NCBI RefSeq assembly: GCF_003086295.3
Contig: NC_092051.1
Coordinates: 79,492,445 to 79,556,444 of the forward strand
Source: Arachis hypogaea
Taxonomy: Eukaryota > Streptophyta > Magnoliopsida > Fabales > Fabaceae
DNA length: 64,000 nucleotides
Direction of reading: 5' to 3'
The position numbers and the translations under genes are program-made. The notes under the pieces were generated by a model, which saw only the letters and a program-made list of their open reading frames with translations, did not search any database and was not told the DNA's origin. Shown piece by piece: positions 1 through 64,000 of this stretch (position 1 is its first letter; every line of letters begins with the position of its first letter).

Positions 1-1068
1 GGAGGCCATTTCGGAGGTGAGCGAACAGCCACCAAGGTCCTCCAATGTGGCTTCTATTGGCCCACACTCTATAAAGATTCCCGAGAGTTTGTACGTAATT
101 GTGACAGTTGCCAAAGAGCTGGTAATCTGCCTCATGGTTACGCCATGCCTCAACAAGGAATCTTGGAAATTGAGTTGTTTGACGTATGGGGAATTGACTT
201 CATGGGACCTTTTCCACCATCATATTCAAACACTTATATTCTGGTGGCAGTTGACTATGTATCAAAATGGGTTGAGGCTATTGCCACACCCACCAATGAT
301 ACTAAAACAGTGCTGAAGTTCCTCCAGAAACATATCTTTAGCAGGTTTGGTGTCCCTAGAGTGTTAATCAGTGATGGGGGCACTCACTTCTGCAATAAAC
401 AGCTTTACTCTGCCATGGTTCGGTATGGAATTCGCCACAAGGTGGCCACTCCATATCATCCACAAACCAATGGGCAAGCTGAAGTCTCTAACAGAGAATT
501 AAAGAGAATCCTGGAACGGACAGTAAATACCCGTAGAAAGGATTGGGCACGAAGCTTGGATGATGCTCTGTGGGCTTACAGAACAGCATTCAAGACCCCT
601 ATAGGGACCTCTCCATACCAACTCGTGTATGGTAAGGCATGTCACCTGCCCATGGAACTGGAACACAAGGCCTACTGGGCAACCAGATTCCTAAACTTTG
701 ATGCCAAACTAGCAGGAGAAAAATGATTGCTCCAGCTAAATGAGCTAGAGGAATTCAGATTCACAGCTTTCGAAAATGCCAAGCTTTATAAAGAAAAATA
801 AAAAAAATGGCATGACAGAAAGCTGTCATCTAGAATCTTTGAACCAGGACAGAAGGTTCTGTTGTTTAACTCTAGACTCAGGCTATTCCCCGGGAAACTG
901 AAATCCCGGTGGAGGGGACCATACGTGATTACAAGTGTATCACCATATGGTTATATGGAGCTTCAAGATATTGATTCTGATAAGAAGTTCATTGTCAATG
1001 GACAGAGAATCAAGCATTATCTTGAGGGCAACATTGAGCAAGAATGCTCAAGGCTGAAGCTAGATTAA
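1..1068 (+). pseudogene. Athila-type integrase, partial at left edge, two in-frame stops
   Basis: C-terminal part of a Ty3/gypsy polyprotein, open in frame from base 1. The end of the HHCC zinc-binding domain is visible (GGHFGG, then NCDSC). The catalytic triad is complete: D at codon 66 (GIDFMG), D at codon 125 (ISDGG) and E at codon 161 (GQAEVSN), the classic DD35E spacing. A C-terminal SH3-like region follows, with [16 protein letters not shown] and FIVNGQRIKHYL. The enzyme would insert reverse-transcribed DNA into the chromosome. TGA at 724-726 and TAA at 799-801 interrupt the frame, so the copy is dead. The normal stop is the TAA at 1066-1068, followed 40 bp later by a conserved hairpin. 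The protease and reverse transcriptase would lie left of the window. Confidence 0.93.
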
Positions 1069-1109
1069 AAGCTCAGCAAGGTCCAGCTAAAGACAATAAA
1101 GAAGCGCTT

Positions 1110-1127
1110 GCTGGGAGGCAACCCAGC
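1110..1127 (+). promoter_or_regulatory. post-pol hairpin GCTGGG-AGGCAA-CCCAGC
   Basis: Perfect 6-bp stem with a 6-nt loop just after the integrase stop, preceded by AAAGAAGCGCTT. Equivalent hairpins follow the coding region in five other elements here. In this copy the second stem pair is C-G instead of T-A, with both arms changed. The function is unknown. Confidence 0.75.
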
Positions 1128-2779
1128 CATGGGGCAACAATCCTCTAAGCATTTTGCCCTATTTTTATTTTTATTTGTTTATATAAAGTTCACTGACACT
1201 AAGGTAAAGAATCATTTGCATAAGTTTACAGGGTTACAGAAGGAATCTACACACAAAACAGAGATAGGGAGCTTACTGGCAAGAAAACGCCAGTGAAGGC
1301 CATTTTGGGCGTTCAGCACCCAAAATGGGCATCCAGTGGGCGCTGAACGCCAGTAAGGATAGCTATCTGGCGTTCAACGCCAGAAAGGGGCAACAACTGG
1401 GCGTTGAACGCCCAGGAGAGCAGCATTTGGGCGTTGAACGCCCAAAACAGGCAGTGTTTGGGCGTTCAAACGCCAGGATGGTGGGGAGGAGCTCTCCTTC
1501 TACCCATCTCCTTCTTTTTCTTTTGCTTGAGGACAAGCAAAGCTCTAAGTTTGGTGTGCTTATCCGTGATCACTAAGATCATGGCCCCTAAAGGAAAACA
1601 ACCCACTCCAAGAGGAGCAAGGGCGTGATTTAAAGGAACTGAAGCACCAGAAATTCTCTCTTGAAGGACCAAGCACCTCACAGACTAGAGGAACATCCAC
1701 TTCCCAAACCTGAAGGTTGTTGAGTTCTAATCTTAGCCTTAACTCTGTGATAACTGTTCTTATTTTAATTTTACCTTAGGAGTCATATAGTAGTAATTAG
1801 TATCTATTTTGATTTTATCTCCAATTAAGCTATAGTTTATTTTTCTCATCATCAGCAAACATGAATAAAGTAGTAGATCTTTTGAATAAGAAGCAATAAA
1901 ATTTCGAGTTTTAATAAGAGAAATTCTAATTAGTTAAATGTGGTGGCAATGCTTTCTGTCTTCTGAATGAATGCTTGAACAGTGCATATATCTTTTGAAT
2001 TTGTTGTTTAAGACTGTTAAATATGTTGGCTCTTGAAAGAATGATGAACATGAGACATGTTATTGAGAATCTGAAAAATCATAAAAATGATTCTTGAAGC
2101 AAGAAAAAGCAGCAAAGAACAAAGGCTTGCAGAAAAAAAAAAAAGCCAAAGCCCTTAAAACCAAAAGGCAAGGGTAATAAAAAAGATCCCAAGGCTTTGA
2201 GCATCAGTGGATAGGAGGGCCAAAAAGGAATAAAATCCTGGCCTAAGCGGCTAAATCAAGCTGTCCCTAACCATGTGCTTGTGGCGTGAAGGTGTCATGT
2301 GAAAACTTGAGACTGAGCGGTTAAAGTCAAGGTCCAAAGCAAAAAGAAGAGTGTGCTTAAGAACTCTGGACACCTCTAATTGGGGACTTTAGCAAAGCTG
2401 AGTCACAATCTAAAAGGTTCACCCAATTAAGTGTCTGTGGCATTTATGTATCCGGTGGTAATACTGGAAAACAAAGTGCTTAGGGCCACGGCCAAGACTC
2501 ATAAAATAGCTGTGTTCAAGAATCATCATACTGAAATAGGATACTCAATAACACTATCTGAATTCTAAGTTCCTATAGATGCCAATCACTCTGAGCTTCA
2601 ATGGATAAAGTGAGATGCCAAAACTGTTCGGAAGCAAAAAGCTACTAGCCCCGCTCATCTAATTAGAATCTGAGCTTCATGCAAAAAAACTCTGAGATAT
2701 TATTGCTTCTCAACCTACTAGTCTTCTATTTTATTTGTCTAGTTGCTTGAGGACAAGCAACAGTTTAAGTTTGGTGTTG
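1128..2779 (+). other. 3' internal region of FIDEL-like element, remnant of extra-ORF start
   Basis: No intact gene. Positions 1280-1475 carry about six copies of the GGCGTTNAACGCC palindrome. At 1533-1556 there is a hairpin TTGCTTGAGGACAAGCAA followed by CTAAGTTTGGTGTG. Next comes a 15-codon ORF at 1581-1628 beginning MAPKGK. It resembles the start (MAPNVGDSS) of the extra ORF in the minus-strand element at 18630, so I read it as the stub of a deleted downstream gene. The rest is A/T-rich with no similarity I recognise. The end at 2743-2779 repeats the same hairpin and TTTAAGTTTGGTGTTG directly against the LTR. Confidence 0.6.
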
Positions 2780-4363
2780 TGATGAGCGGATATTTTATAC
2801 GCTTTTTGGGGATAATTTCATATAGTTTAGAGTATGTTTTAGTTAGTTTTTAGTCTATTTCTAGTAGTTTTTAAGAAAAATTCATATTTCTGGACTTTAC
2901 TATGAGTTGTGTGTTTTTCTGTAATTTCAGGTATTTTTCTGCCTGAAATTGAAGGAGCTGAGCAAAAATCTGATTCAGGCTGAAAAAGGACTGCTGATGC
3001 TGTTGGATTCTGACCTCCCGGCACTCAAAGTGGATTTTCTGGAGCTACAGAACTCGAAATGGCATGATTCCAATTGCCTTGGAAAGTAGACATCCAGGGC
3101 TTTCCAGAATTATATAATAGTCCATACTTTGCACAAGGATAGAAGACGTAAACTGGCGTTCAATGCCAGTTCTCTGCCCAATTCTGGCGTCCAGCGCCAG
3201 AAAAGGATCAAAAGCTGGAGTTGAACGCCCAAACTGGCATAAAAACTGGCGTTCAACTCCACAAATGGCCTCTGCACGTGAATTGCTTAAGTCTCAGCCC
3301 CAGCACACACCAAGTGGGCCCCAGCACACACCAAGTGGGCCCCAGCACACACCAAGTGGGCCCCAGAAGTGGATCTCTGCATCATCCATCATAGTTTATC
3401 CAAATTTTGTAACCCTAGGCTACTAGTTTAGTATTTAAACAACTTTTAGAGACTTATTTTGGATCTCAGGACATTTCAGATCTAAACTTTGTATTCTCTG
3501 ACGGTATGAGTCTCTAAACCCCATTGTTGGGGGTGAGGAGCTCTGCTGTGTCTCGATGAATTAATGCAAGTATTTCTGTTTTCCATTCAAACACGCTTGT
3601 TCCTATCTAAGATGTTCATTCGCGCTTAACTGTGATGAAGGTGATGATCAGTGACATTCATCACCTTCCTCAAACCATGAACGTGTGCCTGACAACCACC
3701 TCCGTTCTATATCCGATTGAATGAGTATCTCTGAGATCTCTTAATCAGAATCTCCGTGGTATAAGCTAGAACTGATGGCGGCATTCATGAGAATCCGGAA
3801 AGTCTAAACCTTGTCTGTGGTATTCCGAGTAGGATTCAAGGATTGAATGACTGTGACGAGCTTCAAACTCCTGAAGGCTGGGCGTTAGTGACAGATGCAA
3901 AAGGATAGTAAATCCTATTCCAACCGGATCGAGAACCAACCAGGTGATTAGCCGTGCTGTGACAGAGCGCGTGAGCGTAGTTTTCACTGGAAGGATGGAA
4001 GGTAGCCATTGACAACGGTGATCCACCAACACACAGCTTGCCATAGGAGGACATGCGTGCGTGAATCAGAAGACAGAGGAAAGCAGAGATTCAGAAGACA
4101 AAGCATCTCCAAAACTCCAACATATTCTCCATTACTGCATAACAAGTAACCTTTAATTTATGCTCTCTTAGTTATTCACAATTCAACTGATAAACATAAT
4201 TGACTTCCTGACTAAGATTTATAAGATAACCATAGATTGCTTCAAACCAACAATCTCCGTGGGATTCGACCCTTACTCACGTAAGGTATTACTTGGACGA
4301 CCCAGTGCACTTGCTGGTTAGTGGTACGCGTTGTGAAAAGTGTGATTCACAATTCGTGCACCA
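2780..4363 (+). repeat. FIDEL-like 3' LTR
   Basis: A 1584-bp LTR bounded by TG and CA. It contains, in order: the start TGATGAGCGG; a block shared with other LTR families here (3040-3126), with the inverted pair TGGAAAG/CTTTCCA and TATATAATAGT; several GGCGTTCAACGCC palindromes (3150-3262); a three-unit 21-bp tandem repeat; TATTTAAA near 3433 as a possible core promoter; and the conserved tail GTGGGATTCGACC with the inverted pair TTAC..GTAA near 4260-4320. Confidence 0.88.
3301..3363 (+). repeat. 21-bp tandem repeat, 3 units
   Basis: Three exact units of CAGCACACACCAAGTGGGCCC inside the LTR. In one frame they read as repeated QHTPSGP, but the LTR context makes coding unlikely. Confidence 0.95.
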
Positions 4364-4716
4364 GTTAACTAAGTGAAAATAACAACCTCTTGATACTACA
4401 TTTGAGAAATTCCAACAAGGATAGAACTTCCAATTAATCTACCACCGGTTAAGGCTTTTATTTGATTATATAAATTCTCAATCATTTATTTTTCTGTTCT
4501 TCAACTCTTAAAAATTCTTGGAAAACCCCTGACTAATAAAATAGTACTCTTTTGTCAACTCGTTGGGAGATGACATAGGATTCCTATTCCCAGTATTTTT
4601 ATTCTAAACTTATGACAACCTTTCTAAATTGATAAGCGGATTTTTGTTGGTTAAGAATTGTACTTGCAACGTATTTCTTATATTAATTTCTTAATCGGCC
4701 AATTTTCGCCACGTCA
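4364..4716 (+). repeat. 3' end fragment of a second LTR family
   Basis: About 350 bp resembling the tail of an Athila-type LTR: ACTCGTTGGGAGATGACATAG, then ACTTGCAACG, ending CGTCA. The five bases after it, ATAAC (4717-4721), could be its target duplication, but the other side is outside the window. The FIDEL-like element on the left was probably inserted into this LTR. Confidence 0.55.
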
Positions 4717-5066
4717 ATAACCACGCTGAGCTTTAGGGTCACGTGATTAAGGGGATGGCCAAGATGTATGAGAATCTAAAGGATAAAGTCCGTGTTCTAT
4801 CTCGCAACCTTGACCTTACTTTATTTAGTATGGATAACATCGTGGTTGAGGGGAAGATCGTTGCCGCTGATGACATTCCAATGCCTGATCCTAAAGCCCA
4901 ACTTGGCCCGACATCTTCAACTTATGAGGCCCGATATGAGGATGGTCTTGAGGTGGTTACAGTGGGTACGTCTCCCGAGATTTTCGATGTTGTCCCAGTT
5001 TTTGTGATTCCTCCTTCGCCTCTAGCTAAGGATGTTGTGTTGGAGGAGAAGCTTGACCCCTTGTGA
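4717..5066 (+). pseudogene. C-terminal piece of an antisense extra ORF of a Tat-lineage element
   Basis: Open for 107 codons from 4743 after a TAG at 4734-4736; the same frame reads back in part to 4717, where the LTR fragment cuts it. The protein piece has a heptad-like start (MAKMYENLKDKVRVLSRNL), then an acidic and proline-rich tail ending LEEKLDPL. I recognise no enzyme domain. It lies on the strand opposite to the RNase H-integrase remnant at 5798-7186 and beyond its 3' end. Several Tat-lineage elements (Grande/Retand type) are known to carry an antisense ORF in that position. The assignment rests on that layout, not on a recognised domain. It could also be an unrelated retroelement gag tail. 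Confidence 0.5.
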
Positions 5067-5797
5067 CCTTTGTAATTTGTTTAAGTTGTTTTCTAAGGTG
5101 ACCTAACCTGTGGGTCCTATTAACACTTTATTTTGTAATAGCCAGTAGTCTTCTAAACACTTTATTTTATTTCCAGTTATTTTTTGACAACTTCCCAAGA
5201 AATGTTTTGCGACAGCTTTTTAAACACTTTTTACTTTTAGTCGTTTTGACAATTTTTTAAGTAATGTTTAGCATTCATGTTAATGTTTCCACCGTGGTTT
5301 TTTATCAAAGTTTGCTGAAGTCTTTTTCTCGAATCCGACTTTATGTAGTTGATCTCTTCTCGAGTGGTTCAGTTGCTCCTCCTTGCTTGGAGGTGGGTTG
5401 GTACCAGTTGTGTACACATCTTAATTTCCTTTTATCATTGGGTCCGACTTTATGGATTCAGGCCCTTATCAAGTTACTTTTGCGACTTATTTTTTATCCG
5501 ACCTATTTAAAGGTCGCTTTATACGAGTCGCTTGTGTAACTTCTTACATTAATTTGGACCTCGTCGCTTTGTCTTGCCAACCACTTAAGTTCGGACAATG
5601 ACTTTCGCGGTTTGTTGGGCAAAAAAATTAATGCGTTTGAAATAGGAAACTTTAAGAGATGGGTATATAGAATTTTTATTAAGTATTCATTTACAGAGAC
5701 TGTTGCTAAAGGCTTGAGTGCCCCTAAGCCTTGTCCTTAGTGCCTCATTAAAAAACCCTCATTTTGGGAAAAAGAGTGTGCCTTGGTTCAAGGCTTT
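5067..5797 (-). other. 3' non-coding region of the Tat-lineage remnant
   Basis: T-rich stretch between the antisense ORF and the integrase stop. It includes the TAAGCCTTGTCCTTAGTGCC and GCCTCATTAAAAAACCCTC sequences often seen after integrase in legume Tat/Ogre-type elements (recall). No gene is visible; short plus-strand ORFs here show no coding character. Confidence 0.5.
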
Positions 5798-7186
5798 CTA
5801 ACTATAATACCTTCTCAGGTTATAGGCGTGTCAGGACCTCGGGTGCTCTGGCTCATGGAGGTTGGACAGCTTGTAGTAACCCTTGCCTAGGACTTCGGTT
5901 ATCTTGTAAGGTCCTTTCCAGTTTGCAGCCAACTTTCCTTCACCAGATTTCTATGTCTCGATGTCATTCCGGATCAGGATGAGGTCGTTAGAGGAGAAGC
6001 TTCTCTTGACCACCTTTTGGTTGTATCTCAGAGCCATTTAACGCTTTAGGGCTTCCTCTCTAATCCGAGCTCTTTCTCGAACATCTGGGAGAAGGTTGAG
6101 TTCCTCTCTTTGGGCCCGTGGGTTGAGCTCCTCATTATAGAACACGACCCTAGGTGACCTTTTATCTACTTCTATGGGAATCATTGCCTCCATTCCGTAA
6201 GCAAGTCGGAAAGGTGATTCTTCGGTTGTAGAATCTGGGGTGGTCTAGTATGCCCATAGTACTTGTGGGTGCTCGTCTGCCAAGCTCCCTTTGCATCTTG
6301 TAGTCGGCATTTTAGCCTGGATAATATGAATTTGTTTGCCGCTTTGGCTTGTCCGTTGGCTTGAGAGTGCTCTACCGAGGTAAACTGGTGCTTGATCTCT
6401 AGATCGGTCACCAAGTTCTTGAAGCTCAAATCTGTGAATTGGGTCTCATTGTCTGTGGTGATAGAGTGAGGGACTCCAAACCTTGTGAGAATATTCTTGC
6501 ACAAGAATTTCTGACATTTTTTAGTGGTGATAGTGGCTAAAGGCTCCACTAAGTGAGGTAGTCGACCCCTACTATGAGGTACTCGACTTGGTCTGATCCT
6601 GGTGGGAATGGTCCGTGTAGGTCAAGTCTCCATTTTGCGAAAGGCCAGGGTGAGGTAACGCTGATGAATTCCTCGGGGGGCGCTATATGGAAGTTAGCTT
6701 GTTTTTGTAAGGGGGCACATTTAGACAAACTCAGCCGCCGTCTTTTTCAAGGTCGGCCAGAAGAAGCCAGCTCGAATGAATTTCTTGGATAGAGACCGAG
6801 CTCCTAGGTGATTTTTGCACATGCCACTATGAACGCCTTCTAAGACTTCCTTTGTGTCTGAGGTCGGAACGCATTTTAGTAGGGGTGTTGAGATCCCTCT
6901 TTTGTATAGGACGTCACAGACCAGCATGTAATTTTGTGCCTCTTTTTTTAGTCTTTTTGATTCCTTTTCTTATGATGGGAGGATCTCAAACTTGAGGTAG
7001 TTGATTATGGGGGCTATCCACCCTAAGTGTTGATTAGATATGTTTAATACTTTCTCCTCCTTTGAGATTGATGGAGACTGTAGGGCCTCTTAGACGAGGC
7101 TTCTGTTGTTCCCCCTGGCTTTGTGCTGGCTAGCTTCGAAAGAGCATCTGCCCGGGCATTATATCCCCGAGTTATGTGTCAGATCT
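5798..7186 (-). pseudogene. Tat-lineage RNase H end plus integrase, heavily decayed
   Basis: Read from right to left, the segment opens with the end of RNase H (RADALSKLAS-like, near 7130-7170). A linker and the integrase zinc-binding region follow (6721-6927, VHSGMCKNHLGARSL then FFWPTLKK). Next comes the catalytic core around 6181-6549, with RFGVPHSITTDNETQF, and AKAANK where the family has the catalytic E motif NGQAEAANK-like. The C-terminal part holds KLAANWKGPY-like and SWHACNLRRYYS, with a stop at 5798-5800. The glutamate position reads QAKAAN, so the key E appears replaced by K. Many stops and frameshifts are present. The element is cut at 7186 by the FIDEL-like insertion; its reverse transcriptase would lie beyond the right edge. 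Confidence 0.85.
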
Positions 7187-7546
7187 TGGTGCGCATGTAT
7201 GCAAATCCCACACTATTCGTACAGCAGCATTACCAGCAAGTGTGATGACATGTCATCATGTCATTTTTTTCTATGCTTTTTCCTTTGTTTTTAATAGGTT
7301 TTATGCACTTTCTTGAGCCATAAGCAAGCCAATTGGGTAGATTTTCATGTTTCCTTTGATTCAATTAACCATGGATGAATTAATGCAATTTCATGAGATT
7401 TTATGCTATAATTGTCATATATTATGAAAGAATAACAAACTCATGATTTTGAGCAAAGCTTTGATGTGTTTGGTTGATTGATGATAGGTGAAAAGAGTTT
7501 TGAAGAAGGTTGAAGAAAGAAGGAATGGCTAGGAGCAAGAGAGAAC

Positions 7547-8580
7547 AAAAAGTTTGAGCCAAAGTTTGCCTCAAACTTTAGCTCAAACTTTCAGAAGAGT
7601 TGAAAACATCCCAGAGGAAAAAAGCTTGAGCCAAAGTTTGCCTCAAACTTTAGCTCAAACTTTTGGGAGAAAAGCTTGAGCCAACGTTTGCCTCAAACTT
7701 TTTGGCAAACGTTGGCATCACAAAATCAATACCCTGGAGGAAAATGCTTGCGCCAACGTTTGAGGTAAAACTTTTGCTCAAACATTGGTGCCACACTTGC
7801 ACACCCTGGAATAAAAAGCTTGCGCCTACGTTTGAGGTCAAACTTTTGCTCAAACGTTGACGCCACACACCACAACAGCCTGAAGGGGTATACTTCCAAC
7901 AAGAATAATTTGAGCTACAGAGCTCCAAATGAGGTGATTCAAAAAGCAATGGAAAGTAGGAATCGAGAGATTTCCAAGCATATATGGCACTGCATGGTGG
8001 ACACTAAAATTGAGGGAGAAAACTGCCCCGAAATGTGCATAAACGAATATGGTGGCAACTTGCAGTGAGGCCAACTGACCTCTGCACCTTCGATGGAGTA
8101 TAACTCGAGCTGTGGAACTCCAAATGATGCGCTTCCAACGGCATTGGAAAGTAGACATTCAGGGTTTTCCAACAATGTATAATAGTATGGGGTGGACAAT
8201 GTGTTTGAGTCTCCAAAATCTGGCGTTTTCGACCACGTTTGAGGCAAACGTCGCCTCAAACGCTGCACACCAAAGCCAGCGACCTTGTCCTCTTCAAAGG
8301 AGCATAACTTGAGTTGTAGATGTCCAATTGAGGTGATTCCAAGTGGGTTAGAAAGCTGACATTCAGAGCTTTCCAACCATATATAATAGTCTATATTGGG
8401 CATAAAATCTGCAACGTGACAAGAGGACAAAGTAGCCCCCAAGAAGCATACAAAAGGGATCCACGTTTGGCTCAAAGTTTGACCTCAAACTTTGGCTCAA
8501 ACGTGGATGGCAGCAAGGAATGTTAGCTGATATGAAAAGTTTGAGTAAAAGTTTGACCTCAAACTTTTACTCAAGCTTTT
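7547..8580 (+). repeat. Palindrome array in 5' LTR of element a
   Basis: Repeated long inverted repeats built from AAAGTTTGAGC / GCTCAAACTTT and AACGTTTGAGG / CTCAAACGTT. In the first block (7547-7866) units recur about every 70 bp. Two more follow at 8461-8506 (arms CCACGTTTGGCTCAAAGTTT and its complement) and 8537-8580. Arms match each other better than they match other units. Confidence 0.85.
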
Positions 8581-8774
8581 CTGGTTCATGGCCCAGTTCA
8601 CAAATGGGTTTCTCTCCAACTCCAAGAGCAATCAACAGAGGCTATCTTCAACCCAATTCCATCAAGAGCAAGGGCCCAATTGACACCACTCAAAGGCACA
8701 AGAGATAGTTAGAATAGAAATTTCATTTTAATTGTAATTTGTTTTGAATTTCATTTTCTCTTTGTAAAAATGCC

Positions 8775-8782
8775 TATAAATA
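8775..8782 (+). promoter_or_regulatory. LTR TATA box of element a (5' copy)
   Basis: TATAAATA within the palindrome GCCTATAAATAGGC, followed about 45 bp downstream by GAGCTC and a run of T/C-rich leader. It is a candidate core promoter for the element transcript. The same box occurs in the 3' LTR at 13920-13927. Confidence 0.65.
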
Positions 8783-9676
8783 GGCATCTGTTTCATTTTA
8801 TTGGGGGGCGAGCTCCACTAGGGAGCATTAGGAATACAGAACTCTCTCTTTAGTTTTTCTTTTTGTTTTAAATCTTGGGTTGAGAATTGAAGAAATTCTG
8901 TTTCAATCTCACCTTGAGAATTCTCTCTGTTTTCTTCTTCTGCAAACTTTCAAGTGAATTGTGATTTGAATCAAAGTTCGTTTCATCGCTTTCATCTTTA
9001 ATTTTCCTGCATCTTGTTTGCTAGCGGATCAAGGAAGGAATTGAGATCTAGACTTGTTTTCTAGTCTCATTGATTTCTTGAGATCTTCAACCTCTCATTT
9101 AGATTTTGCAATTGAGCTGCATTTCATTTTCTGTTCGGTTTCTCAATTCAATTTACATTAAGCCTGCTGCAAATCTCATTTACATTTCCTGCACAATTTT
9201 AAATTCCTCTGCAATTGCTCTAAGTTCTAATTCACTGCAATTTTGCTTCTCTATTTACATTGCTCCCAATTTACTTTCCTGCAATTTAAGCTTGCTGCAA
9301 GAGTTTCGAATTCTGATATATTGCTCTATTTAATTTCCAGCACCCCAGCCCCTTTACTTTTCATGCAATTTACTTTTCTTGCAATTTATGTTTCAGCTAT
9401 TTTACTTTCTTGTTCTTTAAGTTACTTACAATTTTACTTTCTGCACTTTATAATTCCTGCAAATTTACATTCTGTTGGCTTCAATTGTCACTCAAATCAC
9501 TCAATGTTAGCTTGACTAAACTAATCACCCACTAAAGTTGCTTGATCCATCAATCCCTGTGGGATCGACCTCACTCACGTGAGTTTTACTACTTGATGCG
9601 ACCCGGTATACTTGCCGGTTAGATTTGTGTGTTTGGAATTCATTTTTCGTTTCCACAAAAATACACATGAAGTTTT

Positions 9677-9694
9677 TGGCGCCGTTGCCGGGGA
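9677..9694 (+). other. Primer-binding site (tRNA-Asp) of element a
   Basis: TGGCGCCGTTGCCGGGGA starts 6 bases after the LTR. It is the reverse complement of the 3' end of plant tRNA-Asp(GTC) including CCA. It primes minus-strand DNA synthesis. Confidence 0.9.
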
Positions 9695-9868
9695 TTGATT
9701 TAGATCAACAATGATTAAGTGGGTGAGAAGTCTAGATTAAGCATTTTCTTTACTTTTGTTCTCTGTTCTAAGCTGAAACCAAGGTGTTTAAGTTATTGCC
9801 TCACTAAGAAATTCATCTCTGAGATATGAATTTTAATTTTCCTTGGTGTTGTGTTTTCCAAAATTCAA

Positions 9869-11038
9869 ATGGAGTTCAACTCATCTTATGATCAAATTAA
9901 TTTCATGGGATATGACCCACCATCACCAATCTCTAATGGTGGCTGAGAATATCACCAAGAGAATACTAATTCTGAGCACTCCAATTCATGGAGATTTGCA
10001 TCAGAGACACAAGATGAGCAAGAAGATCATATGGGATATCTTCCTCCACCACAAAATGATGCAAGTTGCTACTCTAATGATGGCTGGGGGGAGCAAAACC
10101 AGAAAACATTTGAGAGCCCATATTCCACTTATCAAGAGCCATCTTCACTCGAACATACTATCAATTCACTTATACAAAATTTTCCAACTTCACCTTCCAG
10201 TTTTTCATCTGAAAATTCTTCATCACTGGACTTTGTCTCCACACAAAATCCTTGTCAAAACTCACCACCCACACAAACTTCCATGAACCAAAGACTCTCA
10301 AAGCTTGAGTCCATGCTCAAAAGAATTGCAGAGGAGAAAGAGAAATACCAGAAAGAACAAGAGAACTCCCTCAAAAACATGGAAGCGCAATTAGGCCAAC
10401 TGGTGAGTGCAATGAAGAAGAAGGAAAAACAAGAGGAAGAGGCTACTGAGTCAAGTGAATTTTTATTGAAAAAGAAAGAAGTGGTGGAAATAGTTGAAAA
10501 TGAAACTGCACTTGAGGTGACAAAAGAACCTGAACACTCACAACCTCCTCAAACCCCCCTGGACCAAAAAGTCTCAACAATTGAATCTGAGATTAAAAGA
10601 TATGAAGAGGAGATGAAGAAATGTTGGGAAGATCAACAAACCTCCTCCATGAAAGAGCTATTAAAACAAATGTTGAGTGTAAAAGAGGAAGTGGAGGAGC
10701 AAGAAAGTGAGGAAATCATTCCAAACTCAAGTAAGGCAGAGAAGTACATGAAGGAGGAGTTCATGAAACCACCAGTGCAAAAGGCTCTGGATGAATACAA
10801 AACTCCAATAATCACACAGCAACCAAGTCTTGAATCCAAAGAAGTGAAGGCAACTAGCAAGAACACCAATTCTGTCCCTAATCCAGCAAGCAAGATCAAT
10901 CAAGCCATTTGCAAAAGGAAGCTTGCTAAGGAAAGGCCAAGACAAGGGACACTAGCTGAATCCTTCCCTCCTTTGAGGTCATTCCTCTTAACAAACTGGA
11001 AGAAGAGGAAGAAAGTGAAGAACAACATGTCAAGCTAA
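9869..11038 (+). pseudogene. Gag-linker-like coiled-coil protein of element a, one nonsense codon
   Basis: Reading frame from ATG 9869 to the stop at 11038, with TGA at 9944-9946 (probably TGG originally). The protein is unknown to me. Codons 1-140 are rich in S, P, Y, N and Q. Around codons 140-190 there is a charged predicted coiled coil including NMEAQLGQLVSAM. This resembles the linker of Athila Gag (RNMEVQVGQMSKR in the gag at 62000). An acidic E/K-rich middle follows, then a basic tail ending LRSFLLTNWKKRKKVKNNMSS. No zinc knuckle, protease or polymerase motif is seen. The same tail ends the ORF at 56532-56956, in an element with a different LTR. I infer a Gag-derived accessory protein, possibly RNA-binding through the basic tail; this is not shown. 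Confidence 0.7.
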
Positions 11039-11057
11039 TGACACTAAAAGAGCACTT

Positions 11058-11075
11058 GTTGGGAGGTAACCCAAC
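11058..11075 (+). promoter_or_regulatory. post-coding hairpin GTTGGG-AGGTAA-CCCAAC
   Basis: Perfect 6-bp stem with a 6-nt loop 19 bases after the ORF stop, preceded by AAAAGAGCACTT. It matches the hairpins in the autonomous elements, although this element encodes no pol. Confidence 0.75.
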
Positions 11076-12459
11076 CGTAGGTAACATTTTTTCTCTGCTT
11101 TGTTTTCTTCCTTTGTTTAGTTTAAATTTCAATAAATTGACATATGGTTGCATTCTAAGTTTGGTGTTGCTATGCAACAAAATTTGGTTCTAATCCTTAC
11201 AAGATACTTGCATCAATTCCAAGTGAAAGTGTCACACTAAGTTTGGTGTGCCACTTATTCTTTATGCAAAGTATTATGCTCACCTTCTTAAGTTTGCAAT
11301 CACAATGTCTCTGTCTCTTGTGCCTTTATTATTATCTTTAATTTTTCTTGCTTGAAACACATGTACTACTAACATTTCTTGTGTAAGACATTCATGATCC
11401 ATCTTAGCCCCATAGCCACGGTTCTAATAGTTGCTTGAGGATGAGCTAGCATTCTGAGTTTGGTATGGGAAGGAGGAGAATGAGAGGAAAATGACAACAA
11501 TAGAGAAGATGAACTACAAGGTTGTAAAGTTCCTTTTCTTCTCATTTGTTTCAAGCACTATAAACTGCATGATTGTCTTTACCTTCTCTGTATGCATGTG
11601 TGTATGAAAAGGCATAGTTTGATTTCTAAAATTGCAACATGGTGCTGTGCCATTATGATTACCAACTTGAGTTTTGTGAATTCAAAAGCAGTAAAGCATC
11701 ATGATCATAAACAAACAAGGAATTAAAGAAGAGTTTAGCATGTGCATACAAGTATTGGAAAGCTAGTATGATTAATTGTTGCTCAATTGCATTGGATTTT
11801 ATTTAATTGAAATTTTCATCTAGAACACTTTGTGAAATCTTTTGAAAATCATGAAAACCTTGAAAGGCAAATACAATTAAAGCAAGAAAAGAAAAAGGGA
11901 AAGAATGAGAAAGCTGAAGGCTCTGAGTACCAATGGCAATTTACTTGTTAAGTACTTGTGGTGTTTATGTATCAAGCCAAATGCTTGAAAACAAAACACT
12001 TAGAAGTCAAGGTTAGGCTCAAAGTTCAAAAGCACTCCCTCAAAGCTCAAGGCTCTGAGCATCAATGATTAGAGAGTTAAGAAAAGAAAAGAAAAAAATG
12101 AGCTTAATGAAGTCCTCTAATCAAATGCTTGTGGTGCTTATGTATCAAGTGGTAATACTTGAAAACAAAGCATTTAGAAGTCGTAGCTTTGTTATCAACT
12201 CATGGGGCAAAGCACCCAAAAGGAGAAGCTAAATAAGAAAATCAAAAGCTTGTTTCAAGGAAGAAATATAAGAGAAAGATTTCATAAATTGAGCTAGATG
12301 GAAGCATCAATCATTTACATTTCTTTTGTGATTGTAGCATGCTTAGAAAACTAGCTTACCATGAACATTGAGTTACTATTCTTCTTGCCTTGGATTGTCA
12401 ATCTTTATTGCATGATTCTTTTCTTTCTTGGGGACAAGCAAGTTTTAAGTTTGGTGTTG
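11076..12459 (+). other. 3' internal region of element a
   Basis: No gene. It carries three upstream copies of the (T/C)TAAGTTTGGTGT motif (near 11154, 11238, and a diverged one at 11455 after TTGCTTGAGGATGAGC). It ends at 12427-12459 with CTTGGGGACAAGCAA and TTTTAAGTTTGGTGTTG against the 3' LTR. Stretches such as AAGGCTCTGAGCATCAATG recur in the 3' regions of the other Athila-type elements here. Confidence 0.6.
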
Positions 12460-14812
12460 TGATGACATGTCATCATGTCATATTTTTCTATGCTTTTTCC
12501 TTTGTTTTTAATAGGTTTTATGCACTTTCTTGAGCCATAAGCAAGCCAATTGGGTAGATTTTCATGTTTCCTTTGATTCAATTAACCATGGATGAATTAA
12601 TGCAATTTCATGAGATTTTATGCTATAATTGTCATATATTATGAAAGAATAACAAACTCATGATTTTGAGCAAAGCTTTGATGTGTTTGGTTGATTGATG
12701 ATAGGTGAAAAGAGTTTTGAAGAAGGTTGAAGAAAGAAGGAATGGTTAGGAGCAAGAGAGAACAAAAAGTTTGAGCCAAAGTTTGCCTCAAACTTTAGCT
12801 CAAACTTTCAGAAGAGTTGAAAACATCCCAGAGGAAAAAAGCTTGAGCCAAAGTTTGCCTCAAACTTTAGCTCAAACTTTTGGGAGAAAAGCTTGAGCCA
12901 ACATTTGCCTCAAACTTTTTGGCAAACGTTGGCATCACAAAATCAATACCCTGGAGGAAAAAGCTTGCACCAACGTTTGAGGTCAAACTTTTGCTCAAAC
13001 GTTGGCGCCACACACCACAACAGCCTGAAGGGGTATACTTCCAACAAGAATAACTTGAGCTACAGAGCTCCAAATGAGGTGATTCAAAAAGCAATGGAAA
13101 GTAGGAATCGAGAGCTTTCCAAGCATATACGGCACTGCATGGTGGACACTAAAATTGAGGGAGAAAACTGCCCCGAAATGTGCATAAACGAACATGGTGG
13201 CAACTTGCAGTGAGGCCAACTGACCTCTGCACCTTCGACGGAGTATAACTCGAGCTGTGGAACTTCAAATGATGCGCTTCCAACGGCATTGGAAAGTAGA
13301 CATTCAGGGATTTCCAACAATGTATAATAGTATGGGGTGGACAATGTGTTTGAGTCTCCAAAATCTGGCGTTTTCGACCACGTTTGAGGCAAATGTCGCC
13401 TCAAACGCTGCACACCAAAGCCAGCGACCTTGTCCTCTTCAAAGGAGCATAACTTGAGTTGTAGATGTCCAATTGAAGTGATTCCAAGTGGGTTAGAAAT
13501 CTGACATTCAGAGCTTTCCAACCATATATAATAGTCTATATTGGGTATAAAATTTGCAACGTGACAAGAGGACAAAGTAGCCCCCAAGAAGCATACAAAA
13601 GGGATCCACGTTTGGCTCAAAGTTTGACCTCAAACTTTGGCTCAAACGTGGATGGCAGCAAGGAATGTTAGCTGATATGAAAAGTTTGAGTAAAAGTTTG
13701 ACCTCAAACTTTTACTCAAGCTTTTCTGGTTCATGGCCCAGTTCACAAATGGGTTTCTCTCCAACTCCAAGAGCAATCAACAGAGGCTATCTTCAACCCA
13801 ATTCCATCAAGAGCAAGGGCCCAATTGACACCACTCAAAGGCACAAGAGATAGTTAGAATAGAAATTTCATTTTAATTGTAATTTGTTTTGAATTTCATT
13901 TTCATTTTGTAAAAATGCCTATAAATAGGCATCTGTTTCATTTTATTGGGGGGCGAGCTCCACTAGGGAGCATTAGGAATACAGAACTCTCTCTCTTTAG
14001 TTTTTCTTTTTGTTTTGAATCTTGGGTTGAGAATTGAAGAAATTCTGTTTCAATCTCACCTTGAGAATTCTCTCTATTTTCTTCTTCTGCAAACTTTCAA
14101 GTGAATTGTGATTTGAATCAAAGTTCGTTTCATCGCTTTCATCTTTAATTTTCCTGCATCTAGTTTGCTAGCGGATCAAGGAAGGAATTGAGATCTAGAC
14201 TTGTTTTCTAGTCTCATTGATTTCTTGAGATCTTCAACCTCTCATTTAGATTTTGCAATTGAGCTGCATTTCATTTTCTGTTCGGTTCCTCAATTCAATT
14301 TACATTAAGCCTGCTACAAATCTCATTTACATTTCCTGCACAATTTTAAATTCCTCTGCAATTGCTCTAAGTTCTAATTCACTGCAATTTTGCTTCTCTG
14401 TTTACATTTCTCCCAATTTACTTTCCTGCAATTTAAGCTTGCTGCAAGAGTTTTGAATTCTGATATATTGCTCTATTTAATTTCCAGCACCCCAGCCCCT
14501 TTACTTTTCATGCGATTTACTTTTCTTGTAATTTAAGTTTCAGCTATTTTACTTTCTTGTTCTTTATGTTACTTGCAATTTTACTTTCTGCACTTTATAA
14601 TTCCTGCAAATTTACATTCTGTTGGCTTCAATTGTCACTCAAATCACTCAATGTTAGCTTGACTAAACTAATCACCCACTAAAGTTGCTTGATCCATCAA
14701 TCCCTGTGGGATCGACCTCACTCACGTGAGTTTTACTACTTGATGCGACCGGCATACTTGCCGGTTAGTTTTAGGTGTTTTGAAAATTCATTTTTCCACA
14801 AAAACACCATCA
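12460..14812 (+). repeat. 3' LTR of element a
   Basis: A 2353-bp LTR starting TGATGACATGTCATCA and ending CCATCA, directly followed by the AAGTG duplication. It is nearly identical to the 5' LTR apart from scattered, mostly transition, differences and the loss of one palindrome unit of about 72 bp. Confidence 0.94.
12764..13725 (+). repeat. Palindrome array in 3' LTR of element a
   Basis: Same array as in the 5' LTR with one unit fewer. Units lie at 12764-13014, then at 13606-13650 and 13681-13725. TATAAATA follows at 13920-13927. Confidence 0.85.
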
Positions 14813-16321
14813 AAGTGCACTAGGTCGTCCAAGTAATACCTGAGCGAGTCAGGATCGATCCCACGATGATTGTGGCTTGAAGCAAGCAATGGTTGTCTTG
14901 CAGGTCTTAGTCAGGCGGAATCAGAAGGTTTATGCTTGGAACTTTGTTTAAGTACTTGTTATATCAAACATTTGGATGTTAAGTTGAAATAAGGATAGGA
15001 ATAGAGTTGAGAGTCAGAGTTGCTTTGTCTTTCTGAATGAACTCTGGTATTACTGTCTTCCTTGCTTGTGAAAGATCTTCTTCTATGGCAAGCTGTAAGT
15101 GATCAAAGCCATTGCTCGTGGTCATTGATCTCTTCCGCTACAGGTCAAACGCCATTGCTCGTGGTCATTCAATCTGATGGCGGGTGAAGCTCTAGCAAGT
15201 CATTCTCTTGGCGATCCTACTCAAAGCGCCCCAGACAAGGTCGAATCTTCTGGATCAAAGAACACTACTTTTTTGGATTCTATCCTATACCACGGAGACC
15301 CTAATCTCCCCAGAAATTAGCTAAACTGGTGTCTCGAGAAGTCTCCAATGAAGTCGTGGATTAACCGTCTGAGAGATGTATAATCATAGCTGTTGGCTCG
15401 TGCTTTCCGGCCAAGTATTCACACGAACACAAGTAGACGCGGGTGTTTATCAGGCAGGTTCATCTTAATGTGATGAATAGAGCTAATTGGTTAGCTCATC
15501 CTATTCACCACGATGAAGATCGGATTATACATCTTAGAGATAGATCAGACATGGATCGAAGAAGAAACAGAAATACTTTTATTAATTCATAGGACTCAGC
15601 AGGGCTCCTCCCCTCAACCTAGGAGGTATAGAAACTCATACTGAAAGGTAAGAACAATGATAAACATGTATGATGACTGAAAGTGTTTGCCGAAAAACAC
15701 TGAATTACATAAATAAAATCCCTTAAATACTAAACAGATGACTAGTATGGATAAAATAGTCTAATTAGTGCTAAAATCCACTTCTGGGGCCCACTTGGTA
15801 AGTGTTTGGGCTGAGCTTTGATGAGATCCACGTGCTCTGAGGCTCCTTGGGCGTGGAACGCCAGCTCGGGGGTCCTCTCTAGGCGTTTGTACATTGGTCT
15901 CTGCTCTTTTGGCTGTTGGACGCGTGGAAGGGGGAAGGTAGCTGGAGTTGAATGCCAGTTTTGGGCCTTCTAATCCGAAGCAAAGTATAAACTATTATAT
16001 ATTGTTGGAAATATCTGGAAGTCAGCTTTCCATAGCCATTGAGAGTGCTCTATTTGGACTTCTTTACTTCCAGAAGAGCTCTTCCAAATGCAGGCAGGTC
16101 AGATTTGGACAGCATCTATAGTGCTTTCTCTGTCTCTGAAAGCTCCTCAATTTCAGCCAGAAATTACCTGAAATTACCCAAAAACACAAAAACTTATATT
16201 AGAATCCAAAAATATGATTTTAACACTAAAATCTATAAAAACGTAATAAAAACTAAACAGAAACTACTAAAAACTATATAAAAATGTTGTCAAAATGTGT
16301 ATAAAATATCCGGTCATGACA

Positions 16322-17485
16322 ACACCAAACTTAAATCGTTGCTTGTCCCCAAGAAACTAAAAACACATTAGGATAAAAAGAAAATTAATATAAAATAAAT
16401 TTTTAAGTTTCACACGAAGCTTAGTTAAAATCAGATGAGCGGGGCTTAGTAGCTTTTTACTTCTGAATAGTTCTAGCATCTCACTATCCATTGAAACTCA
16501 GAGATGTATGCATCTTTAGGAACTTAGAATCCGGATGATATTATTGACTCTCTTAGTTAAGATTATTTTGATTCTTCAACACAGCTTTCAGAGTCTTTGC
16601 CGTGACCCTAAGTACCTTGTTTTCTAGTATTACCACCGGATACAATAATGCCACAGACACTTTAACTGGGTGAACCTTTTCAGATTGTGACTTAGCTTTG
16701 CTATAGTCCCCAGATAGAGGTGTCCAGAGTTCTTAAGCACACTCTTTTTTCTTTGGACCACGACTTTAACCGCTCAGTCTCAAGCTTTTCACTTGACACC
16801 TTCACGCCACAAGCACATGGTTAGGGACAGCTTAGATTGAGCCGCTTAGGCCAGGATTTTATTCCTTTGGGCACTCCTATCCATTAATGCTCAAAGCCAT
16901 GGGTCCTTTTACCCTTGCCTCTTGGTTTAAAGGGTTACTGGTTTTCTCAATATGCCCTCCTTTTCCTGCATTTTAGGGCAGTAACGGATTTTTCTACTTT
17001 TTATTATTTTTTTCGCCATTTTTTTCTTTCTTTTTCGCATGCATATATATATGTTTTTTATTTTGCAACAGGCTTTTTCTTTTGCTTTTTGCTGCTTTTT
17101 CTTGCTTCAAAAATTGATTTTCATATTTTTCAGATTATCAATAATATTTTTCCTTTTTCCTTATTCTTTCAAGAGTCAACATTCTAAAATTTCAACTTCA
17201 AATATGCACTATTTATTTCATACATTCAGAAAACAAAAGCAAATAACACCACATCAAACTAATTAAACTAATCTTATTTTAAACTTGAAATTCATGCATC
17301 TCTCAATTCTTTTCAATTTAAAAAAAAATTTTCATTTAAGCAAGGTGAGAGATATATGGGACATTTTACAGCTTTTTAAGACAACAATACAAATGATCGT
17401 GCAACTAGGACAAGAAAATAGATAAATAAATAGACAAAAAATAGAAAAATAACAGGAAATAGGTGTAAAGAGAACAAATCCACCT
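16322..17485 (-). other. 3' internal region of minus FIDEL-like element
   Basis: No gene. At 16322-16360 (minus strand) it has CTTGGGGACAAGCAA and TTTAAGTTTGGTGTTG against the LTR start. A long A/T-rich part with T runs and a TATATATAT tract (17043-17052) follows. Sequences at 16430-16900 are the counterpart, in reverse orientation, of 2150-2700 in the plus element. Confidence 0.6.
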
Positions 17486-18630
17486 TTAACGGTGGCGTCT
17501 AATGCTCCTCCTTGAGGATCCAATGTGATGCTTGATCTCTTCTATGTCATCCCTTTGCCTTTGTTGCCCTTCCCTCATAGCCCTTTGGTCTTCCCTAATG
17601 GCTCTTTGATCTTCTCTGATTTCATTGAGAGTGGTAGCATGTCCTTGATGCTCCATCCTCAATTGCTCCATGTTAGTGCTAATTCTCCAAGAAAAGTTTG
17701 CCATTGATCCCAATAACTTTGGGGAGGAAAATACATCCCTTGAGGCATCTCAGGGATTTCATGATGAGGCAGATGCACAGGCTCTTGTGCATGCTCTCTA
17801 GTTTTCTCCGTTCGCTTCTTAGTGATGGGCTTATCCTCCCCAATGAAGATATCTCCATTTATGACAATTCCTGCTGAATTGCATAAGTGACAGATGAGGT
17901 GTGGGAATGCCAACCTGGCATTGGTGTGAGGCTTCTCAGCTACCTTGTACAGTTTTTGAGGAATCACCTTATGAAATTCTACCTCAATTACAATCATGAT
18001 GCAATGAATCATGATGGCTCTATCAACAGTCACTTCTGACCGGTTGCTAGTAGGGATGATAGATCTTTGGATGAATTCTAACCATCCTCTAGCTGTGGAC
18101 TTAAGGTCATCCATTCTTAACTGAATGGGCTTGCCTTGGGAATCCCTTTTCCACTGTGGGACTTCTACACAGATATCTGATCATGGTTGATTCTCGTAGT
18201 GTAAGGATGAAGGTCTCCTTGCAATAGAGGCAAGTTGAACGCCAACCTCACACTTTTCGAGCTGAAATCTAAGATTCTTCCTCGGACCATGGTGATCCAA
18301 TTCCTTGGATTTGGGTTCACACTAGTGTCATGGTTTTTGGTAACCCATGCATTAGCATAGAACTCTTGCACCATAAGAATCCCAACCTCTTGGATGGGAT
18401 TGGTTAGTACTTCCCAACTTCTTCTCCGGATCTCTCTTTAGATTTCTGGATACTCATTCTTCTTGAGCTTGAAAGGGACCTCAGGGATCACTTTTTTCTC
18501 AGCCACTACTTCATAGAATTGGACTTGGTGGGCTTTAGGGATGAATCTTTCCATCTCCTAAGATTCGGAGGGATTGCCTACTGTCTTTCCTTTCCTCTTC
18601 TTAGAGGAGTCTCCAACATTGGGTGCCATG
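17486..18630 (-). pseudogene. Extra ORF downstream of pol position (putative plant transposon protein family), broken
   Basis: Start ATG at 18630 (MAPNVGDSSKKRKGK). The frame continues with stops near codons 24 and 55, then shifts. Recognisable parts are FYANAW near 18360, ARGWLEFIQRSIIPTSNRSEVTVDRA (18090-18000) with the following hydrophobic stretch, and a C-terminal coiled coil with tandem REDQRA repeats (17600). The FYANAW and WxxxxxxxIxPTxxxSxVxxxRA pattern is what I remember from the plant-specific retroelement protein family often annotated as a putative plant transposon protein. Its function is unknown. At least two frameshifts and several stops make this copy dead. It has its own TATA box and pyrimidine-rich leader upstream, so it may have been expressed separately from gag-pol. 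Confidence 0.7.
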
Positions 18631-18802
18631 AATGGTAATGGAAAGAAAAAAGCTATGCTTTTCCAACACCAAACTTAAAACTTTCCTCATCCTCAAGCAA
18701 AAATAGAAGAATAGAGAAGAAGAAGAAGAAAATAGAGAAAGCTCGGCCTTGGGGAGTGGAGAAGGTATGAGAGGTGTGTGTATGAAGGGGAATAGAGAGG
18801 GG

Positions 18803-18810
18803 TATTTATA
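18803..18810 (-). promoter_or_regulatory. Internal TATA box upstream of the extra ORF
   Basis: On the minus strand, CCTATAAATACC lies about 175 bp before the ATG at 18630. A C/T-rich leader with CTTCTTCTTCTT runs, and the GAGGATGAGG...TTTTAAGTTTGGTGTTGG motif, lie between the two. This is a textbook plant core-promoter layout inside the element. Activity is inferred. Confidence 0.55.
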
Positions 18811-19300
18811 GGAGTGGGTAGGGTTAGGTTTCGGCCATAGGGTGGGTTTGTGTGGGAAATTTGATTTTTGAAGTAGGTGGGGGTAGGTGGGAATTATGAT
18901 GGTTTGGGGAAATGAAATGGATGTGATTGGACTAGGGTTTTTGGGGAAGTATGTATGGGGAAGTGGAAAAGTAGGTGGGGTTAAGTGGGGTAGGTAGGGT
19001 AGGTGAAGATTCTGTGGGACCCACAATTCTTGAGAGGCTATAGAATTCCAGATTCCCTACTTCTCTGCACTAGCGTTTGAACGACCAGGGGCTGCTCCTT
19101 GGCTGGCGTTCAACGCCAGCAATGCTTCCCTCTTGGGGCGTTGAATGCCCAGGAGGGCTTCCTCACTGGCGTTGAACTTTAACACTCTTTTCAGAGTGTT
19201 CTGTTTTCACTGCTGTGAATTCTATATCTTGACTGATGTACATGATCATGACTCTAAGACTGAAAGAAAAACAAAAACAAAATAAATAAAGTTGAGTAAA
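18811..19300 (-). other. Upstream region of the extra ORF
   Basis: No gene. Positions 18811-19020 are G/T-rich on the plus strand (C/A-rich on the sense strand), a simple-sequence-like stretch. Positions 19070-19175 carry three or four palindromes of the GGCGTTNAACGCC type. Confidence 0.55.
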
Positions 19301-19318
19301 GTTGGGCTGCCTTCCAAC
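19301..19318 (-). promoter_or_regulatory. post-coding hairpin GTTGGA-AGGCAG-CCCAAC
   Basis: Sense strand is minus. It sits 40 bases after the stop of the protease fusion, preceded by AAAGAGCGCTT. The stem has one A-C mismatch at the loop-closing pair, compared with perfect stems elsewhere. Confidence 0.65.
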
Positions 19319-19357
19319 AAGCGCTCTTTTAAAGTCACTAGCTTGACCTTTAGCTCT

Positions 19358-19957
19358 TTACGGAGGTGAGTATGGGCTCAGATTTTTTCCCTTGACAGTG
19401 AATTTTTTTCCAGTTTTCTTATGAATGAGCTCTACATGCTCTAGAGATAGGACACGGCTCACTGTATATGGTAGGACTGGATTCTTAGTGAAGACAACTC
19501 TCATGCCAGGTGAGGGGCCTTCAGTAGGGACTTTCTTGTCCCTCCATCCTTTAGGTACTTTCTTTTTAGTACCTTTGTGCTTAGAGCTTGTTGAGGGCTA
19601 CCTAACACCAAACTTAGAATTGATGTCTGGAGGCTCTGCAGAGCTCTGCATAGAAAGAGAGGGTTGGCACACTAGGTATTGCACTATTTTCTCTCTTTTA
19701 GAGGGAGAATTAGGATGAGGCATCTTGAATAAGATGTGATCCTCCCCTAACTTTAGTGTTAGTTCTCCCTTAGCCACATCAATGATAGCATTAGCTGTGG
19801 CTAGGAAAGGTCTTCAAAGGATGACATAGTCATCCTCATCCTCTCCTATATCCAAGACAATGAAGTTTACAGGGATGTAGTGGTTTTCAACTTTAACCAA
19901 GACATCCTCCACTAAGCCATATGGCTTCTTCATGGTCTTGTCTGCCATCTCTAAATA
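19358..19957 (-). pseudogene. Second part of protease plus integrase-C-terminal-like domain
   Basis: Continues the protease split by the insertion at 19963-24066. From right to left it has the protease end with RPFLATA (near 19805) and IIDVAKGELTLKLG-like sequence. SKFGVR is encoded exactly by CTAAGTTTGGTGTTA (19603-19617). A basic stretch (KHKGTKKKVPKGWR) follows. The final domain reads VSRVLSLEHVELIH and KKFTVKGKNLSPY before the stop at 19358-19360. This last domain aligns by eye with the integrase C-terminus elsewhere here ([12 protein letters not shown] / [13 protein letters not shown]). Reverse transcriptase, RNase H and the integrase core are missing, yet the frame is kept. In-frame stops: TGA 19814-19816 and TAG 19598-19600. 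Confidence 0.7.
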
Positions 19958-19962
19958 GACGT

Positions 19963-21424
19963 TGATGCACCACTATTTGGTGGTTCATTATACGCTTAAT
20001 TTAGGGGATTTTATCACCCTTTTCTCACACTTATTCACTAAAATAGCATGATTTTGTATATTCTCCCTAATTTGTACTTAATAGTTAAAACATGATTTTT
20101 AGGTCCTTAATTGGTTAATTTTAATTCACCTTTGATTTCACTAGATGCCTTGATGTGCGTGTTAGTGATTTCAAGTTGAAAAGGCTAGGACTGGATGAAA
20201 GGAGTGATGAGAAATGCATGCAAAGTGGAGAAATCATGGAAAATCAAGGATTTGGATGCATTCATCGATGCACACGCATAGCAGATGCGCACACATGGAA
20301 AGTAAAATTGCCAGGCTACGCGTACGCATGACACATGCATACCCATCGATGCTCGCAAGTGACTTCATTAAAGTTAAACTGCTGGGGATATTTCTGGGCT
20401 TCCCAAGCCCAAATCCAACTCATTTCTGAGCCTATTATATGCAGAAATCAAGAGAAGTCAAGGGGAAAAAGTCATAATTGAATTTTGGAGGGAATGTTTT
20501 AGTTAGTTTCTTGAGAGAGAAGCTCTCTCTTCTCTCTAGAATAAGGTCATATGTAGATTAGGATTTCTTAGATCTAGGTTTAATTCATGCTTTGATTTAC
20601 TTTTCCTTTTCAATTCCTTGCTCTTCTACCTTCTCTTTCTTAGTTTAGCATTTCAATTCTTGTAATTCTTTAGTTTTATATTGAGGCACTCTTGTTTCTT
20701 TTATTTTCCTTTAATGCAATTCATGTTTGATTTCCTTTATTGTTGATTTGCTTTATTATTCTTAATTTCCTTGCAATTGGTAGTGTAGATCTATTTCTCT
20801 TGCAATTTAATTTTACTTTCCTTTTATGCCTTCCAAGTGTTTGACAAAATGCTTGGGAGGATGTTAGAGTAGATTTTTCTCCTCTTGGCTTTGGTTGAGT
20901 AATTGGAGACTCTTGAGTTATCAAACTCTTTTGTTGATTGATAATTGAAAGTTGCTAGTTGATTTGAATTCCACTAACTCTAGTATTTCCTTAGGAGTTG
21001 ACTAGGACTTGAGAAATCAAATTGATTATTTTCACTTAACTTTCTTTCATAGTTAGAGGTTAACTAAGTGGAGCAATGGACAATTGATGTCACAATTGAT
21101 GATGATAATGATGATAGGACTTCTAGTTCTCATTCCTTGCCAAGAGCTTTCTTAGCTATTAGTTTACTTCTTTTGCAATTTATCTTTCATGTTTCTTATC
21201 CAAAACCCCAAAGATATAGAATCCATAACCAATAACAAGAACACTTCCCTGCGATTCCTTTGAGAGACGACCAGAGGTTTGAATACTTCGGTTATTATTT
21301 TTAGGGGTTTGTTACTTGTGACAACCAAATTTTTGTATGAGAGGATTCTTTGTTGGTTTGGAAACTATACTAGCAACAACATTTCATTTGTGAAATTCTA
21401 AACCGTCAAAAAATCCATTCATCA
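19963..21424 (+). repeat. 5' LTR of element b
   Basis: A 1462-bp LTR. It begins with an imperfect terminal palindrome (ATGCACCAC-6nt-GTGGTTCAT), carries diverged ACGCGTACGC motifs (20262-20350), and a tail with TGCGATTCCTTTGAGAGACG near 21250. Confidence 0.92.
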
Positions 21425-21427
21425 AAA

Positions 21428-21445
21428 TGACGCCGTTGTCAAGAA
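21428..21445 (+). other. Degenerate primer-binding site of element b
   Basis: TGACGCCGTTGTCAAGAA differs from the intact site in element c (26114) at four positions, all transitions. The copy is probably unable to prime efficiently now. Confidence 0.75.
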
Positions 21446-22585
21446 AAGTCAAGTGACTAATTAGTTTGATCTTCAAATCCTAGTTAATCCCTAAGAAAAG
21501 ATTGGGATTATTGAAGTTCAATTCAATTAGCAAAGATAACGATTATCGATCACGTTGAGTTTGATAACTCCTGAGTTACTGATTTCTTAACCAAGACCAA
21601 AAGGAAAAAAGTAAATCTACCGGAATAAAAATATCTTCAGATTGGAAGCAACTGTAATATAAATAAAAGAGAGCAATAATAAACTAAAATACCTCAAATA
21701 ACATTAATTCAAAAGAGTAATCTGTAACATAGAAGAATTCATAAATTAAATTGAAAAGATAAATAAAAAGGAATGTTGAACCTGATAGAAAGAGATAATC
21801 CTGAAAGCGAATAAAATCCTAAATCTAAATCCTAAAAGAGAGAGGAGAGAACCCCTCCCTCAAAACTATATCTAATTCATGAATATTGACTAATTGGAGA
21901 CTCTCCTTAAAAACAAAATATCATTAATTTGACTTAAATAATTTTAGTAAAATAAATTTTTGAATATAAAATATTAAATAAATATAATAAATAAATAAGT
22001 CATTATATTAATTTTCAAAAATTCGAAGTCTTACATTTAATTTGTTAAAACAAAATTTTTTATTAGTTACAAAAAATTCTTTAAATTTTGTGACAAATAA
22101 ATAACTTGTTACAAAAATATTGTATTTTGTGACAAATTAATTTTTTGTTACAAAATATTTAGAGCTTTTGAGACAAATAGATATTTTGTTACAAAATATT
22201 TTAAATTTTTATAACAATATAATTTTTTGTTGCAAAACGTTATAACATTTTGCAACAAAACAACAATTCGATACGAAAACTAACATAATTTGTAACAAAA
22301 GGAATCATGTTGTTACAAAATATTGAAATATTTTGTAACAAATTTTTTTGTTGTTACAAAATATTCTTATTTTGTAACAATAACTAATTATTGTTACGAA
22401 AAAATCATAATTTGTAATAATTTTAAATTTGATACAAATTTTTTGTTACAAATGCTCCATTTTCTTATAGTGTTTGCAGTTAGATAAGTTGCATGTAGTT
22501 GGTTTAGATTTAATAAATGATAGTACCCTTTGCTTCTTTCTTGATTTAAGTGTGAGGACGTGCTTGGTTTAAGTGTGGGTAGATT
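21446..22585 (+). other. Internal region of element b, no coding capacity
   Basis: Positions 21530-21870 look like the reversed tail of another LTR (GTTGAGTTTGATAACTCC, GAGAGGAGAGAACCCC). Positions 22021-22472 are an AT-rich inverted-repeat stretch. Positions 22480-22585 match the 3' internal end of element c and finish with TTTAAGTGTGGGTAGATT before the LTR. No ORF of note is present. Confidence 0.55.
22021..22472. repeat. AT-rich array of TTTTGTTACAAAA-type inverted repeats
   Basis: About a dozen variants of TTTGT(T/A)ACAAAA in both orientations, ending TTTTCTTATAGTG. The complement, CACTATAAGAAAA, is like the terminus of CACTA-type DNA transposons, but the opposite terminus is not seen. 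It is possibly a truncated DNA transposon end captured by the retroelement. Confidence 0.5.
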
Positions 22586-24066
22586 TGATGCACCACTATT
22601 TGGTGGTGCATTCTATGCTGAATTTAGGGGATTTCATCACCCTTTTCTCACACTTATTCACTAAAATAGCATGGTTTTGTATATTCTCCCTAATTTATGC
22701 TTCAGAGTGAAAACATACCTTTTAGGCCCTTAATTGGTTAATTTTAATTTACTTTTAATTTCACTAGATGCCTTGATGTGTGTGTTAGTGATTTCAGGTT
22801 GAAAAGGCTAGGAATGGATCAAAGGAGTGAAGAGAAAGGCATGCAAAGTGGAGAAATCATGGAAAATCAAGGATTTGGGATGCATTCATCGATGTACACA
22901 TGTAGCAGACGCGCACACGTGGAATGTGAAGTCACATGGCAACGTATACGCGTACATGACGCGTACGCGTGGAAAGAAAAATCGCTAGTGACGCCTACGT
23001 ATGACCCACGCGTACGCGTCGATGCTCGCACGTGAGTTCATTAAAGTGAAATTGCTGGGGGCGATTTCTAGGCTTCCCAGGCCCAAATCTAACTCATTTC
23101 TGAGCCTATTATATGCAGAAATGAAGAGGAGTCAAGGGAAAAAAGTCCTAATTGAATTTTAGAGGGAATGTTTTAGTTAGTTTCTAGAGAGAGAAGCTCT
23201 CTCTTCTCTCTAGAATTAGGTTAGATGTAGATTAGGATTTCTTAGAACTATGTTTAATTTATGCTTTGATTTACTTTTCCTTTTCAATTCCTTGCTCTTC
23301 TACCTTCTCATTCTTAGTTTAGCATTTCAATTCTTGTAATTCTTTACTTTTATGTTGATGCAATTCATGTTTGGTTTCCTTTATTATTGATTTGCTTTAT
23401 TGTTCTTATTTCCTTGCAATTGGTAGTGTAGATCTACTTCTCTTGCAATTTGATTTTACTTTCCTTTTATGCCTTCCAAGTGTTTGACAAAATGCTTGGG
23501 AGGATGTTAGAGTAGATTTTTCTCCTCTTGGGTTTGGTTGAGTAATTAGAGACTCTTGAGTTATCAAACTCTTTTGTTGATTGATAATTGGAAGTTGCTA
23601 GTTGATTTGAATTCCACTAACTCTAGTCTTTCCTTAGGAGTTGACTAGGACTTGAGGAATTAAATTGATTATTTCCACTTGACTTTCCTTCATAGTTAGA
23701 GGTTGACTAAGTGGAGCAATAGACAATTGATGTCACAATTGATGATGATAATGATGATAGGACTTCTAGTTCTCATTCCTTGGCAAGAGCTTTCTTAGCT
23801 ATTAGTTTACTTCATTTGCAATTTATCTTTCATGTTTCTTATCCAAAAGCCCAAAGATATACAATCTATAACCAATAACAAGAGTACTTCCCTGCGATTC
23901 CTTTGAGAGACGACCCAAGGTTTGAATACTTCGGTTATTATTTTTAGGGGTTTGTTACTTGTGACAACCAAATTTTTGTATGAGAGGATTCTTTGTTGGT
24001 CTAGAAACTATACTAGCAACGAGATTTTATTTGTGAAATTCTAAACCGTCAAAAAATCATTCATCA
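22586..24066 (+). repeat. 3' LTR of element b
   Basis: A 1481-bp LTR starting TGATGCACC, with a perfect terminal palindrome at 22588-22611. ACGCGTACGCGT motifs lie at 22920-23030. The LTR ends CATTCATCA before GACGT. Confidence 0.93.
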
Positions 24067-24683
24067 GACGTGTACAGCTTGTACCTCAAGGATTCCCAGC
24101 TTCTCCATTATAGAGAGTGACATGAGGTTGATGCTTGACCCTAGGTCACATAAGGCCTTTTCAAACGTCATAGTGCCTATGGTGCAAGGAATCAGAAAGC
24201 GTCTATGATCTGGAAGCTTCTGAGGTAGCTCTTGCTGAACCAAAGCATCGAGTTCTTTGGTAAGCAGTGGAGGTCGTTCCTCTAGAGGCTTTGTACTAAA
24301 TAGCTTGGCATTCAGCTTCGTTAGAGCTCCTAGGAAACGAGCAACTTGCTCTTCCCTAGTGTCTTCATCCTCACTTGAGGATGAGTAGTCATAAGAACTT
24401 ATACACTGTAGAAGTGCATTCAAAGGAACCTCAATTGTCTTTATGGTTTCCTTTGGTTCTGGGCTAGAGGGTTCTTGAGTGGAATTCAGGCACTCAAAGG
24501 GTGTGCTTTGGTTGGCGTTCAACGCCAACTCTGTTAGCTTCTTAGGCATTGAACGCCCTTGCTGTCCACCCTAACTGTTGAACGCCAGCTTCCCTGGGCT
24601 AGTGGGCATTGAACGCCCAGTGAGGAGTTCCTCACTGGCATTCAGGGACAGAATGGCTGCCCCTCACTGGGTGTTCAATGCCA
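24067..24683 (-). pseudogene. Gag-protease linker and first part of aspartic protease
   Basis: Continues the gag frame of 63457-61836 after the 37-kb insertion. The longest open part starts at 24549. An in-frame TAG lies at 24571-24573. The linker region (24555-24683) contains GGCGTTNAACGCC palindromes. The protease has LPDHRRFLIPCTIGTMTFEKALCDLGSSINLMSL, that is, the DLGSSIN version of the catalytic D-S/T-G motif used in Athila-type proteases (near 24140). The product would cleave the Gag-Pol polyprotein in the virus-like particle. The gene is cut at 24067 by element b and continues at 19957. Confidence 0.85.
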
Positions 24684-24688
24684 GAAAG

Positions 24689-26110
24689 TGATGCACCACT
24701 ATTTTGTGGTGCATTTTATGCTGAATTGAGGAGACTTTATCACCTTTTCTCACACTTATTTAATGAAATAGCATGGTTTTGTAATTCTCCCTTAATTTGT
24801 GCTTAAGTGTGAAAACATGCTTTTTAGTCCCTTAATTGGTTAATTTTAATTCACCTTTGGTTCCACTTGATGCCTTGATATGTTTGCTAGTGAATTCAGA
24901 TTGAAAAGGCTACGAATGGATCAAGGGAGTGAAGAGAAAAGCATGCAAAGTGGAGAATTCATGGAAAATCAGGGATTGGGAGTGCATTCATCGACGCGTA
25001 CACGTGACATGACGCTTACGCGTGGAAAGCAAAAATGCCAAGCGACGCGTACGCGTCGCAGCTCGCACGTGACCTCATTAAAGTGAAAATGCTGGGGAAA
25101 ATTTCTGAGCTTTCCATGCCCAAATCCGACTCATTTTCTCAGCCTATTACATGTAGAATTCAAGAGGAGTTAAGGGGGGGAGCACATAGTAGAGTTTTCA
25201 TCATGCTTTAGTTAGTTTCTAGAGAGAGAAGCTCTCTCTTCTCTCTAGAAATAGGATAGATGTAGATTAGGATTTCTTAAATCTAGGTTTAATTCATGCT
25301 TTGATTTACTTTTCCTTTACAAATTCTTGTTCCTCTACCTTTGCTTCTCTAGTTTAGTACTTTATTCCTTGTATTTGTTTACTTTGTTGTTGATGCACTC
25401 TTTAATGTAATTTATGTTTGATTTCCTTTATTGTTGATTTGAGTTGTTGTTGTTAATTTCCTTGCAATTAGTAGTTGTAGATTTATATTTCTTGCAATTT
25501 TATTTTGCTTTTCTTTTATGCCTTCCAAGTGTTTGATTAAATGCTTGCAAGGATGTTAGAGTAGATTTTCGTGTTCTTGGCTTGGGATGGTAACTTAGCT
25601 GAAGTTGAGTTGCTAATGTCCAAGTGTTGATAATTGGTGTCCATTGACTCTAGCTTCCACTAAGTTAATTAGTGAGGTGGCTAGGACTTATGGATTAGGA
25701 TTGGTGTAGCTCATTTAACTTTTCTTTCACTTGTTAGAGGATGACTTAATGAGATTGATCCTTACCATTGTCATGTTGTGGTTAGTGACAAGGATAAAGA
25801 TCCTTAACCATCAACCCTTGCCAAGACCTTTTTATCATTTGAGTTTCATTTACTTTCTTGCCATTTATCTTTCATATCTCTTATTCAAAACCCAAAAATA
25901 TGCATCTTATAACCAATAATAAGAACACTTTCCTGCAATTCCTTTGAGAGACGACCCGAGGTTTAAATACTTCGGTTTATATTTTTATCAGGGTTTGTAC
26001 TTGTGACAAACATATTTTTGAATGAGAGGATTATTTGTTGGTTTAGAACTATACTTGCAACGAGAATTTATTGTGAAATTCTATACCAACACGCAATTTT
26101 CTCATCATCA
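24689..26110 (+). repeat. 5' LTR of element c
   Basis: A 1422-bp LTR with a perfect terminal palindrome (24691-24714). ACGCGT/ACGCGTACGCGT motifs lie at 24990-25065, a GAGAGAGAAGCTCTCTCTTCTCTCT inverted purine/pyrimidine stretch near 25220, and a tail ending CTCATCATCA. Confidence 0.92.
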
Positions 26111-26113
26111 AAA

Positions 26114-26131
26114 TGGCGCCGTTGCCGGGAA
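26114..26131 (+). other. Primer-binding site (tRNA-Asp) of element c
   Basis: TGGCGCCGTTGCCGGGAA, one base from the tRNA-Asp match of element a, three bases after the LTR. Confidence 0.88.
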
Positions 26132-26280
26132 AATTGCAAATGTGTGCCTTGTTATTGGTTATTGTACATATGTTAATATTGTGAATAGCTTGATTTTGGA
26201 TTGCTTGTTAGTCTTTGCTAGTTTTAGGATTTAGTTTCCTTTGTTCTTATTTGATTTTGTTTTCATTTGCTCTTGCTATC

Positions 26281-27775
26281 ATGAACTCTCACCCTTTTGG
26301 CTATGAGTTTGGTTACAACTATGTTGTAGAAAATGGGAATTTCAATGAGAATATGCATCAAAGATGGAACAATCAAAGGTGGGAGGATCCTCAAGCTTAT
26401 GGACAACCTTTTTGGCAACAACCTCCTCCGGTTTCATATAGGTATAATTCCATTCCTTATGCATATCAATCTAGTGGATGTGGTAATCTACCTTGTACTT
26501 GTCAACAACCATCACCATATGCCTATGAGCCTCATCGTCAACATAGTCCTCAACCATAATCACAAGCCCCTTTTCTACCAAATGCCCTCCTATGACCCTC
26601 ATCCATCATATAACCAATCACCCTTACCTCATCCTTGTGACCATTATGTTAGAAAATCCATAAAGCCACCACAATTCCAACATCAATACTCCCAAGAACC
26701 ACAAATTCCATACACACCACCTCCATACCCTTACCAAGAAGAACCACCTTCTTATTATGAACTTTCTCTCCAAAATAATGAACCCTCCTATCCACCCCAA
26801 GCCCCAATAGATGATTCTCTCACTTTGCTACTTCAAGGACAAAGAGAAATGCAAAGAGACGTGCTATAATTCACGGCCGCCTTAGATGCGGTGGTAAACT
26901 GATTGGCCTTCCAATGCTTGAACACTCAAGGAACTCCCATGGCCACATGTGGAGAATCAAATGAAGAGCATAGCATGAAGGAGAGATTGAAAACTCCGGT
27001 GGAAAATGAAGAATGTTGCTTTGTGTTAGAACAATTGGAGGAAGCTATGCATGTTGAAGAAGAGGAAGAAGTGGTTGAAGACTTAAAAGATGCAGAACCT
27101 CTATGGGAATCTAGAGTTATAGAAAACCCCTCCAAGAAGATTGAATTTGATGTTGAGGAGGAGAGTGCACAACCTCCAACACATATTCCATATGAAGAAT
27201 TGGACGGGATAGAGCAAGAATTGAGTTCCCATGGATATGAAGATCATGTATCAAACCTTCTTGGTGGTGAATCCTTTGAACCTGAAGAACCTTCTCCTGG
27301 TGAATTTGAAAGAAATGTGGATGTAGATTTCCCTCATCCTCCCATTTATGATTTGAGTGAGGGAGAAGAGTTAGATGAAATTGATGAACAAAGGATTGAA
27401 TTTGGAAAATCATGTGAAGAGGTAGAGGTCCTTAGAAAAGGAAGGACGGGAGTTGAATACGCTTTGTTAAGATCCTTGGAAGCTTCTTTGCCTAGGTTGT
27501 CATCTACTTCTACATTTGAGTGGGTGAAATTAATCTCTATTAGCTTTATTGTCCCACTCGAATATGGCTTGCTTGAAACAGATGGTTAACTTAGGGAACT
27601 TTGTGGGATGAAGCACAAGAGAAGTATGTTTCATGGTTGGTATTGCAAATCAAGGCTCATTTTGGTTGACAAATCAAAGATGAGATGCAAAGGTTTGGCT
27701 AATGCTCAATTAGGTGGGTCTAGAAGGAGAATTTGGCACTTCATTGAGAATTCATCGTGCGTGCTACCCGGATAG
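26281..27775 (+). pseudogene. Unknown Gag-position protein of element c, broken
   Basis: Begins MNSHPFGYEFGYNYVVENG at 26281. The first 95 codons are rich in Q, P, Y and W, with a short CGNLPCTC cysteine pair. A frame change occurs near 26560-26580. The protein continues P/Y-rich (YTPPPYPYQEEPPSYY), then a strongly acidic half (26950-27430, many EEE runs), then FEWVKLISISFIVPLEYGLLETDG (27500-27586), and after a TAA (27587-27589) a basic tail with SRRRIWHFIE, ending at 27775. Other stops are at 26557, 26867 and 26897. I recognise no enzyme. The place, directly after the primer site, is that of gag; it may be a replaced or heavily altered Gag. Confidence 0.6.
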
Positions 27776-29119
27776 AATAATGATGATCAATTTAAAGACG
27801 GGGTGTCAAAACAAAATGTGGGATCCCAGATCGCATAAAGAGAATCAATTTTGGGATCTCATGGTTTGTGAAAAACTCCATCAAGGCTTGGAGGTATTAA
27901 TTTTGAAGAATGGAGCTTATTGGAGACTCAAGCATTGGTGGATATTCAAGGATGGCTTCAAGCACAAGCCACCTTGATAAGGAGCTCCCCATAAGTCCAA
28001 CTTAAGGATAATAAAAAAAAAGTGCTAGGTGGGAGACACCCCACCATGGTAACATCTTTTCATTTTTCTCTTTTGTAAATATTGGTAAAATTATTTTAAT
28101 TTCATGTTTTGATTGGTTTGTTGAGTTTAGTTGGTAGTCTATTATGTTAAATAAGCTTTTATGGTGCTTTGGTAGCTGTTAGAGGTTTGGGATGCTAGGT
28201 TTGGTGCAAAAACATGAAAAAATTTCGAAAAACAGAGCACCAACCCACGCGACCCCAAGCTTTTCGACCATCCATGCGTACGCGTCACCCACGCGTATGC
28301 GTGGATTCAAAAATTCCACCTCCATACAAAGTCCAGAATGTTGTGCCCACTTGATGCCAACTTTGTGCGCGAGGCACAAGCCTGCCGATGCGTACAGGTC
28401 GACTCACGCATACGCGTCACCTCTCTGAATAACCCATCATGCTTACACGTGACATATGCATACGCGTCGCTTCCATTTCACTACCCCATGTGCACGCGTC
28501 ACATCACGCGTACGCGTGCATCGCCCTGTTTCACTACTCTTCTTTCCTTCTTTTCTTTCCATTTCTTTCCTTCTCTTCCCTCCTTCTCTTTTCTTCCCCT
28601 TCTTCAACTACCATCCAACACTACCAATCACCATCTAACACCATTTCTTTTAGTTAGTTAGTTAATAAGTTGTTTTGTTAGTTAAATTTTCATTTAATTT
28701 TTTGTTTTTTCACAATAAGTGTTGGATTATTAATTTTGTTTGCTGTTTATTGCTGCTGATTATTGATGAGATGTTAGTTTAACATCATTATTGTTAATTG
28801 TCATTGTTAGATTCTTTGTTGAGGTTACATTACTTGGGTTGACTTTTTAATGCTTAATTTTGTGAATACCAAGTGAATGAAATTGCCTTCAAGCTTTCTA
28901 AATCTTTTTGAATTGCAAGATTTGGCCACCATGTGATTTGAATTCTTTTCATTGATTAGGCAATTTCTTGATGGATGTTGTGCATTTATCTTAATGCATT
29001 GTGTTTCTTGATCATATGTATCCATATGTTTTTGGCTTGAATGCTTTCATGCTTCTTTATTGCTTGTTTGGTTGTCTTAACCCACAAGTTTAGAGCATCT
29101 CAAGCACATTAGGATGAGT
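27776..29119 (+). other. 3' internal region of element c, first half
   Basis: Contains the post-coding hairpin, then (28262-28522) a cluster of about eight ACGCGTACGCGT-type motifs like those in the LTRs. A pyrimidine-rich stretch (28535-28640) and AT-rich sequence with TTAGTTAGTTAGTTA follow. Small ORFs here overlap the motif cluster and look non-coding. The region continues at 53584 after the nested element. Confidence 0.6.
28028..28045 (+). promoter_or_regulatory. post-coding hairpin GGTGGG-AGACAC-CCCACC
   Basis: Perfect 6-bp stem with a 6-nt loop. Compared with GTTGGG/CCCAAC, the second pair is G-C instead of T-A, with both sides changed. Preceded by AAAAAAAGTGCTA. Confidence 0.75.
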
Positions 29120-29446
29120 TGATGCCAGGGCATCTTGGCCAGTTTCACTGACCTTTTCTTTACTATTTTTAGGATAGTTTCATGCATTTCTTTAGGAAAT
29201 AAGCTAGTTTTGGGTAGATATTCACCTACACCTTGATTCAAGCATACATTGTGCATTTTACATTATTTCATGAGGATTTTGCATGAATTTAGTGACAAAT
29301 TGTATGCTGCATTACCCATGACATGGACTAGAACTTTGATGCACTCTGTTGCTTGATTTCAGGACCAAAGGAAACAAGGAAAGGGAGGTAACTTGCAAGG
29401 TTAATGAGAAAAGTGATTGCCAATAACACTTTCAAAGCCATCATTG

Positions 29447-30249
29447 CCCACGTTAAGAGTCATGTTAACAAAGTTAACGTGCACTCTAACGTGGAGAAGG
29501 GAAGTTGAGCCAACGTTAGTGACACTTAACATTGTCACTAACGTTGGCAAACACTCATGAGTGGCCACGTTAGAGCCCACGTTAACCTAGTTAACGTGGC
29601 CTCTAACGTTAAAGGGGGAAGAGAAGCCAACGTTAGTGACATTCAACATTGTCACTAACGTTGGCCTAAGGATACAACACACAACGTTAACTCCCACGTT
29701 AACTTGGTTAACGTGGGAGCTAACGTAAGAAGTGAGAGTTGTCGACAACGTTAGTGACACTCAACATCGTCACTAACGTTGGAAGCAACCACACAACCCC
29801 AAGGAGCCACGTTAACTTAGTTAACGTGGAAGCTAACGATGAGGGATGAATGATGAGCCAACGTTAGTGACACTCAACATTGTCACTAACGTTGGGATGG
29901 CTAAGAATGGCCACGTTAGAAGCCACGTTAACCTAGTTAACGTGGACTCTAACGTGAGATCTAGGGGCACATTGGAACGTTAGTGACAATGTTGAGTGTC
30001 ACTAACGTTCTCGAAGTTTGGCAAAGCCACGTTAGAAGCCACGTTAACCTAGTTAACGTGGGCTTTAACGTGAAGCAAAAAGGGGCACACTGGAACGTTA
30101 GTGACAATGTTGAGTGTCACTAATGTTCTCGAAGGTTGGCAAGGCCACGTTAGAAGCCACGTTAACCTAGTTAAAGTGAGCTCTAACGTGAGGCAAAGGG
30201 GTACATTGGAACGTTAGTGAAAATGTTAAGTGTCACTAACGTTCTCGAA
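29447..30249 (+). repeat. Palindrome array, CCACGTTAAC and AACGTTAGTGACA families
   Basis: Two long palindromes alternate about eight times: arms CCACGTTAAC / GTTAACGTGG with a 2-4 nt centre, and arms AACGTTAGTGACA / TGTCACTAACGTT with an 8-nt centre that flips orientation in the second half of the array (TCAACATT, later AATGTTGA). The pair recurs roughly every 110-120 bp. Confidence 0.9.
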
Positions 30250-30421
30250 CTTATACTTTCACTAAATGTTAACACCCCTAATGCCCTGAGCTAAAGTCTC
30301 TGCCCACTTAGCACTTTCTCTCTGCAAGTAAAGCCAAGCCCAAATGAAGAAAAAAACTACTTCAAACTCAAGATCCAAAGGCCCAAGACTTGAAGAGCAA
30401 ACTAGAAGCTGAGAAGAGTAG

Positions 30422-30429
30422 TATATATA
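30422..30429 (+). promoter_or_regulatory. LTR TATA box of the Athila-type element (5' copy)
   Basis: AGTATATATAGGAG, about 170 bp after the palindrome array, with a T/C-rich stretch downstream. The same box is at 52601-52608 in the 3' LTR. Confidence 0.6.
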
Positions 30430-31411
30430 GGAGTAGCTTTGAATTGTTAAAGGAGTTCTGGAGGCTGGGAAAAGAGAACTACTCTCTGTATTTTACCTTC
30501 TCTGCATTTTCTAGTTTTATGATGTATTCTCCATCTTTGTTTTCATTTTCTAGAGCTATGAACAACTAAACCCCTTTCATTGGGTTAGGGAGCTCTGTTG
30601 TAATTTGATGGATCAATACTAATTTTCATTATTCTTCTTCTATCTTTTCTCTTGATTTTACTTGAAAGCTTTCGATCTTCATCCCATTGAGTAGTTATCT
30701 TGGAAAAGAAGCTATTCAAACTTGGATCTCTTTTGAACCATGAAAGAGGAATGAAGAGATCAAGCTAGAAATGATTTCTCATGTTGGACCAAATTGGGTT
30801 TGGATGGTTATGTGACTATAACCCTCTCAATACTTGATTTGGGAAATGCATGTGGTACAATCAGTGACCATACTTCATCTCTTCTCATGAGCAATTGACA
30901 AAGGAATTGGCTATTGATCAAGACTTGAGAGATTGAATTGCAAGAAATTGTAATTCAATCAATTAAGATTGCCAAGGAGATCAATGAGTGCATTGATTGA
31001 GGAAGAGATGAAAATGAACTTGATCCAGAGAATTGCAACATCTCCTAAGCCCAATGAACTCCCCATCTCTGATCTTACCCATTCTCTTTAATTTCTGCCA
31101 TTTACTTTTATGAGCAAATCCCCCATTCCCATTTACAATTCTGCAATTTATTTTCAGTCATTTACTTCCAGTCCTTTAATTCTAGCATTTACTTTTCTGT
31201 TATTTACATTCCCGCTATTTTATTTTCTGCAACTCTCAACCCAAATTCTAGATTCGCTCAACTAGAACATTCTTCTAATTAAAGTTGCTTGATCAATCAA
31301 TCCCTGTGGGATTCGACCTCATTCTATTGTGAGTTTTTACTTGACGACAAATTCGGTACACTTGCCGAAGGGAGATTTGTTGAGAGACAAGTTTTTCGCG
31401 CATCAAGTTTA

Positions 31412-31429
31412 TGGCGCCGTTGCCGGGGA
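31412..31429 (+). other. Primer-binding site (tRNA-Asp) of the Athila-type element
   Basis: TGGCGCCGTTGCCGGGGA, six bases after the LTR, an exact match to the element a site. Confidence 0.92.
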
Positions 31430-31664
31430 TTGATTGTGCATCAACAATGATTAAATTGGAAGATCACTAAATTGGAAGATCACTACTTTTTGTTTTAGTT
31501 AAACTTCTTCCCTTCCCCCTCTACTCTTTTGTTTTTCTTTGTTATTTTCAAGTCTGTTTGCTAACCCACTAACTGTTTGATATATTGCATCACCCACAAC
31601 TAACAGTAATTCTGACACAAATACTTTCTGCACCTAACTTTTCTTGCTTGCACTTGATGGTTGT

Positions 31665-32137
31665 ATGACAGGGAGAAGAAGCGGGGCTTCAACTTCCTTC
31701 GATTCTGAACCTGAGAGGACCTTCCTTAGATTAAGGAGGGAGGCAAGAGGAAAGAAAGTGGTTGGTGCTGAGGAAGAAGAGGAATTCTTTGAAACAAACA
31801 TGGAAGACAACATGGAAAACCATCATGAAGAAGAGGATCACAACCATGGAGGAGGAGGTAGAGCAAATCATGCTGGGGAGGATAGAAGAGTTTTGGGCTC
31901 TTACATCAATCCAAACCCAGGCAATTGTGGAAGTAGCATCCAAAAGCCAACAATCCATGCCAACAACTTTGAACTTAAACCACAACTCATCACCCTTATT
32001 CAGAACAACTGTTCGTTTGGAGGAGGTGTTCAAGAAGACCCCAATCAACATTTGACCACCTTCCTGAGAATATATGACACAGTGAAGTCTAATGGTGTTC
32101 ATCCTGATACCTATAGACTGCTCTTGTTTCCATTCTC
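31665..32137 (+). pseudogene. gag, N-terminal part, cut by chromovirus insertion
   Basis: I choose ATG 31665 (MTGRRSGASTSFDSEPERT) because the minus-strand FIDEL-like gag starts alike (MTRNRDKEPLLTSDPEPEKT). Codons 40-80 are acidic and H-rich. ANNFELKPQLITLIQNN and FLRIYDTVKSNGVHPDTYRLLLFPFS mark the conserved Athila Gag core. The frame is cut after TTCTC at 32137 by the chromovirus and resumes at 44745. Gag would form the virus-like particle and package element RNA. Confidence 0.9.
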
Positions 32138-32650
32138 TGTAACGACCCAACTCCCAGTATGCCATGGTCATACAAGAAGCTAAGTGTTACTAACTTATCC
32201 CTCTTAATTATTAACTATTATTTACTATATGAGCCTGTTCCTTGTTAGAGTGATGCCAATTTTACGGGTAGCTTTTTTTTTTTTTTTATATCGTATCGTT
32301 GCGGATAACAAGGTAAAATAAACAAGCATATATTGGGAGTAACAGAAAAGCGGCATAAAGAAACATAGAGACACAACTGATAATATACATCATGTACACT
32401 ATAACAAAACATGCGGCGTTTACACCAGATCAAGTCAGTTTACATCCTCGTCATCCTGCGTAGCTAATATATACACGACACTCCCAGGGCCTGGCCCATA
32501 CAAAAAGCCACTAATCTGGCACCCAGGCTAGCCTAACCACTATATAGCTCCTAGCTCTCGGGTGTACTAACACAAGTGAGAGACTAACTAACAGATAATG
32601 TCAGACTAGAGTGTCATCAAAAGAATGCCCCTTCCGCAGTCAAGCTATAT

Positions 32651-33250
32651 CTACACGTGGCCGTTCGGAGAATCGCCGTGAGACTCGTCCATCTCCTCAT
32701 CCTGCTCTATCTCTATCTCAGGATCCTCCTCCTCCTCATCATCCACAGCTGTAACTATGTCCTCAGATCCACCAGAAACACTACTGTCACTATGTACAAA
32801 ACCATTCACAAGCACAGGTCCGTTCGCGTATATAGGAGCTACCCCACCGTCCGATAGTGCCGGCTCATCAGGCTGTGGAAAGTCGGGGATCGGCTCAGGA
32901 GGAAAATCCCACTCTGGTGGTATCACAGGTACGTAGTCATCAGCTAACTCAGGCTCATCAGGAATGATAGGCTCAGGTACCGCCTCATTCAAAGGTTGAG
33001 CTGGTATAGGGTGCTCAGGATCATCAGGAAAAGGATGTCCAGGTGCGTCAGGGTGTAACCAGGATAAGGGAAAGTCGTAAGGAGCATCAGGGTCAAAATG
33101 CGGGCTAGACAGAGGTTGTTGAAAAGCTCGATTAGGTAACGCATATCGTCTAATACGAGGCTCCAAACCCATAATGAAGTAACTGTGATGTACCGGATCC
33201 TCGTAGACGTAAGGGTCCTCGAACTCATAGAAGATCACGCCCGTCTCCAT
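32651..33250 (-). CDS. LTR-embedded acidic proline-rich ORF, 199 aa (3' LTR copy)
   Basis: ATG 33250 to TAG 32651, on the same strand as gag-pol. Not recognised. Codons 1-50 are mixed and aromatic, with EFEDPYVYEDPVHH and EPRIRRYALPNRAF. Codons 51-140 are rich in P, D and E with repeated PDAP, PDDPE, PIPD and PEPI pieces. The end is strongly acidic (DDEEEEDPEIEIEQDEEMDE). No signal peptide, membrane segment or cysteine motif. The ORF is intact in both LTRs although the element's gag-pol has four stops. It lies about 510 bp from the LTR's internal border, so in the 5' LTR it could fall in the transcript leader before gag. Expression is not shown; it may be a chance ORF of biased composition. 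Confidence 0.5.
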   Translation of the reverse strand: METGVIFYEFEDPYVYEDPVHHSYFIMGLEPRIRRYALPNRAFQQPLSSPHFDPDAPYDFPLSWLHPDAPGHPFPDDPEHPIPAQPLNEAVPEPIIPDEPELADDYVPVIPPEWDFPPEPIPDFPQPDEPALSDGGVAPIYANGPVLVNGFVHSDSSVSGGSEDIVTAVDDEEEEDPEIEIEQDEEMDESHGDSPNGHV

Positions 33251-33644
33251 CTGAGGGGGGAGGAAGGGAGAGAAGGGGTAAGAACTGGGGAGTTCTTAGT
33301 AGGGTCGGGGTTATTAGTTACGTTCATTTATTTGATTCCGATTAGCAGATAGATATTAGAATACAGTAAAGTAGTAAACAGTAGTTAAAATAGATAGGGA
33401 AAATAGAAAACAGAACACAAACAGAAGAATGCAAGAAAATAAAGCATAGACATAGCACTCAAGCAAACAAACATAAAGAAATTGATCAAACACAAGTAGG
33501 AATGCAACAGAGAATAACGCACAGACAAGAATGATGCATGTCTAGTCCTAGTGCAGGTAATGTGCTCATTTGTCGGTTTCTACCCGCTCCCGACGTAACC
33601 CAGCATTACTAGCCGGATATGGCTTTCCTGTTGGCTATACCCCT

Positions 33645-33835
33645 GTGTACAGGAAATAACCCTTCTGCCACCACAGGGTCCACTGCACGCAGGAAATAAC
33701 ACATCTGCCACTGCAGGGTTGTATGCCGACACACCTTCTGTATACAGGAAATAACCCCTCTGCCACTACAGAAATGGAACAGGTGGTCACGGTACTTCTG
33801 TAGCAGGAAATAACCCCTCTGCCTTACAGAAATAA
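33645..33835 (-). repeat. Four-unit hairpin repeat with CAGGAAATAACCCCTCTGCC (3' LTR copy)
   Basis: Four imperfect units share CAGGAAATAAC(C/A)C(C/A/T)TCTGCC. The core is flanked by inverted TTCTGTA/TACAGAA-type arms in the third and fourth units, and by GTG/CAC or TGCA-rich arms in the others. Each unit could fold as a stem-loop with the AAATAAC core in the loop. Confidence 0.8.
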
Positions 33836-36040
33836 AATATGGACCTGTACCGCAGGAAAGCGTTTCTCAGTGGTTGCACCATTATCTATCTGACTGCTAC
33901 AATGCAGTAGATGAACATATAGATATCTTTGAGGTTGCCTTAATGCAACAGATGACCTCTCAATAGGTCCTCTACTCTTTATCATATTACTCTCTTCGCT
34001 TTGTCTCTTTATTCTGCTCTGTTTGTTCCTTTCTCTGCGCTTCCTCACTTTATTCTGCTTTCTCTATTTAACGTATGTATTTAAAGTTTATGTAAATTTC
34101 GGTATGATTAGTTAGCCTGCCCCAAGTATAGGTTCATTAAGTCTATACTGAAACAGTTTAACTTTTCATATAATACCTAACCCTATTCGCAAATCAAGAA
34201 CTAACTATGTTGCCCTAGTTCGTTCACTACTCTTTGTCTGTTTCTCTGTTGTTAAAATTTTACAGACTTTTTCTTCGATTTTTATCTTTTCTTCAACTTT
34301 TTATCTTTTCTTTATCTTTGCCTCACTAATATGTTTTTACCACTCCCTAAGTGTTTTATGAAGGTAATTATGAGATTCTGCGCTTAAAGTTGTCTTTCTA
34401 AAGCTTTTACAGAAAACTGCCTTTTTCGCATTATTTTATTATTTTTATTAAAATATTATTTTTAATTAAATATTATTATTTAATATTTTATTATTATTTA
34501 TTATTTTATTAATATATTTTCGAAAATTAACTTTACTTTAACCTTTAACCTTTAAAATTCACTTTTTACCACCCGTAACTTTTAATATTTCTACTTTTAC
34601 CACCCTAACTTCCAGAAATTACCATATAACCCCTTAAACACCAAAAATTTTACTTCCTTGACCTTTTATGAATCAAAAAGGTGTTCTTCATTGTTCTTCA
34701 CCACACTCAAAGTGTTCTTCATGTTCTTCATAAATTCTTCAGATTCTTTCTCTGTTTTTACCCGTTTTTCAGTCTTTTCAGCCACCGATTTTTACTATAA
34801 TTCATAATAAATTAGCAGCCACTAAAACCCCATCTTTTCTACATGATTTCAACACAAATTGAACCTCAATTTAAGCTTAGGGTTTCGTTTTCCCAGCTGC
34901 CTAAGAACATGAACTTTAAAGCTTAAATTTCATCAAATTTCATCAGAATTTCACCAAATTTTCACCAAAAATCAATCATATATGCAACCAATTTTTAGCA
35001 CAGCCAAATAATATAACATTCACACATCTCAAACACAATTAATCAAGATTAATTTCGTGACACCCTACCTGGTCTTGCTGCTCCTAATTCAATCAAACTT
35101 TCAGGTGGTCTTTAAACACTTTTTCCTCCTAAATCACATCAAGAAAACACATATTTAAGCATGTTTCCTTGAAACAATCAAAAGAGAGATGGTACAGCCA
35201 ACTCACCTTGATCCCAGCCTTGATAAGTCATATGATCATGTAGAGAAAGAAGAGAGGATCATTTTGGTCGGATTGGAATTTTGATTTGAGTTTTAGTTCA
35301 GCAGAAATCAAGCTTTGAAGATTTGGAACTAAGAACTTTTCTCTCTTTTTCTCTCTACCTATTTTCGGCCACAAAGTGAAAATGAGCCAGCCTTGGGGGT
35401 TTTGGGGGTGTAGGGTGAGTTGTGATTGGTTGGCTTGGAGGTGGATTAAAATAATATTAAAATATCTCAGGTGTATAACTACTAAAACTAAATGTATCGG
35501 AACACTTGCAAAAACATGTCTAAAAATTATTTTCTAAGCTACTAGCATAAATGACACTAGTAACATATTTATTATGAGAATGAAACATGAATAATGAGGC
35601 CTTAGCATTGCTAAAGTCATCAGGGAGTGCTGGTGCTAAGCTGCACCAGTAAATTGTGAACCCTGTTAAACCGGTTTTCTGTTTTTAACTAAAACTGATC
35701 AGGTAACCTTATAATATCATTCAAGAGGCTTCTAATACTCATATAATGATAATATCATCCTATTATCTCTCTCCTCTCATAAATCGAGTCCGGTTTGTCA
35801 AACTGAGATTATTTACGAAAAATCGAATTAAAACTCCTAACCGATACGGTTCAAAAACTAGATTCCTCGTGATTGCATTATCGAGCTTGTCTCGGAAAAG
35901 GTTCTAACTTAAATATGACATAATGACAATGAGGATTGAGATACTTGATGATATATCAAAGGTTTTCCCCTTTCTGATCTTCTGGAGAAATTCGTACTTT
36001 CACAATAGATCTCGCGTACTCGAAAACCGGGGTTGTTACA

Positions 36041-36056
36041 TTCTACCCTCCTAAAA
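36041..36056 (-). other. Polypurine tract of the chromovirus
   Basis: On the minus strand TTTTAGGAGGGTAGAA directly precedes the TGTAAC start of the 3' LTR. It is the expected primer site for plus-strand DNA synthesis. Confidence 0.8.
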
Positions 36057-36077
36057 GAAAATTTTGCCCTCAAAATT

Positions 36078-37898
36078 TCAGTTACCTGAGAATAAATGCG
36101 GGTAATCAGCTTTCATCTTATCTTCCAGTTCCCAAGTGTGCTCTTCTTCTCCTCTTTGTCCCCAAGCTACTTTGACTAAGCGAACAGTCTTGCCTCTCAG
36201 CTGCTTATCGTTTCTTTCTACGATCTGAACTGGTGATGCTTGATATGTCAAATCGTTTCGTAACTGTACTGTCTCTGGTTGTAAAATATGACTCTCATCG
36301 AGAATATATTTCTTAAGTTGCGAGACATGAAAAACATCATGAAGGTTTGACAAATATGGAGGAAGGGCTACTTGATAAGCTACTAGACCGACTCTTTTAA
36401 GTATTTGGAAAGGTCCTATGTATCGAGGGTTAAGCTTTTTAGTCTTAAGGGCTCTACCTATTCCAGTAGTCGGGGTTACTTTAAGAAAGACATGGTCTCC
36501 CTTACTAAACTCTAAGGGTCTACGTCTATTATTGGCATAGCTCTTTTGACGGCTCTGTGCTATCTGGATCTTCTGGCGAATCCCCTTTATCTTCTCAATA
36601 GTTTCTTGCACTAAGTCTGGACCTAAGACACTGGCTTCTCCGTCGTCATTCCAACACAATGGTGTCTGACATCTTCTTCCGTAGAGAGCTTCATATGGTG
36701 CCATCCCGATACTTTGTTGGTAGCTGTTGTTGTAGACGAACTCGACCAATGGCATATATCTATCCCAACTGCCTTGGTTATCCATTACACAAGATCTTAG
36801 CATGTCTTCCAATGTTTGGATTGTCCGCTCTGATTGTCCGTCTGTTTGAGGATGGTATGCTGTACTCATATGCAATTCTGTTCCCAATGCTTTCTGGAAA
36901 GCTCCCCAGAATCTGGAAGTAAACCTCGGATCTCGATCTGAAACAAATGATGAAGGTATTCCGTGCAATCGTACGATTTCTTGAATATATATCCATGCTA
37001 GCCTTTCTAATGTATAGTCAACTCGAATCGGAAGGAAGTGCGCTGATTTTGTCAACCTGTCTACAATTACCCAAATGGCATTGTGTCCAGTTGAGGTCCT
37101 TGGCAATCCCGTGACAAAATCCATAGTGATCTGCTCCCATTTCCATTGTGGTATTCCTAAGGGTTGCAGGGTTCCAGACGGTTTCTGGTGTTCCACCTTC
37201 ACCTTCTGACAGGTTAAACATTTTGAGACATAATCAGCTACCTCTTTCTTCAAGCCCGGCCACCAGAACATTTGTTTCAAATCCTGATACATCTTTGTTA
37301 CTCCAGGATGCATAGAAAATCTACTTTGATGAGCTTCTGCAAGAATCCTTTGCCACAAATCTCCAGAGCTAGGCACACAAATTATGTTCTTGTATCTCCA
37401 GAGGCTGCTACGATCTAGTCTTACAGCTTCTGGTTCCTCTACTTTCATCCGTCTCAGCATCGTCATCATTTCTGAATCCTGTGCTTGTGCTTGCTGAATC
37501 CTAATCTTAAAATCTGGTGTTATATGCAATTGGGCCAAACGGACTCCACTTGATGTCTCAGTCATAGCCAACTTAAGGTCCTCAAATTCTGCGAGTAACT
37601 TTTCTTCCTTTATCATCATCCAAGAGATATTCAAATTCTTCCTGCTCAAAGCGTCTGCCACCACGTTCGCTTTTCCTGGGTGATAGCTTAACTTAAAATC
37701 ATAGTCCTTCAGGAACTCCATCCACCTTCGCTGTCGCATATTAAGATCCTTCTGGTCAAAGATATACTTTAAACTTTTGTGGTCAGAGAAAACTTCTAGC
37801 TGAGCGCCATACAAATAGTGTCTCCAGATCTTCAGAGCAAACACTACTGCAGCCAACTCCAAGTCATGCGTCGGATAATTTCGTTCATGAGGTCTCAG
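36078..37898 (-). pseudogene. Chromovirus RNase H end, integrase and chromodomain
   Basis: Open for 594 codons from 37862 to 36078. The part before 37862 follows the TAG at 37899-37901. RNase H end: [21 protein letters not shown] (codons 25-75). Integrase: zinc-binding H185, C215, C218; catalytic D248, D309 and E345 with DD35E spacing (SERT after GQ); GPF motif near 483. C-terminal chromodomain at about 538-592 ([27 protein letters not shown]), which in chromoviruses guides integration to marked chromatin. This block itself has no stop and all catalytic residues. Only the upstream stops make the polyprotein broken. Confidence 0.93.
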
Positions 37899-37901
37899 CT
37901 A

Positions 37902-38762
37902 CCGGGAAGCATAAGCCACCACATTTTTGTCTTGCATCAGCACACATCCAAGTCCTTTATGAGAAGCGTCACAGTATACTTCAAAAGGTTTCTGTGGGTC
38001 GGGTAGTACTAATACAGGTGCAGTTGTTAACTTTTCCTTAAGCATCTTGAAACTCCTATCACACTCAGCCGTCCAAACGAACAGAACTTCCTTTCGTGTA
38101 AGGTAAGTCAGAGGTAAGGCTATCTGTGAAAACCCTTTAATAAACCTCCGGTAATATCCAGCAAGTCCGAGAAAACTCCGAACTTCTGTAACGGTCGTAG
38201 GTGGTTCCCATTGCACTACTGCTTCAATTTTTGAAGGATCCACTGCAATTCCTCCCTGTGATATAACATGTCCCAAAAATGCCACCTTCTCTGTCCAGAA
38301 CTCGCACTTTGATAATTTAGCATATAACTTCCGAGTCCTTAGTATCTGCAATACAATCCTTAGATGCTCTTCATGCTCTCTTTCTGTCTTCGAATAGATG
38401 AGAATATCGTCTATGAAGACTACTACGAACTGATCAAGGTACGGACGAAAAATACGATTCATGTAATCCATAAAAATCGCAGGAGCATTAGTTAGTCCAA
38501 ACGACATAACCGTATACTCATAGTGACCATATCGAGTTCTAAATGCAGTCTTCGGTATATCTGACTCTTTCACTCGAATCTGATGATAGCCCGATCGCAA
38601 ATCAATCTTCGAAAACACAGTTGCACCTTTTAACTGATCCATTAGATCATCTATTCGTGGAAGTGGATACTTGTCCTTGATAGTGATTTTATTTAACTGT
38701 CGGTAATCTACGCAAAGTCTCATTCCACCATCCTTCTTCTTTACTAGCAATACCGGAGCTCC
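37902..38762 (-). pseudogene. Chromovirus reverse transcriptase and RNase H start
   Basis: Lies between the TAG codons at 38763-38765 and 37899-37901, same frame as its neighbours. Motifs in order: [60 protein letters not shown], catalytic FIDDILIYS (near 38405), [21 protein letters not shown], then RNase H start with [18 protein letters not shown]. Both flanking stops stand where the family has W (SPWGAP) and Q (SRQLRPHE). A single base change each, TGG to TAG and CAG to TAG, explains them. Confidence 0.93.
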
Positions 38763-38765
38763 CTA

Positions 38766-39506
38766 GGGTGATGCGCTGGGACGAATAAATTTCTTTCCAA
38801 GTAGCTCATCCAACTGCTTCTTCAACTCTGCAAGTTCCAATGGTGACATCCGGTACGGTGCTATGGAAATTGGTCCGGTTCCAGGTACAAGTTCAATGCT
38901 AAATTCTATCTCTCGCTGAGGAGGAAACTCAGGTATGTCGTCCGGGAAAACATCAGGAAATTCCTTCACCACTCGGATTCGTTCTAAGCTTAGTTCACTA
39001 TCATTTGAGCTAGCCGCTAATAGAACGTACCCCTCACAATCACTCCCGTCTAATGTAACTCTTACAGAATTCAGATATAAAGTATGAGATAGAAATGGTT
39101 TAATATCTAAACTATCAGACAGAATAACAGCAGTTCTTTCATAGCAATCAAGGAAAACATGATACTTAGATAACCAATCTAACCCTAGAATAACTTCTAA
39201 ACCACATAGAGGCAAACAGATTAGATCATGTATAAAAGTTCTGTTCCTAATAGTGAATGGTACTTGCAGGCACACTAAACTAGTCAAAGCATTTTGGGAC
39301 GCAGGTGTATGGACAATCAGATCAAAGTTCAACTCAGAGAAATCTAGTCCCAACTCACGAGCAACAGTTAAAGAGATAAAGGAATGCGATGCACCCGAGT
39401 CATATAGTACAGTTAGAAATCGATCTTTGACAATACACTGACCTTGGATCAGGGCGTCTAATTGCATAGCATCATCAGCAGTCATGGCAAACACTCGACC
39501 TTGTTG
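38766..39506 (-). pseudogene. Chromovirus aspartic protease and RT N-terminus
   Basis: Follows the TAG at 39507-39509. The protease has the catalytic YDSGASHSFIS (near codon 33 of the 39494 start) and the flap-side VILGLDWLSKYHVFLDC. It continues into the RT N-terminal part (EFPDVFPDD, FSIELVPGTGPISIAPYRM) and stops at 38763 just before the conserved GAPVL. It would cleave the polyprotein. Confidence 0.9.
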
Positions 39507-39509
39507 CTA

Positions 39510-40643
39510 GGTTCGTATTGGATTTCGAGAAAGTCCTTTTGGGCAACTCCTCGCCAAGTGTCCCGGTTCCCCACAATTGTAACAAGTAAATGTTCTGATT
39601 TGGCAAGGCCTGGTACCATGATCCTTTCCACACTGCCTACATGCAATATTCACTTGTGCCTGTTGAGGTCGTTTACCATTATCCTGCCTTGGTCTACCTC
39701 CGTTTCCACCCGTAGGGCGAGTAGGGATGTTACCAACCTGTGGGTTTCTTCGATGTGGCACACCAGGTGTCTTGAAGTTTGTCCTTCGTGGTTGTCAATT
39801 ATAATTATTGTAGTTCCTTGGTGGAAATCCTTGACGACTTGCTTTAGAGGCACTCACCTTCTTAGCACATTCTTCTACTAACTTACACTTATTAACCAGC
39901 TCAGCAAAATTTTGTATCTCCAATGGAACTACTGAACTCATCAGATCCTCACGAAGGCCCCCTTCGAACTTCAAACACTTCCATTCTTCAAAGTCAGCAG
40001 GATTCCCTTGGCAGATCATGGAGAAACGGCACAAGTCATCAAACTTATGGGCATATTCTGCAATAGTTATGTTACCCTGTTTCAGCTGCATAAGTTCCAT
40101 CTCCTTAGCATCACGAGCTGCCCTCAGAAAATACTTCTTATAAAATTCATCCTTAAAAGTATTCCAAGGAATAACGCCTTCATCTTGTTGCAACAGTCGC
40201 TGTATCCCCTGCCACCAATGCTCAGCTTCTCCTTCCAGCATATAAGTAGCGAACTCCACGTGTTGGCCTTCCGGAACATGCTGTGCTCGCAGTGATCGTT
40301 CGATAGCTCGAAACCAGTTGTCAGCATCAGTCGCAACGAGTGTACCTTTAAACTTAGGTGGTTTAACCTTCAGAAAAGTTGCAAGGGTGATAGGTCTTTC
40401 GAAATGCCCCAAGTTATTCTCATCATTTCGACTATCTTCCCCATGCTCATTCTCATTCTCATTTCTCACTCCAAGACGATCAACAGCCCTAGCCGCTGCT
40501 ACTGCAGCCTCACGCACTACCTCAGCCACAGCGTTCATGGTAGTCATAAATGTTTCCTGTTCCCTCTCGTAGTTAACATTAGGAATTCCTTCCCGTACGC
40601 CTCGTCTCCGTGAACCCATTGTGGTCCTGTTCACACCAAACAA
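39510..40643 (-). pseudogene. Chromovirus gag with zinc knuckle
   Basis: Frame from 40643; the second ATG at 40619 (MGSRRRGVREG) is equally plausible as start. Gag core: FLKVKPPKFKGTLVATDADNW, EHWWQGI, FKDEFYKKYF, ELMQLKQGNITIAEY, FEGGLREDL (codons 85-245). A TGA at 39795-39797 splits off the nucleocapsid part, which has a CCHC zinc knuckle CYNCGEPGHLARSC (near 39560) and a preceding CRQCGKDHGTRPC. This block forms the particle and binds element RNA. Start of the polyprotein; no frameshift to protease. Confidence 0.92.
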
Positions 40644-40815
40644 TCATTATTAAGGTGATCAGTCTTAACACTTCAAGTCAAGTGTGAACACTCCCAGAAT
40701 GAAAACACAGAGACAATCATGCAACACATATCATATAGATATCCTATAAGCATGAGACACACAACAGAGTATGCAATGAAGCATAGTCAGTCCACTCCCC
40801 AGGCTCTATAGGGAA

Positions 40816-40833
40816 AGAACTGCACTGATACCA
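40816..40833 (-). other. Primer-binding site (tRNA-iMet) of the chromovirus
   Basis: On the minus strand TGGTATCAGTGCAGTTCT starts three bases after the 5' LTR end. TGGTATCAG matches the complement of the plant initiator tRNA-Met 3' end (usual TGGTATCAGAGC), with a mismatch at the tenth base. The leader to gag is about 170 bp. Confidence 0.8.
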
Positions 40834-41347
40834 ACTTGTAACGACCCAACTCCCAGTATGCCATGGTCATACAAGAAGCTAAGTGTTACTAACTTATCCC
40901 TCTTAATTATTAACTATTATTTACTATATGAGCCTGTTCCTTGTTAGAGCGATGCCAATTTTACGGGTAGCTTTTTTTTTTTTTATATCGTATCATTGCG
41001 GATAACAAGGTAAAATAAACAAGCATATATTGGGAGTAACAGAAAAGCGGCATAAAGAAACATAGAGACACAACTGATAATATACATCATGTACACTATA
41101 ACAAAACATGCGGCGTTTACACCAGATCAAGTCAGTTTACATCCTCGTCATCCTACGTAGCTAATATATACACGACACTCCCAGGGCCTGGCCCATACAA
41201 AAAGCCACTAATCTGGCACCCAGGCTAGCCTAACCACTATATAGCTCCTAGCTCTCGGGTGTACTAACACAAGTGAGAGACTAACTAACAGATAATGTCA
41301 GACTAGAGTGTCATCAAAAGAATGCCCCTTCCGCAGTCAAGCTATAT

Positions 41348-41947
41348 CTACACGTGGCCGTTCGGAGAATCGCCGTGAGGCTCGTCCATCTCCTCATCCT
41401 GCTCTATCTCTATCTCAGGATCCTCCTCCTCCTCATCGTCCACAACTGCAACTATGTCCTCAGATCCACCAGAAATACTGCTGTCACTATGTACAAAACC
41501 ATTCGCAAGCACAGGTCCGTTCGCGTATATAGGAGCTACCCCACCGTCCGGTAGTGCTGGCTCATCAGGCTGTGGAAAGTCGGGGATTGGCTCAGGGGGA
41601 AAATCCCACTCTGGTGGTATCACAGGTACGTAGTCATCAGCTAACTCAGGCTCATCAGGAATGATAGGCTCAGGTACCGCCTCATTCAAAGGTTGAGCTG
41701 GTATAGGGTGCTCAGGATCATCAGGAAAAGGATGTCCAGGTGCGTCAGGGTGTAACCAGGATAAGGGAAAGTCGTAAGGAGCATCAGGGTCAAAATGCGG
41801 GCTAGACAGAGGATGTTGAAAAGCTCGATTAGGTAACGCATATCGTCTAATACGAGGCTCCAAACCCATAATGAAGTAATTGTGATGTACCGGATCCTCG
41901 TAGACGTAAGGGTCCTCGAACTCATAGAAGATCACGCCCGTCTCCAT
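41348..41947 (-). CDS. LTR-embedded acidic proline-rich ORF, 199 aa (5' LTR copy)
   Basis: ATG 41947 to TAG 41348. Same length as the 3' LTR copy and 8 amino-acid differences from it by my count (for example HHNYF for HHSYF, FQHPL for FQQPL, ALPDGG for ALSDGG). I count 13 base differences in 600, nearly all transitions. In this copy the ORF would lie upstream of gag in the element transcript if transcription starts further right. It may be translated from the leader, spliced, or not expressed at all. Composition: proline, aspartate and glutamate, acidic C-terminus; no domain recognised. Confidence 0.52.
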   Translation of the reverse strand: METGVIFYEFEDPYVYEDPVHHNYFIMGLEPRIRRYALPNRAFQHPLSSPHFDPDAPYDFPLSWLHPDAPGHPFPDDPEHPIPAQPLNEAVPEPIIPDEPELADDYVPVIPPEWDFPPEPIPDFPQPDEPALPDGGVAPIYANGPVLANGFVHSDSSISGGSEDIVAVVDDEEEEDPEIEIEQDEEMDEPHGDSPNGHV

Positions 41948-42341
41948 CTGAGGGGGGAGGAAGGGAGAGAAGGGGTAAGAACTGGGGAGTTCTTAGTAGG
42001 GTCGGGGTTATTAGTTACGTTCATTTATTTGATTCCGATTAGCAGATAGATATTAGAATACAGTAAAGTAGTAAACAGTAGTTAAAATAGATAGGGAAAA
42101 TAGAAAACAGAACACAAACAGAAGAATGCAAGAAAATAAAGCATAGACATAGCACTCAAGCAAACAAACATAAAGAAATTGATCAAACACAAGTAGGAAT
42201 GCAACAGAGAATAACGCACAGACAAGAATGATGCATGTCTAGTCCTAGTGCAGGTAATGAGCTCATTTGTCGGTTTCTACCCGCTCCCGACGTAACCCAG
42301 CATTACTAGCCGGATATGGCTTTCCTGTTGGCTATACCCCT

Positions 42342-42532
42342 GTGTACAGGAAATAACCCTTCTGCTACCACAGGGTCCACTGCACGCAGGAAATAACACA
42401 TCTGCCACTGCAGGGTTGTATGCCGACACACCTTCTGTATACAGGAAATAACCCCTCTGCCACTACAGAAATGGAACAGGTGGTCACGGTACTTCTGTAG
42501 CTGGAAATAACCCCTCTGCCTTACAGAAATAA
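42342..42532 (-). repeat. Four-unit hairpin repeat with CAGGAAATAACCCCTCTGCC (5' LTR copy)
   Basis: Same four units as in the other LTR, with one unit changed from TAGCAGG to TAGCTGG near 42498. Confidence 0.8.
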
Positions 42533-44744
42533 AATATGGACCTGTACCGCAGGAAAGCGTTTCTCAGTGGTTGCACCATTATCTATCTGACTGCTACAAT
42601 GCAGTAGATGAACATATAGATATCTTTGAGGTTGCCTTAATGCAACAGATGACCTCTCAATAGGTCCTCTACTCTTTATCATATTACTCTCTTCGCTTTG
42701 TCTCTTTATTCTGCTCTGTTTGTTCCTTTCTCTGCGCTTCCTCACTTTATTCTGCTTTCTCTATTTAACGTATGTATTTAAAGTTTATGTAAATTTCGGT
42801 ATGATTAGTTAGCCTGCCCCAAGTATAGGTTCATTAAGTCTATACTGAAACAGTTTAACTTTTCATATAATACCTAACCCTATTCGCAAATCAAGAACTA
42901 ACTATGTTGCCCTAGTTCGTTCACTACTCTTTGTCTGTTTCTCTGTTGTTAAAATTTTACAGACTTTTTCTTCGATTTTTATCTTTTCTTCAACTTTTTA
43001 TCTTTTCTTTATCTTTGCCTCACTAATATGTTTTTACCACTCCCTAAGTGTTTTATGAAGGTAATTATGAGATTCTGCGCTTAAAGTTGTCTTTCTAAAG
43101 CTTTTACAGAAAACTGCCTTTTTCGCATTATTTTATTATTTTTATTAAAATATTATTTTTAATTAAATATTATTATTTAATATTTTATTATTATTTATTA
43201 TTTTATTAATATATTTTCGAAAATTAACTTTACTTTAACCTTTAACCTTTAAAATTCACTTTTTACCACCCGTAACTTTTAATATTTCTACTTTTACCAC
43301 CCTAACTTCCAGAAATTACCATATAACCCCTTAAACACCAAAAATTTTACTTCCTTGCCCTTTTATGAATCAAAAAGGTGTTCTTCATTGTTCTTCACCA
43401 CACTCAAAGTGTTCTTCATGTTCTTCATAAATTCTTCAGATTCTTTCTCTGTTTTTACCCGTTTTTCAGTCTTTTCAGCCACCGATTTTTACTATAATTC
43501 ATAATAAATTAGCAGCCACTAAAACCCCATCTTTTCTACATGATTTCAACACAAATTGAACCTCAATTTAAGCTTAGGGTTTCGTTTTCCCAGCTGCCCA
43601 AGAACATGAACTTTAAAGCTTAAATTTCATCAAATTTCATCAGAATTTCACCAAATTTTCACCAAAAATCAATCATATATGCAACCAATTTTTAGGACAG
43701 CCAAATAATACAACATTCACACATCTCAAACACAATTAATCAAGATTAATTTCGTGACACCCTACCTGGTCTTGCTGCTCCTAATTCAATCAAACTTTCA
43801 GGTGGTCCTTAAACACTTTTTCCTCCTAAATCACATCAAGAAAACACATATTTAAGCATGTTTCCTTGAAACTGAATCAAAAGAGAGATGGTACAGCCAA
43901 CTCACCTTGATCCCAGCCTTGATAAGTCATATGATCATGCAGAGAAAGAAGAGAGGATCATTTTGGTCGGATTGGAATTTTGATTTGAGTTTTAGTTCAG
44001 CAGAAATCAAGCTTTGAAGATTTGGAACTAAGAACTTTTCTCTCTTTTTCTCTCTACCTATTTTCGGCCACAAAGTGAAAATGAGCCAGCCTTGGGGGTT
44101 TTGGGGGTGTAGGGTGAGTTGTGATTGGTTGGCTTGGAGGTGGATTAAAATAATATTAAAATATCTCAGGTGTATAACTACTAAAACTAAATGTATCGGA
44201 ACACTTGCAAAAACATGTCTAAAAATTATTTTCTAAGCTACTAGCATAAATGACACTAGTAACATATTTATTATGAGAATGAAACATGAATAATGAGGCC
44301 TTAGCATTGCTAAAGTCATCAGGGAGTGCTGGTGCTAAGCTGCACCAGTAAATTGTGAACCCGGTTAAACCGGTTTTCTGTTTTTAACTAAAACTGATCA
44401 GGTAACCTTATAATATCATTCAAGAGGCTTCTAATACTCATATAATGATAATATCATCCTATTATCTCTCTCCTCTCATAAATCGAGTCCGGTTTGTCAA
44501 ACTGAGATTATTTACGAAAAATCAAATTAAAACTCCTAACCGATACGGTTCAAAAACTAGATTCCTCGTGATTGCATTATCGAGCTTGTCTCGGAAAAGG
44601 TTCTAACTTAAAGATGACATAATGACAATGAGGATTGAGATACTTGATGATATATCAAAGGTTTTTCCCTTACTGATTTTCCGGAGAAATTCGTACTTTC
44701 AGAATAGATCTCGCGTACTCGAAAACCGGGGTTGTTACATTCTC

Positions 44745-45402
44745 ACTTAGGGACAAAGCAGCCAAGTGGCTGGAATATTTCCCAAGGGAAAGCTTGACAA
44801 CTTGGGAAGACATGGTGAACAAATTTTTAGCAAGATTTTACCCTCCTCAACGAATCAATAGGCTGAGAGCTGAGGTCCAAAATTTTAGGCAACAAGATGG
44901 TGAGACTCTATATGAAGCATGGGAGAGGTTCAAGGACTTAACAAGGAGGTGTCCACCTGACATGTTCAACGAATGGGTGCAGCTGCACATTTTCTATGAA
45001 GGACTCTCTTATGAGTCAAAGAAGGCCATAGACCATTCATCCGGAGGATCTTTGAACAAGAAGAAGACTATTGAGGAAGCCATAGATGTTATTGAAACAG
45101 TAGCAGAGAACGATTACTTCTATGCTTCCGAAAGAGGGAACACAAGAGGAATAATGGAGCTAAACAATGTAGATGCTCTGTTGGCCCAAAACAAGCTCAT
45201 TACTCAGCAGCTGGCTTACCTCACCAAGAAGATGGAGATGAACCAAGTAGCAACAATCTCCACTTCATCAACAACCCAAGAAGGAGTGAATGAAGAAGCA
45301 GAGGGGAGTCAGGAGCAAGCCAATTACATTGGGAATTCACCAAGGAAAAACTATGATCCATACTCTAAGACCTACAACCCTGGATGGAGAAACCACCCAA
45401 AC
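44745..45402 (+). pseudogene. gag, middle part, resumes after chromovirus
   Basis: In frame with 31665-32137 after removing the insertion and one TTCTC. Motifs: DKAAKWLEYFPRESLTTWEDMVNKFL, FYPPQRI, FRQQDGETLYEAWERFKDL, RRCPPDMF, FYEGLSYESKKAIDHSSGGSL. The latter parts match the FIDEL-like gag on the minus strand (CPPDML, FYDGLSKMSKISLDNSAGGS). A direct duplication TTTGG (45403-45407, 45408-45412) then shifts the frame; the overlapping downstream frame carries on as the correct Gag. Confidence 0.9.
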
Positions 45403-48326
45403 TTTGGTTTGGGTGGGGAAGTGAGCAAGATCAAAACCAAGACCAGAGATGTTACAACTCCAACAACAACACATCTCCACACGCCTATCAAAACCAAAAT
45501 AGCATATCTGCTCCCAATCACCCATTAATTGATGACAAGGTCTCTAAGATCGAAACCTTAATTGAAGGAGTATGCAAAGACATTCGAAACAGTAAAGCAT
45601 TCAGAGAGGAAGTGCAGTCAAACATGCAGAATCAAAATGCCGCCATCAAGAAACTGGAGACACAAATCAGCTATCTATTTAAGCATCTTCCTAACCACAA
45701 CTTTTGCTATGATGCCCATTCAAGAAAAAAGGAGGAGTGTCAAGCTATCACACTTAGGAGTGGGAAGGAACTGAAGGAGCGTCCCCAAAAACCACAAGAA
45801 GAAGGCTCAAATGAAAAGGGAGAAGAGCAAGATGGAGTTCAACCTCCCACGCCAAGTCTGCAGAAAGAAAAAGGGATACCACAACTGAACATCTCAAGAG
45901 CTCCATATCCCCAGCTATTGAAGAAAAGGGAAGATGACAACCAGTTCTTGAGATTTTTAGAAATCTTCAAGAAACTACAAATCAACATACCCTTTGCTGA
46001 AGCCATAGAACAAATACCACTCTATGCCAAGTTTTTGAAGGAGCTAATGACTAAGAAGAGAAGCTGGAAGAACAATGAGACTGTGATACTAACCGAAGAG
46101 TGTATTGCTATCATTCAGCATAAACTACCCCAGAAACTGAAGGATCCTGGGAGTTTTCAGATCCCTTGTATTATAGGAGAAATCACAGTGGAGAAGGCTC
46201 TTTGTGACTTAGGGGCCAGCATCAATTTGATGTCAGTAGCTATGATGAGAAAGATGAAAATTGAGGAGGCTAAACCAACAAAAATGGCCCTACAACTGGC
46301 AGACCGATCGTTTAAATTCCCTCACGGGATAGTAGAGGATTTGCTGGTAAAAGTGGGAGATTTCATATTTCCAGCAGATTTTGTGGTGCTGGACATGCAA
46401 GAGGACGCCAAGACCTCCATCATCTTGGGAAGGCCATTCTTGGCCACTGCTGGAGCTGTCATTGATGTTCAGAAGGGTGACCTCACCCTGAGATTACACA
46501 ATGAAAAGATGACATTCAATGTATCCAAGGCTATGAGTTACCCACCCGAACAATTAGGGGAATGCATGAGGTTAGATGCACTTGAGGAGGAAGTGCAGGA
46601 GAATTTTGAAGAAGAAGAACCTGAAGAGGATGAGAGATTGGTGGAGGAAGAATCTGAATCAAGTGAAGAGGTGGCCACAGCAGAAATACATATACCAGAT
46701 GCACCAAAGGAAGGGAACGAAAAGTCAGAAGCACCCAAACTTGAACTCAAAGCACTGCCACCCACTCTCAAATATGCATATCTAGGAGAAAATGAAAACT
46801 ACCCAGTGATCATAAATTCATCCCTCAGTCAAGATCAAGAGGACGAGCTACTCAAGGTGCTGCGGGAGCATAAGGATGCCATTGGATGGACCCTTGCTGA
46901 CTTGAAGGGAATCAGTTCAGCCATATGCATGCATAAAATACTGTTGGAAGATGATGCCAAGCCATCCATTCAATCCCAAAGAAGGCTGAACCCAATCATG
47001 AAGGAAGTGGTACAGAAAGAGGTTATGAAGCTTTGGAAAGGAGGGGTCATATACCCAATTTCAGACAGCCCTTGGGTTAGCCCCATACATGTTGTGCCCA
47101 AGAAGGGGGGAATCACTGTGGTTACCAATGAGAAGAACGAGCTCATACCTACAAGGACCGTCACAGGATGGCGGATGTGCATAGACTACAAAAAACTCAA
47201 TGAGGCTACACGAAAGGACCATTTTCCCCTTCCATTCATGGATCAGATGTTGGAAAGACTTGCAGGGCACGCATATTATTGTTTTCTCGACGGTTATTCA
47301 GGATATAACCAAATAGTGGTTGATCCGAGAGACCAAGAGAAAACCTCATTTACTTGTCCGTATGGAGTGTTTGCCTATAGGTGCATGCCATTTGGGTTAT
47401 GTAATGCTCCTGTAACTTTCCAACGCTGCATGCTTTCTATCTTTTCAGATATGATAGAAAAATTCATTGAAGTTTTTATGGATGATTTCTCGGTACTCGG
47501 AGATTCCTTTCCTAGTTGCCTACATCACCTCGCCTTGGTATTGAAAAGATGCCAAGAGACCAATTTGGTCTTGAACTGGGAAAAATGCCACTTCATGGTG
47601 ACAGGAGGAATAGTCCTTGGTCACATGGTCTCTCACCAAGGCATTGAGGTTGATAGAGCTAAAGTAGAACTTATTGAAAAACTACCCCCACCCAGTGATG
47701 TCAAGGCAATTAGGAGTTTTTTAGGGCATGCTGGTTTTTACAGAAGGTTCATTAAAGATTTTTCAAAGATAGCCAAGCCCTTAAGCAATCTCCTTGTATC
47801 TGATACACCATTTATCTTTGATGAAACATGCATGCTAGCATTTGCACATTTAAAAATGAGGTTATCCTCTGCTCCTATCATCTCCCCACCTGATTGGAAC
47901 TTACCATTTGAATTGATGTGTGATGCATCTGATTTTGCAGTTAGGGCAGTGTTAGGACAAAGGAAAGATAACTTAGTTCGTGTGATATACTATGCTAGCA
48001 AAGTCCTTAATGAAACTCAAAGAAATAATACCACAACTGAAAAGGAGTTGCTAGCAATAGTTTTTGCATTTGACAAATTTAGATCATACCTCATTGGTGC
48101 TAAAGTGATTGTCTTTACAGATCACACAGCACTTAAATATTTGTTTTCCAAGCAAGAATCAAAGCCAAGACTAATAAGGTGGATCTTACTGTTGCAGGAA
48201 TTTGATATTGAAATCAGAGACAAGAAAGGAGTGGAGAACAGGGTGGCAGATCACCTATCCAGAATCCCTCATGATCAAGGTGGAGGAAATGATACAAATG
48301 TGAACGAGCTTTTCCCCGATGAGTAG
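45384..48326 (+). pseudogene. gag end, protease, reverse transcriptase and RNase H (Athila type)
   Basis: 980 open codons after the 5-bp duplication. Codons 10-130 are the Gag tail with Q/N-rich linker and coiled coil (AAIKKLETQISYLFKHLP). Protease at about 250-360: ALCDLGASINLMS with the DLGA form of the active site, and IILGRPFLATAGAVIDV. An acidic linker (400-450) follows. RT at about 550-790: SPWVSPIHVVPKKGG, WRMCIDYKKLN, FPLPFMDQML, TCPYGVFAYRCMPFGLCNAP, catalytic FMDDFSV near 698-704, LGHMVS. RNase H at about 840-960: ELMCDASDF, TTTEKELLAIVFA, VFTDHTALKYL, RVADHLSR. AVRAVLGQR has R where relatives have G. Ends at TAG 48324-48326, probably a nonsense change, since integrase continues in the same frame. 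Confidence 0.94.
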
Positions 48327-49631
48327 TTGATGACAGTTCAAAAAGCACCATGGTTTGCAGATATTGCAAATTTCAAGGCAACTGGGGCATTACCTCCAGG
48401 GATCAATAAAGATCAAAAAAGGAAGCTCATGAATGATGCAAAATACTTTGTCTGGGACGAGCCATATCTCTTCAAGAAATGTTCAGATGGAATCCTTAGA
48501 AGATGTGTTTCGGAAGAAGAAGAAGGAAGAGAAGTTCTGTGGAATTGCCACGGTTCATGTTATGGCGGGCACTTTGGAGGGGACAGAACTGCCGCAAAGG
48601 TGTTACAAAGTGGATTCTTTTGGCCCACCCTTTTCAAGGATGCCAAGGAACTAGTAAAATGCTGCAATGAATGCCAAAGATCTGGAAACCTGCCCAAAAG
48701 AAACGCCATGCCACAAAATTTTATCGTGGAACTGGAACTGTTTGATGTTTGGGGAATAGATTTCATGGGACCATTCCCAACCTCATATGCAAACAAGTAC
48801 ATCCTGGTAGCAGTAGATTATGTTTCCAAGTGGGTAGAGGCTATTGCAACCCCAACTAATGATAACAAGGTAGTCATGAACTTCCTCAGGAAAAATATCT
48901 TTAACCGGTTTGGAGTCCCAAGATGCCTCATCAGTGACGGAGGGAGCCACTTTTGTAACAAACCACTAGAAGCTCTCCTCCTACGATATGGGGTAAAACA
49001 CAAAGTAGCCACACCTTACCATCCTCAAACAAGTGGGCAAACTGAGATATCCAACAGAAAGCTGAAGAGGATCCTGGAAAAGACTGTGGGTGCATCTAGA
49101 AAGGATTGGTCAAAGAAGCTGGATGATGCTCTTTGGGCATACAGAACAGCATTCAAAACTCCACTTGGAATGTCTCCATATCAACTGATCTATGGGAAGA
49201 CTTGTCATTTACCACTGGAGCTGGAGCACAAAGCTCTCTGGGCTATCAATATACTAAATTTTGACAGCATTGCTGCTGGTGCAAAAAGGATCTTGCAGCT
49301 GCAAGAGATGGAGGAATTCAGGTCACAAGCCTATGAAAACACTAAGATGTATAAAGAAAAGGCAAAGAGAAAACATGACATGCATCTTGCACCCAAAAGT
49401 TTTGAAAATGGGCAGCGAGTACTCCTTTACAATTCTAAATTAAGGCTGTTCCCAGGAAAACTCAAGTCAAGGTGGTCCGGACCTTTCATGGTTACGAAAG
49501 TATCACCATATGGCCACATCGAAATCACGGATGAAGGTTCAGAGAGGACTTTTACAGTGAATGGACAAAGACTCAAGCATTATCTGGGCAACAAGGGAGA
49601 AAACCCCAAAGTAAAATACCATCTCAAGTAA
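48327..49631 (+). pseudogene. Athila-type integrase, in frame after TAG
   Basis: 434 open codons directly after the TAG. The zinc-binding domain has H75, H82, C113 and C116 ([14 protein letters not shown] ... CCNEC). Catalytic D145 (GIDFMG), D204 (ISDGG) and E240 (GQTEIS) keep DD35E spacing. The C-terminus has [26 protein letters not shown] and [13 protein letters not shown]. No chromodomain, as expected for the Athila group. The stop at 49629-49631 is followed by the hairpin. About 60-70% similar by eye to the integrase at 1-1068. It looks catalytically intact but needs readthrough or a separate start to be made. Confidence 0.93.
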
Positions 49632-49671
49632 TTAAGGACTCGTCGAGCTAGCAACGATAAAAGAGCGCTCT

Positions 49672-49689
49672 GTTGGGAGGCAACCCAAC
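49672..49689 (+). promoter_or_regulatory. post-pol hairpin GTTGGG-AGGCAA-CCCAAC
   Basis: Perfect 6-bp stem with a 6-nt loop, 40 bases after the integrase stop, preceded by AAAAGAGCGCTCT. Confidence 0.78.
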
Positions 49690-51296
49690 CTCAGGTAGTT
49701 TCACTTTCATCTTTATTTCAATAAAAAAAATCACAAGTCGTTTCCCCTTTATTGTAAGGAGCTAAGTTTGGTGTTCCACACCAGAACAATCCAAGAGTGA
49801 TGGTGTAATTCTAAGTTTGGTGTTCCACCAAAGGACATTGGTTAAAATTACACTCCACTCCACTCCAGAAGAACATTGCTAGCTCCATACAATCAAGAGA
49901 AACCACTTAGATGTAGTTAGACTATAGGTTATCATTGCTTTGTTGACAATAAGATATGGGGTTCTCTGCATATGTGCAATGTTTGGACTGGGCAAGGAAC
50001 TAAGTTTGGTGTTCACACACCAAATTGAGTTCAAAAAGCACCAGCATACATGCAAGCTAACTATGTCTCAAGTGCTTTGGGAACAAGCAACTTCCAGTAA
50101 CCTTGCAGGAACCTTATGAGGAAATGGTGCACTTCCACCCAAAGAAGCTAGGCAGCAAAAACTAGGATGATGACAAAGAGAGAGGGCAACCAGAAATCAT
50201 CACCCAAAGGTTGTATTGTTACTTAATTCCATTGTACTCAGAATTGTTGAAAGTTGGAAGTCCGAATGCACTTTTGATTTGTAGTTACTCGTAGTTGAAC
50301 CCTTTTTAAATTCTGTCTTTTAAGTTCTGAATAGGTCTATGTGTGCTAGTCTTTATGTCACTGCATCCTCCTTAACTTACTTGTATGCTTGTCCCTTTTT
50401 AATCAAATGAAGAGAGAATGTTCATGTTTCAAAAGACCAGAGTGGAGTTCACACTATGGAGTACATTCATGAGTTTGTGGTATGATCATAAGTTAGCTAA
50501 GTTGGTTCAACCATAAGGTGGGATGACAACTATCTGGCATGAATACTTTGCTTTGAATATACTCATGAGACTAAGTATATGACAAGATCCTAATAAGAGA
50601 AAGAGAAAAGATTAATGAAAGTGGAAAAACAAAAGAAAAAGAGTAAGCAATAAGGCTAGGCACCAATGGTTTTGATCTTAAGATATGTGTCTATGGTGTT
50701 CCTGTGTGAGGGATCTACTTGGATGAATAAGCTCTTAGGGGTGCTTTATCACCTGGTAACTTGGGTTAACTAACCCGGGATTATCAACTGAAAGTCCATT
50801 ATCAAGAGTAACCCTCACCACAGAGCATTTAGTAACCCAAAGAGGTACTGGACACCAAGGTCTCAAGAAAGAAAATAAATGAACTATATGCCTGTGGTGT
50901 GTATGTATGGGGGAGAGACTTGAGGGAGTAAGTCCTTAGGGGTACTTCAACACCTAGCACCTTGAACCAACTGGTTCGGGAGTGTTGGATGAAAGCTTAT
51001 CTTAAAAAGTTGCCCCCTTACAGAGCACTTAGCCTAAGAACACCAATAAGCTCTGAAATGACAATAAAGGGATCAATGAATAAAAGTCTCATGGGATGTA
51101 AGCAAAGTGAGTGTTTTAAGACATGATAAAAGTCTGAAAGCCAGTAATGGAATGAACCTAAGTTGCTATGTATGAAACCACCATAAAATCAGTAACATGA
51201 CTTCCACAAGAATGACTCATTCTTCTGGATATTCCATTCATTATTCTCTTGTTCCAGTACTTGCTTAGGGACAAGCAAGCTTTAAGTTTGGTGTTG
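49690..51296 (+). other. 3' internal region of the Athila-type element
   Basis: No gene; no extra ORF between integrase and LTR. Four copies of TAAGTTTGGTGTT occur, at about 49763, 49812, 50002 and at the LTR border (51283-51296). Two of them continue as CCACACCA or CACACACCA, giving TGGTGTT..ACACCA inverted repeats. TTGCTTAGGGACAAGCAAGC lies at 51260-51280. Confidence 0.65.
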
Positions 51297-53583
51297 TGAT
51301 GCCAGGGCATCTTGGCTAGTTTCACTGACCTTTTCTTTACTGTTTTTAGGGTAGTTTCATGCATTTCTTTAGGAAATAAGCTAGTTTTGGGTAGATATTC
51401 ACCTACACCTTGATTCAAGCATACATTATGCATTTTACATTATTTCATGAGGATTTTGCATGAATTTAGTGACAAATTGTATGCTGCATTACCCATGACT
51501 TGGACTAGAACTTTGATGCTCGCTGTTGCTTGATTTCAGGACCAAAGAAAGCAAGGAAAGGGAGGTAACTTGCAAGGTTAATGAGAAAAGTGATTGCCAA
51601 TAACACTCTCAAAGCCATCATTGCCCACGTTAAGAGTCACGTTAACTAAGTTAACGTGCACTCTAACGTGGATAAGGGAAGTTGAGCTAACGTTAGTGAC
51701 ACTTAACATTGTCACTAACGTTGGCAAACACTCATGAGTGGCCACGTTAGAGCCCACGTTAACCTAGATAACGTGGCCTCTAACGTTAAAGGGGGAAGAG
51801 AAGCCAACGTTAGTGACATTCAACATTGTCACTAACGTTGGCCTAAGGATGCAACACACAACGTTAACTCCCACGTTAACTTGGTTAACGTGGGAGCTAA
51901 CGTAAGAAGTGAGATTTGTCGACAACGTTAGTGACACTCAACATCGTCACTAACGTTGGAAGCAACCACACAACCCCCCAAGGAGCCACGTTAACTTCCA
52001 TGTTAACTTAGTTAACGTGGAAGCTAACGATGAGGGATGAATGATGAGCCAACGTTAGTGACACTCAACATTGTCACTAACGTTGGGATGGCTAAGAATG
52101 GCCACGTTAGTAGCCACGTTAACCTAGTTAACGTGGACTCTAACGTGAGATCTAGGGGCACATTGGAAGGTTAGTGACAATGTTGAGTGTCACTAACATT
52201 CTCGAAGTTTGGCAAAGCCACGTTAACCTAGTTAACGTGGGCTTTAACGTGAAGCAAAAAGGGGCACACTGGAACGTTAGTGACAATGTTGAGTGTCACT
52301 AACGTTCTCGAAGGTTGGCAAGGCCACGTTAGAAGCCACGTTAACCTAGTTAACGTGGGCTCTAACGTGAGGCAAAGGGGTACATTGGAACGTTAGTGAA
52401 AATGTTAAGTGTCACTAACATTCTCGAACTTATACTTTCACTAAATGTTAACACCCCTAACGCCCTGAGCTAAAGTCTCTACCCACTTAGCACTTTCTCT
52501 TTGCAAGTAAAGCCAAGCCCAAATGAAGAAAAGAACTACTTCAAACTCAAGATCCAAAGGCCCAAGACTTGAAGAGCAAACTAGAAGCTGAGAAGAGTAG
52601 TATATATAGGAGTAGCTTTAAATTGTTAAAGGAGTTCTGGAGGCTGGAAAAGAGAACTACTCTCTGTATTTTACCTTCTCTGCATTTTCTAGTTTTATGA
52701 TGTATTCTCCATCTTTGTTTTCATTTTCTAGAGCTATGAACAACTAAACCCCTTTCATTGGGTTAGGGAGCTCTGTTGTAATTTGATGGATCAATACTAA
52801 TTTTCATTATTCTTCTTCTATCTTTTCTCTTGATTTTACTTGAAAGCTTTCGATCTTCATCCCATTGAGTAGTTATCTTGGAAAAGAAGCTATTCAAACT
52901 TGGATCTCTTTTGAACCTTGAAAGAGGAATGAAGAGATCAAGCTAGAAATGCTTTCTCATGTTGGACCAAATTGGGTTTGGATGGGTATGTGACTATAAC
53001 CCTCTCAATACTTGATTTGGGAAATGCATGTGGTATAATCAGTGACCATACTTCATCTCTTCTCATGAGCAATTGACCAATGAATTGGCTATTGATCAAG
53101 ACTTGAGAGATTGAATTGCAAGAAATTGTAATTCAATCAATTAAGATTGCCAAGGAGATCAATGAGTGCATTGATTGAGGAAGAGATGAAAATGAACTTG
53201 ATCCGGAGAATTGCAACATCTCCTAAGCCCAATGAACTCCCCATCTCTGATCTTACCCATTCTCTTTAATTTCTGCCATTTACTTTTATGAGCAAATTCC
53301 CCATTCCCATTTACAATTCTGCAATTTATTTTCAGTCATTTACTTCCAGTCCTTTAATTCTAGCATTTACTTTTCTGTTATTTACGTTCCCGCCATTTTA
53401 TTTTCTGCAACTCTCAACCCAAATTCTGGATTCGCTCAACTAGAACATTCTTCTAATTAAAGTTGCTTGATCAATCAATCCCTGTGGGATTCAACCTCAC
53501 TCTATTGTGAGTTTTTACTTGACAACAAATTCGGTACACTTGCCGAAGGGAGATTTGTTGAGAGACAAGTTTTCCGCGCATCA
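51297..53583 (+). repeat. 3' LTR of the Athila-type element
   Basis: A 2287-bp LTR, same terminal palindrome (51298-51311) and tail as the 5' copy, ending CGCGCATCA before TGAGT. TATATATA at 52601-52608. Base substitutions are sparse, while indels of 10-20 bp are concentrated in the palindrome array. Confidence 0.94.
51624..52429 (+). repeat. Palindrome array in 3' LTR of the Athila-type element
   Basis: Same alternating palindromes as 29447-30249. Compared with that copy it gains about 18 bp near 51990 (an extra GTTAACTTCCAT piece) and loses about 17 bp near 52215 (one CCACGTTAGAAG piece). Confidence 0.88.
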
Positions 53584-55459
53584 TGAGTGAAGTGCATGTT
53601 CCTTTTTTGTGTAACTGTAACATAGTTCTTTTTATGCTAGTGTGTTCTAGACTGCATGCATTTTAGAACTCACACACCTTGTCTTCATTAATGTCACACT
53701 AATTCACTCACTTCATTCTAGTAATTTACCTCAGTCTAACAATGAATGCTTCCTTGCTTTTGCATTTATTTTTCTTACTATCCTGTCTCCTATTTTCATG
53801 ATGAGTTATTATAAGCTAAACATGGAAGCGGGACAAAGAACATGCAGCAACCGGTTGATCCACCAGCTGAAGGTGGCAACTCGACAAGTCGTCGTACCCC
53901 CTTATTCATCTTTGGAGGCACTGAGAATGGTGCAAATTTTTAAGTGTGGGGAAGTTGTCCGACCAGTCAGCATTTTTGACTGACAAATTTCTAATCCTGA
54001 CTCTTTTGCATTTCATTCTTAGGTGTATTAGGATTTTTAGTTGCATTTTCCTGTTTTGCATATATATACATAATAACCTTAGTCAAAATAATGAAAATTT
54101 TCAAGAATTTTATCTATTGGGCACCCCAATTGATTTGAGTAAAAATTTTTCATCGAACTTGCTTGAACTATATATTGTGGAACATGATTTTTGAGCTAAG
54201 AACACAAGCATGTGAGATTTTAGCCTAATTGTGTGGTTACATCATATAACCACTTATTTTCCTTCTTGTGTGCATTATTCTCTTTCTATGATTGTAATCT
54301 TTGATTTGTTTGATTCTTTATATCCATTATTCTATGTAGACATGCATTTATATGATTGAGGCTATTGTTTCATTAGCTCACTTACCCAAATAGCCTTACC
54401 TTTTATCTTCCATTGTTAGCCAACTTTGAGCATACGTTAAACCCCATTTGTTCTTAATTTTAGCATATTACAAGCCTTGAAGCGAAAAACAATAAATGTC
54501 CTTAATTTGGATCTTTGATTAGCTTAGGCTAAGTGAGTGTGTATCATTTAAGTGTGGGAAAACTTGGGACATTGGTTGAGAAAAAGGTGTGTTTTGTATT
54601 TTTGTTGAAAATCATGTAAGTTGGGTACATACTCATGTGTTAATTAAATGTAAAACTATATGCATTGATACATTTGTATATACTTTATTGCAAAAAGAAA
54701 AAAATGAGAAAATAAAAAGAATATATATATATATATATCAAAAAAAGAAAAAAAATAGAAAAGAAAAAGAAAAGCAATAAAAAGGGGACAAAATACCCCA
54801 AAGTGAAGTTTAATAAAATCAATGCATATGAGTTATGATCAGAAAGAAGAATGCATGAGTGTGTGAAAAAGTGAAGAATGGATACTTAGGTTTGTTTAGA
54901 ATTGTATAGGTTGTTATATAGGTTAGATGGGAAGTTTAAGCTTATCAAAGATTCAAATTTCAAGTCCACTTAACCATATGCATCCTTACCTTGACCCTAA
55001 ACCCATTACAACCTATGGAAAGTCCTCATGATAATTGTATGCATGCATGAAATTATTGTTGATTGTTAGATGAAAAACAAATCTTGGAAATCATGATTAG
55101 GGGAGAATTGAGTGAATCAACCCCATACACTTGAGTGATTAGAGCAGATACACATCCGGTGAGGGTTCGATTGCTCAATTACATGTTTTCACCATGATCA
55201 TCACTTTTCTAGCAAGTTTGTAAAACCTTTAATAACTCAATTCAATTGTGGTTTGATTTGAGTGCTATACCTTTAGCCCTTATGTGCATACATGCTTTCT
55301 TGGAAGTTAATTTGTTTTGACAAAGCAATTGCATTCATTTAGATAGTTGCATATAGATAGGTTGCATCTAGTTAGTTTACATTTTAATAATTGATGATAC
55401 TCTTTGTCTCTTTCTTGGTTTAGTGTGAGGACATGCTATTATTTAAGTGTGGGGAGATT
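53584..55459 (+). other. 3' internal region of element c, second half
   Basis: Resumes element c after the nested insertion. A 61-codon stretch at 53798-53983 (MEAGQRTCSNRLIHQLKVATRQ) is open, but I recognise nothing in it. TTTAAGTGTGGGG-type motifs occur at about 53939, 54549 and 55445, the last right before the 3' LTR. An A-rich part with an (AT)n tract (54720-54738) and poly-A runs lies at 54690-54800. Confidence 0.55.
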
Positions 55460-56531
55460 TGATGCACCACTCTTTCGTAGTACATTTTATGCTGAATTGA
55501 GGGGATTTTATCACCTTTTCTCACACTTATTCAATGAAATAGCATGGTTTTGTAATTCTTCCTTAATTTGTGCTTAAGTGTGAAAACATGCTTTTTAGGC
55601 CTTTAATTGGTTAATTTTAATTCACCTTTGATTCCACTAGATACCTTGATGTGTTTGCTAGTGTATTCAGATTGAAAAGGCTAGGAATGGATCAAGGAAG
55701 TGAAGAGAAAAGCATACAAAGTGGATAATTCATGGAAAATCAAGGATTGGGGGTGCATTCAACGATGCGTACGCGTGGAAAGCAAAAACGCCAAGCGACG
55801 CGTACGCGTGACCCATGCGTATGCGTCGCAGCTTGCACGTGACCTCATTAAAGTGAAAATAATGGGGGTGATTTCTGAGGTTCCCAGGCCCAAATCCGAC
55901 TCATTTTCTGAGCCTATTACATGCATAATTCAAGACGAGTCAAGGGGGGAGCACATAGTAGAGTTTTCATCATGCTTTAGTTAGTTTCTAGAGAGAGAAT
56001 CTCTCTCTTCTCTCTAGAATTAGGTTAGATGTAGATTAGGATTTCTTAGATCTAGGTTTAATTCATGCTTTGATTTACTTTTCCTTTACAAATTCTTGTT
56101 CCTCTACCTTTGCTTCTCTAGTTTAGTACTTCATTCCTTGTATTTGTTTACTTTGTTGTTGATGCACTCTTGTTCCTTTTATTTTCCTTTAATGCAAATT
56201 ATGTTTGATTTCCTTTATTGTTGATTTGATTTTATTTTGCTTTCCTTTTATTCCTTCCAAGTGTTTGATTAAATGCTTGGAATGATGTTAGAGTAGATTT
56301 TTGTGTTCTTGGCTTGGGATGGTAACTAAGGTAAAGTTGAGTTGCTAATGTCCAAGTGTTGATAATTGGTGTCCATTGACTCTAGCGTCCACTAAGTTAA
56401 TTAGTGAGGTGGCTAGGACATATGGATTAGGATTGGTGTAGCTCATTTGACTTTCCTTCACTTGTTAGATGATGACTTAATGAGATTGATCCTTACAATT
56501 GTCATGTTGTGGTTAATGACAAGGATAAAGA
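55460..56531 (+). repeat. 3' LTR of element c, left part
   Basis: Matches 24689-25801 of the 5' LTR with small deletions. The terminal palindrome is weakened (ATGCACCAC-6nt-GTAGTACAT). ACGCGTACGCGT motifs are at 55763-55830. The LTR is broken after GGATAAAGA and resumes at 61745. Confidence 0.88.
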
Positions 56532-56956
56532 GGAAGGGAGATCACACTCCAATGAAAGTCAAATGAGGGAGATCACACTCCAATGAAACAGAGAGTTGCA
56601 AAGAGGAAGGGTTCATTGAACCACAAATTCAGGAAGCTTTTGATGAACAGGATACTCCAACTGTCCAACAACAACCAAGTTCTGAGATCAAGGATGTGAA
56701 GGCAGTAGAAACAAGCACCAAAATGAGGATTGTGACCGAGAAACAAAGGACCATATCCATGAAGAAGAGAAGGTCGAAGAACAATCCAACTCCTGAGCCA
56801 ACAAGCAAGTTCACTCAAGCCAATCACAAGGGAAAGCTTGCTGGAAAGAGGCATTCACAACAAGGGGCACTAACTAGATCCTTTATCCACTTGAAGTCAT
56901 TCCTCTTAACAAACTGGAGGAAGAGGAAGAAAGTCAGGAACAGCATGTCAAGCTAA
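56532..56956 (+). pseudogene. C-terminal end of Gag-linker-like accessory protein
   Basis: Open in one frame from near the breakpoint to the stop at 56956. A 31-bp tandem duplication at 56536-56588 (GGGAGATCACACTCC twice) lies at the very start. The protein end is basic (MKKRRSKNNPTPEPTSK, GKLAGKRHSQQGAL) and closes with KSFLLTNWRKRKKVRNSMSS. It corresponds closely to the end of the element a protein (9869-11038), although the adjoining LTRs belong to different families. Function unknown. Confidence 0.7.
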
Positions 56957-56975
56957 TGACAGTAAACAAGCGTTT

Positions 56976-56993
56976 GTTGGGAGGCAACCCAAC
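56976..56993 (+). promoter_or_regulatory. post-coding hairpin GTTGGG-AGGCAA-CCCAAC
   Basis: Perfect stem 19 bases after the ORF stop, preceded by AAACAAGCGTTT. Confidence 0.75.
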
Positions 56994-58549
56994 CAAAGGT
57001 AGTTTTTCTTTTCTAGTTATTTCAATAAAAGAGTTAAGTAGATTTATCTGTATTGCAAGGAGCTAAGTTTGGTGTTGCACACCAAAACAATTCAAGGGTG
57101 AATGTGAGATTCTAAGTTTGGTGTTCCACCAAAAACTTCATTAAAAGCACATTTCTACCTCAGCATGACTAGTCACTAGCTCCAACCAATCAGGGAAACT
57201 ACTTAAACAATAGTTTAATTTCTAGTTCATAGTTATTTTCTTAATAAAAGCACATGAGGTTTTCTGCATATGATCCAAATTTGCTGCATATGGCAAGGAA
57301 CTAAGTTTGGTGTTCACACACCAATCTAAGTTCAGAGGCCTACAAACATACATGCATGCTAACCAATTCTCAAAGTGCTTGGGGAACAAGCAACTTCTAA
57401 TAGCTTTGCAGGAAGACAATCAATCTCATGGAAGGAATATACATCATCATCAAAGAGAACACCAAGGCTAGGAAGGATGATGAACAACAAAGAAGATGCT
57501 AAAAGGTTGTATTATCACTTAATTGCTTGTACTTTGAATTGCTGATATTGGAAGTTTGCATGCACCCCTGCTTTAAGTTTGAGTCATTGCAGTTTTTGTT
57601 TGTCTGTTTGTTTAATTTCCAAATAAGTGATAGTCTAAGTGTCTGGATAAACTTCACTTGCTTAAATGTATGCTTGCCATGCTTGTTCTGTTTCCAAAAA
57701 TAAAAGAAAAGTTTGAACAAAAGTAACTCAATTCCATTTAGTAAGAAATCAAATAAGATTAAGTGGTGGTATGCATGTTTGATTGAATAGTCAGCTCACT
57801 AAGAAATAAAGTTAGAATTGTCACTTTTAGTGGAATTTAGGATGCTGTCTATGGATCTTGATGAATAAATGTCTTTGGCCATGAAAAAGAAAGAAGAAGA
57901 AGAAGAAAAAGCCACTGAAAAAGGGCAACCAAAAAGCAAAAAAATTGAGAAAATAAGCTAGGCACCAATGGTTTGAACTTCTGAGACAAATGCCTGTGGT
58001 GTTTATGTATTAAGGATATGCTTGGATGAATAGGTTCTGAGGAGTGTTTCAACACTTGGTAACTTGGGTTAACTAACCCGGGATTATCAACCAAAAGTCC
58101 ATTATCAAGAGCAACCTAAATACAAAACATTTAGTACACAAAGAGGTGCTGGGTACCAATGTCTCAAGAAGAAATGTGAACTAAAATGCCTGTAGTGGAT
58201 ATGTGTAGTGCATTGATAAGAAAAAGAAAATGCCAAAGGCTTGTGCAACACATGACACTGAGCAACAAGGAGCAAATAAGCTCAAAGAAAAAGAAAAACA
58301 AAGAAAAGAAACTTGCCAAGGATATGTGAATAACAAGAGGCCATAGCAGTGTTTTAGTGGAAACATAAAAAGTGACATTCTTACCTAAGAAACAATAAAG
58401 TGATGCTGCAACAACTTTCTGCATGAACACACCATTAATCAATGTCAATTACTTACTGATATGGCTAATGAATTTACTTTCTGTTTCATTCTTTCTTCTC
58501 AATAATTCAGAACTTGCTTGGGGACAAGCAAGGATTAAGTTTGGTGTTG
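56994..58549 (+). other. 3' region of the truncated element
   Basis: No gene. TAAGTTTGGTGTT copies at about 57064, 57116 and 57302, two of them followed by CACACCA. The layout is the same as 49690-51296. Minus-strand ORFs here are short and lack coding character. Confidence 0.6.
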
Positions 58550-59372
58550 TGATGCCAAGGCATCTTAGGATAGTTTCACTAGCCTTTTTCTTTTATTTTT
58601 AGTTATTTTATGCATTTTCTTGAGCCTTAAGTAATCATTTGGGCCAAATAGTCATGCTTGTCTTAAATCATTCAACATGAAGATTTTGATGCAAATTCCA
58701 TGAGTTTTTAGTTATATTACTTGAATGCTATGAATGGAAGATTTCTCATGAAATTTTGCAAGACTTTGATGCAATTGTTTGGATGATTTCAGGGAAGAAG
58801 AGGCTAGGCAAGGAAGCAACAAAATCAATAAAGGAAGCTTGAATATCACATGTGGAGTTTAAGTTCCAGTTTAAGCTTAAACTGGAACTTAAACTACCAA
58901 GCCATATAATGCTGGAATTGAAGTTTAACCTCCAGTTTAACCTTAAACTGGAGGTTAAACGCCAGAAGTGAGAATCTCACCAGGGGAGCATTTCCACGTT
59001 TAACCTCCAGTTTAACCTTAAACTGGAGGTTAAACGCCAGAAGTAAGAAAGGCACCAGGAGCATTCCACGTTTAAGCTCCAGTTTAACCTTAAACTGGAG
59101 CTTAAACGTGTTCGACTATTTTTCTCCTCCAGGGTTGCTTTCTCATTTCCACGTTTAAGCTTCAGTTTAACCTTAAACTGAAGCTTAAACGTGCTCGAGC
59201 TTGTGCCTCCAGGGAGTGCCAGCGTTTAAGCTCCAGTTTAAGCTTAAACTGGAGCTTAAACGTGTTATATGGAACAGCTTGACCATGCCTTCTTCAAACA
59301 TAAATAACTTGAGCTACAAAACTCCAAATGAGGTGATTCAAAATGCATTGGAAAGAAGACATTTAGAGCTTT
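58550..59372 (+). repeat. LTR of the truncated element, left 823 bp, plus orientation
   Basis: Starts TGATGCCAAGGCATC and holds six palindrome units at 58857-59262, followed by the shared core block (GAGCTACAAAACTCC, GCATTGGAAAGAAGACAT). It breaks off after AGAGCTTT, where an oppositely oriented LTR of the same family begins. Confidence 0.88.
58857..59262 (+). repeat. Palindrome array, 6 units, arms GTTTAAGCTCCAGTTTAA type
   Basis: Each unit has about 18-nt arms around a 2-nt centre (CC on this strand, or none). Units start near 58859, 58921, 58997, 59070, 59153 and 59223. The 5 bases after GTTTAA vary (GCTCC, GCTTC, CCTCC, GTTCC), and the opposite arm varies to match. Confidence 0.92.
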
Positions 59373-59379
59373 AGGAAAT

Positions 59380-61744
59380 TGCACGATCGGCAAAATTTCT
59401 TCCGGCAAGTGCACCGGTTATCGTCAAGTAAAAACTCACAATAGAGTGAGGTCGAATCCCACAAGGATTGGTTGAGTGAGCAATTCGGATTAGAAGTGTG
59501 TTCTAGTTGAGCGGAATCAAGATTTAGATGAGAATTGCGGAATGTAAAATTGGCGGGAAACGTAAATGACAAGAAATTTAAATGGCGGAATCTTAAATTG
59601 CATGAATTAAAGAGCAGAAGCTAAATTGCTGAAATTAAAAGGGAATGGGGGTGATTGCATGAATTGAGTTGCAGAATGTAAAGAGAAAGTGGAAATCAGA
59701 AATGGGGAATTCATTGGGTGTTAGGAGATATTGAGATCTCCGAATCAAAACATGTTTATCTCTTCCTCAACCAATGCGTTCATTGAATTTTGCTTGGCAA
59801 TCTTATATGATTGGATCCCAATCCCTTGGCTCACCAATTCTCTCTAAAAACAAACAAATTCCCAATCCCTTGGTTTAAATGTTCATAAGAAGAGATGATG
59901 CTCGATCACTGATTTTACCACACAGTTTCATGAACCACAATTTGGTAGGATTACATGTCACAATATCCATCCAAACCCCAATCCAATTCACTGTGAGAAA
60001 GCTTCTCTAGCATGAATCCTCCATTCCTTTCCCAAGGTTCCGAAGGATTCCAATTATGGGTAGTTTCTTTCCCAAGACAACTACCCAATGGAATTAGATC
60101 GAGAAGCTTTCTAACAAAATTCAAGAGAAAAGGTTGAAGAAGAAGATAAACTATTATTGATTCATTGAATTACAATAGAGCTCCCTAACCCAATGAAAGG
60201 GGGTTTAGTGAGTCATAGCTCTGAATTCAATTACAAAGATATGAAAACTAGCCAAAAATGAAAAGGTCAAAAGTCCTTCCTAACTTAAATTCTATCCTAT
60301 TTATACACTTTCTATATTGAGCTTCTGTTGTGTTTCTTGGGCTTTGAGGCTTCTCCCTGCTTTCCTTTTGCCTTGGGTTTATGATCCATAATCTTAATGA
60401 GGCTGCTGATCCAAATTCTGTAACATTCATTGAGCCAACTTTAGTGATAATCAAATAATGACACATGACTAAACAAATTGAAATTTCAGACTCATCAATC
60501 CTTCAGGCCCAATCCCATAAACCATGATATTCAATTGGGTTTCATACCAGAGTAAGTTTAAGTTAATGTTTGTGCTCAAATACTAACTTAAACTGCAATA
60601 TTTTTGGCCTAGAAACCTTTTCCAAGAGTGGCGTTTAAGTTGCAGTTTAAGCTTAAACTGCAGCTTAAACGCCAGACACTTCCAGTGATGCCTTTTGTGG
60701 AAGCACGTTTAAGCTTCAGTTTAAGGTTAAACTGAAGCTTAAACGTGGAAATGGAAGAAGGCAGCCCTGGAGGGTAACTTAGTCGAACACGTTTAAGCTT
60801 CAGTTTAAGGTTAAACTGAAGCTTAAACGTGGAGATAGGAAAGGCAGCCCTGGAGGTCGAACACGTTTAAGCTCCAGTTTAAGGTTAAACTGGAGCTTAA
60901 ACGTGGAAATAGAGAAAGCCATCTGGGAGGTCGAACACGTTTAAGCTCCAGTTTAAGGTTAAACTGGAGCTTAAACGTGGAAGCTGAGAAAGGTAGCCCT
61001 GGAGGTGTCGAACACGTTTAAGCTCCAGTTTAAGGTTAAACTGGAGCTTAAACGTGGAAATGGAGAAAGCAACCCTGGAGGAGAAAACTTGGTCGAACAC
61101 GTTTAAGCTCCAGTTTAAGGTTAAACTGGAGCTTAAACGTGGAAATGGCTCCCTGGTGCATTTCCCATTTCTGGCGTTTAACCTCCAGTTTAAGGTTAAA
61201 CTGGAGGTTAAACGTGGAAATGCTTCCTGAGTGGAATTCTCATTCTGGCGTTTAACCTCCAGTTTAAGGTTAAACTGGAGGTTAAACGTGGAAATGCTTC
61301 TTTGGTGAGACTTTCATTCTGGCGTTTAACCTCCAGTTTAAGGTTAAACTGGAGGTTAAACTTCAGTTTCAGCATTTCTTAGCCTTCATGATTCTGGCGT
61401 TTAAGCTCCAGTTTAAGCTTAAACTGGAACTTAAACTCCACATGTGATATTCAAGCTTCCTTTATTGATTTTGTTGCTTCCTTGCCTAGCCTCTTCTTTC
61501 CTGAAATCATCCAAACAATTGCATCAAAGTCTTGCAAAATTTCATGAGAATTCTTCCATTCATAGCATTCAAGTAATATAACTAAAACTCATGGAATTTG
61601 CATCAAAATCATACTGTTTGGATGGTTCATTGCTTTGTTATTCATTTAACCATTCTTGGTTACTTTAAGCTCAAGAAAATGCATAAAACAACTAAAACTA
61701 ACAGAAAAATGCTAGTGAAACTAGCCTAAGATGCCTTGGCATCA
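59380..61744 (-). repeat. Complete LTR of the same family, minus orientation
   Basis: About 2365 bp. On the minus strand it starts TGATGCCAAGGCATC (ending at 61744) and ends GATCGTGCA at 59380. Outer part is a near copy of 58550-58856 in reverse. It then has eleven palindrome units, a unique middle (59660-60620), and the family tail with TGTGGGATTCGACCTC (near 59450). No internal element sequence or target duplication accompanies it. Confidence 0.88.
60631..61440 (-). repeat. Palindrome array, 11 units
   Basis: Units start near 60633, 60707, 60790, 60864, 60938, 61014, 61100, 61175, 61250, 61323 and 61398, mostly 73-76 bp apart. Arms are 18 nt with centre GG on the plus strand. Arm variants GCTTC/GAAGC, GCTCC/GGAGC and CCTCC/GGAGG are paired within units. 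Between units run variable spacers, many with AGGCAGCCCTGGAGG. Confidence 0.93.
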
Positions 61745-61830
61745 AGAGGATTATTTGTTGGTTTAGAACTATACTTGCAACGAGAATTTATTGTGAAATT
61801 CTATACCGACACGCAATTTTCTCTTCATCA
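61745..61830 (+). repeat. 3' LTR of element c, last 86 bp
   Basis: AGAGGATTATTTGTTGG to CTCTTCATCA matches 26025-26110 of the 5' LTR and is followed by the GAAAG duplication. This proves that the 5.2-kb piece before it lies inside the element c LTR. Confidence 0.92.
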
Positions 61831-61835
61831 GAAAG

Positions 61836-63457
61836 CCTTCCTGTTTGGACGTTGAACGCCCAGCCAGTGCTCCCTGGCTGGCATTCAACGCCAAGTTTTC
61901 TACCAGGATGGGCGTTAAACGCCCAGTGAGGGCTTCCTCACTGGCGTTTAATGCCAGGCTTGCTGCCATTGTTGGCGTTGAACGCCCAGTGAAGGCTTCT
62001 TCACTGGTGTTCAATGCCTTGCTATTCTCCTCCAATTCGGCCTCAACTTCCATGGTTATGGCCTTGCACTCTTCTCTAAGATTAACCTCAATATTACTGG
62101 GAAGAGTGTCTAGAGGGATCTTAAGGATCCTCTTGCTCATTTGACCAACCTGTACCTCCATATTTCTAATGGAGGACCTTGTTTTATTAATGAAACTATG
62201 AGTAGTCTTAGTGAGGCTGGAGACTAGAGTGGCTATGTCAGATAGGCTCTGCTTAGAGGTCTCCATATTCCTTTGAGAAGATGGGAATGGTGGTCTATTA
62301 TTGAACCTATTCTGGTTCCTACCACCTTGGTTGTTATTGAAGCCTTGCTGAGGTTTTCGTTGATCCTTCCATGAAAGGTTAGGATGATTCTTCCATGAAG
62401 AGTTATAAGTGTTTTCATAGGGTTCTTCCATGTAATTCACCTCCTCCATGGTGGGTTGCTCAGGATCATAAGCTTCTTCTTCAAGAGAAGCTTCTTGAGC
62501 ACTGCCAGCTGCAGTTTGCATCCTAGTGAGATGTTGAGAGATCATGTTGACCTGTTGGGTCAAGATCTTATTCTGAGCCAGGATGACATTCAGAGTCTCA
62601 ACTTTATGAACTCCTTTCTTCTGAGAGATTCCATGGTTTACACGATTCCTCTCAGAGGTGTACATGAATTGGTTGTTTGCAACCATCTCAATGAGTTCTC
62701 TGACTTCTGCAGGTGTTTTCTTCAAGTGGAGAGATCCACCTGCAGAGTTGTCCAATGAAATTTTGGACATCTTAGACAAACCATCATAGAACACGCCTAT
62801 GATAGACCATTATGAGAGCATATCAGGAGGACATCTCCTGATTAGTTGCTTGTATCTTTCCCAAGCTTCATAGAGGGATTCACCTTCTCTTTGTCTAAAG
62901 GTTTGTACTTCCACTATAATCATGCTCATCCTTTGAGGAGGAAAGAACTTAGCTAGAAACGCATTAACTAGCTTTCTCCAAGAGTCAAGACTCTCTCTTG
63001 GTTGGGCATCCAACTAGAACTTAGCTCTGTGTCTTAATGCAAAGGGAAAGAGCATCAACTTGCAGACTTCAGGATTAACTCCATTAGTCTTTACAGTATC
63101 ACAGGTCTGTAAAAATTCTGCCAAGAACTTATGTGGATCTTCCATTAAAAGTCCATGGAATTTGTAGTTCTGCTATAGAAGAGAGACTAACTGAGGCTTA
63201 AGCTCAAAATTGTTAGCTCCAATGGCAGGTACATCAATGCTTCTGCCATAAAAGTCAGAGGTAAGCATGGTGAAGTCACCAAGGACCTTTCTAGGCTCCT
63301 CTTGTGGTTCGGCCATGTCCTTTCTTTCTTGTTCAAAACTTTCTGAAAGGTCTCTTCTGGAGTGTTGTGCTTTAGCTTATTGTAAATACCTCCTTAGAGT
63401 CTTCTCAGGTTCAGGATCAGAAGTTAAGAGGGGTTCTTTATCCCTGTTCCTAGTCAT
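61836..63457 (-). pseudogene. gag of the minus-strand FIDEL-like element, several stops
   Basis: ATG 63457 (MTRNRDKEPLLTSDPEPEKT). Stops in frame at about codon 27, then at LL*QNY (near 63173), KF*LDAQ (63014) and LS*WSI (62807). Core: ANNFELKPQLVSLL, FLQTCDTVKTNGVNPEV, LMLFPFALR, WRKLVNAFLAKFFPPQRM, GESLYEAWERYKQLIRRCPPDM, FYDGLSKMSKISLDNSAGGSL. After 62450 come WKNHPNLSWKDQ and an N/Q/R-rich nucleocapsid-like part without a classic zinc knuckle, then RNMEVQVGQM. The end (62030-61836) is a 21-22-residue peptide repeat (LALNASEEALTGR type) encoded by GGCGTTNAACGCC palindromes. The frame is cut at 61836 by element c and continues at 24683. Confidence 0.9.
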
Positions 63458-64000
63458 AAGAAGAAAAAAAAAGAAAGAAAAGAAAGAGACTTCCAATAGA
63501 TAAGAAGCTCCTCCTTAAAGTCAAAAGTAGAGAAAGAAGAAGAAGATAAAAAATAAAAATAAAAATAAATAAAAGAAGTAGAAGAAAAATACCATAAAAA
63601 TAGTTTATAAGAGTAAATAAAAGAAGATAGAAGAATAGAGAATAGAAGAGAAATCACAAGAAAGTTTTTTGTGCTACTTAGACAATAGAACTTCCAGTGA
63701 AATATGAAGAAGAAAGGAAAGAAGATAAAGAATTGTAGGTAAAGAGTAGAAGGAAGTAGAGTTGAATGAATAGAGATGAGAAGAGAAGAGGTATAAATAG
63801 AAAAAGTAAATAAGAATTAAAATAAATTTTTTATTTTATTTATTTAATTAATTTTCAAAAAATAGGTTATTAATTTAAAAAGAATTTAAAATTTAAATCT
63901 TGATTTCGAAAAATAGAAGGGAGAGAAGAAAGAGAAATTTTCAAAATTTATGAGAGAAGAGAGTTAGTTAGGTGGTTTTGAAAAAGAAGGAAGAGAAGAA
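63458..64000 (-). other. Leader of the minus-strand FIDEL-like element
   Basis: No gene. Strongly purine-rich on the plus strand (AGAAGAAAG runs, 63460-63780), so C/T-rich in sense, then AT-rich. The primer-binding site and 5' LTR are not reached before the window ends. Confidence 0.5.

Follow-up and report, generated by a model that had tools for sequence, protein, structure and literature searches.

Five LTR families in a 64-kb window of the Arachis hypogaea (peanut) genome, the whole stretch of DNA analysed here, carry arrays of palindromic dyads at one place in the LTR: the FIDEL-like family, element a, the TGATGCACC (b) family, the Athila-type element and the TGATGCCAAGG (e) family. The arrays are CpG-rich, follow a common lattice in several families, covary between arms in several sets of units and are absent from a control family. 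With a probability of roughly 55%, we infer that they serve as CpG-bearing upstream control elements, bound by a protein that would read paired GTT/AAC half-sites.

Inverted repeats (IRs) were scored with arms of at least 8 and loops of up to 24. Each LTR or array of the window was compared with 200 dinucleotide shuffles, and each LTR sampled systematically along one chromosome of the same genome with 100. The sampled group accounts for 13,089 exact junctions in the peanut genome and FIDEL-type LTRs for 36,136. The scripts took the LTR starts of FIDEL and a one base late and ran some LTR ends 3-6 bases long (element a, for instance, was processed as 7244-9673 and 12461-14818); these coordinates underlie the figures for IR coverage, LTR identity, CpG decay, substitutions and offsets, while Table 1 gives the corrected positions.

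Table 1. LTRs and palindrome arrays located in the 64-kb window.
Feature	Position	Strand	Remarks
FIDEL-like internal array	1285..1480	+	GGCGTT dyads as in the LTR; after integrase region
FIDEL-like LTR (TGATGAGCGG...)	2780..4368	+	PPT/LTR junction AAGTTTGGTGTTG / TGATG; end approximate; start 2781 in scripts
FIDEL-like LTR array	3150..3262	+	four GGCGTTNAACGCC-like dyads, 31-bp spacing
Element a 5' LTR	7243..9670	+	pairs with 12460-14812; AAGTG flanks both sides; PBS at 9677
Element a 5' LTR array	7547-7870, 8225-8590	+	palindrome array (7547..8580 overall) in two blocks
Element a 3' LTR array	12766..13719	+	palindrome array
Internal GGCGTT array of minus-strand FIDEL-like element	19075..19195	-	upstream of Transposase_32 frame 17659-18180
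b2 array	22910..23045	+	CpG O/E 2.10; IR coverage reached by 28/200 shuffles
TGATGCACC family LTR, b3	24689..26110	+	ends CATCATCA, then PBS-like TGGCGCCGTTGCCGGGA
b3 array, ACGCGT words	24985..25070	+	CpG O/E 2.16; IR coverage reached by 8/200 shuffles
b internal array	28250..28520	+	ACGCGTACGCGT words resembling those of its LTR; IR coverage reached by 4/200 shuffles
Athila-type 5' LTR	29120..31405	+	pairs with 51297-53583; TGAGT flanks both sides; PBS at 31412
Athila-type 5' LTR array	29439..30252	+	AACGTTAGTGACA dyads alternate with nested CCACGTTAAC dyads
Nested element LTR (comparison)	40837..44743	-	chromovirus-like label from SH3_Tf2-1 domain alone
Athila-type 3' LTR array	51616..52428	+	palindrome array
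Second e array	58850..59266	+	in partial LTR starting 58550; additional to the sequence-only reading
TGATGCCAAGG family (e) LTR	59380..61744	-	3' end approximate
e array	60628..61436	-	44-bp dyads, arms up to 21 bp
GGCGTT array within open frame	61830..62020	-	similar dyads resume at 24510-24688, beyond b insertion

A sequence-only reading had placed palindromic arrays at five sites, and all five were confirmed; the e array is present as proposed, but the LTR carrying it runs on the minus strand, from 61744 to about 59380. IR coverage of the whole LTR exceeded 200 of 200 shuffles in FIDEL, both a LTRs, b2, b3, both Athila LTRs and e, and that of b1 was reached by 64 of 200. No shuffle in 200 reached the coverage of the Athila-type 5' array (45%), the minus-strand e array (55%) or the FIDEL-like internal array at 1285 (57%). 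The arrays stand far above chance, with a weak point in the b arrays, which are made of a few CpG-rich ACGCGT words and do not beat shuffles when taken alone. Arrays also lie outside LTRs (1285-1480, 19075-19195, 24510-24688, 28250-28520 and 61830-62020).

Counted from LTR base 1, the computed array starts are 369 in FIDEL, 303 in a, 324 in b2, 296 in b3, 319 in Athila and 308 in e, to which the corrected LTR starts add 1 for FIDEL and a. As the sequence-only reading had stated, the arrays lie upstream of the TATA region: a TATA-like box follows 62-323 bp past the array in five of six LTRs (FIDEL 170, a 195, b2 62, Athila 170 and e 323), and none was found downstream of the array in b3. In the sampled group, 19 of 20 LTRs exceeded all 100 shuffles in IR content, and coverage along the sampled LTRs rises from 1% at 100-199 bp to 33% at 400-499 bp. 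Similarly, 18 of 20 sampled FIDEL-type LTRs carry at least three GGCGTTNAACGCC-like dyads (three or four each) at similar offsets. The one control family gave 0 of 20 LTRs above all shuffles; a further control, LTR pairs sought in random stretches, returned three repeat pairs, none usable. One architecture in one place, above shuffles and absent from the control family, is an argument for a functional requirement that recurs, for instance a binding site, as had been suggested. The nested element of the window offers a comparison: its LTR beats 200 of 200 shuffles, yet has 2.5% IR coverage, scattered and with arms of at most 10; its first 900 bp hold no array, and its array-free gag-pol has a CpG O/E of 0.67.

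Gag, RT with RNase H, and integrase in the next frame follow one another in the Athila-type copy, which is the Ty3/gypsy order. The PBS TGGCGCCGTTGCCGGGG, which we take to be typical of Athila, occurs as an exact match after the LTRs of a and the Athila-type element and with one mismatch after b3; FIDEL and e gave no match, the 5' LTR side of each being outside the window or rearranged. The e and Athila LTRs are 75% identical in their 3' part and 64% in their 5' part.

The palindromes had been described as unrelated from family to family; we found instead a shared half-site, a shared 12-bp lattice and divergence matched between arms. The half-site [AC]GTT...AAC[GT] is common to four of the five families, and the b family, with ACGCG..CGCGT, stands apart from these GTT/AAC families. 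In the order > > < <, half-sites fall at 4, 16, 28 and 40 in a and e (one unit each) and at 4, 16, 29 and 41 in one Athila unit, with an extra match at 25. Element a has a 48-bp four-site dyad at 8460-8507, and the a and e palindromes align across 48 bp, with changes paired in both arms. The commonest spacing between same-strand [AC]GTT words is 12 bp in each of Athila, a, e and a35; in e39, 12 and 26 tie (23 LTR pieces, also used for the mismatch count). Among CGTT..AACG pairs with gaps of 8-34, counted in 24 LTR pieces, 311 of 357 have gaps of 9, 21-22 or 32-34. Enriched array words were CGTT/AACG, ACGT or CGCG-bearing; in an exact-word test that used 6 of 13 Athila LTRs, AACG/CGTT and ACGT alone carried information in four or more families, GTT peaked at 12 in four of five and CGTT alone in one.

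This grammar has exceptions. Five of the 20 sampled LTRs, which make up the aCATATA sub-family, lack the lattice but have other dyads. In FIDEL the dyad is a plain two-site GGCGTTNAACGCC, with neither the four-site form nor an ACGT core, and hence one known site cannot account for all families. When hand-picked unit sets were compared against 400 palindrome-preserving shuffles, the pairs a-e and e-FIDEL beat all 400 and e-b beat 399, and 8 of 15 pairs gave no similarity signal.

Evidence that the arms change together varies with the unit set. In e, 345 of the 374 cells are paired between arms, a count that none of 5000 arm swaps matched (maximum 340), and in a wider unit set inner positions 1-6 and outer positions 1-3 pair above all 1000 shuffles, which ignore relatedness. 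The observed pairing was reached by 195 of 3000 arm swaps for FIDEL units (window plus minus-strand arrays) and by 847 and 78 of 3000 for Athila B units; Athila A units alone showed no covariation (3000 and 2880 of 3000). The A units occur in both orientations, with the loop unpaired. CpG O/E is higher in the LTR array than in the 3' LTR remainder in FIDEL (0.71 versus 0.58), a, b3, Athila and e; the Athila-type array reaches 1.04 versus 0.24 and 0.00 in its flanks, and the internal arrays of the minus-strand FIDEL-like element only 0.37-0.57. Selection for RNA structure was rejected, because sense G.T mismatches in near-perfect dyads do not exceed A.C (17 versus 33). By set, the sense counts are 2 versus 6 in e, 20 versus 26 in FIDEL, 4 versus 1 and 3 versus 1 in Athila A, and 4 versus 20 and 4 versus 16 in Athila B. 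Together, arm covariation in several sets, CpG-rich arrays and the lack of a sense G.T preference point to a dyad in DNA, not a hairpin in RNA.

The arrays had also been called fast-changing. At equal flank identity, the share of 8-mers in common was lower in arrays than in flanks among closer LTRs (0.47 versus 0.61, 0.17 versus 0.29 and 0.07 versus 0.11), but not at flank identities of 0.6-0.7 (0.05 versus 0.04) and 0.5-0.6 (0.04 versus 0.03), and the strong form of the claim is unsupported. One LTR, L047, was omitted from this comparison because of a second junction about 900 bp into it; it was retained in the shuffle survey and in the gap-pair and spacing counts. As a gauge of whether arrays escape methylation once inserted, CpG decay was counted at 7 of 59 sites in arrays versus 9 of 36 elsewhere (p = 0.16).

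In the reading we prefer, the unit would be a composite DNA dyad of two [AC]GTT half-sites 12 bp apart, mirrored by AAC[GT] in the other arm. A dimeric or multimeric DNA-binding protein on the array would drive or license LTR transcription; it would most likely be a host transcription factor, presumably MYB-like given the AAC core, and the ACGCG..CGCGT family may have a different factor as its reader. The CpG of the half-site could make binding sensitive to methylation. Divergence between families would come from changes matched across the two arms and from turnover of units, with half-site and spacing kept. Arms may also match if template switching during reverse transcription copied one arm onto the other.

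That last process belongs to an alternative in which slippage builds tandem units, template switching matches their arms and no function is involved. Quasi-palindrome correction is a known process, and tandem arrays whose length varies between copies would fit. Such a mutational by-product nevertheless leaves the fixed place, the conservation of the CpG-bearing half-site, the 12-bp lattice common to diverged families and the absence from the control family unaccounted for; moreover, 23 array substitutions since insertion in two LTR pairs yielded one symmetric position pair, with pairing not restored, and we regard this account as quite unlikely. Palindromes serve as dimer sites in retroviral leaders, and U3 and internal arrays should sit toward the 3' end of genomic RNA. 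The LTR arrays, however, lie upstream of the TATA-like boxes, so the 5' leader should not contain them, and there is no excess of sense G.T, despite a few Athila A units with more G.T than A.C; the RNA dimer or packaging signal that had been suggested is thus very improbable.

An escape race, in which hairpin transcripts of the dyads feed small-RNA silencing, changed arrays escape and promoter need retains the arrays, we consider unlikely. Small RNAs do pile up in excess on the LTR palindrome clusters of maize Sireviruses, as described in two reports (PMC10760457, PMC5311732), closer LTRs show somewhat quicker change in arrays than in flanks, and two e copies with 100% identity over the probe (L009 and L010) have arrays of unequal length. 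Yet arrays outpace their flanks by only a small margin, escape would not favour the observed conservation of the half-site, and the sense G.T pairs expected under RNA-hairpin selection are not in excess. It is rather unlikely that the reader is encoded by the element or a partner, as with VANC of VANDAL or TnpA of En/Spm, and counters silencing of its own family. The recurrence of arrays in internal regions fits this, as does a Transposase_32 frame downstream of the array in one minus-strand element; VANC motifs, too, are given as family-specific, tandem and non-coding in PMC5735166. Against it, domain recognition yielded gag and pol alone in the Athila-type copy, which has no sense-strand frame of at least 70 aa from integrase to the 3' LTR, no DNA-binding domain was recognised in ten frames scanned, and VANC sites share one orientation whereas the peanut arrays are dyads. 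Doubtful to the same degree is a single reading system for most peanut Athila-group elements, in which an element- or partner-encoded protein would recognise four GTT/AAC half-sites on the 12-bp lattice, oppose LTR CpG methylation and co-evolve with the inner arms, each family being read by its own version alone.

Several known systems bear comparison with the control elements we propose. An integrase probe detected no relative among viral contigs; PBS-word matches in 4 GC-rich contigs (64-68% GC), with no IR cluster at the match, were dismissed as chance. In Tnt1 and Tto1, host factors (MYB in the case of Tto1) bind repeated U3 boxes that are in part palindromic; these are copia elements with other motifs and few units. 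The targets of VANC, in the accounts drawn on here, are short non-coding tandem motifs that are family-specific and co-diverge quickly (PMC5735166, PMC10398659), but they lie in one orientation and have an element-encoded reader, whereas the peanut dyads have no known encoded reader. The tandem arrays of Retand, which are plant gypsy elements, are likewise family-specific (PMC11963269), but they lie between pol and the 3' LTR and are not known to form arm-matched dyads.

Of known systems, the palindromic repeated motif (RM) of Copia Sireviruses comes nearest, though it differs in core and superfamily. As PMC2829016 describes them, RM boxes are high-copy palindromes 200-400 bp past the LTR start of these Ty1/copia elements, upstream of TATA, CpG-rich and variable between elements, with extra copies in some internal linkers. 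The peanut dyads likewise start 296-369 into the LTR (computed), upstream of a TATA-like box in five of six LTRs, in CpG-rich arrays that differ between elements. Unlike Sireviruses, the peanut Athila-type copy has the Ty3/gypsy domain order, and the core of the peanut arrays is [AC]GTT..AAC[GT] rather than CGG-CCG. RM boxes are not known to have the four-site 12-bp lattice or the nested arms. Extra RM copies upstream of an env gene are a further Sirevirus trait; in peanut, FIDEL-like and b elements carry internal copies, and no env gene was identified among the frames scanned. The lattice and arm-matched drift provide a measurable grammar in sub-groups holding 15 of 20 sampled LTRs (e39, one LTR, by a tie), and what reads LTR palindromes becomes directly testable by binding with defined probes. 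This bears on how such arrays survive despite attracting small RNAs, as described for maize. Two plant retrotransposon superfamilies appear to share a promoter design, a CpG-rich palindrome array about 300 bp into the LTR, written in different core words.

Palindromic arrays are a real feature of the long terminal repeats (LTRs) in this group of peanut retrotransposons, with a grammar shared by most sampled LTRs, and are not five unrelated inventions. Self-comparison, by which LTR pairs and copies were mapped, shows the window to be a nest of LTR retrotransposons. The labels FIDEL and Athila, like the lineage names, are presumptive and not drawn from a database, and the nested element is taken to be chromovirus-like from its SH3_Tf2-1 domain, not from a chromodomain. 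Flanking duplications surround element a (AAGTG) and the Athila-type element (TGAGT), and the latter carries gag, RT-RNase H and integrase in gypsy order. The junction at which AAGTTTGGTGTTG meets TGATG is common to the FIDEL-like, a, Athila and e families.

Elements of the window and side features observed within them
Feature	Position	Remark
FIDEL-like LTR	start 2780	
Element a LTRs	7243 to about 9670; 12460-14812	self-comparison
Family b (TGATGCACC) LTR copies	19963; 22586; 24689; 55460	self-comparison
Athila-type element LTRs	29120-31405; 51297-53583	self-comparison
Nested element LTRs	32138-36044; 40837-44743	minus strand
Family e		TGATGCCAAGG family
Joint of two e LTRs	58550-61744	plus-strand partial LTR meets minus-strand LTR near 59375-59380; LTR end adjoins LTR interior, as in self-integration or fold-back rearrangement
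Second PPT-like word AAGTTTGGTGT	about 1540-1560	after FIDEL internal array, well ahead of LTR PPT; similar in some random stretches, e.g. L018, L027
Transposase_32 (PF20167) frame	17659-18180 (-)	minus-strand FIDEL-like element, downstream of internal array
Further dyads and another open frame (24064-24570)	24064-24688 (-)	minus-strand FIDEL-like element, past b insertion
GGCGTT array within open frame	61769-62809 (-)	minus-strand FIDEL-like element
AT-rich tandem and inverted repeats (GTTACAAAATATT...)	22066-22380	between two b LTRs; looks like an unrelated insertion

The arrays that the sequence-only reading had placed inside the LTRs, upstream of the TATA region, are borne out by their coverage, with family b as a partial exception. 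Inverted repeats were scored as perfect, with arms of at least 8 and loops of at most 24, against 200 dinucleotide shuffles. Coverage is 17.5 and 19.0% in the Athila LTRs, 20.8% in the e LTR, 9% in the a LTRs and 5.1-5.8% in the FIDEL, b2 and b3 LTRs, reached in each case by 0/200 shuffles; the b1 LTR is not above chance (64/200). The arrays themselves reach 45% (Athila), 55% (e), 33% and 22% (the two blocks of a) and, for FIDEL, 39% in the LTR and 57% internally, while the b LTR arrays scored alone do not exceed shuffles. The nested-element LTR (2.5%) is also above its 200 shuffles; its repeats are scattered, no arm is longer than 10, and the first 900 bp are free of them. By the computed offsets, arrays begin 296-369 bp into the LTR, counted from its first base, and a TATA-like box follows 62-323 bp after their end; none was found downstream of the array in the b3 LTR.

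The same feature was found beyond the window. The genome holds 6529 + 6560 exact copies of the junction TTTAAGTTTGGTGTTGTGATGNC and 0 of its reversed control. Twenty LTRs of 1100 bp each were sampled systematically, as every fifth of the first 100 listed places, all from one chromosome (C1); 19 exceed all 100 shuffles, and the other, L038, is reached by 3/100. In 100-bp bins counted from the LTR start, coverage averages (n=20) 4.8, 1.0, 8.2, 19.0 and 32.6% in the first five bins and 26.8, 28.1, 21.8, 27.0, 24.3 and 16.6% in bins six to eleven. The control, a single family rather than a lineage survey, was picked by the nested-element LTR start, which has 723 places, and one in five of the first 100 was taken; none of these 20 LTRs exceeds all 100 shuffles (mean 0.8% vs 0.9% shuffled), two being reached by only 2/100. 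Inverted-repeat content relative to shuffles separates the sampled group from this one control family.

FIDEL-type junctions number 18101 + 18035. Among 20 FIDEL-type LTRs (every fifth of the first 100 listed junctions, all C1), 18 carry at least three GGCGTTNAACGCC-like dyads (at most 3 mismatches), with offsets near 376, 406, 437 and 468, and 9 are above all 100 shuffles overall. Eleven of 20 stretches of 10 kb, placed regardless of sequence, contain clustered inverted repeats with a GC content of 40% or more, 9 of the 11 being FIDEL-type by eye. With up to 1 mismatch allowed, 124 copies of the FIDEL core are spread over 13 of 21 sources, one of which is the window. For the e array probe (60700-61150), 40 of 1897 candidate genome matches were scored, and every one of these best 40 falls on contigs C11-C20, a distribution that suggests activity of the family in a single subgenome. 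The LTRs that start at 7243, 22586, 24689, 29120 and 61744, and L035-L054 without L047, open with a terminal palindrome that differs by family (GATGCC..GGCATC, GATGACATGTCATC, ATGCACCAC..GTGGTGCAT); it has an arm of at least 4 in 24/24 of these LTRs, 0/20 FIDEL-type and 1/20 control LTRs.

The palindromes had also been called unrelated, a description that gives way to a common unit plan. Elements a, Athila and e can be aligned at both LTR ends, with 64-67% identity from base 1 to about 251-268 and 65-75% in the 3' part, and the Athila and e arrays give no plus-strand alignment at E <= 1e-3. A 48-bp alignment joins a unit 8460-8507 to e unit 61096-61143 (33/48 bases equal), and 5 of 10 differing pairs are altered on both sides with pairing retained. 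When hand-chosen unit sets were compared in 15 pairs against 400 palindrome-preserving shuffles, a-e and e-FIDEL exceeded 400/400, followed by e-b (399), a-Athila A (397), e-Athila B (395), a-Athila B (394) and Athila A-B (390), A and B being two unit sets of the Athila-type array; the remaining 8/15 pairs were not significant. Half-sites [AC]GTT / AAC[GT] stand at 4, 16, 28 and 40 in the two aligned units of a and e; one Athila B unit has them at 4, 16, 29 and 41, plus an extra match at 25. Across 24 LTR pieces, CGTT..AACG pairs separated by 8-34 number 357, and the gap is 9, 21-22 or 32-34 in 311 (310 distinct sequences). Between [AC]GTT words on one strand, 12 bp is the commonest spacing in Athila (13 LTRs), a (2), e (1) and sub-group a35 (1); in e39 (1 LTR) it ties with 26, and aCATATA (5 LTRs) shows no such peak. 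In a 4-mer scan, no more than two words were informative in four families, and GTT alone peaks at 12 in 4/5 families. One LTR from elsewhere in the genome (L039) has an e-like start (first 255 bp, 74% identity to e) and carries CAACGTT as well as ACGCGTACGCGT dyads, a mix suggesting exchange of modules. A separate module, GAGCTACAGAACTCCAAATG...TTGGAAAG, is conserved in a as three copies (about 7912, 8075 and 8294), in FIDEL (about 3010) and in the plus-strand e LTR (about 59308), between or beside arrays.

As for the supposed fast change of the arrays, 8-mer sharing among pairs of 22 LTRs, binned by flank identity, indicates that they diverge somewhat faster than flanks, not explosively. Arrays share fewer 8-mers in 19/23 pairs at 0.9-1.0, 43/45 at 0.8-0.9 and 59/63 at 0.7-0.8, but in only 36/95 at 0.6-0.7 and 2/5 at 0.5-0.6. 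The number of perfect dyads varies even among e copies 99-100% alike over the probe, and array length differs between L009 and L010 (last dyad 1001 vs 1081 bp from LTR start).

In several sets the two arms of a dyad vary together. In e units (n=17), 345/374 cells pair, 5000 arm swaps giving at most 340, and variable columns switch as pairs (G-C/C-G 12:5; C-G/T-A/G-C 13:3:1). In a wider set, which takes in cross-pairs between nested sites and whose shuffles ignore relatedness, pairing in the CGTT..AACG frame is above all 1000 shuffles at inner 1-6 and outer 1-3, with up to four pair types at paired positions; inner 7 is inside the shuffled range and inner 8 under its mean. FIDEL flanks pair in 114/120 at distance 6 (shuffled mean 110.4, maximum 114), 68 at 7 (55.5, 70) and 50 at 9 (35.5, 49), the sole distance above all 1000, with no clear signal from 11 on, nor in Athila units alone. 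Comparing the 5' with the 3' LTR in a and in Athila gives 23 post-insertion array substitutions with one symmetric position pair, non-pairing; there is thus no visible rate at which the chromosome regains symmetry. Sense-strand mismatches in 64 near-perfect dyads (33 A.C, 17 G.T, 39 other) argue against a sense RNA hairpin as the target of selection.

CpG observed/expected in arrays is 1.04 in Athila (3' part 0.24, 5' flank 0.00), 2.16 vs 0.24 in b3, 0.69 vs 0.42 in e, 0.53-0.56 vs 0.37 in a and 0.71-0.79 vs 0.58 in FIDEL; it is 0.37-0.57 in internal arrays of the minus-strand FIDEL-like element and 0.67 in nested-element gag-pol, which has no array. Post-insertion decay affects 7/59 CpG sites in arrays vs 9/36 elsewhere (p = 0.16), so array CpG still decays. 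The half-site that contains CpG, prone to mutation where DNA is methylated, has thus been kept in the lineages that moved; we infer purifying selection. The arrays most likely serve as protein-bound, CpG-sensitive upstream control arrays, with both binding and effect putative.

A literature search, short on subscription papers, turned up no description of arrays like these for LTRs of the Athila group. The closest likeness is to the repeated motifs of Sireviruses (PMC2829016) in place, dyad form, CpG richness and extra internal copies; 12/13 listed there have a CGG-CCG core, and later work, as relayed in PMC10760457 and PMC5311732, reports small-RNA peaks over them. Those motifs, however, belong to Copia elements. 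VANC targets and Retand arrays are further analogues of the peanut arrays.
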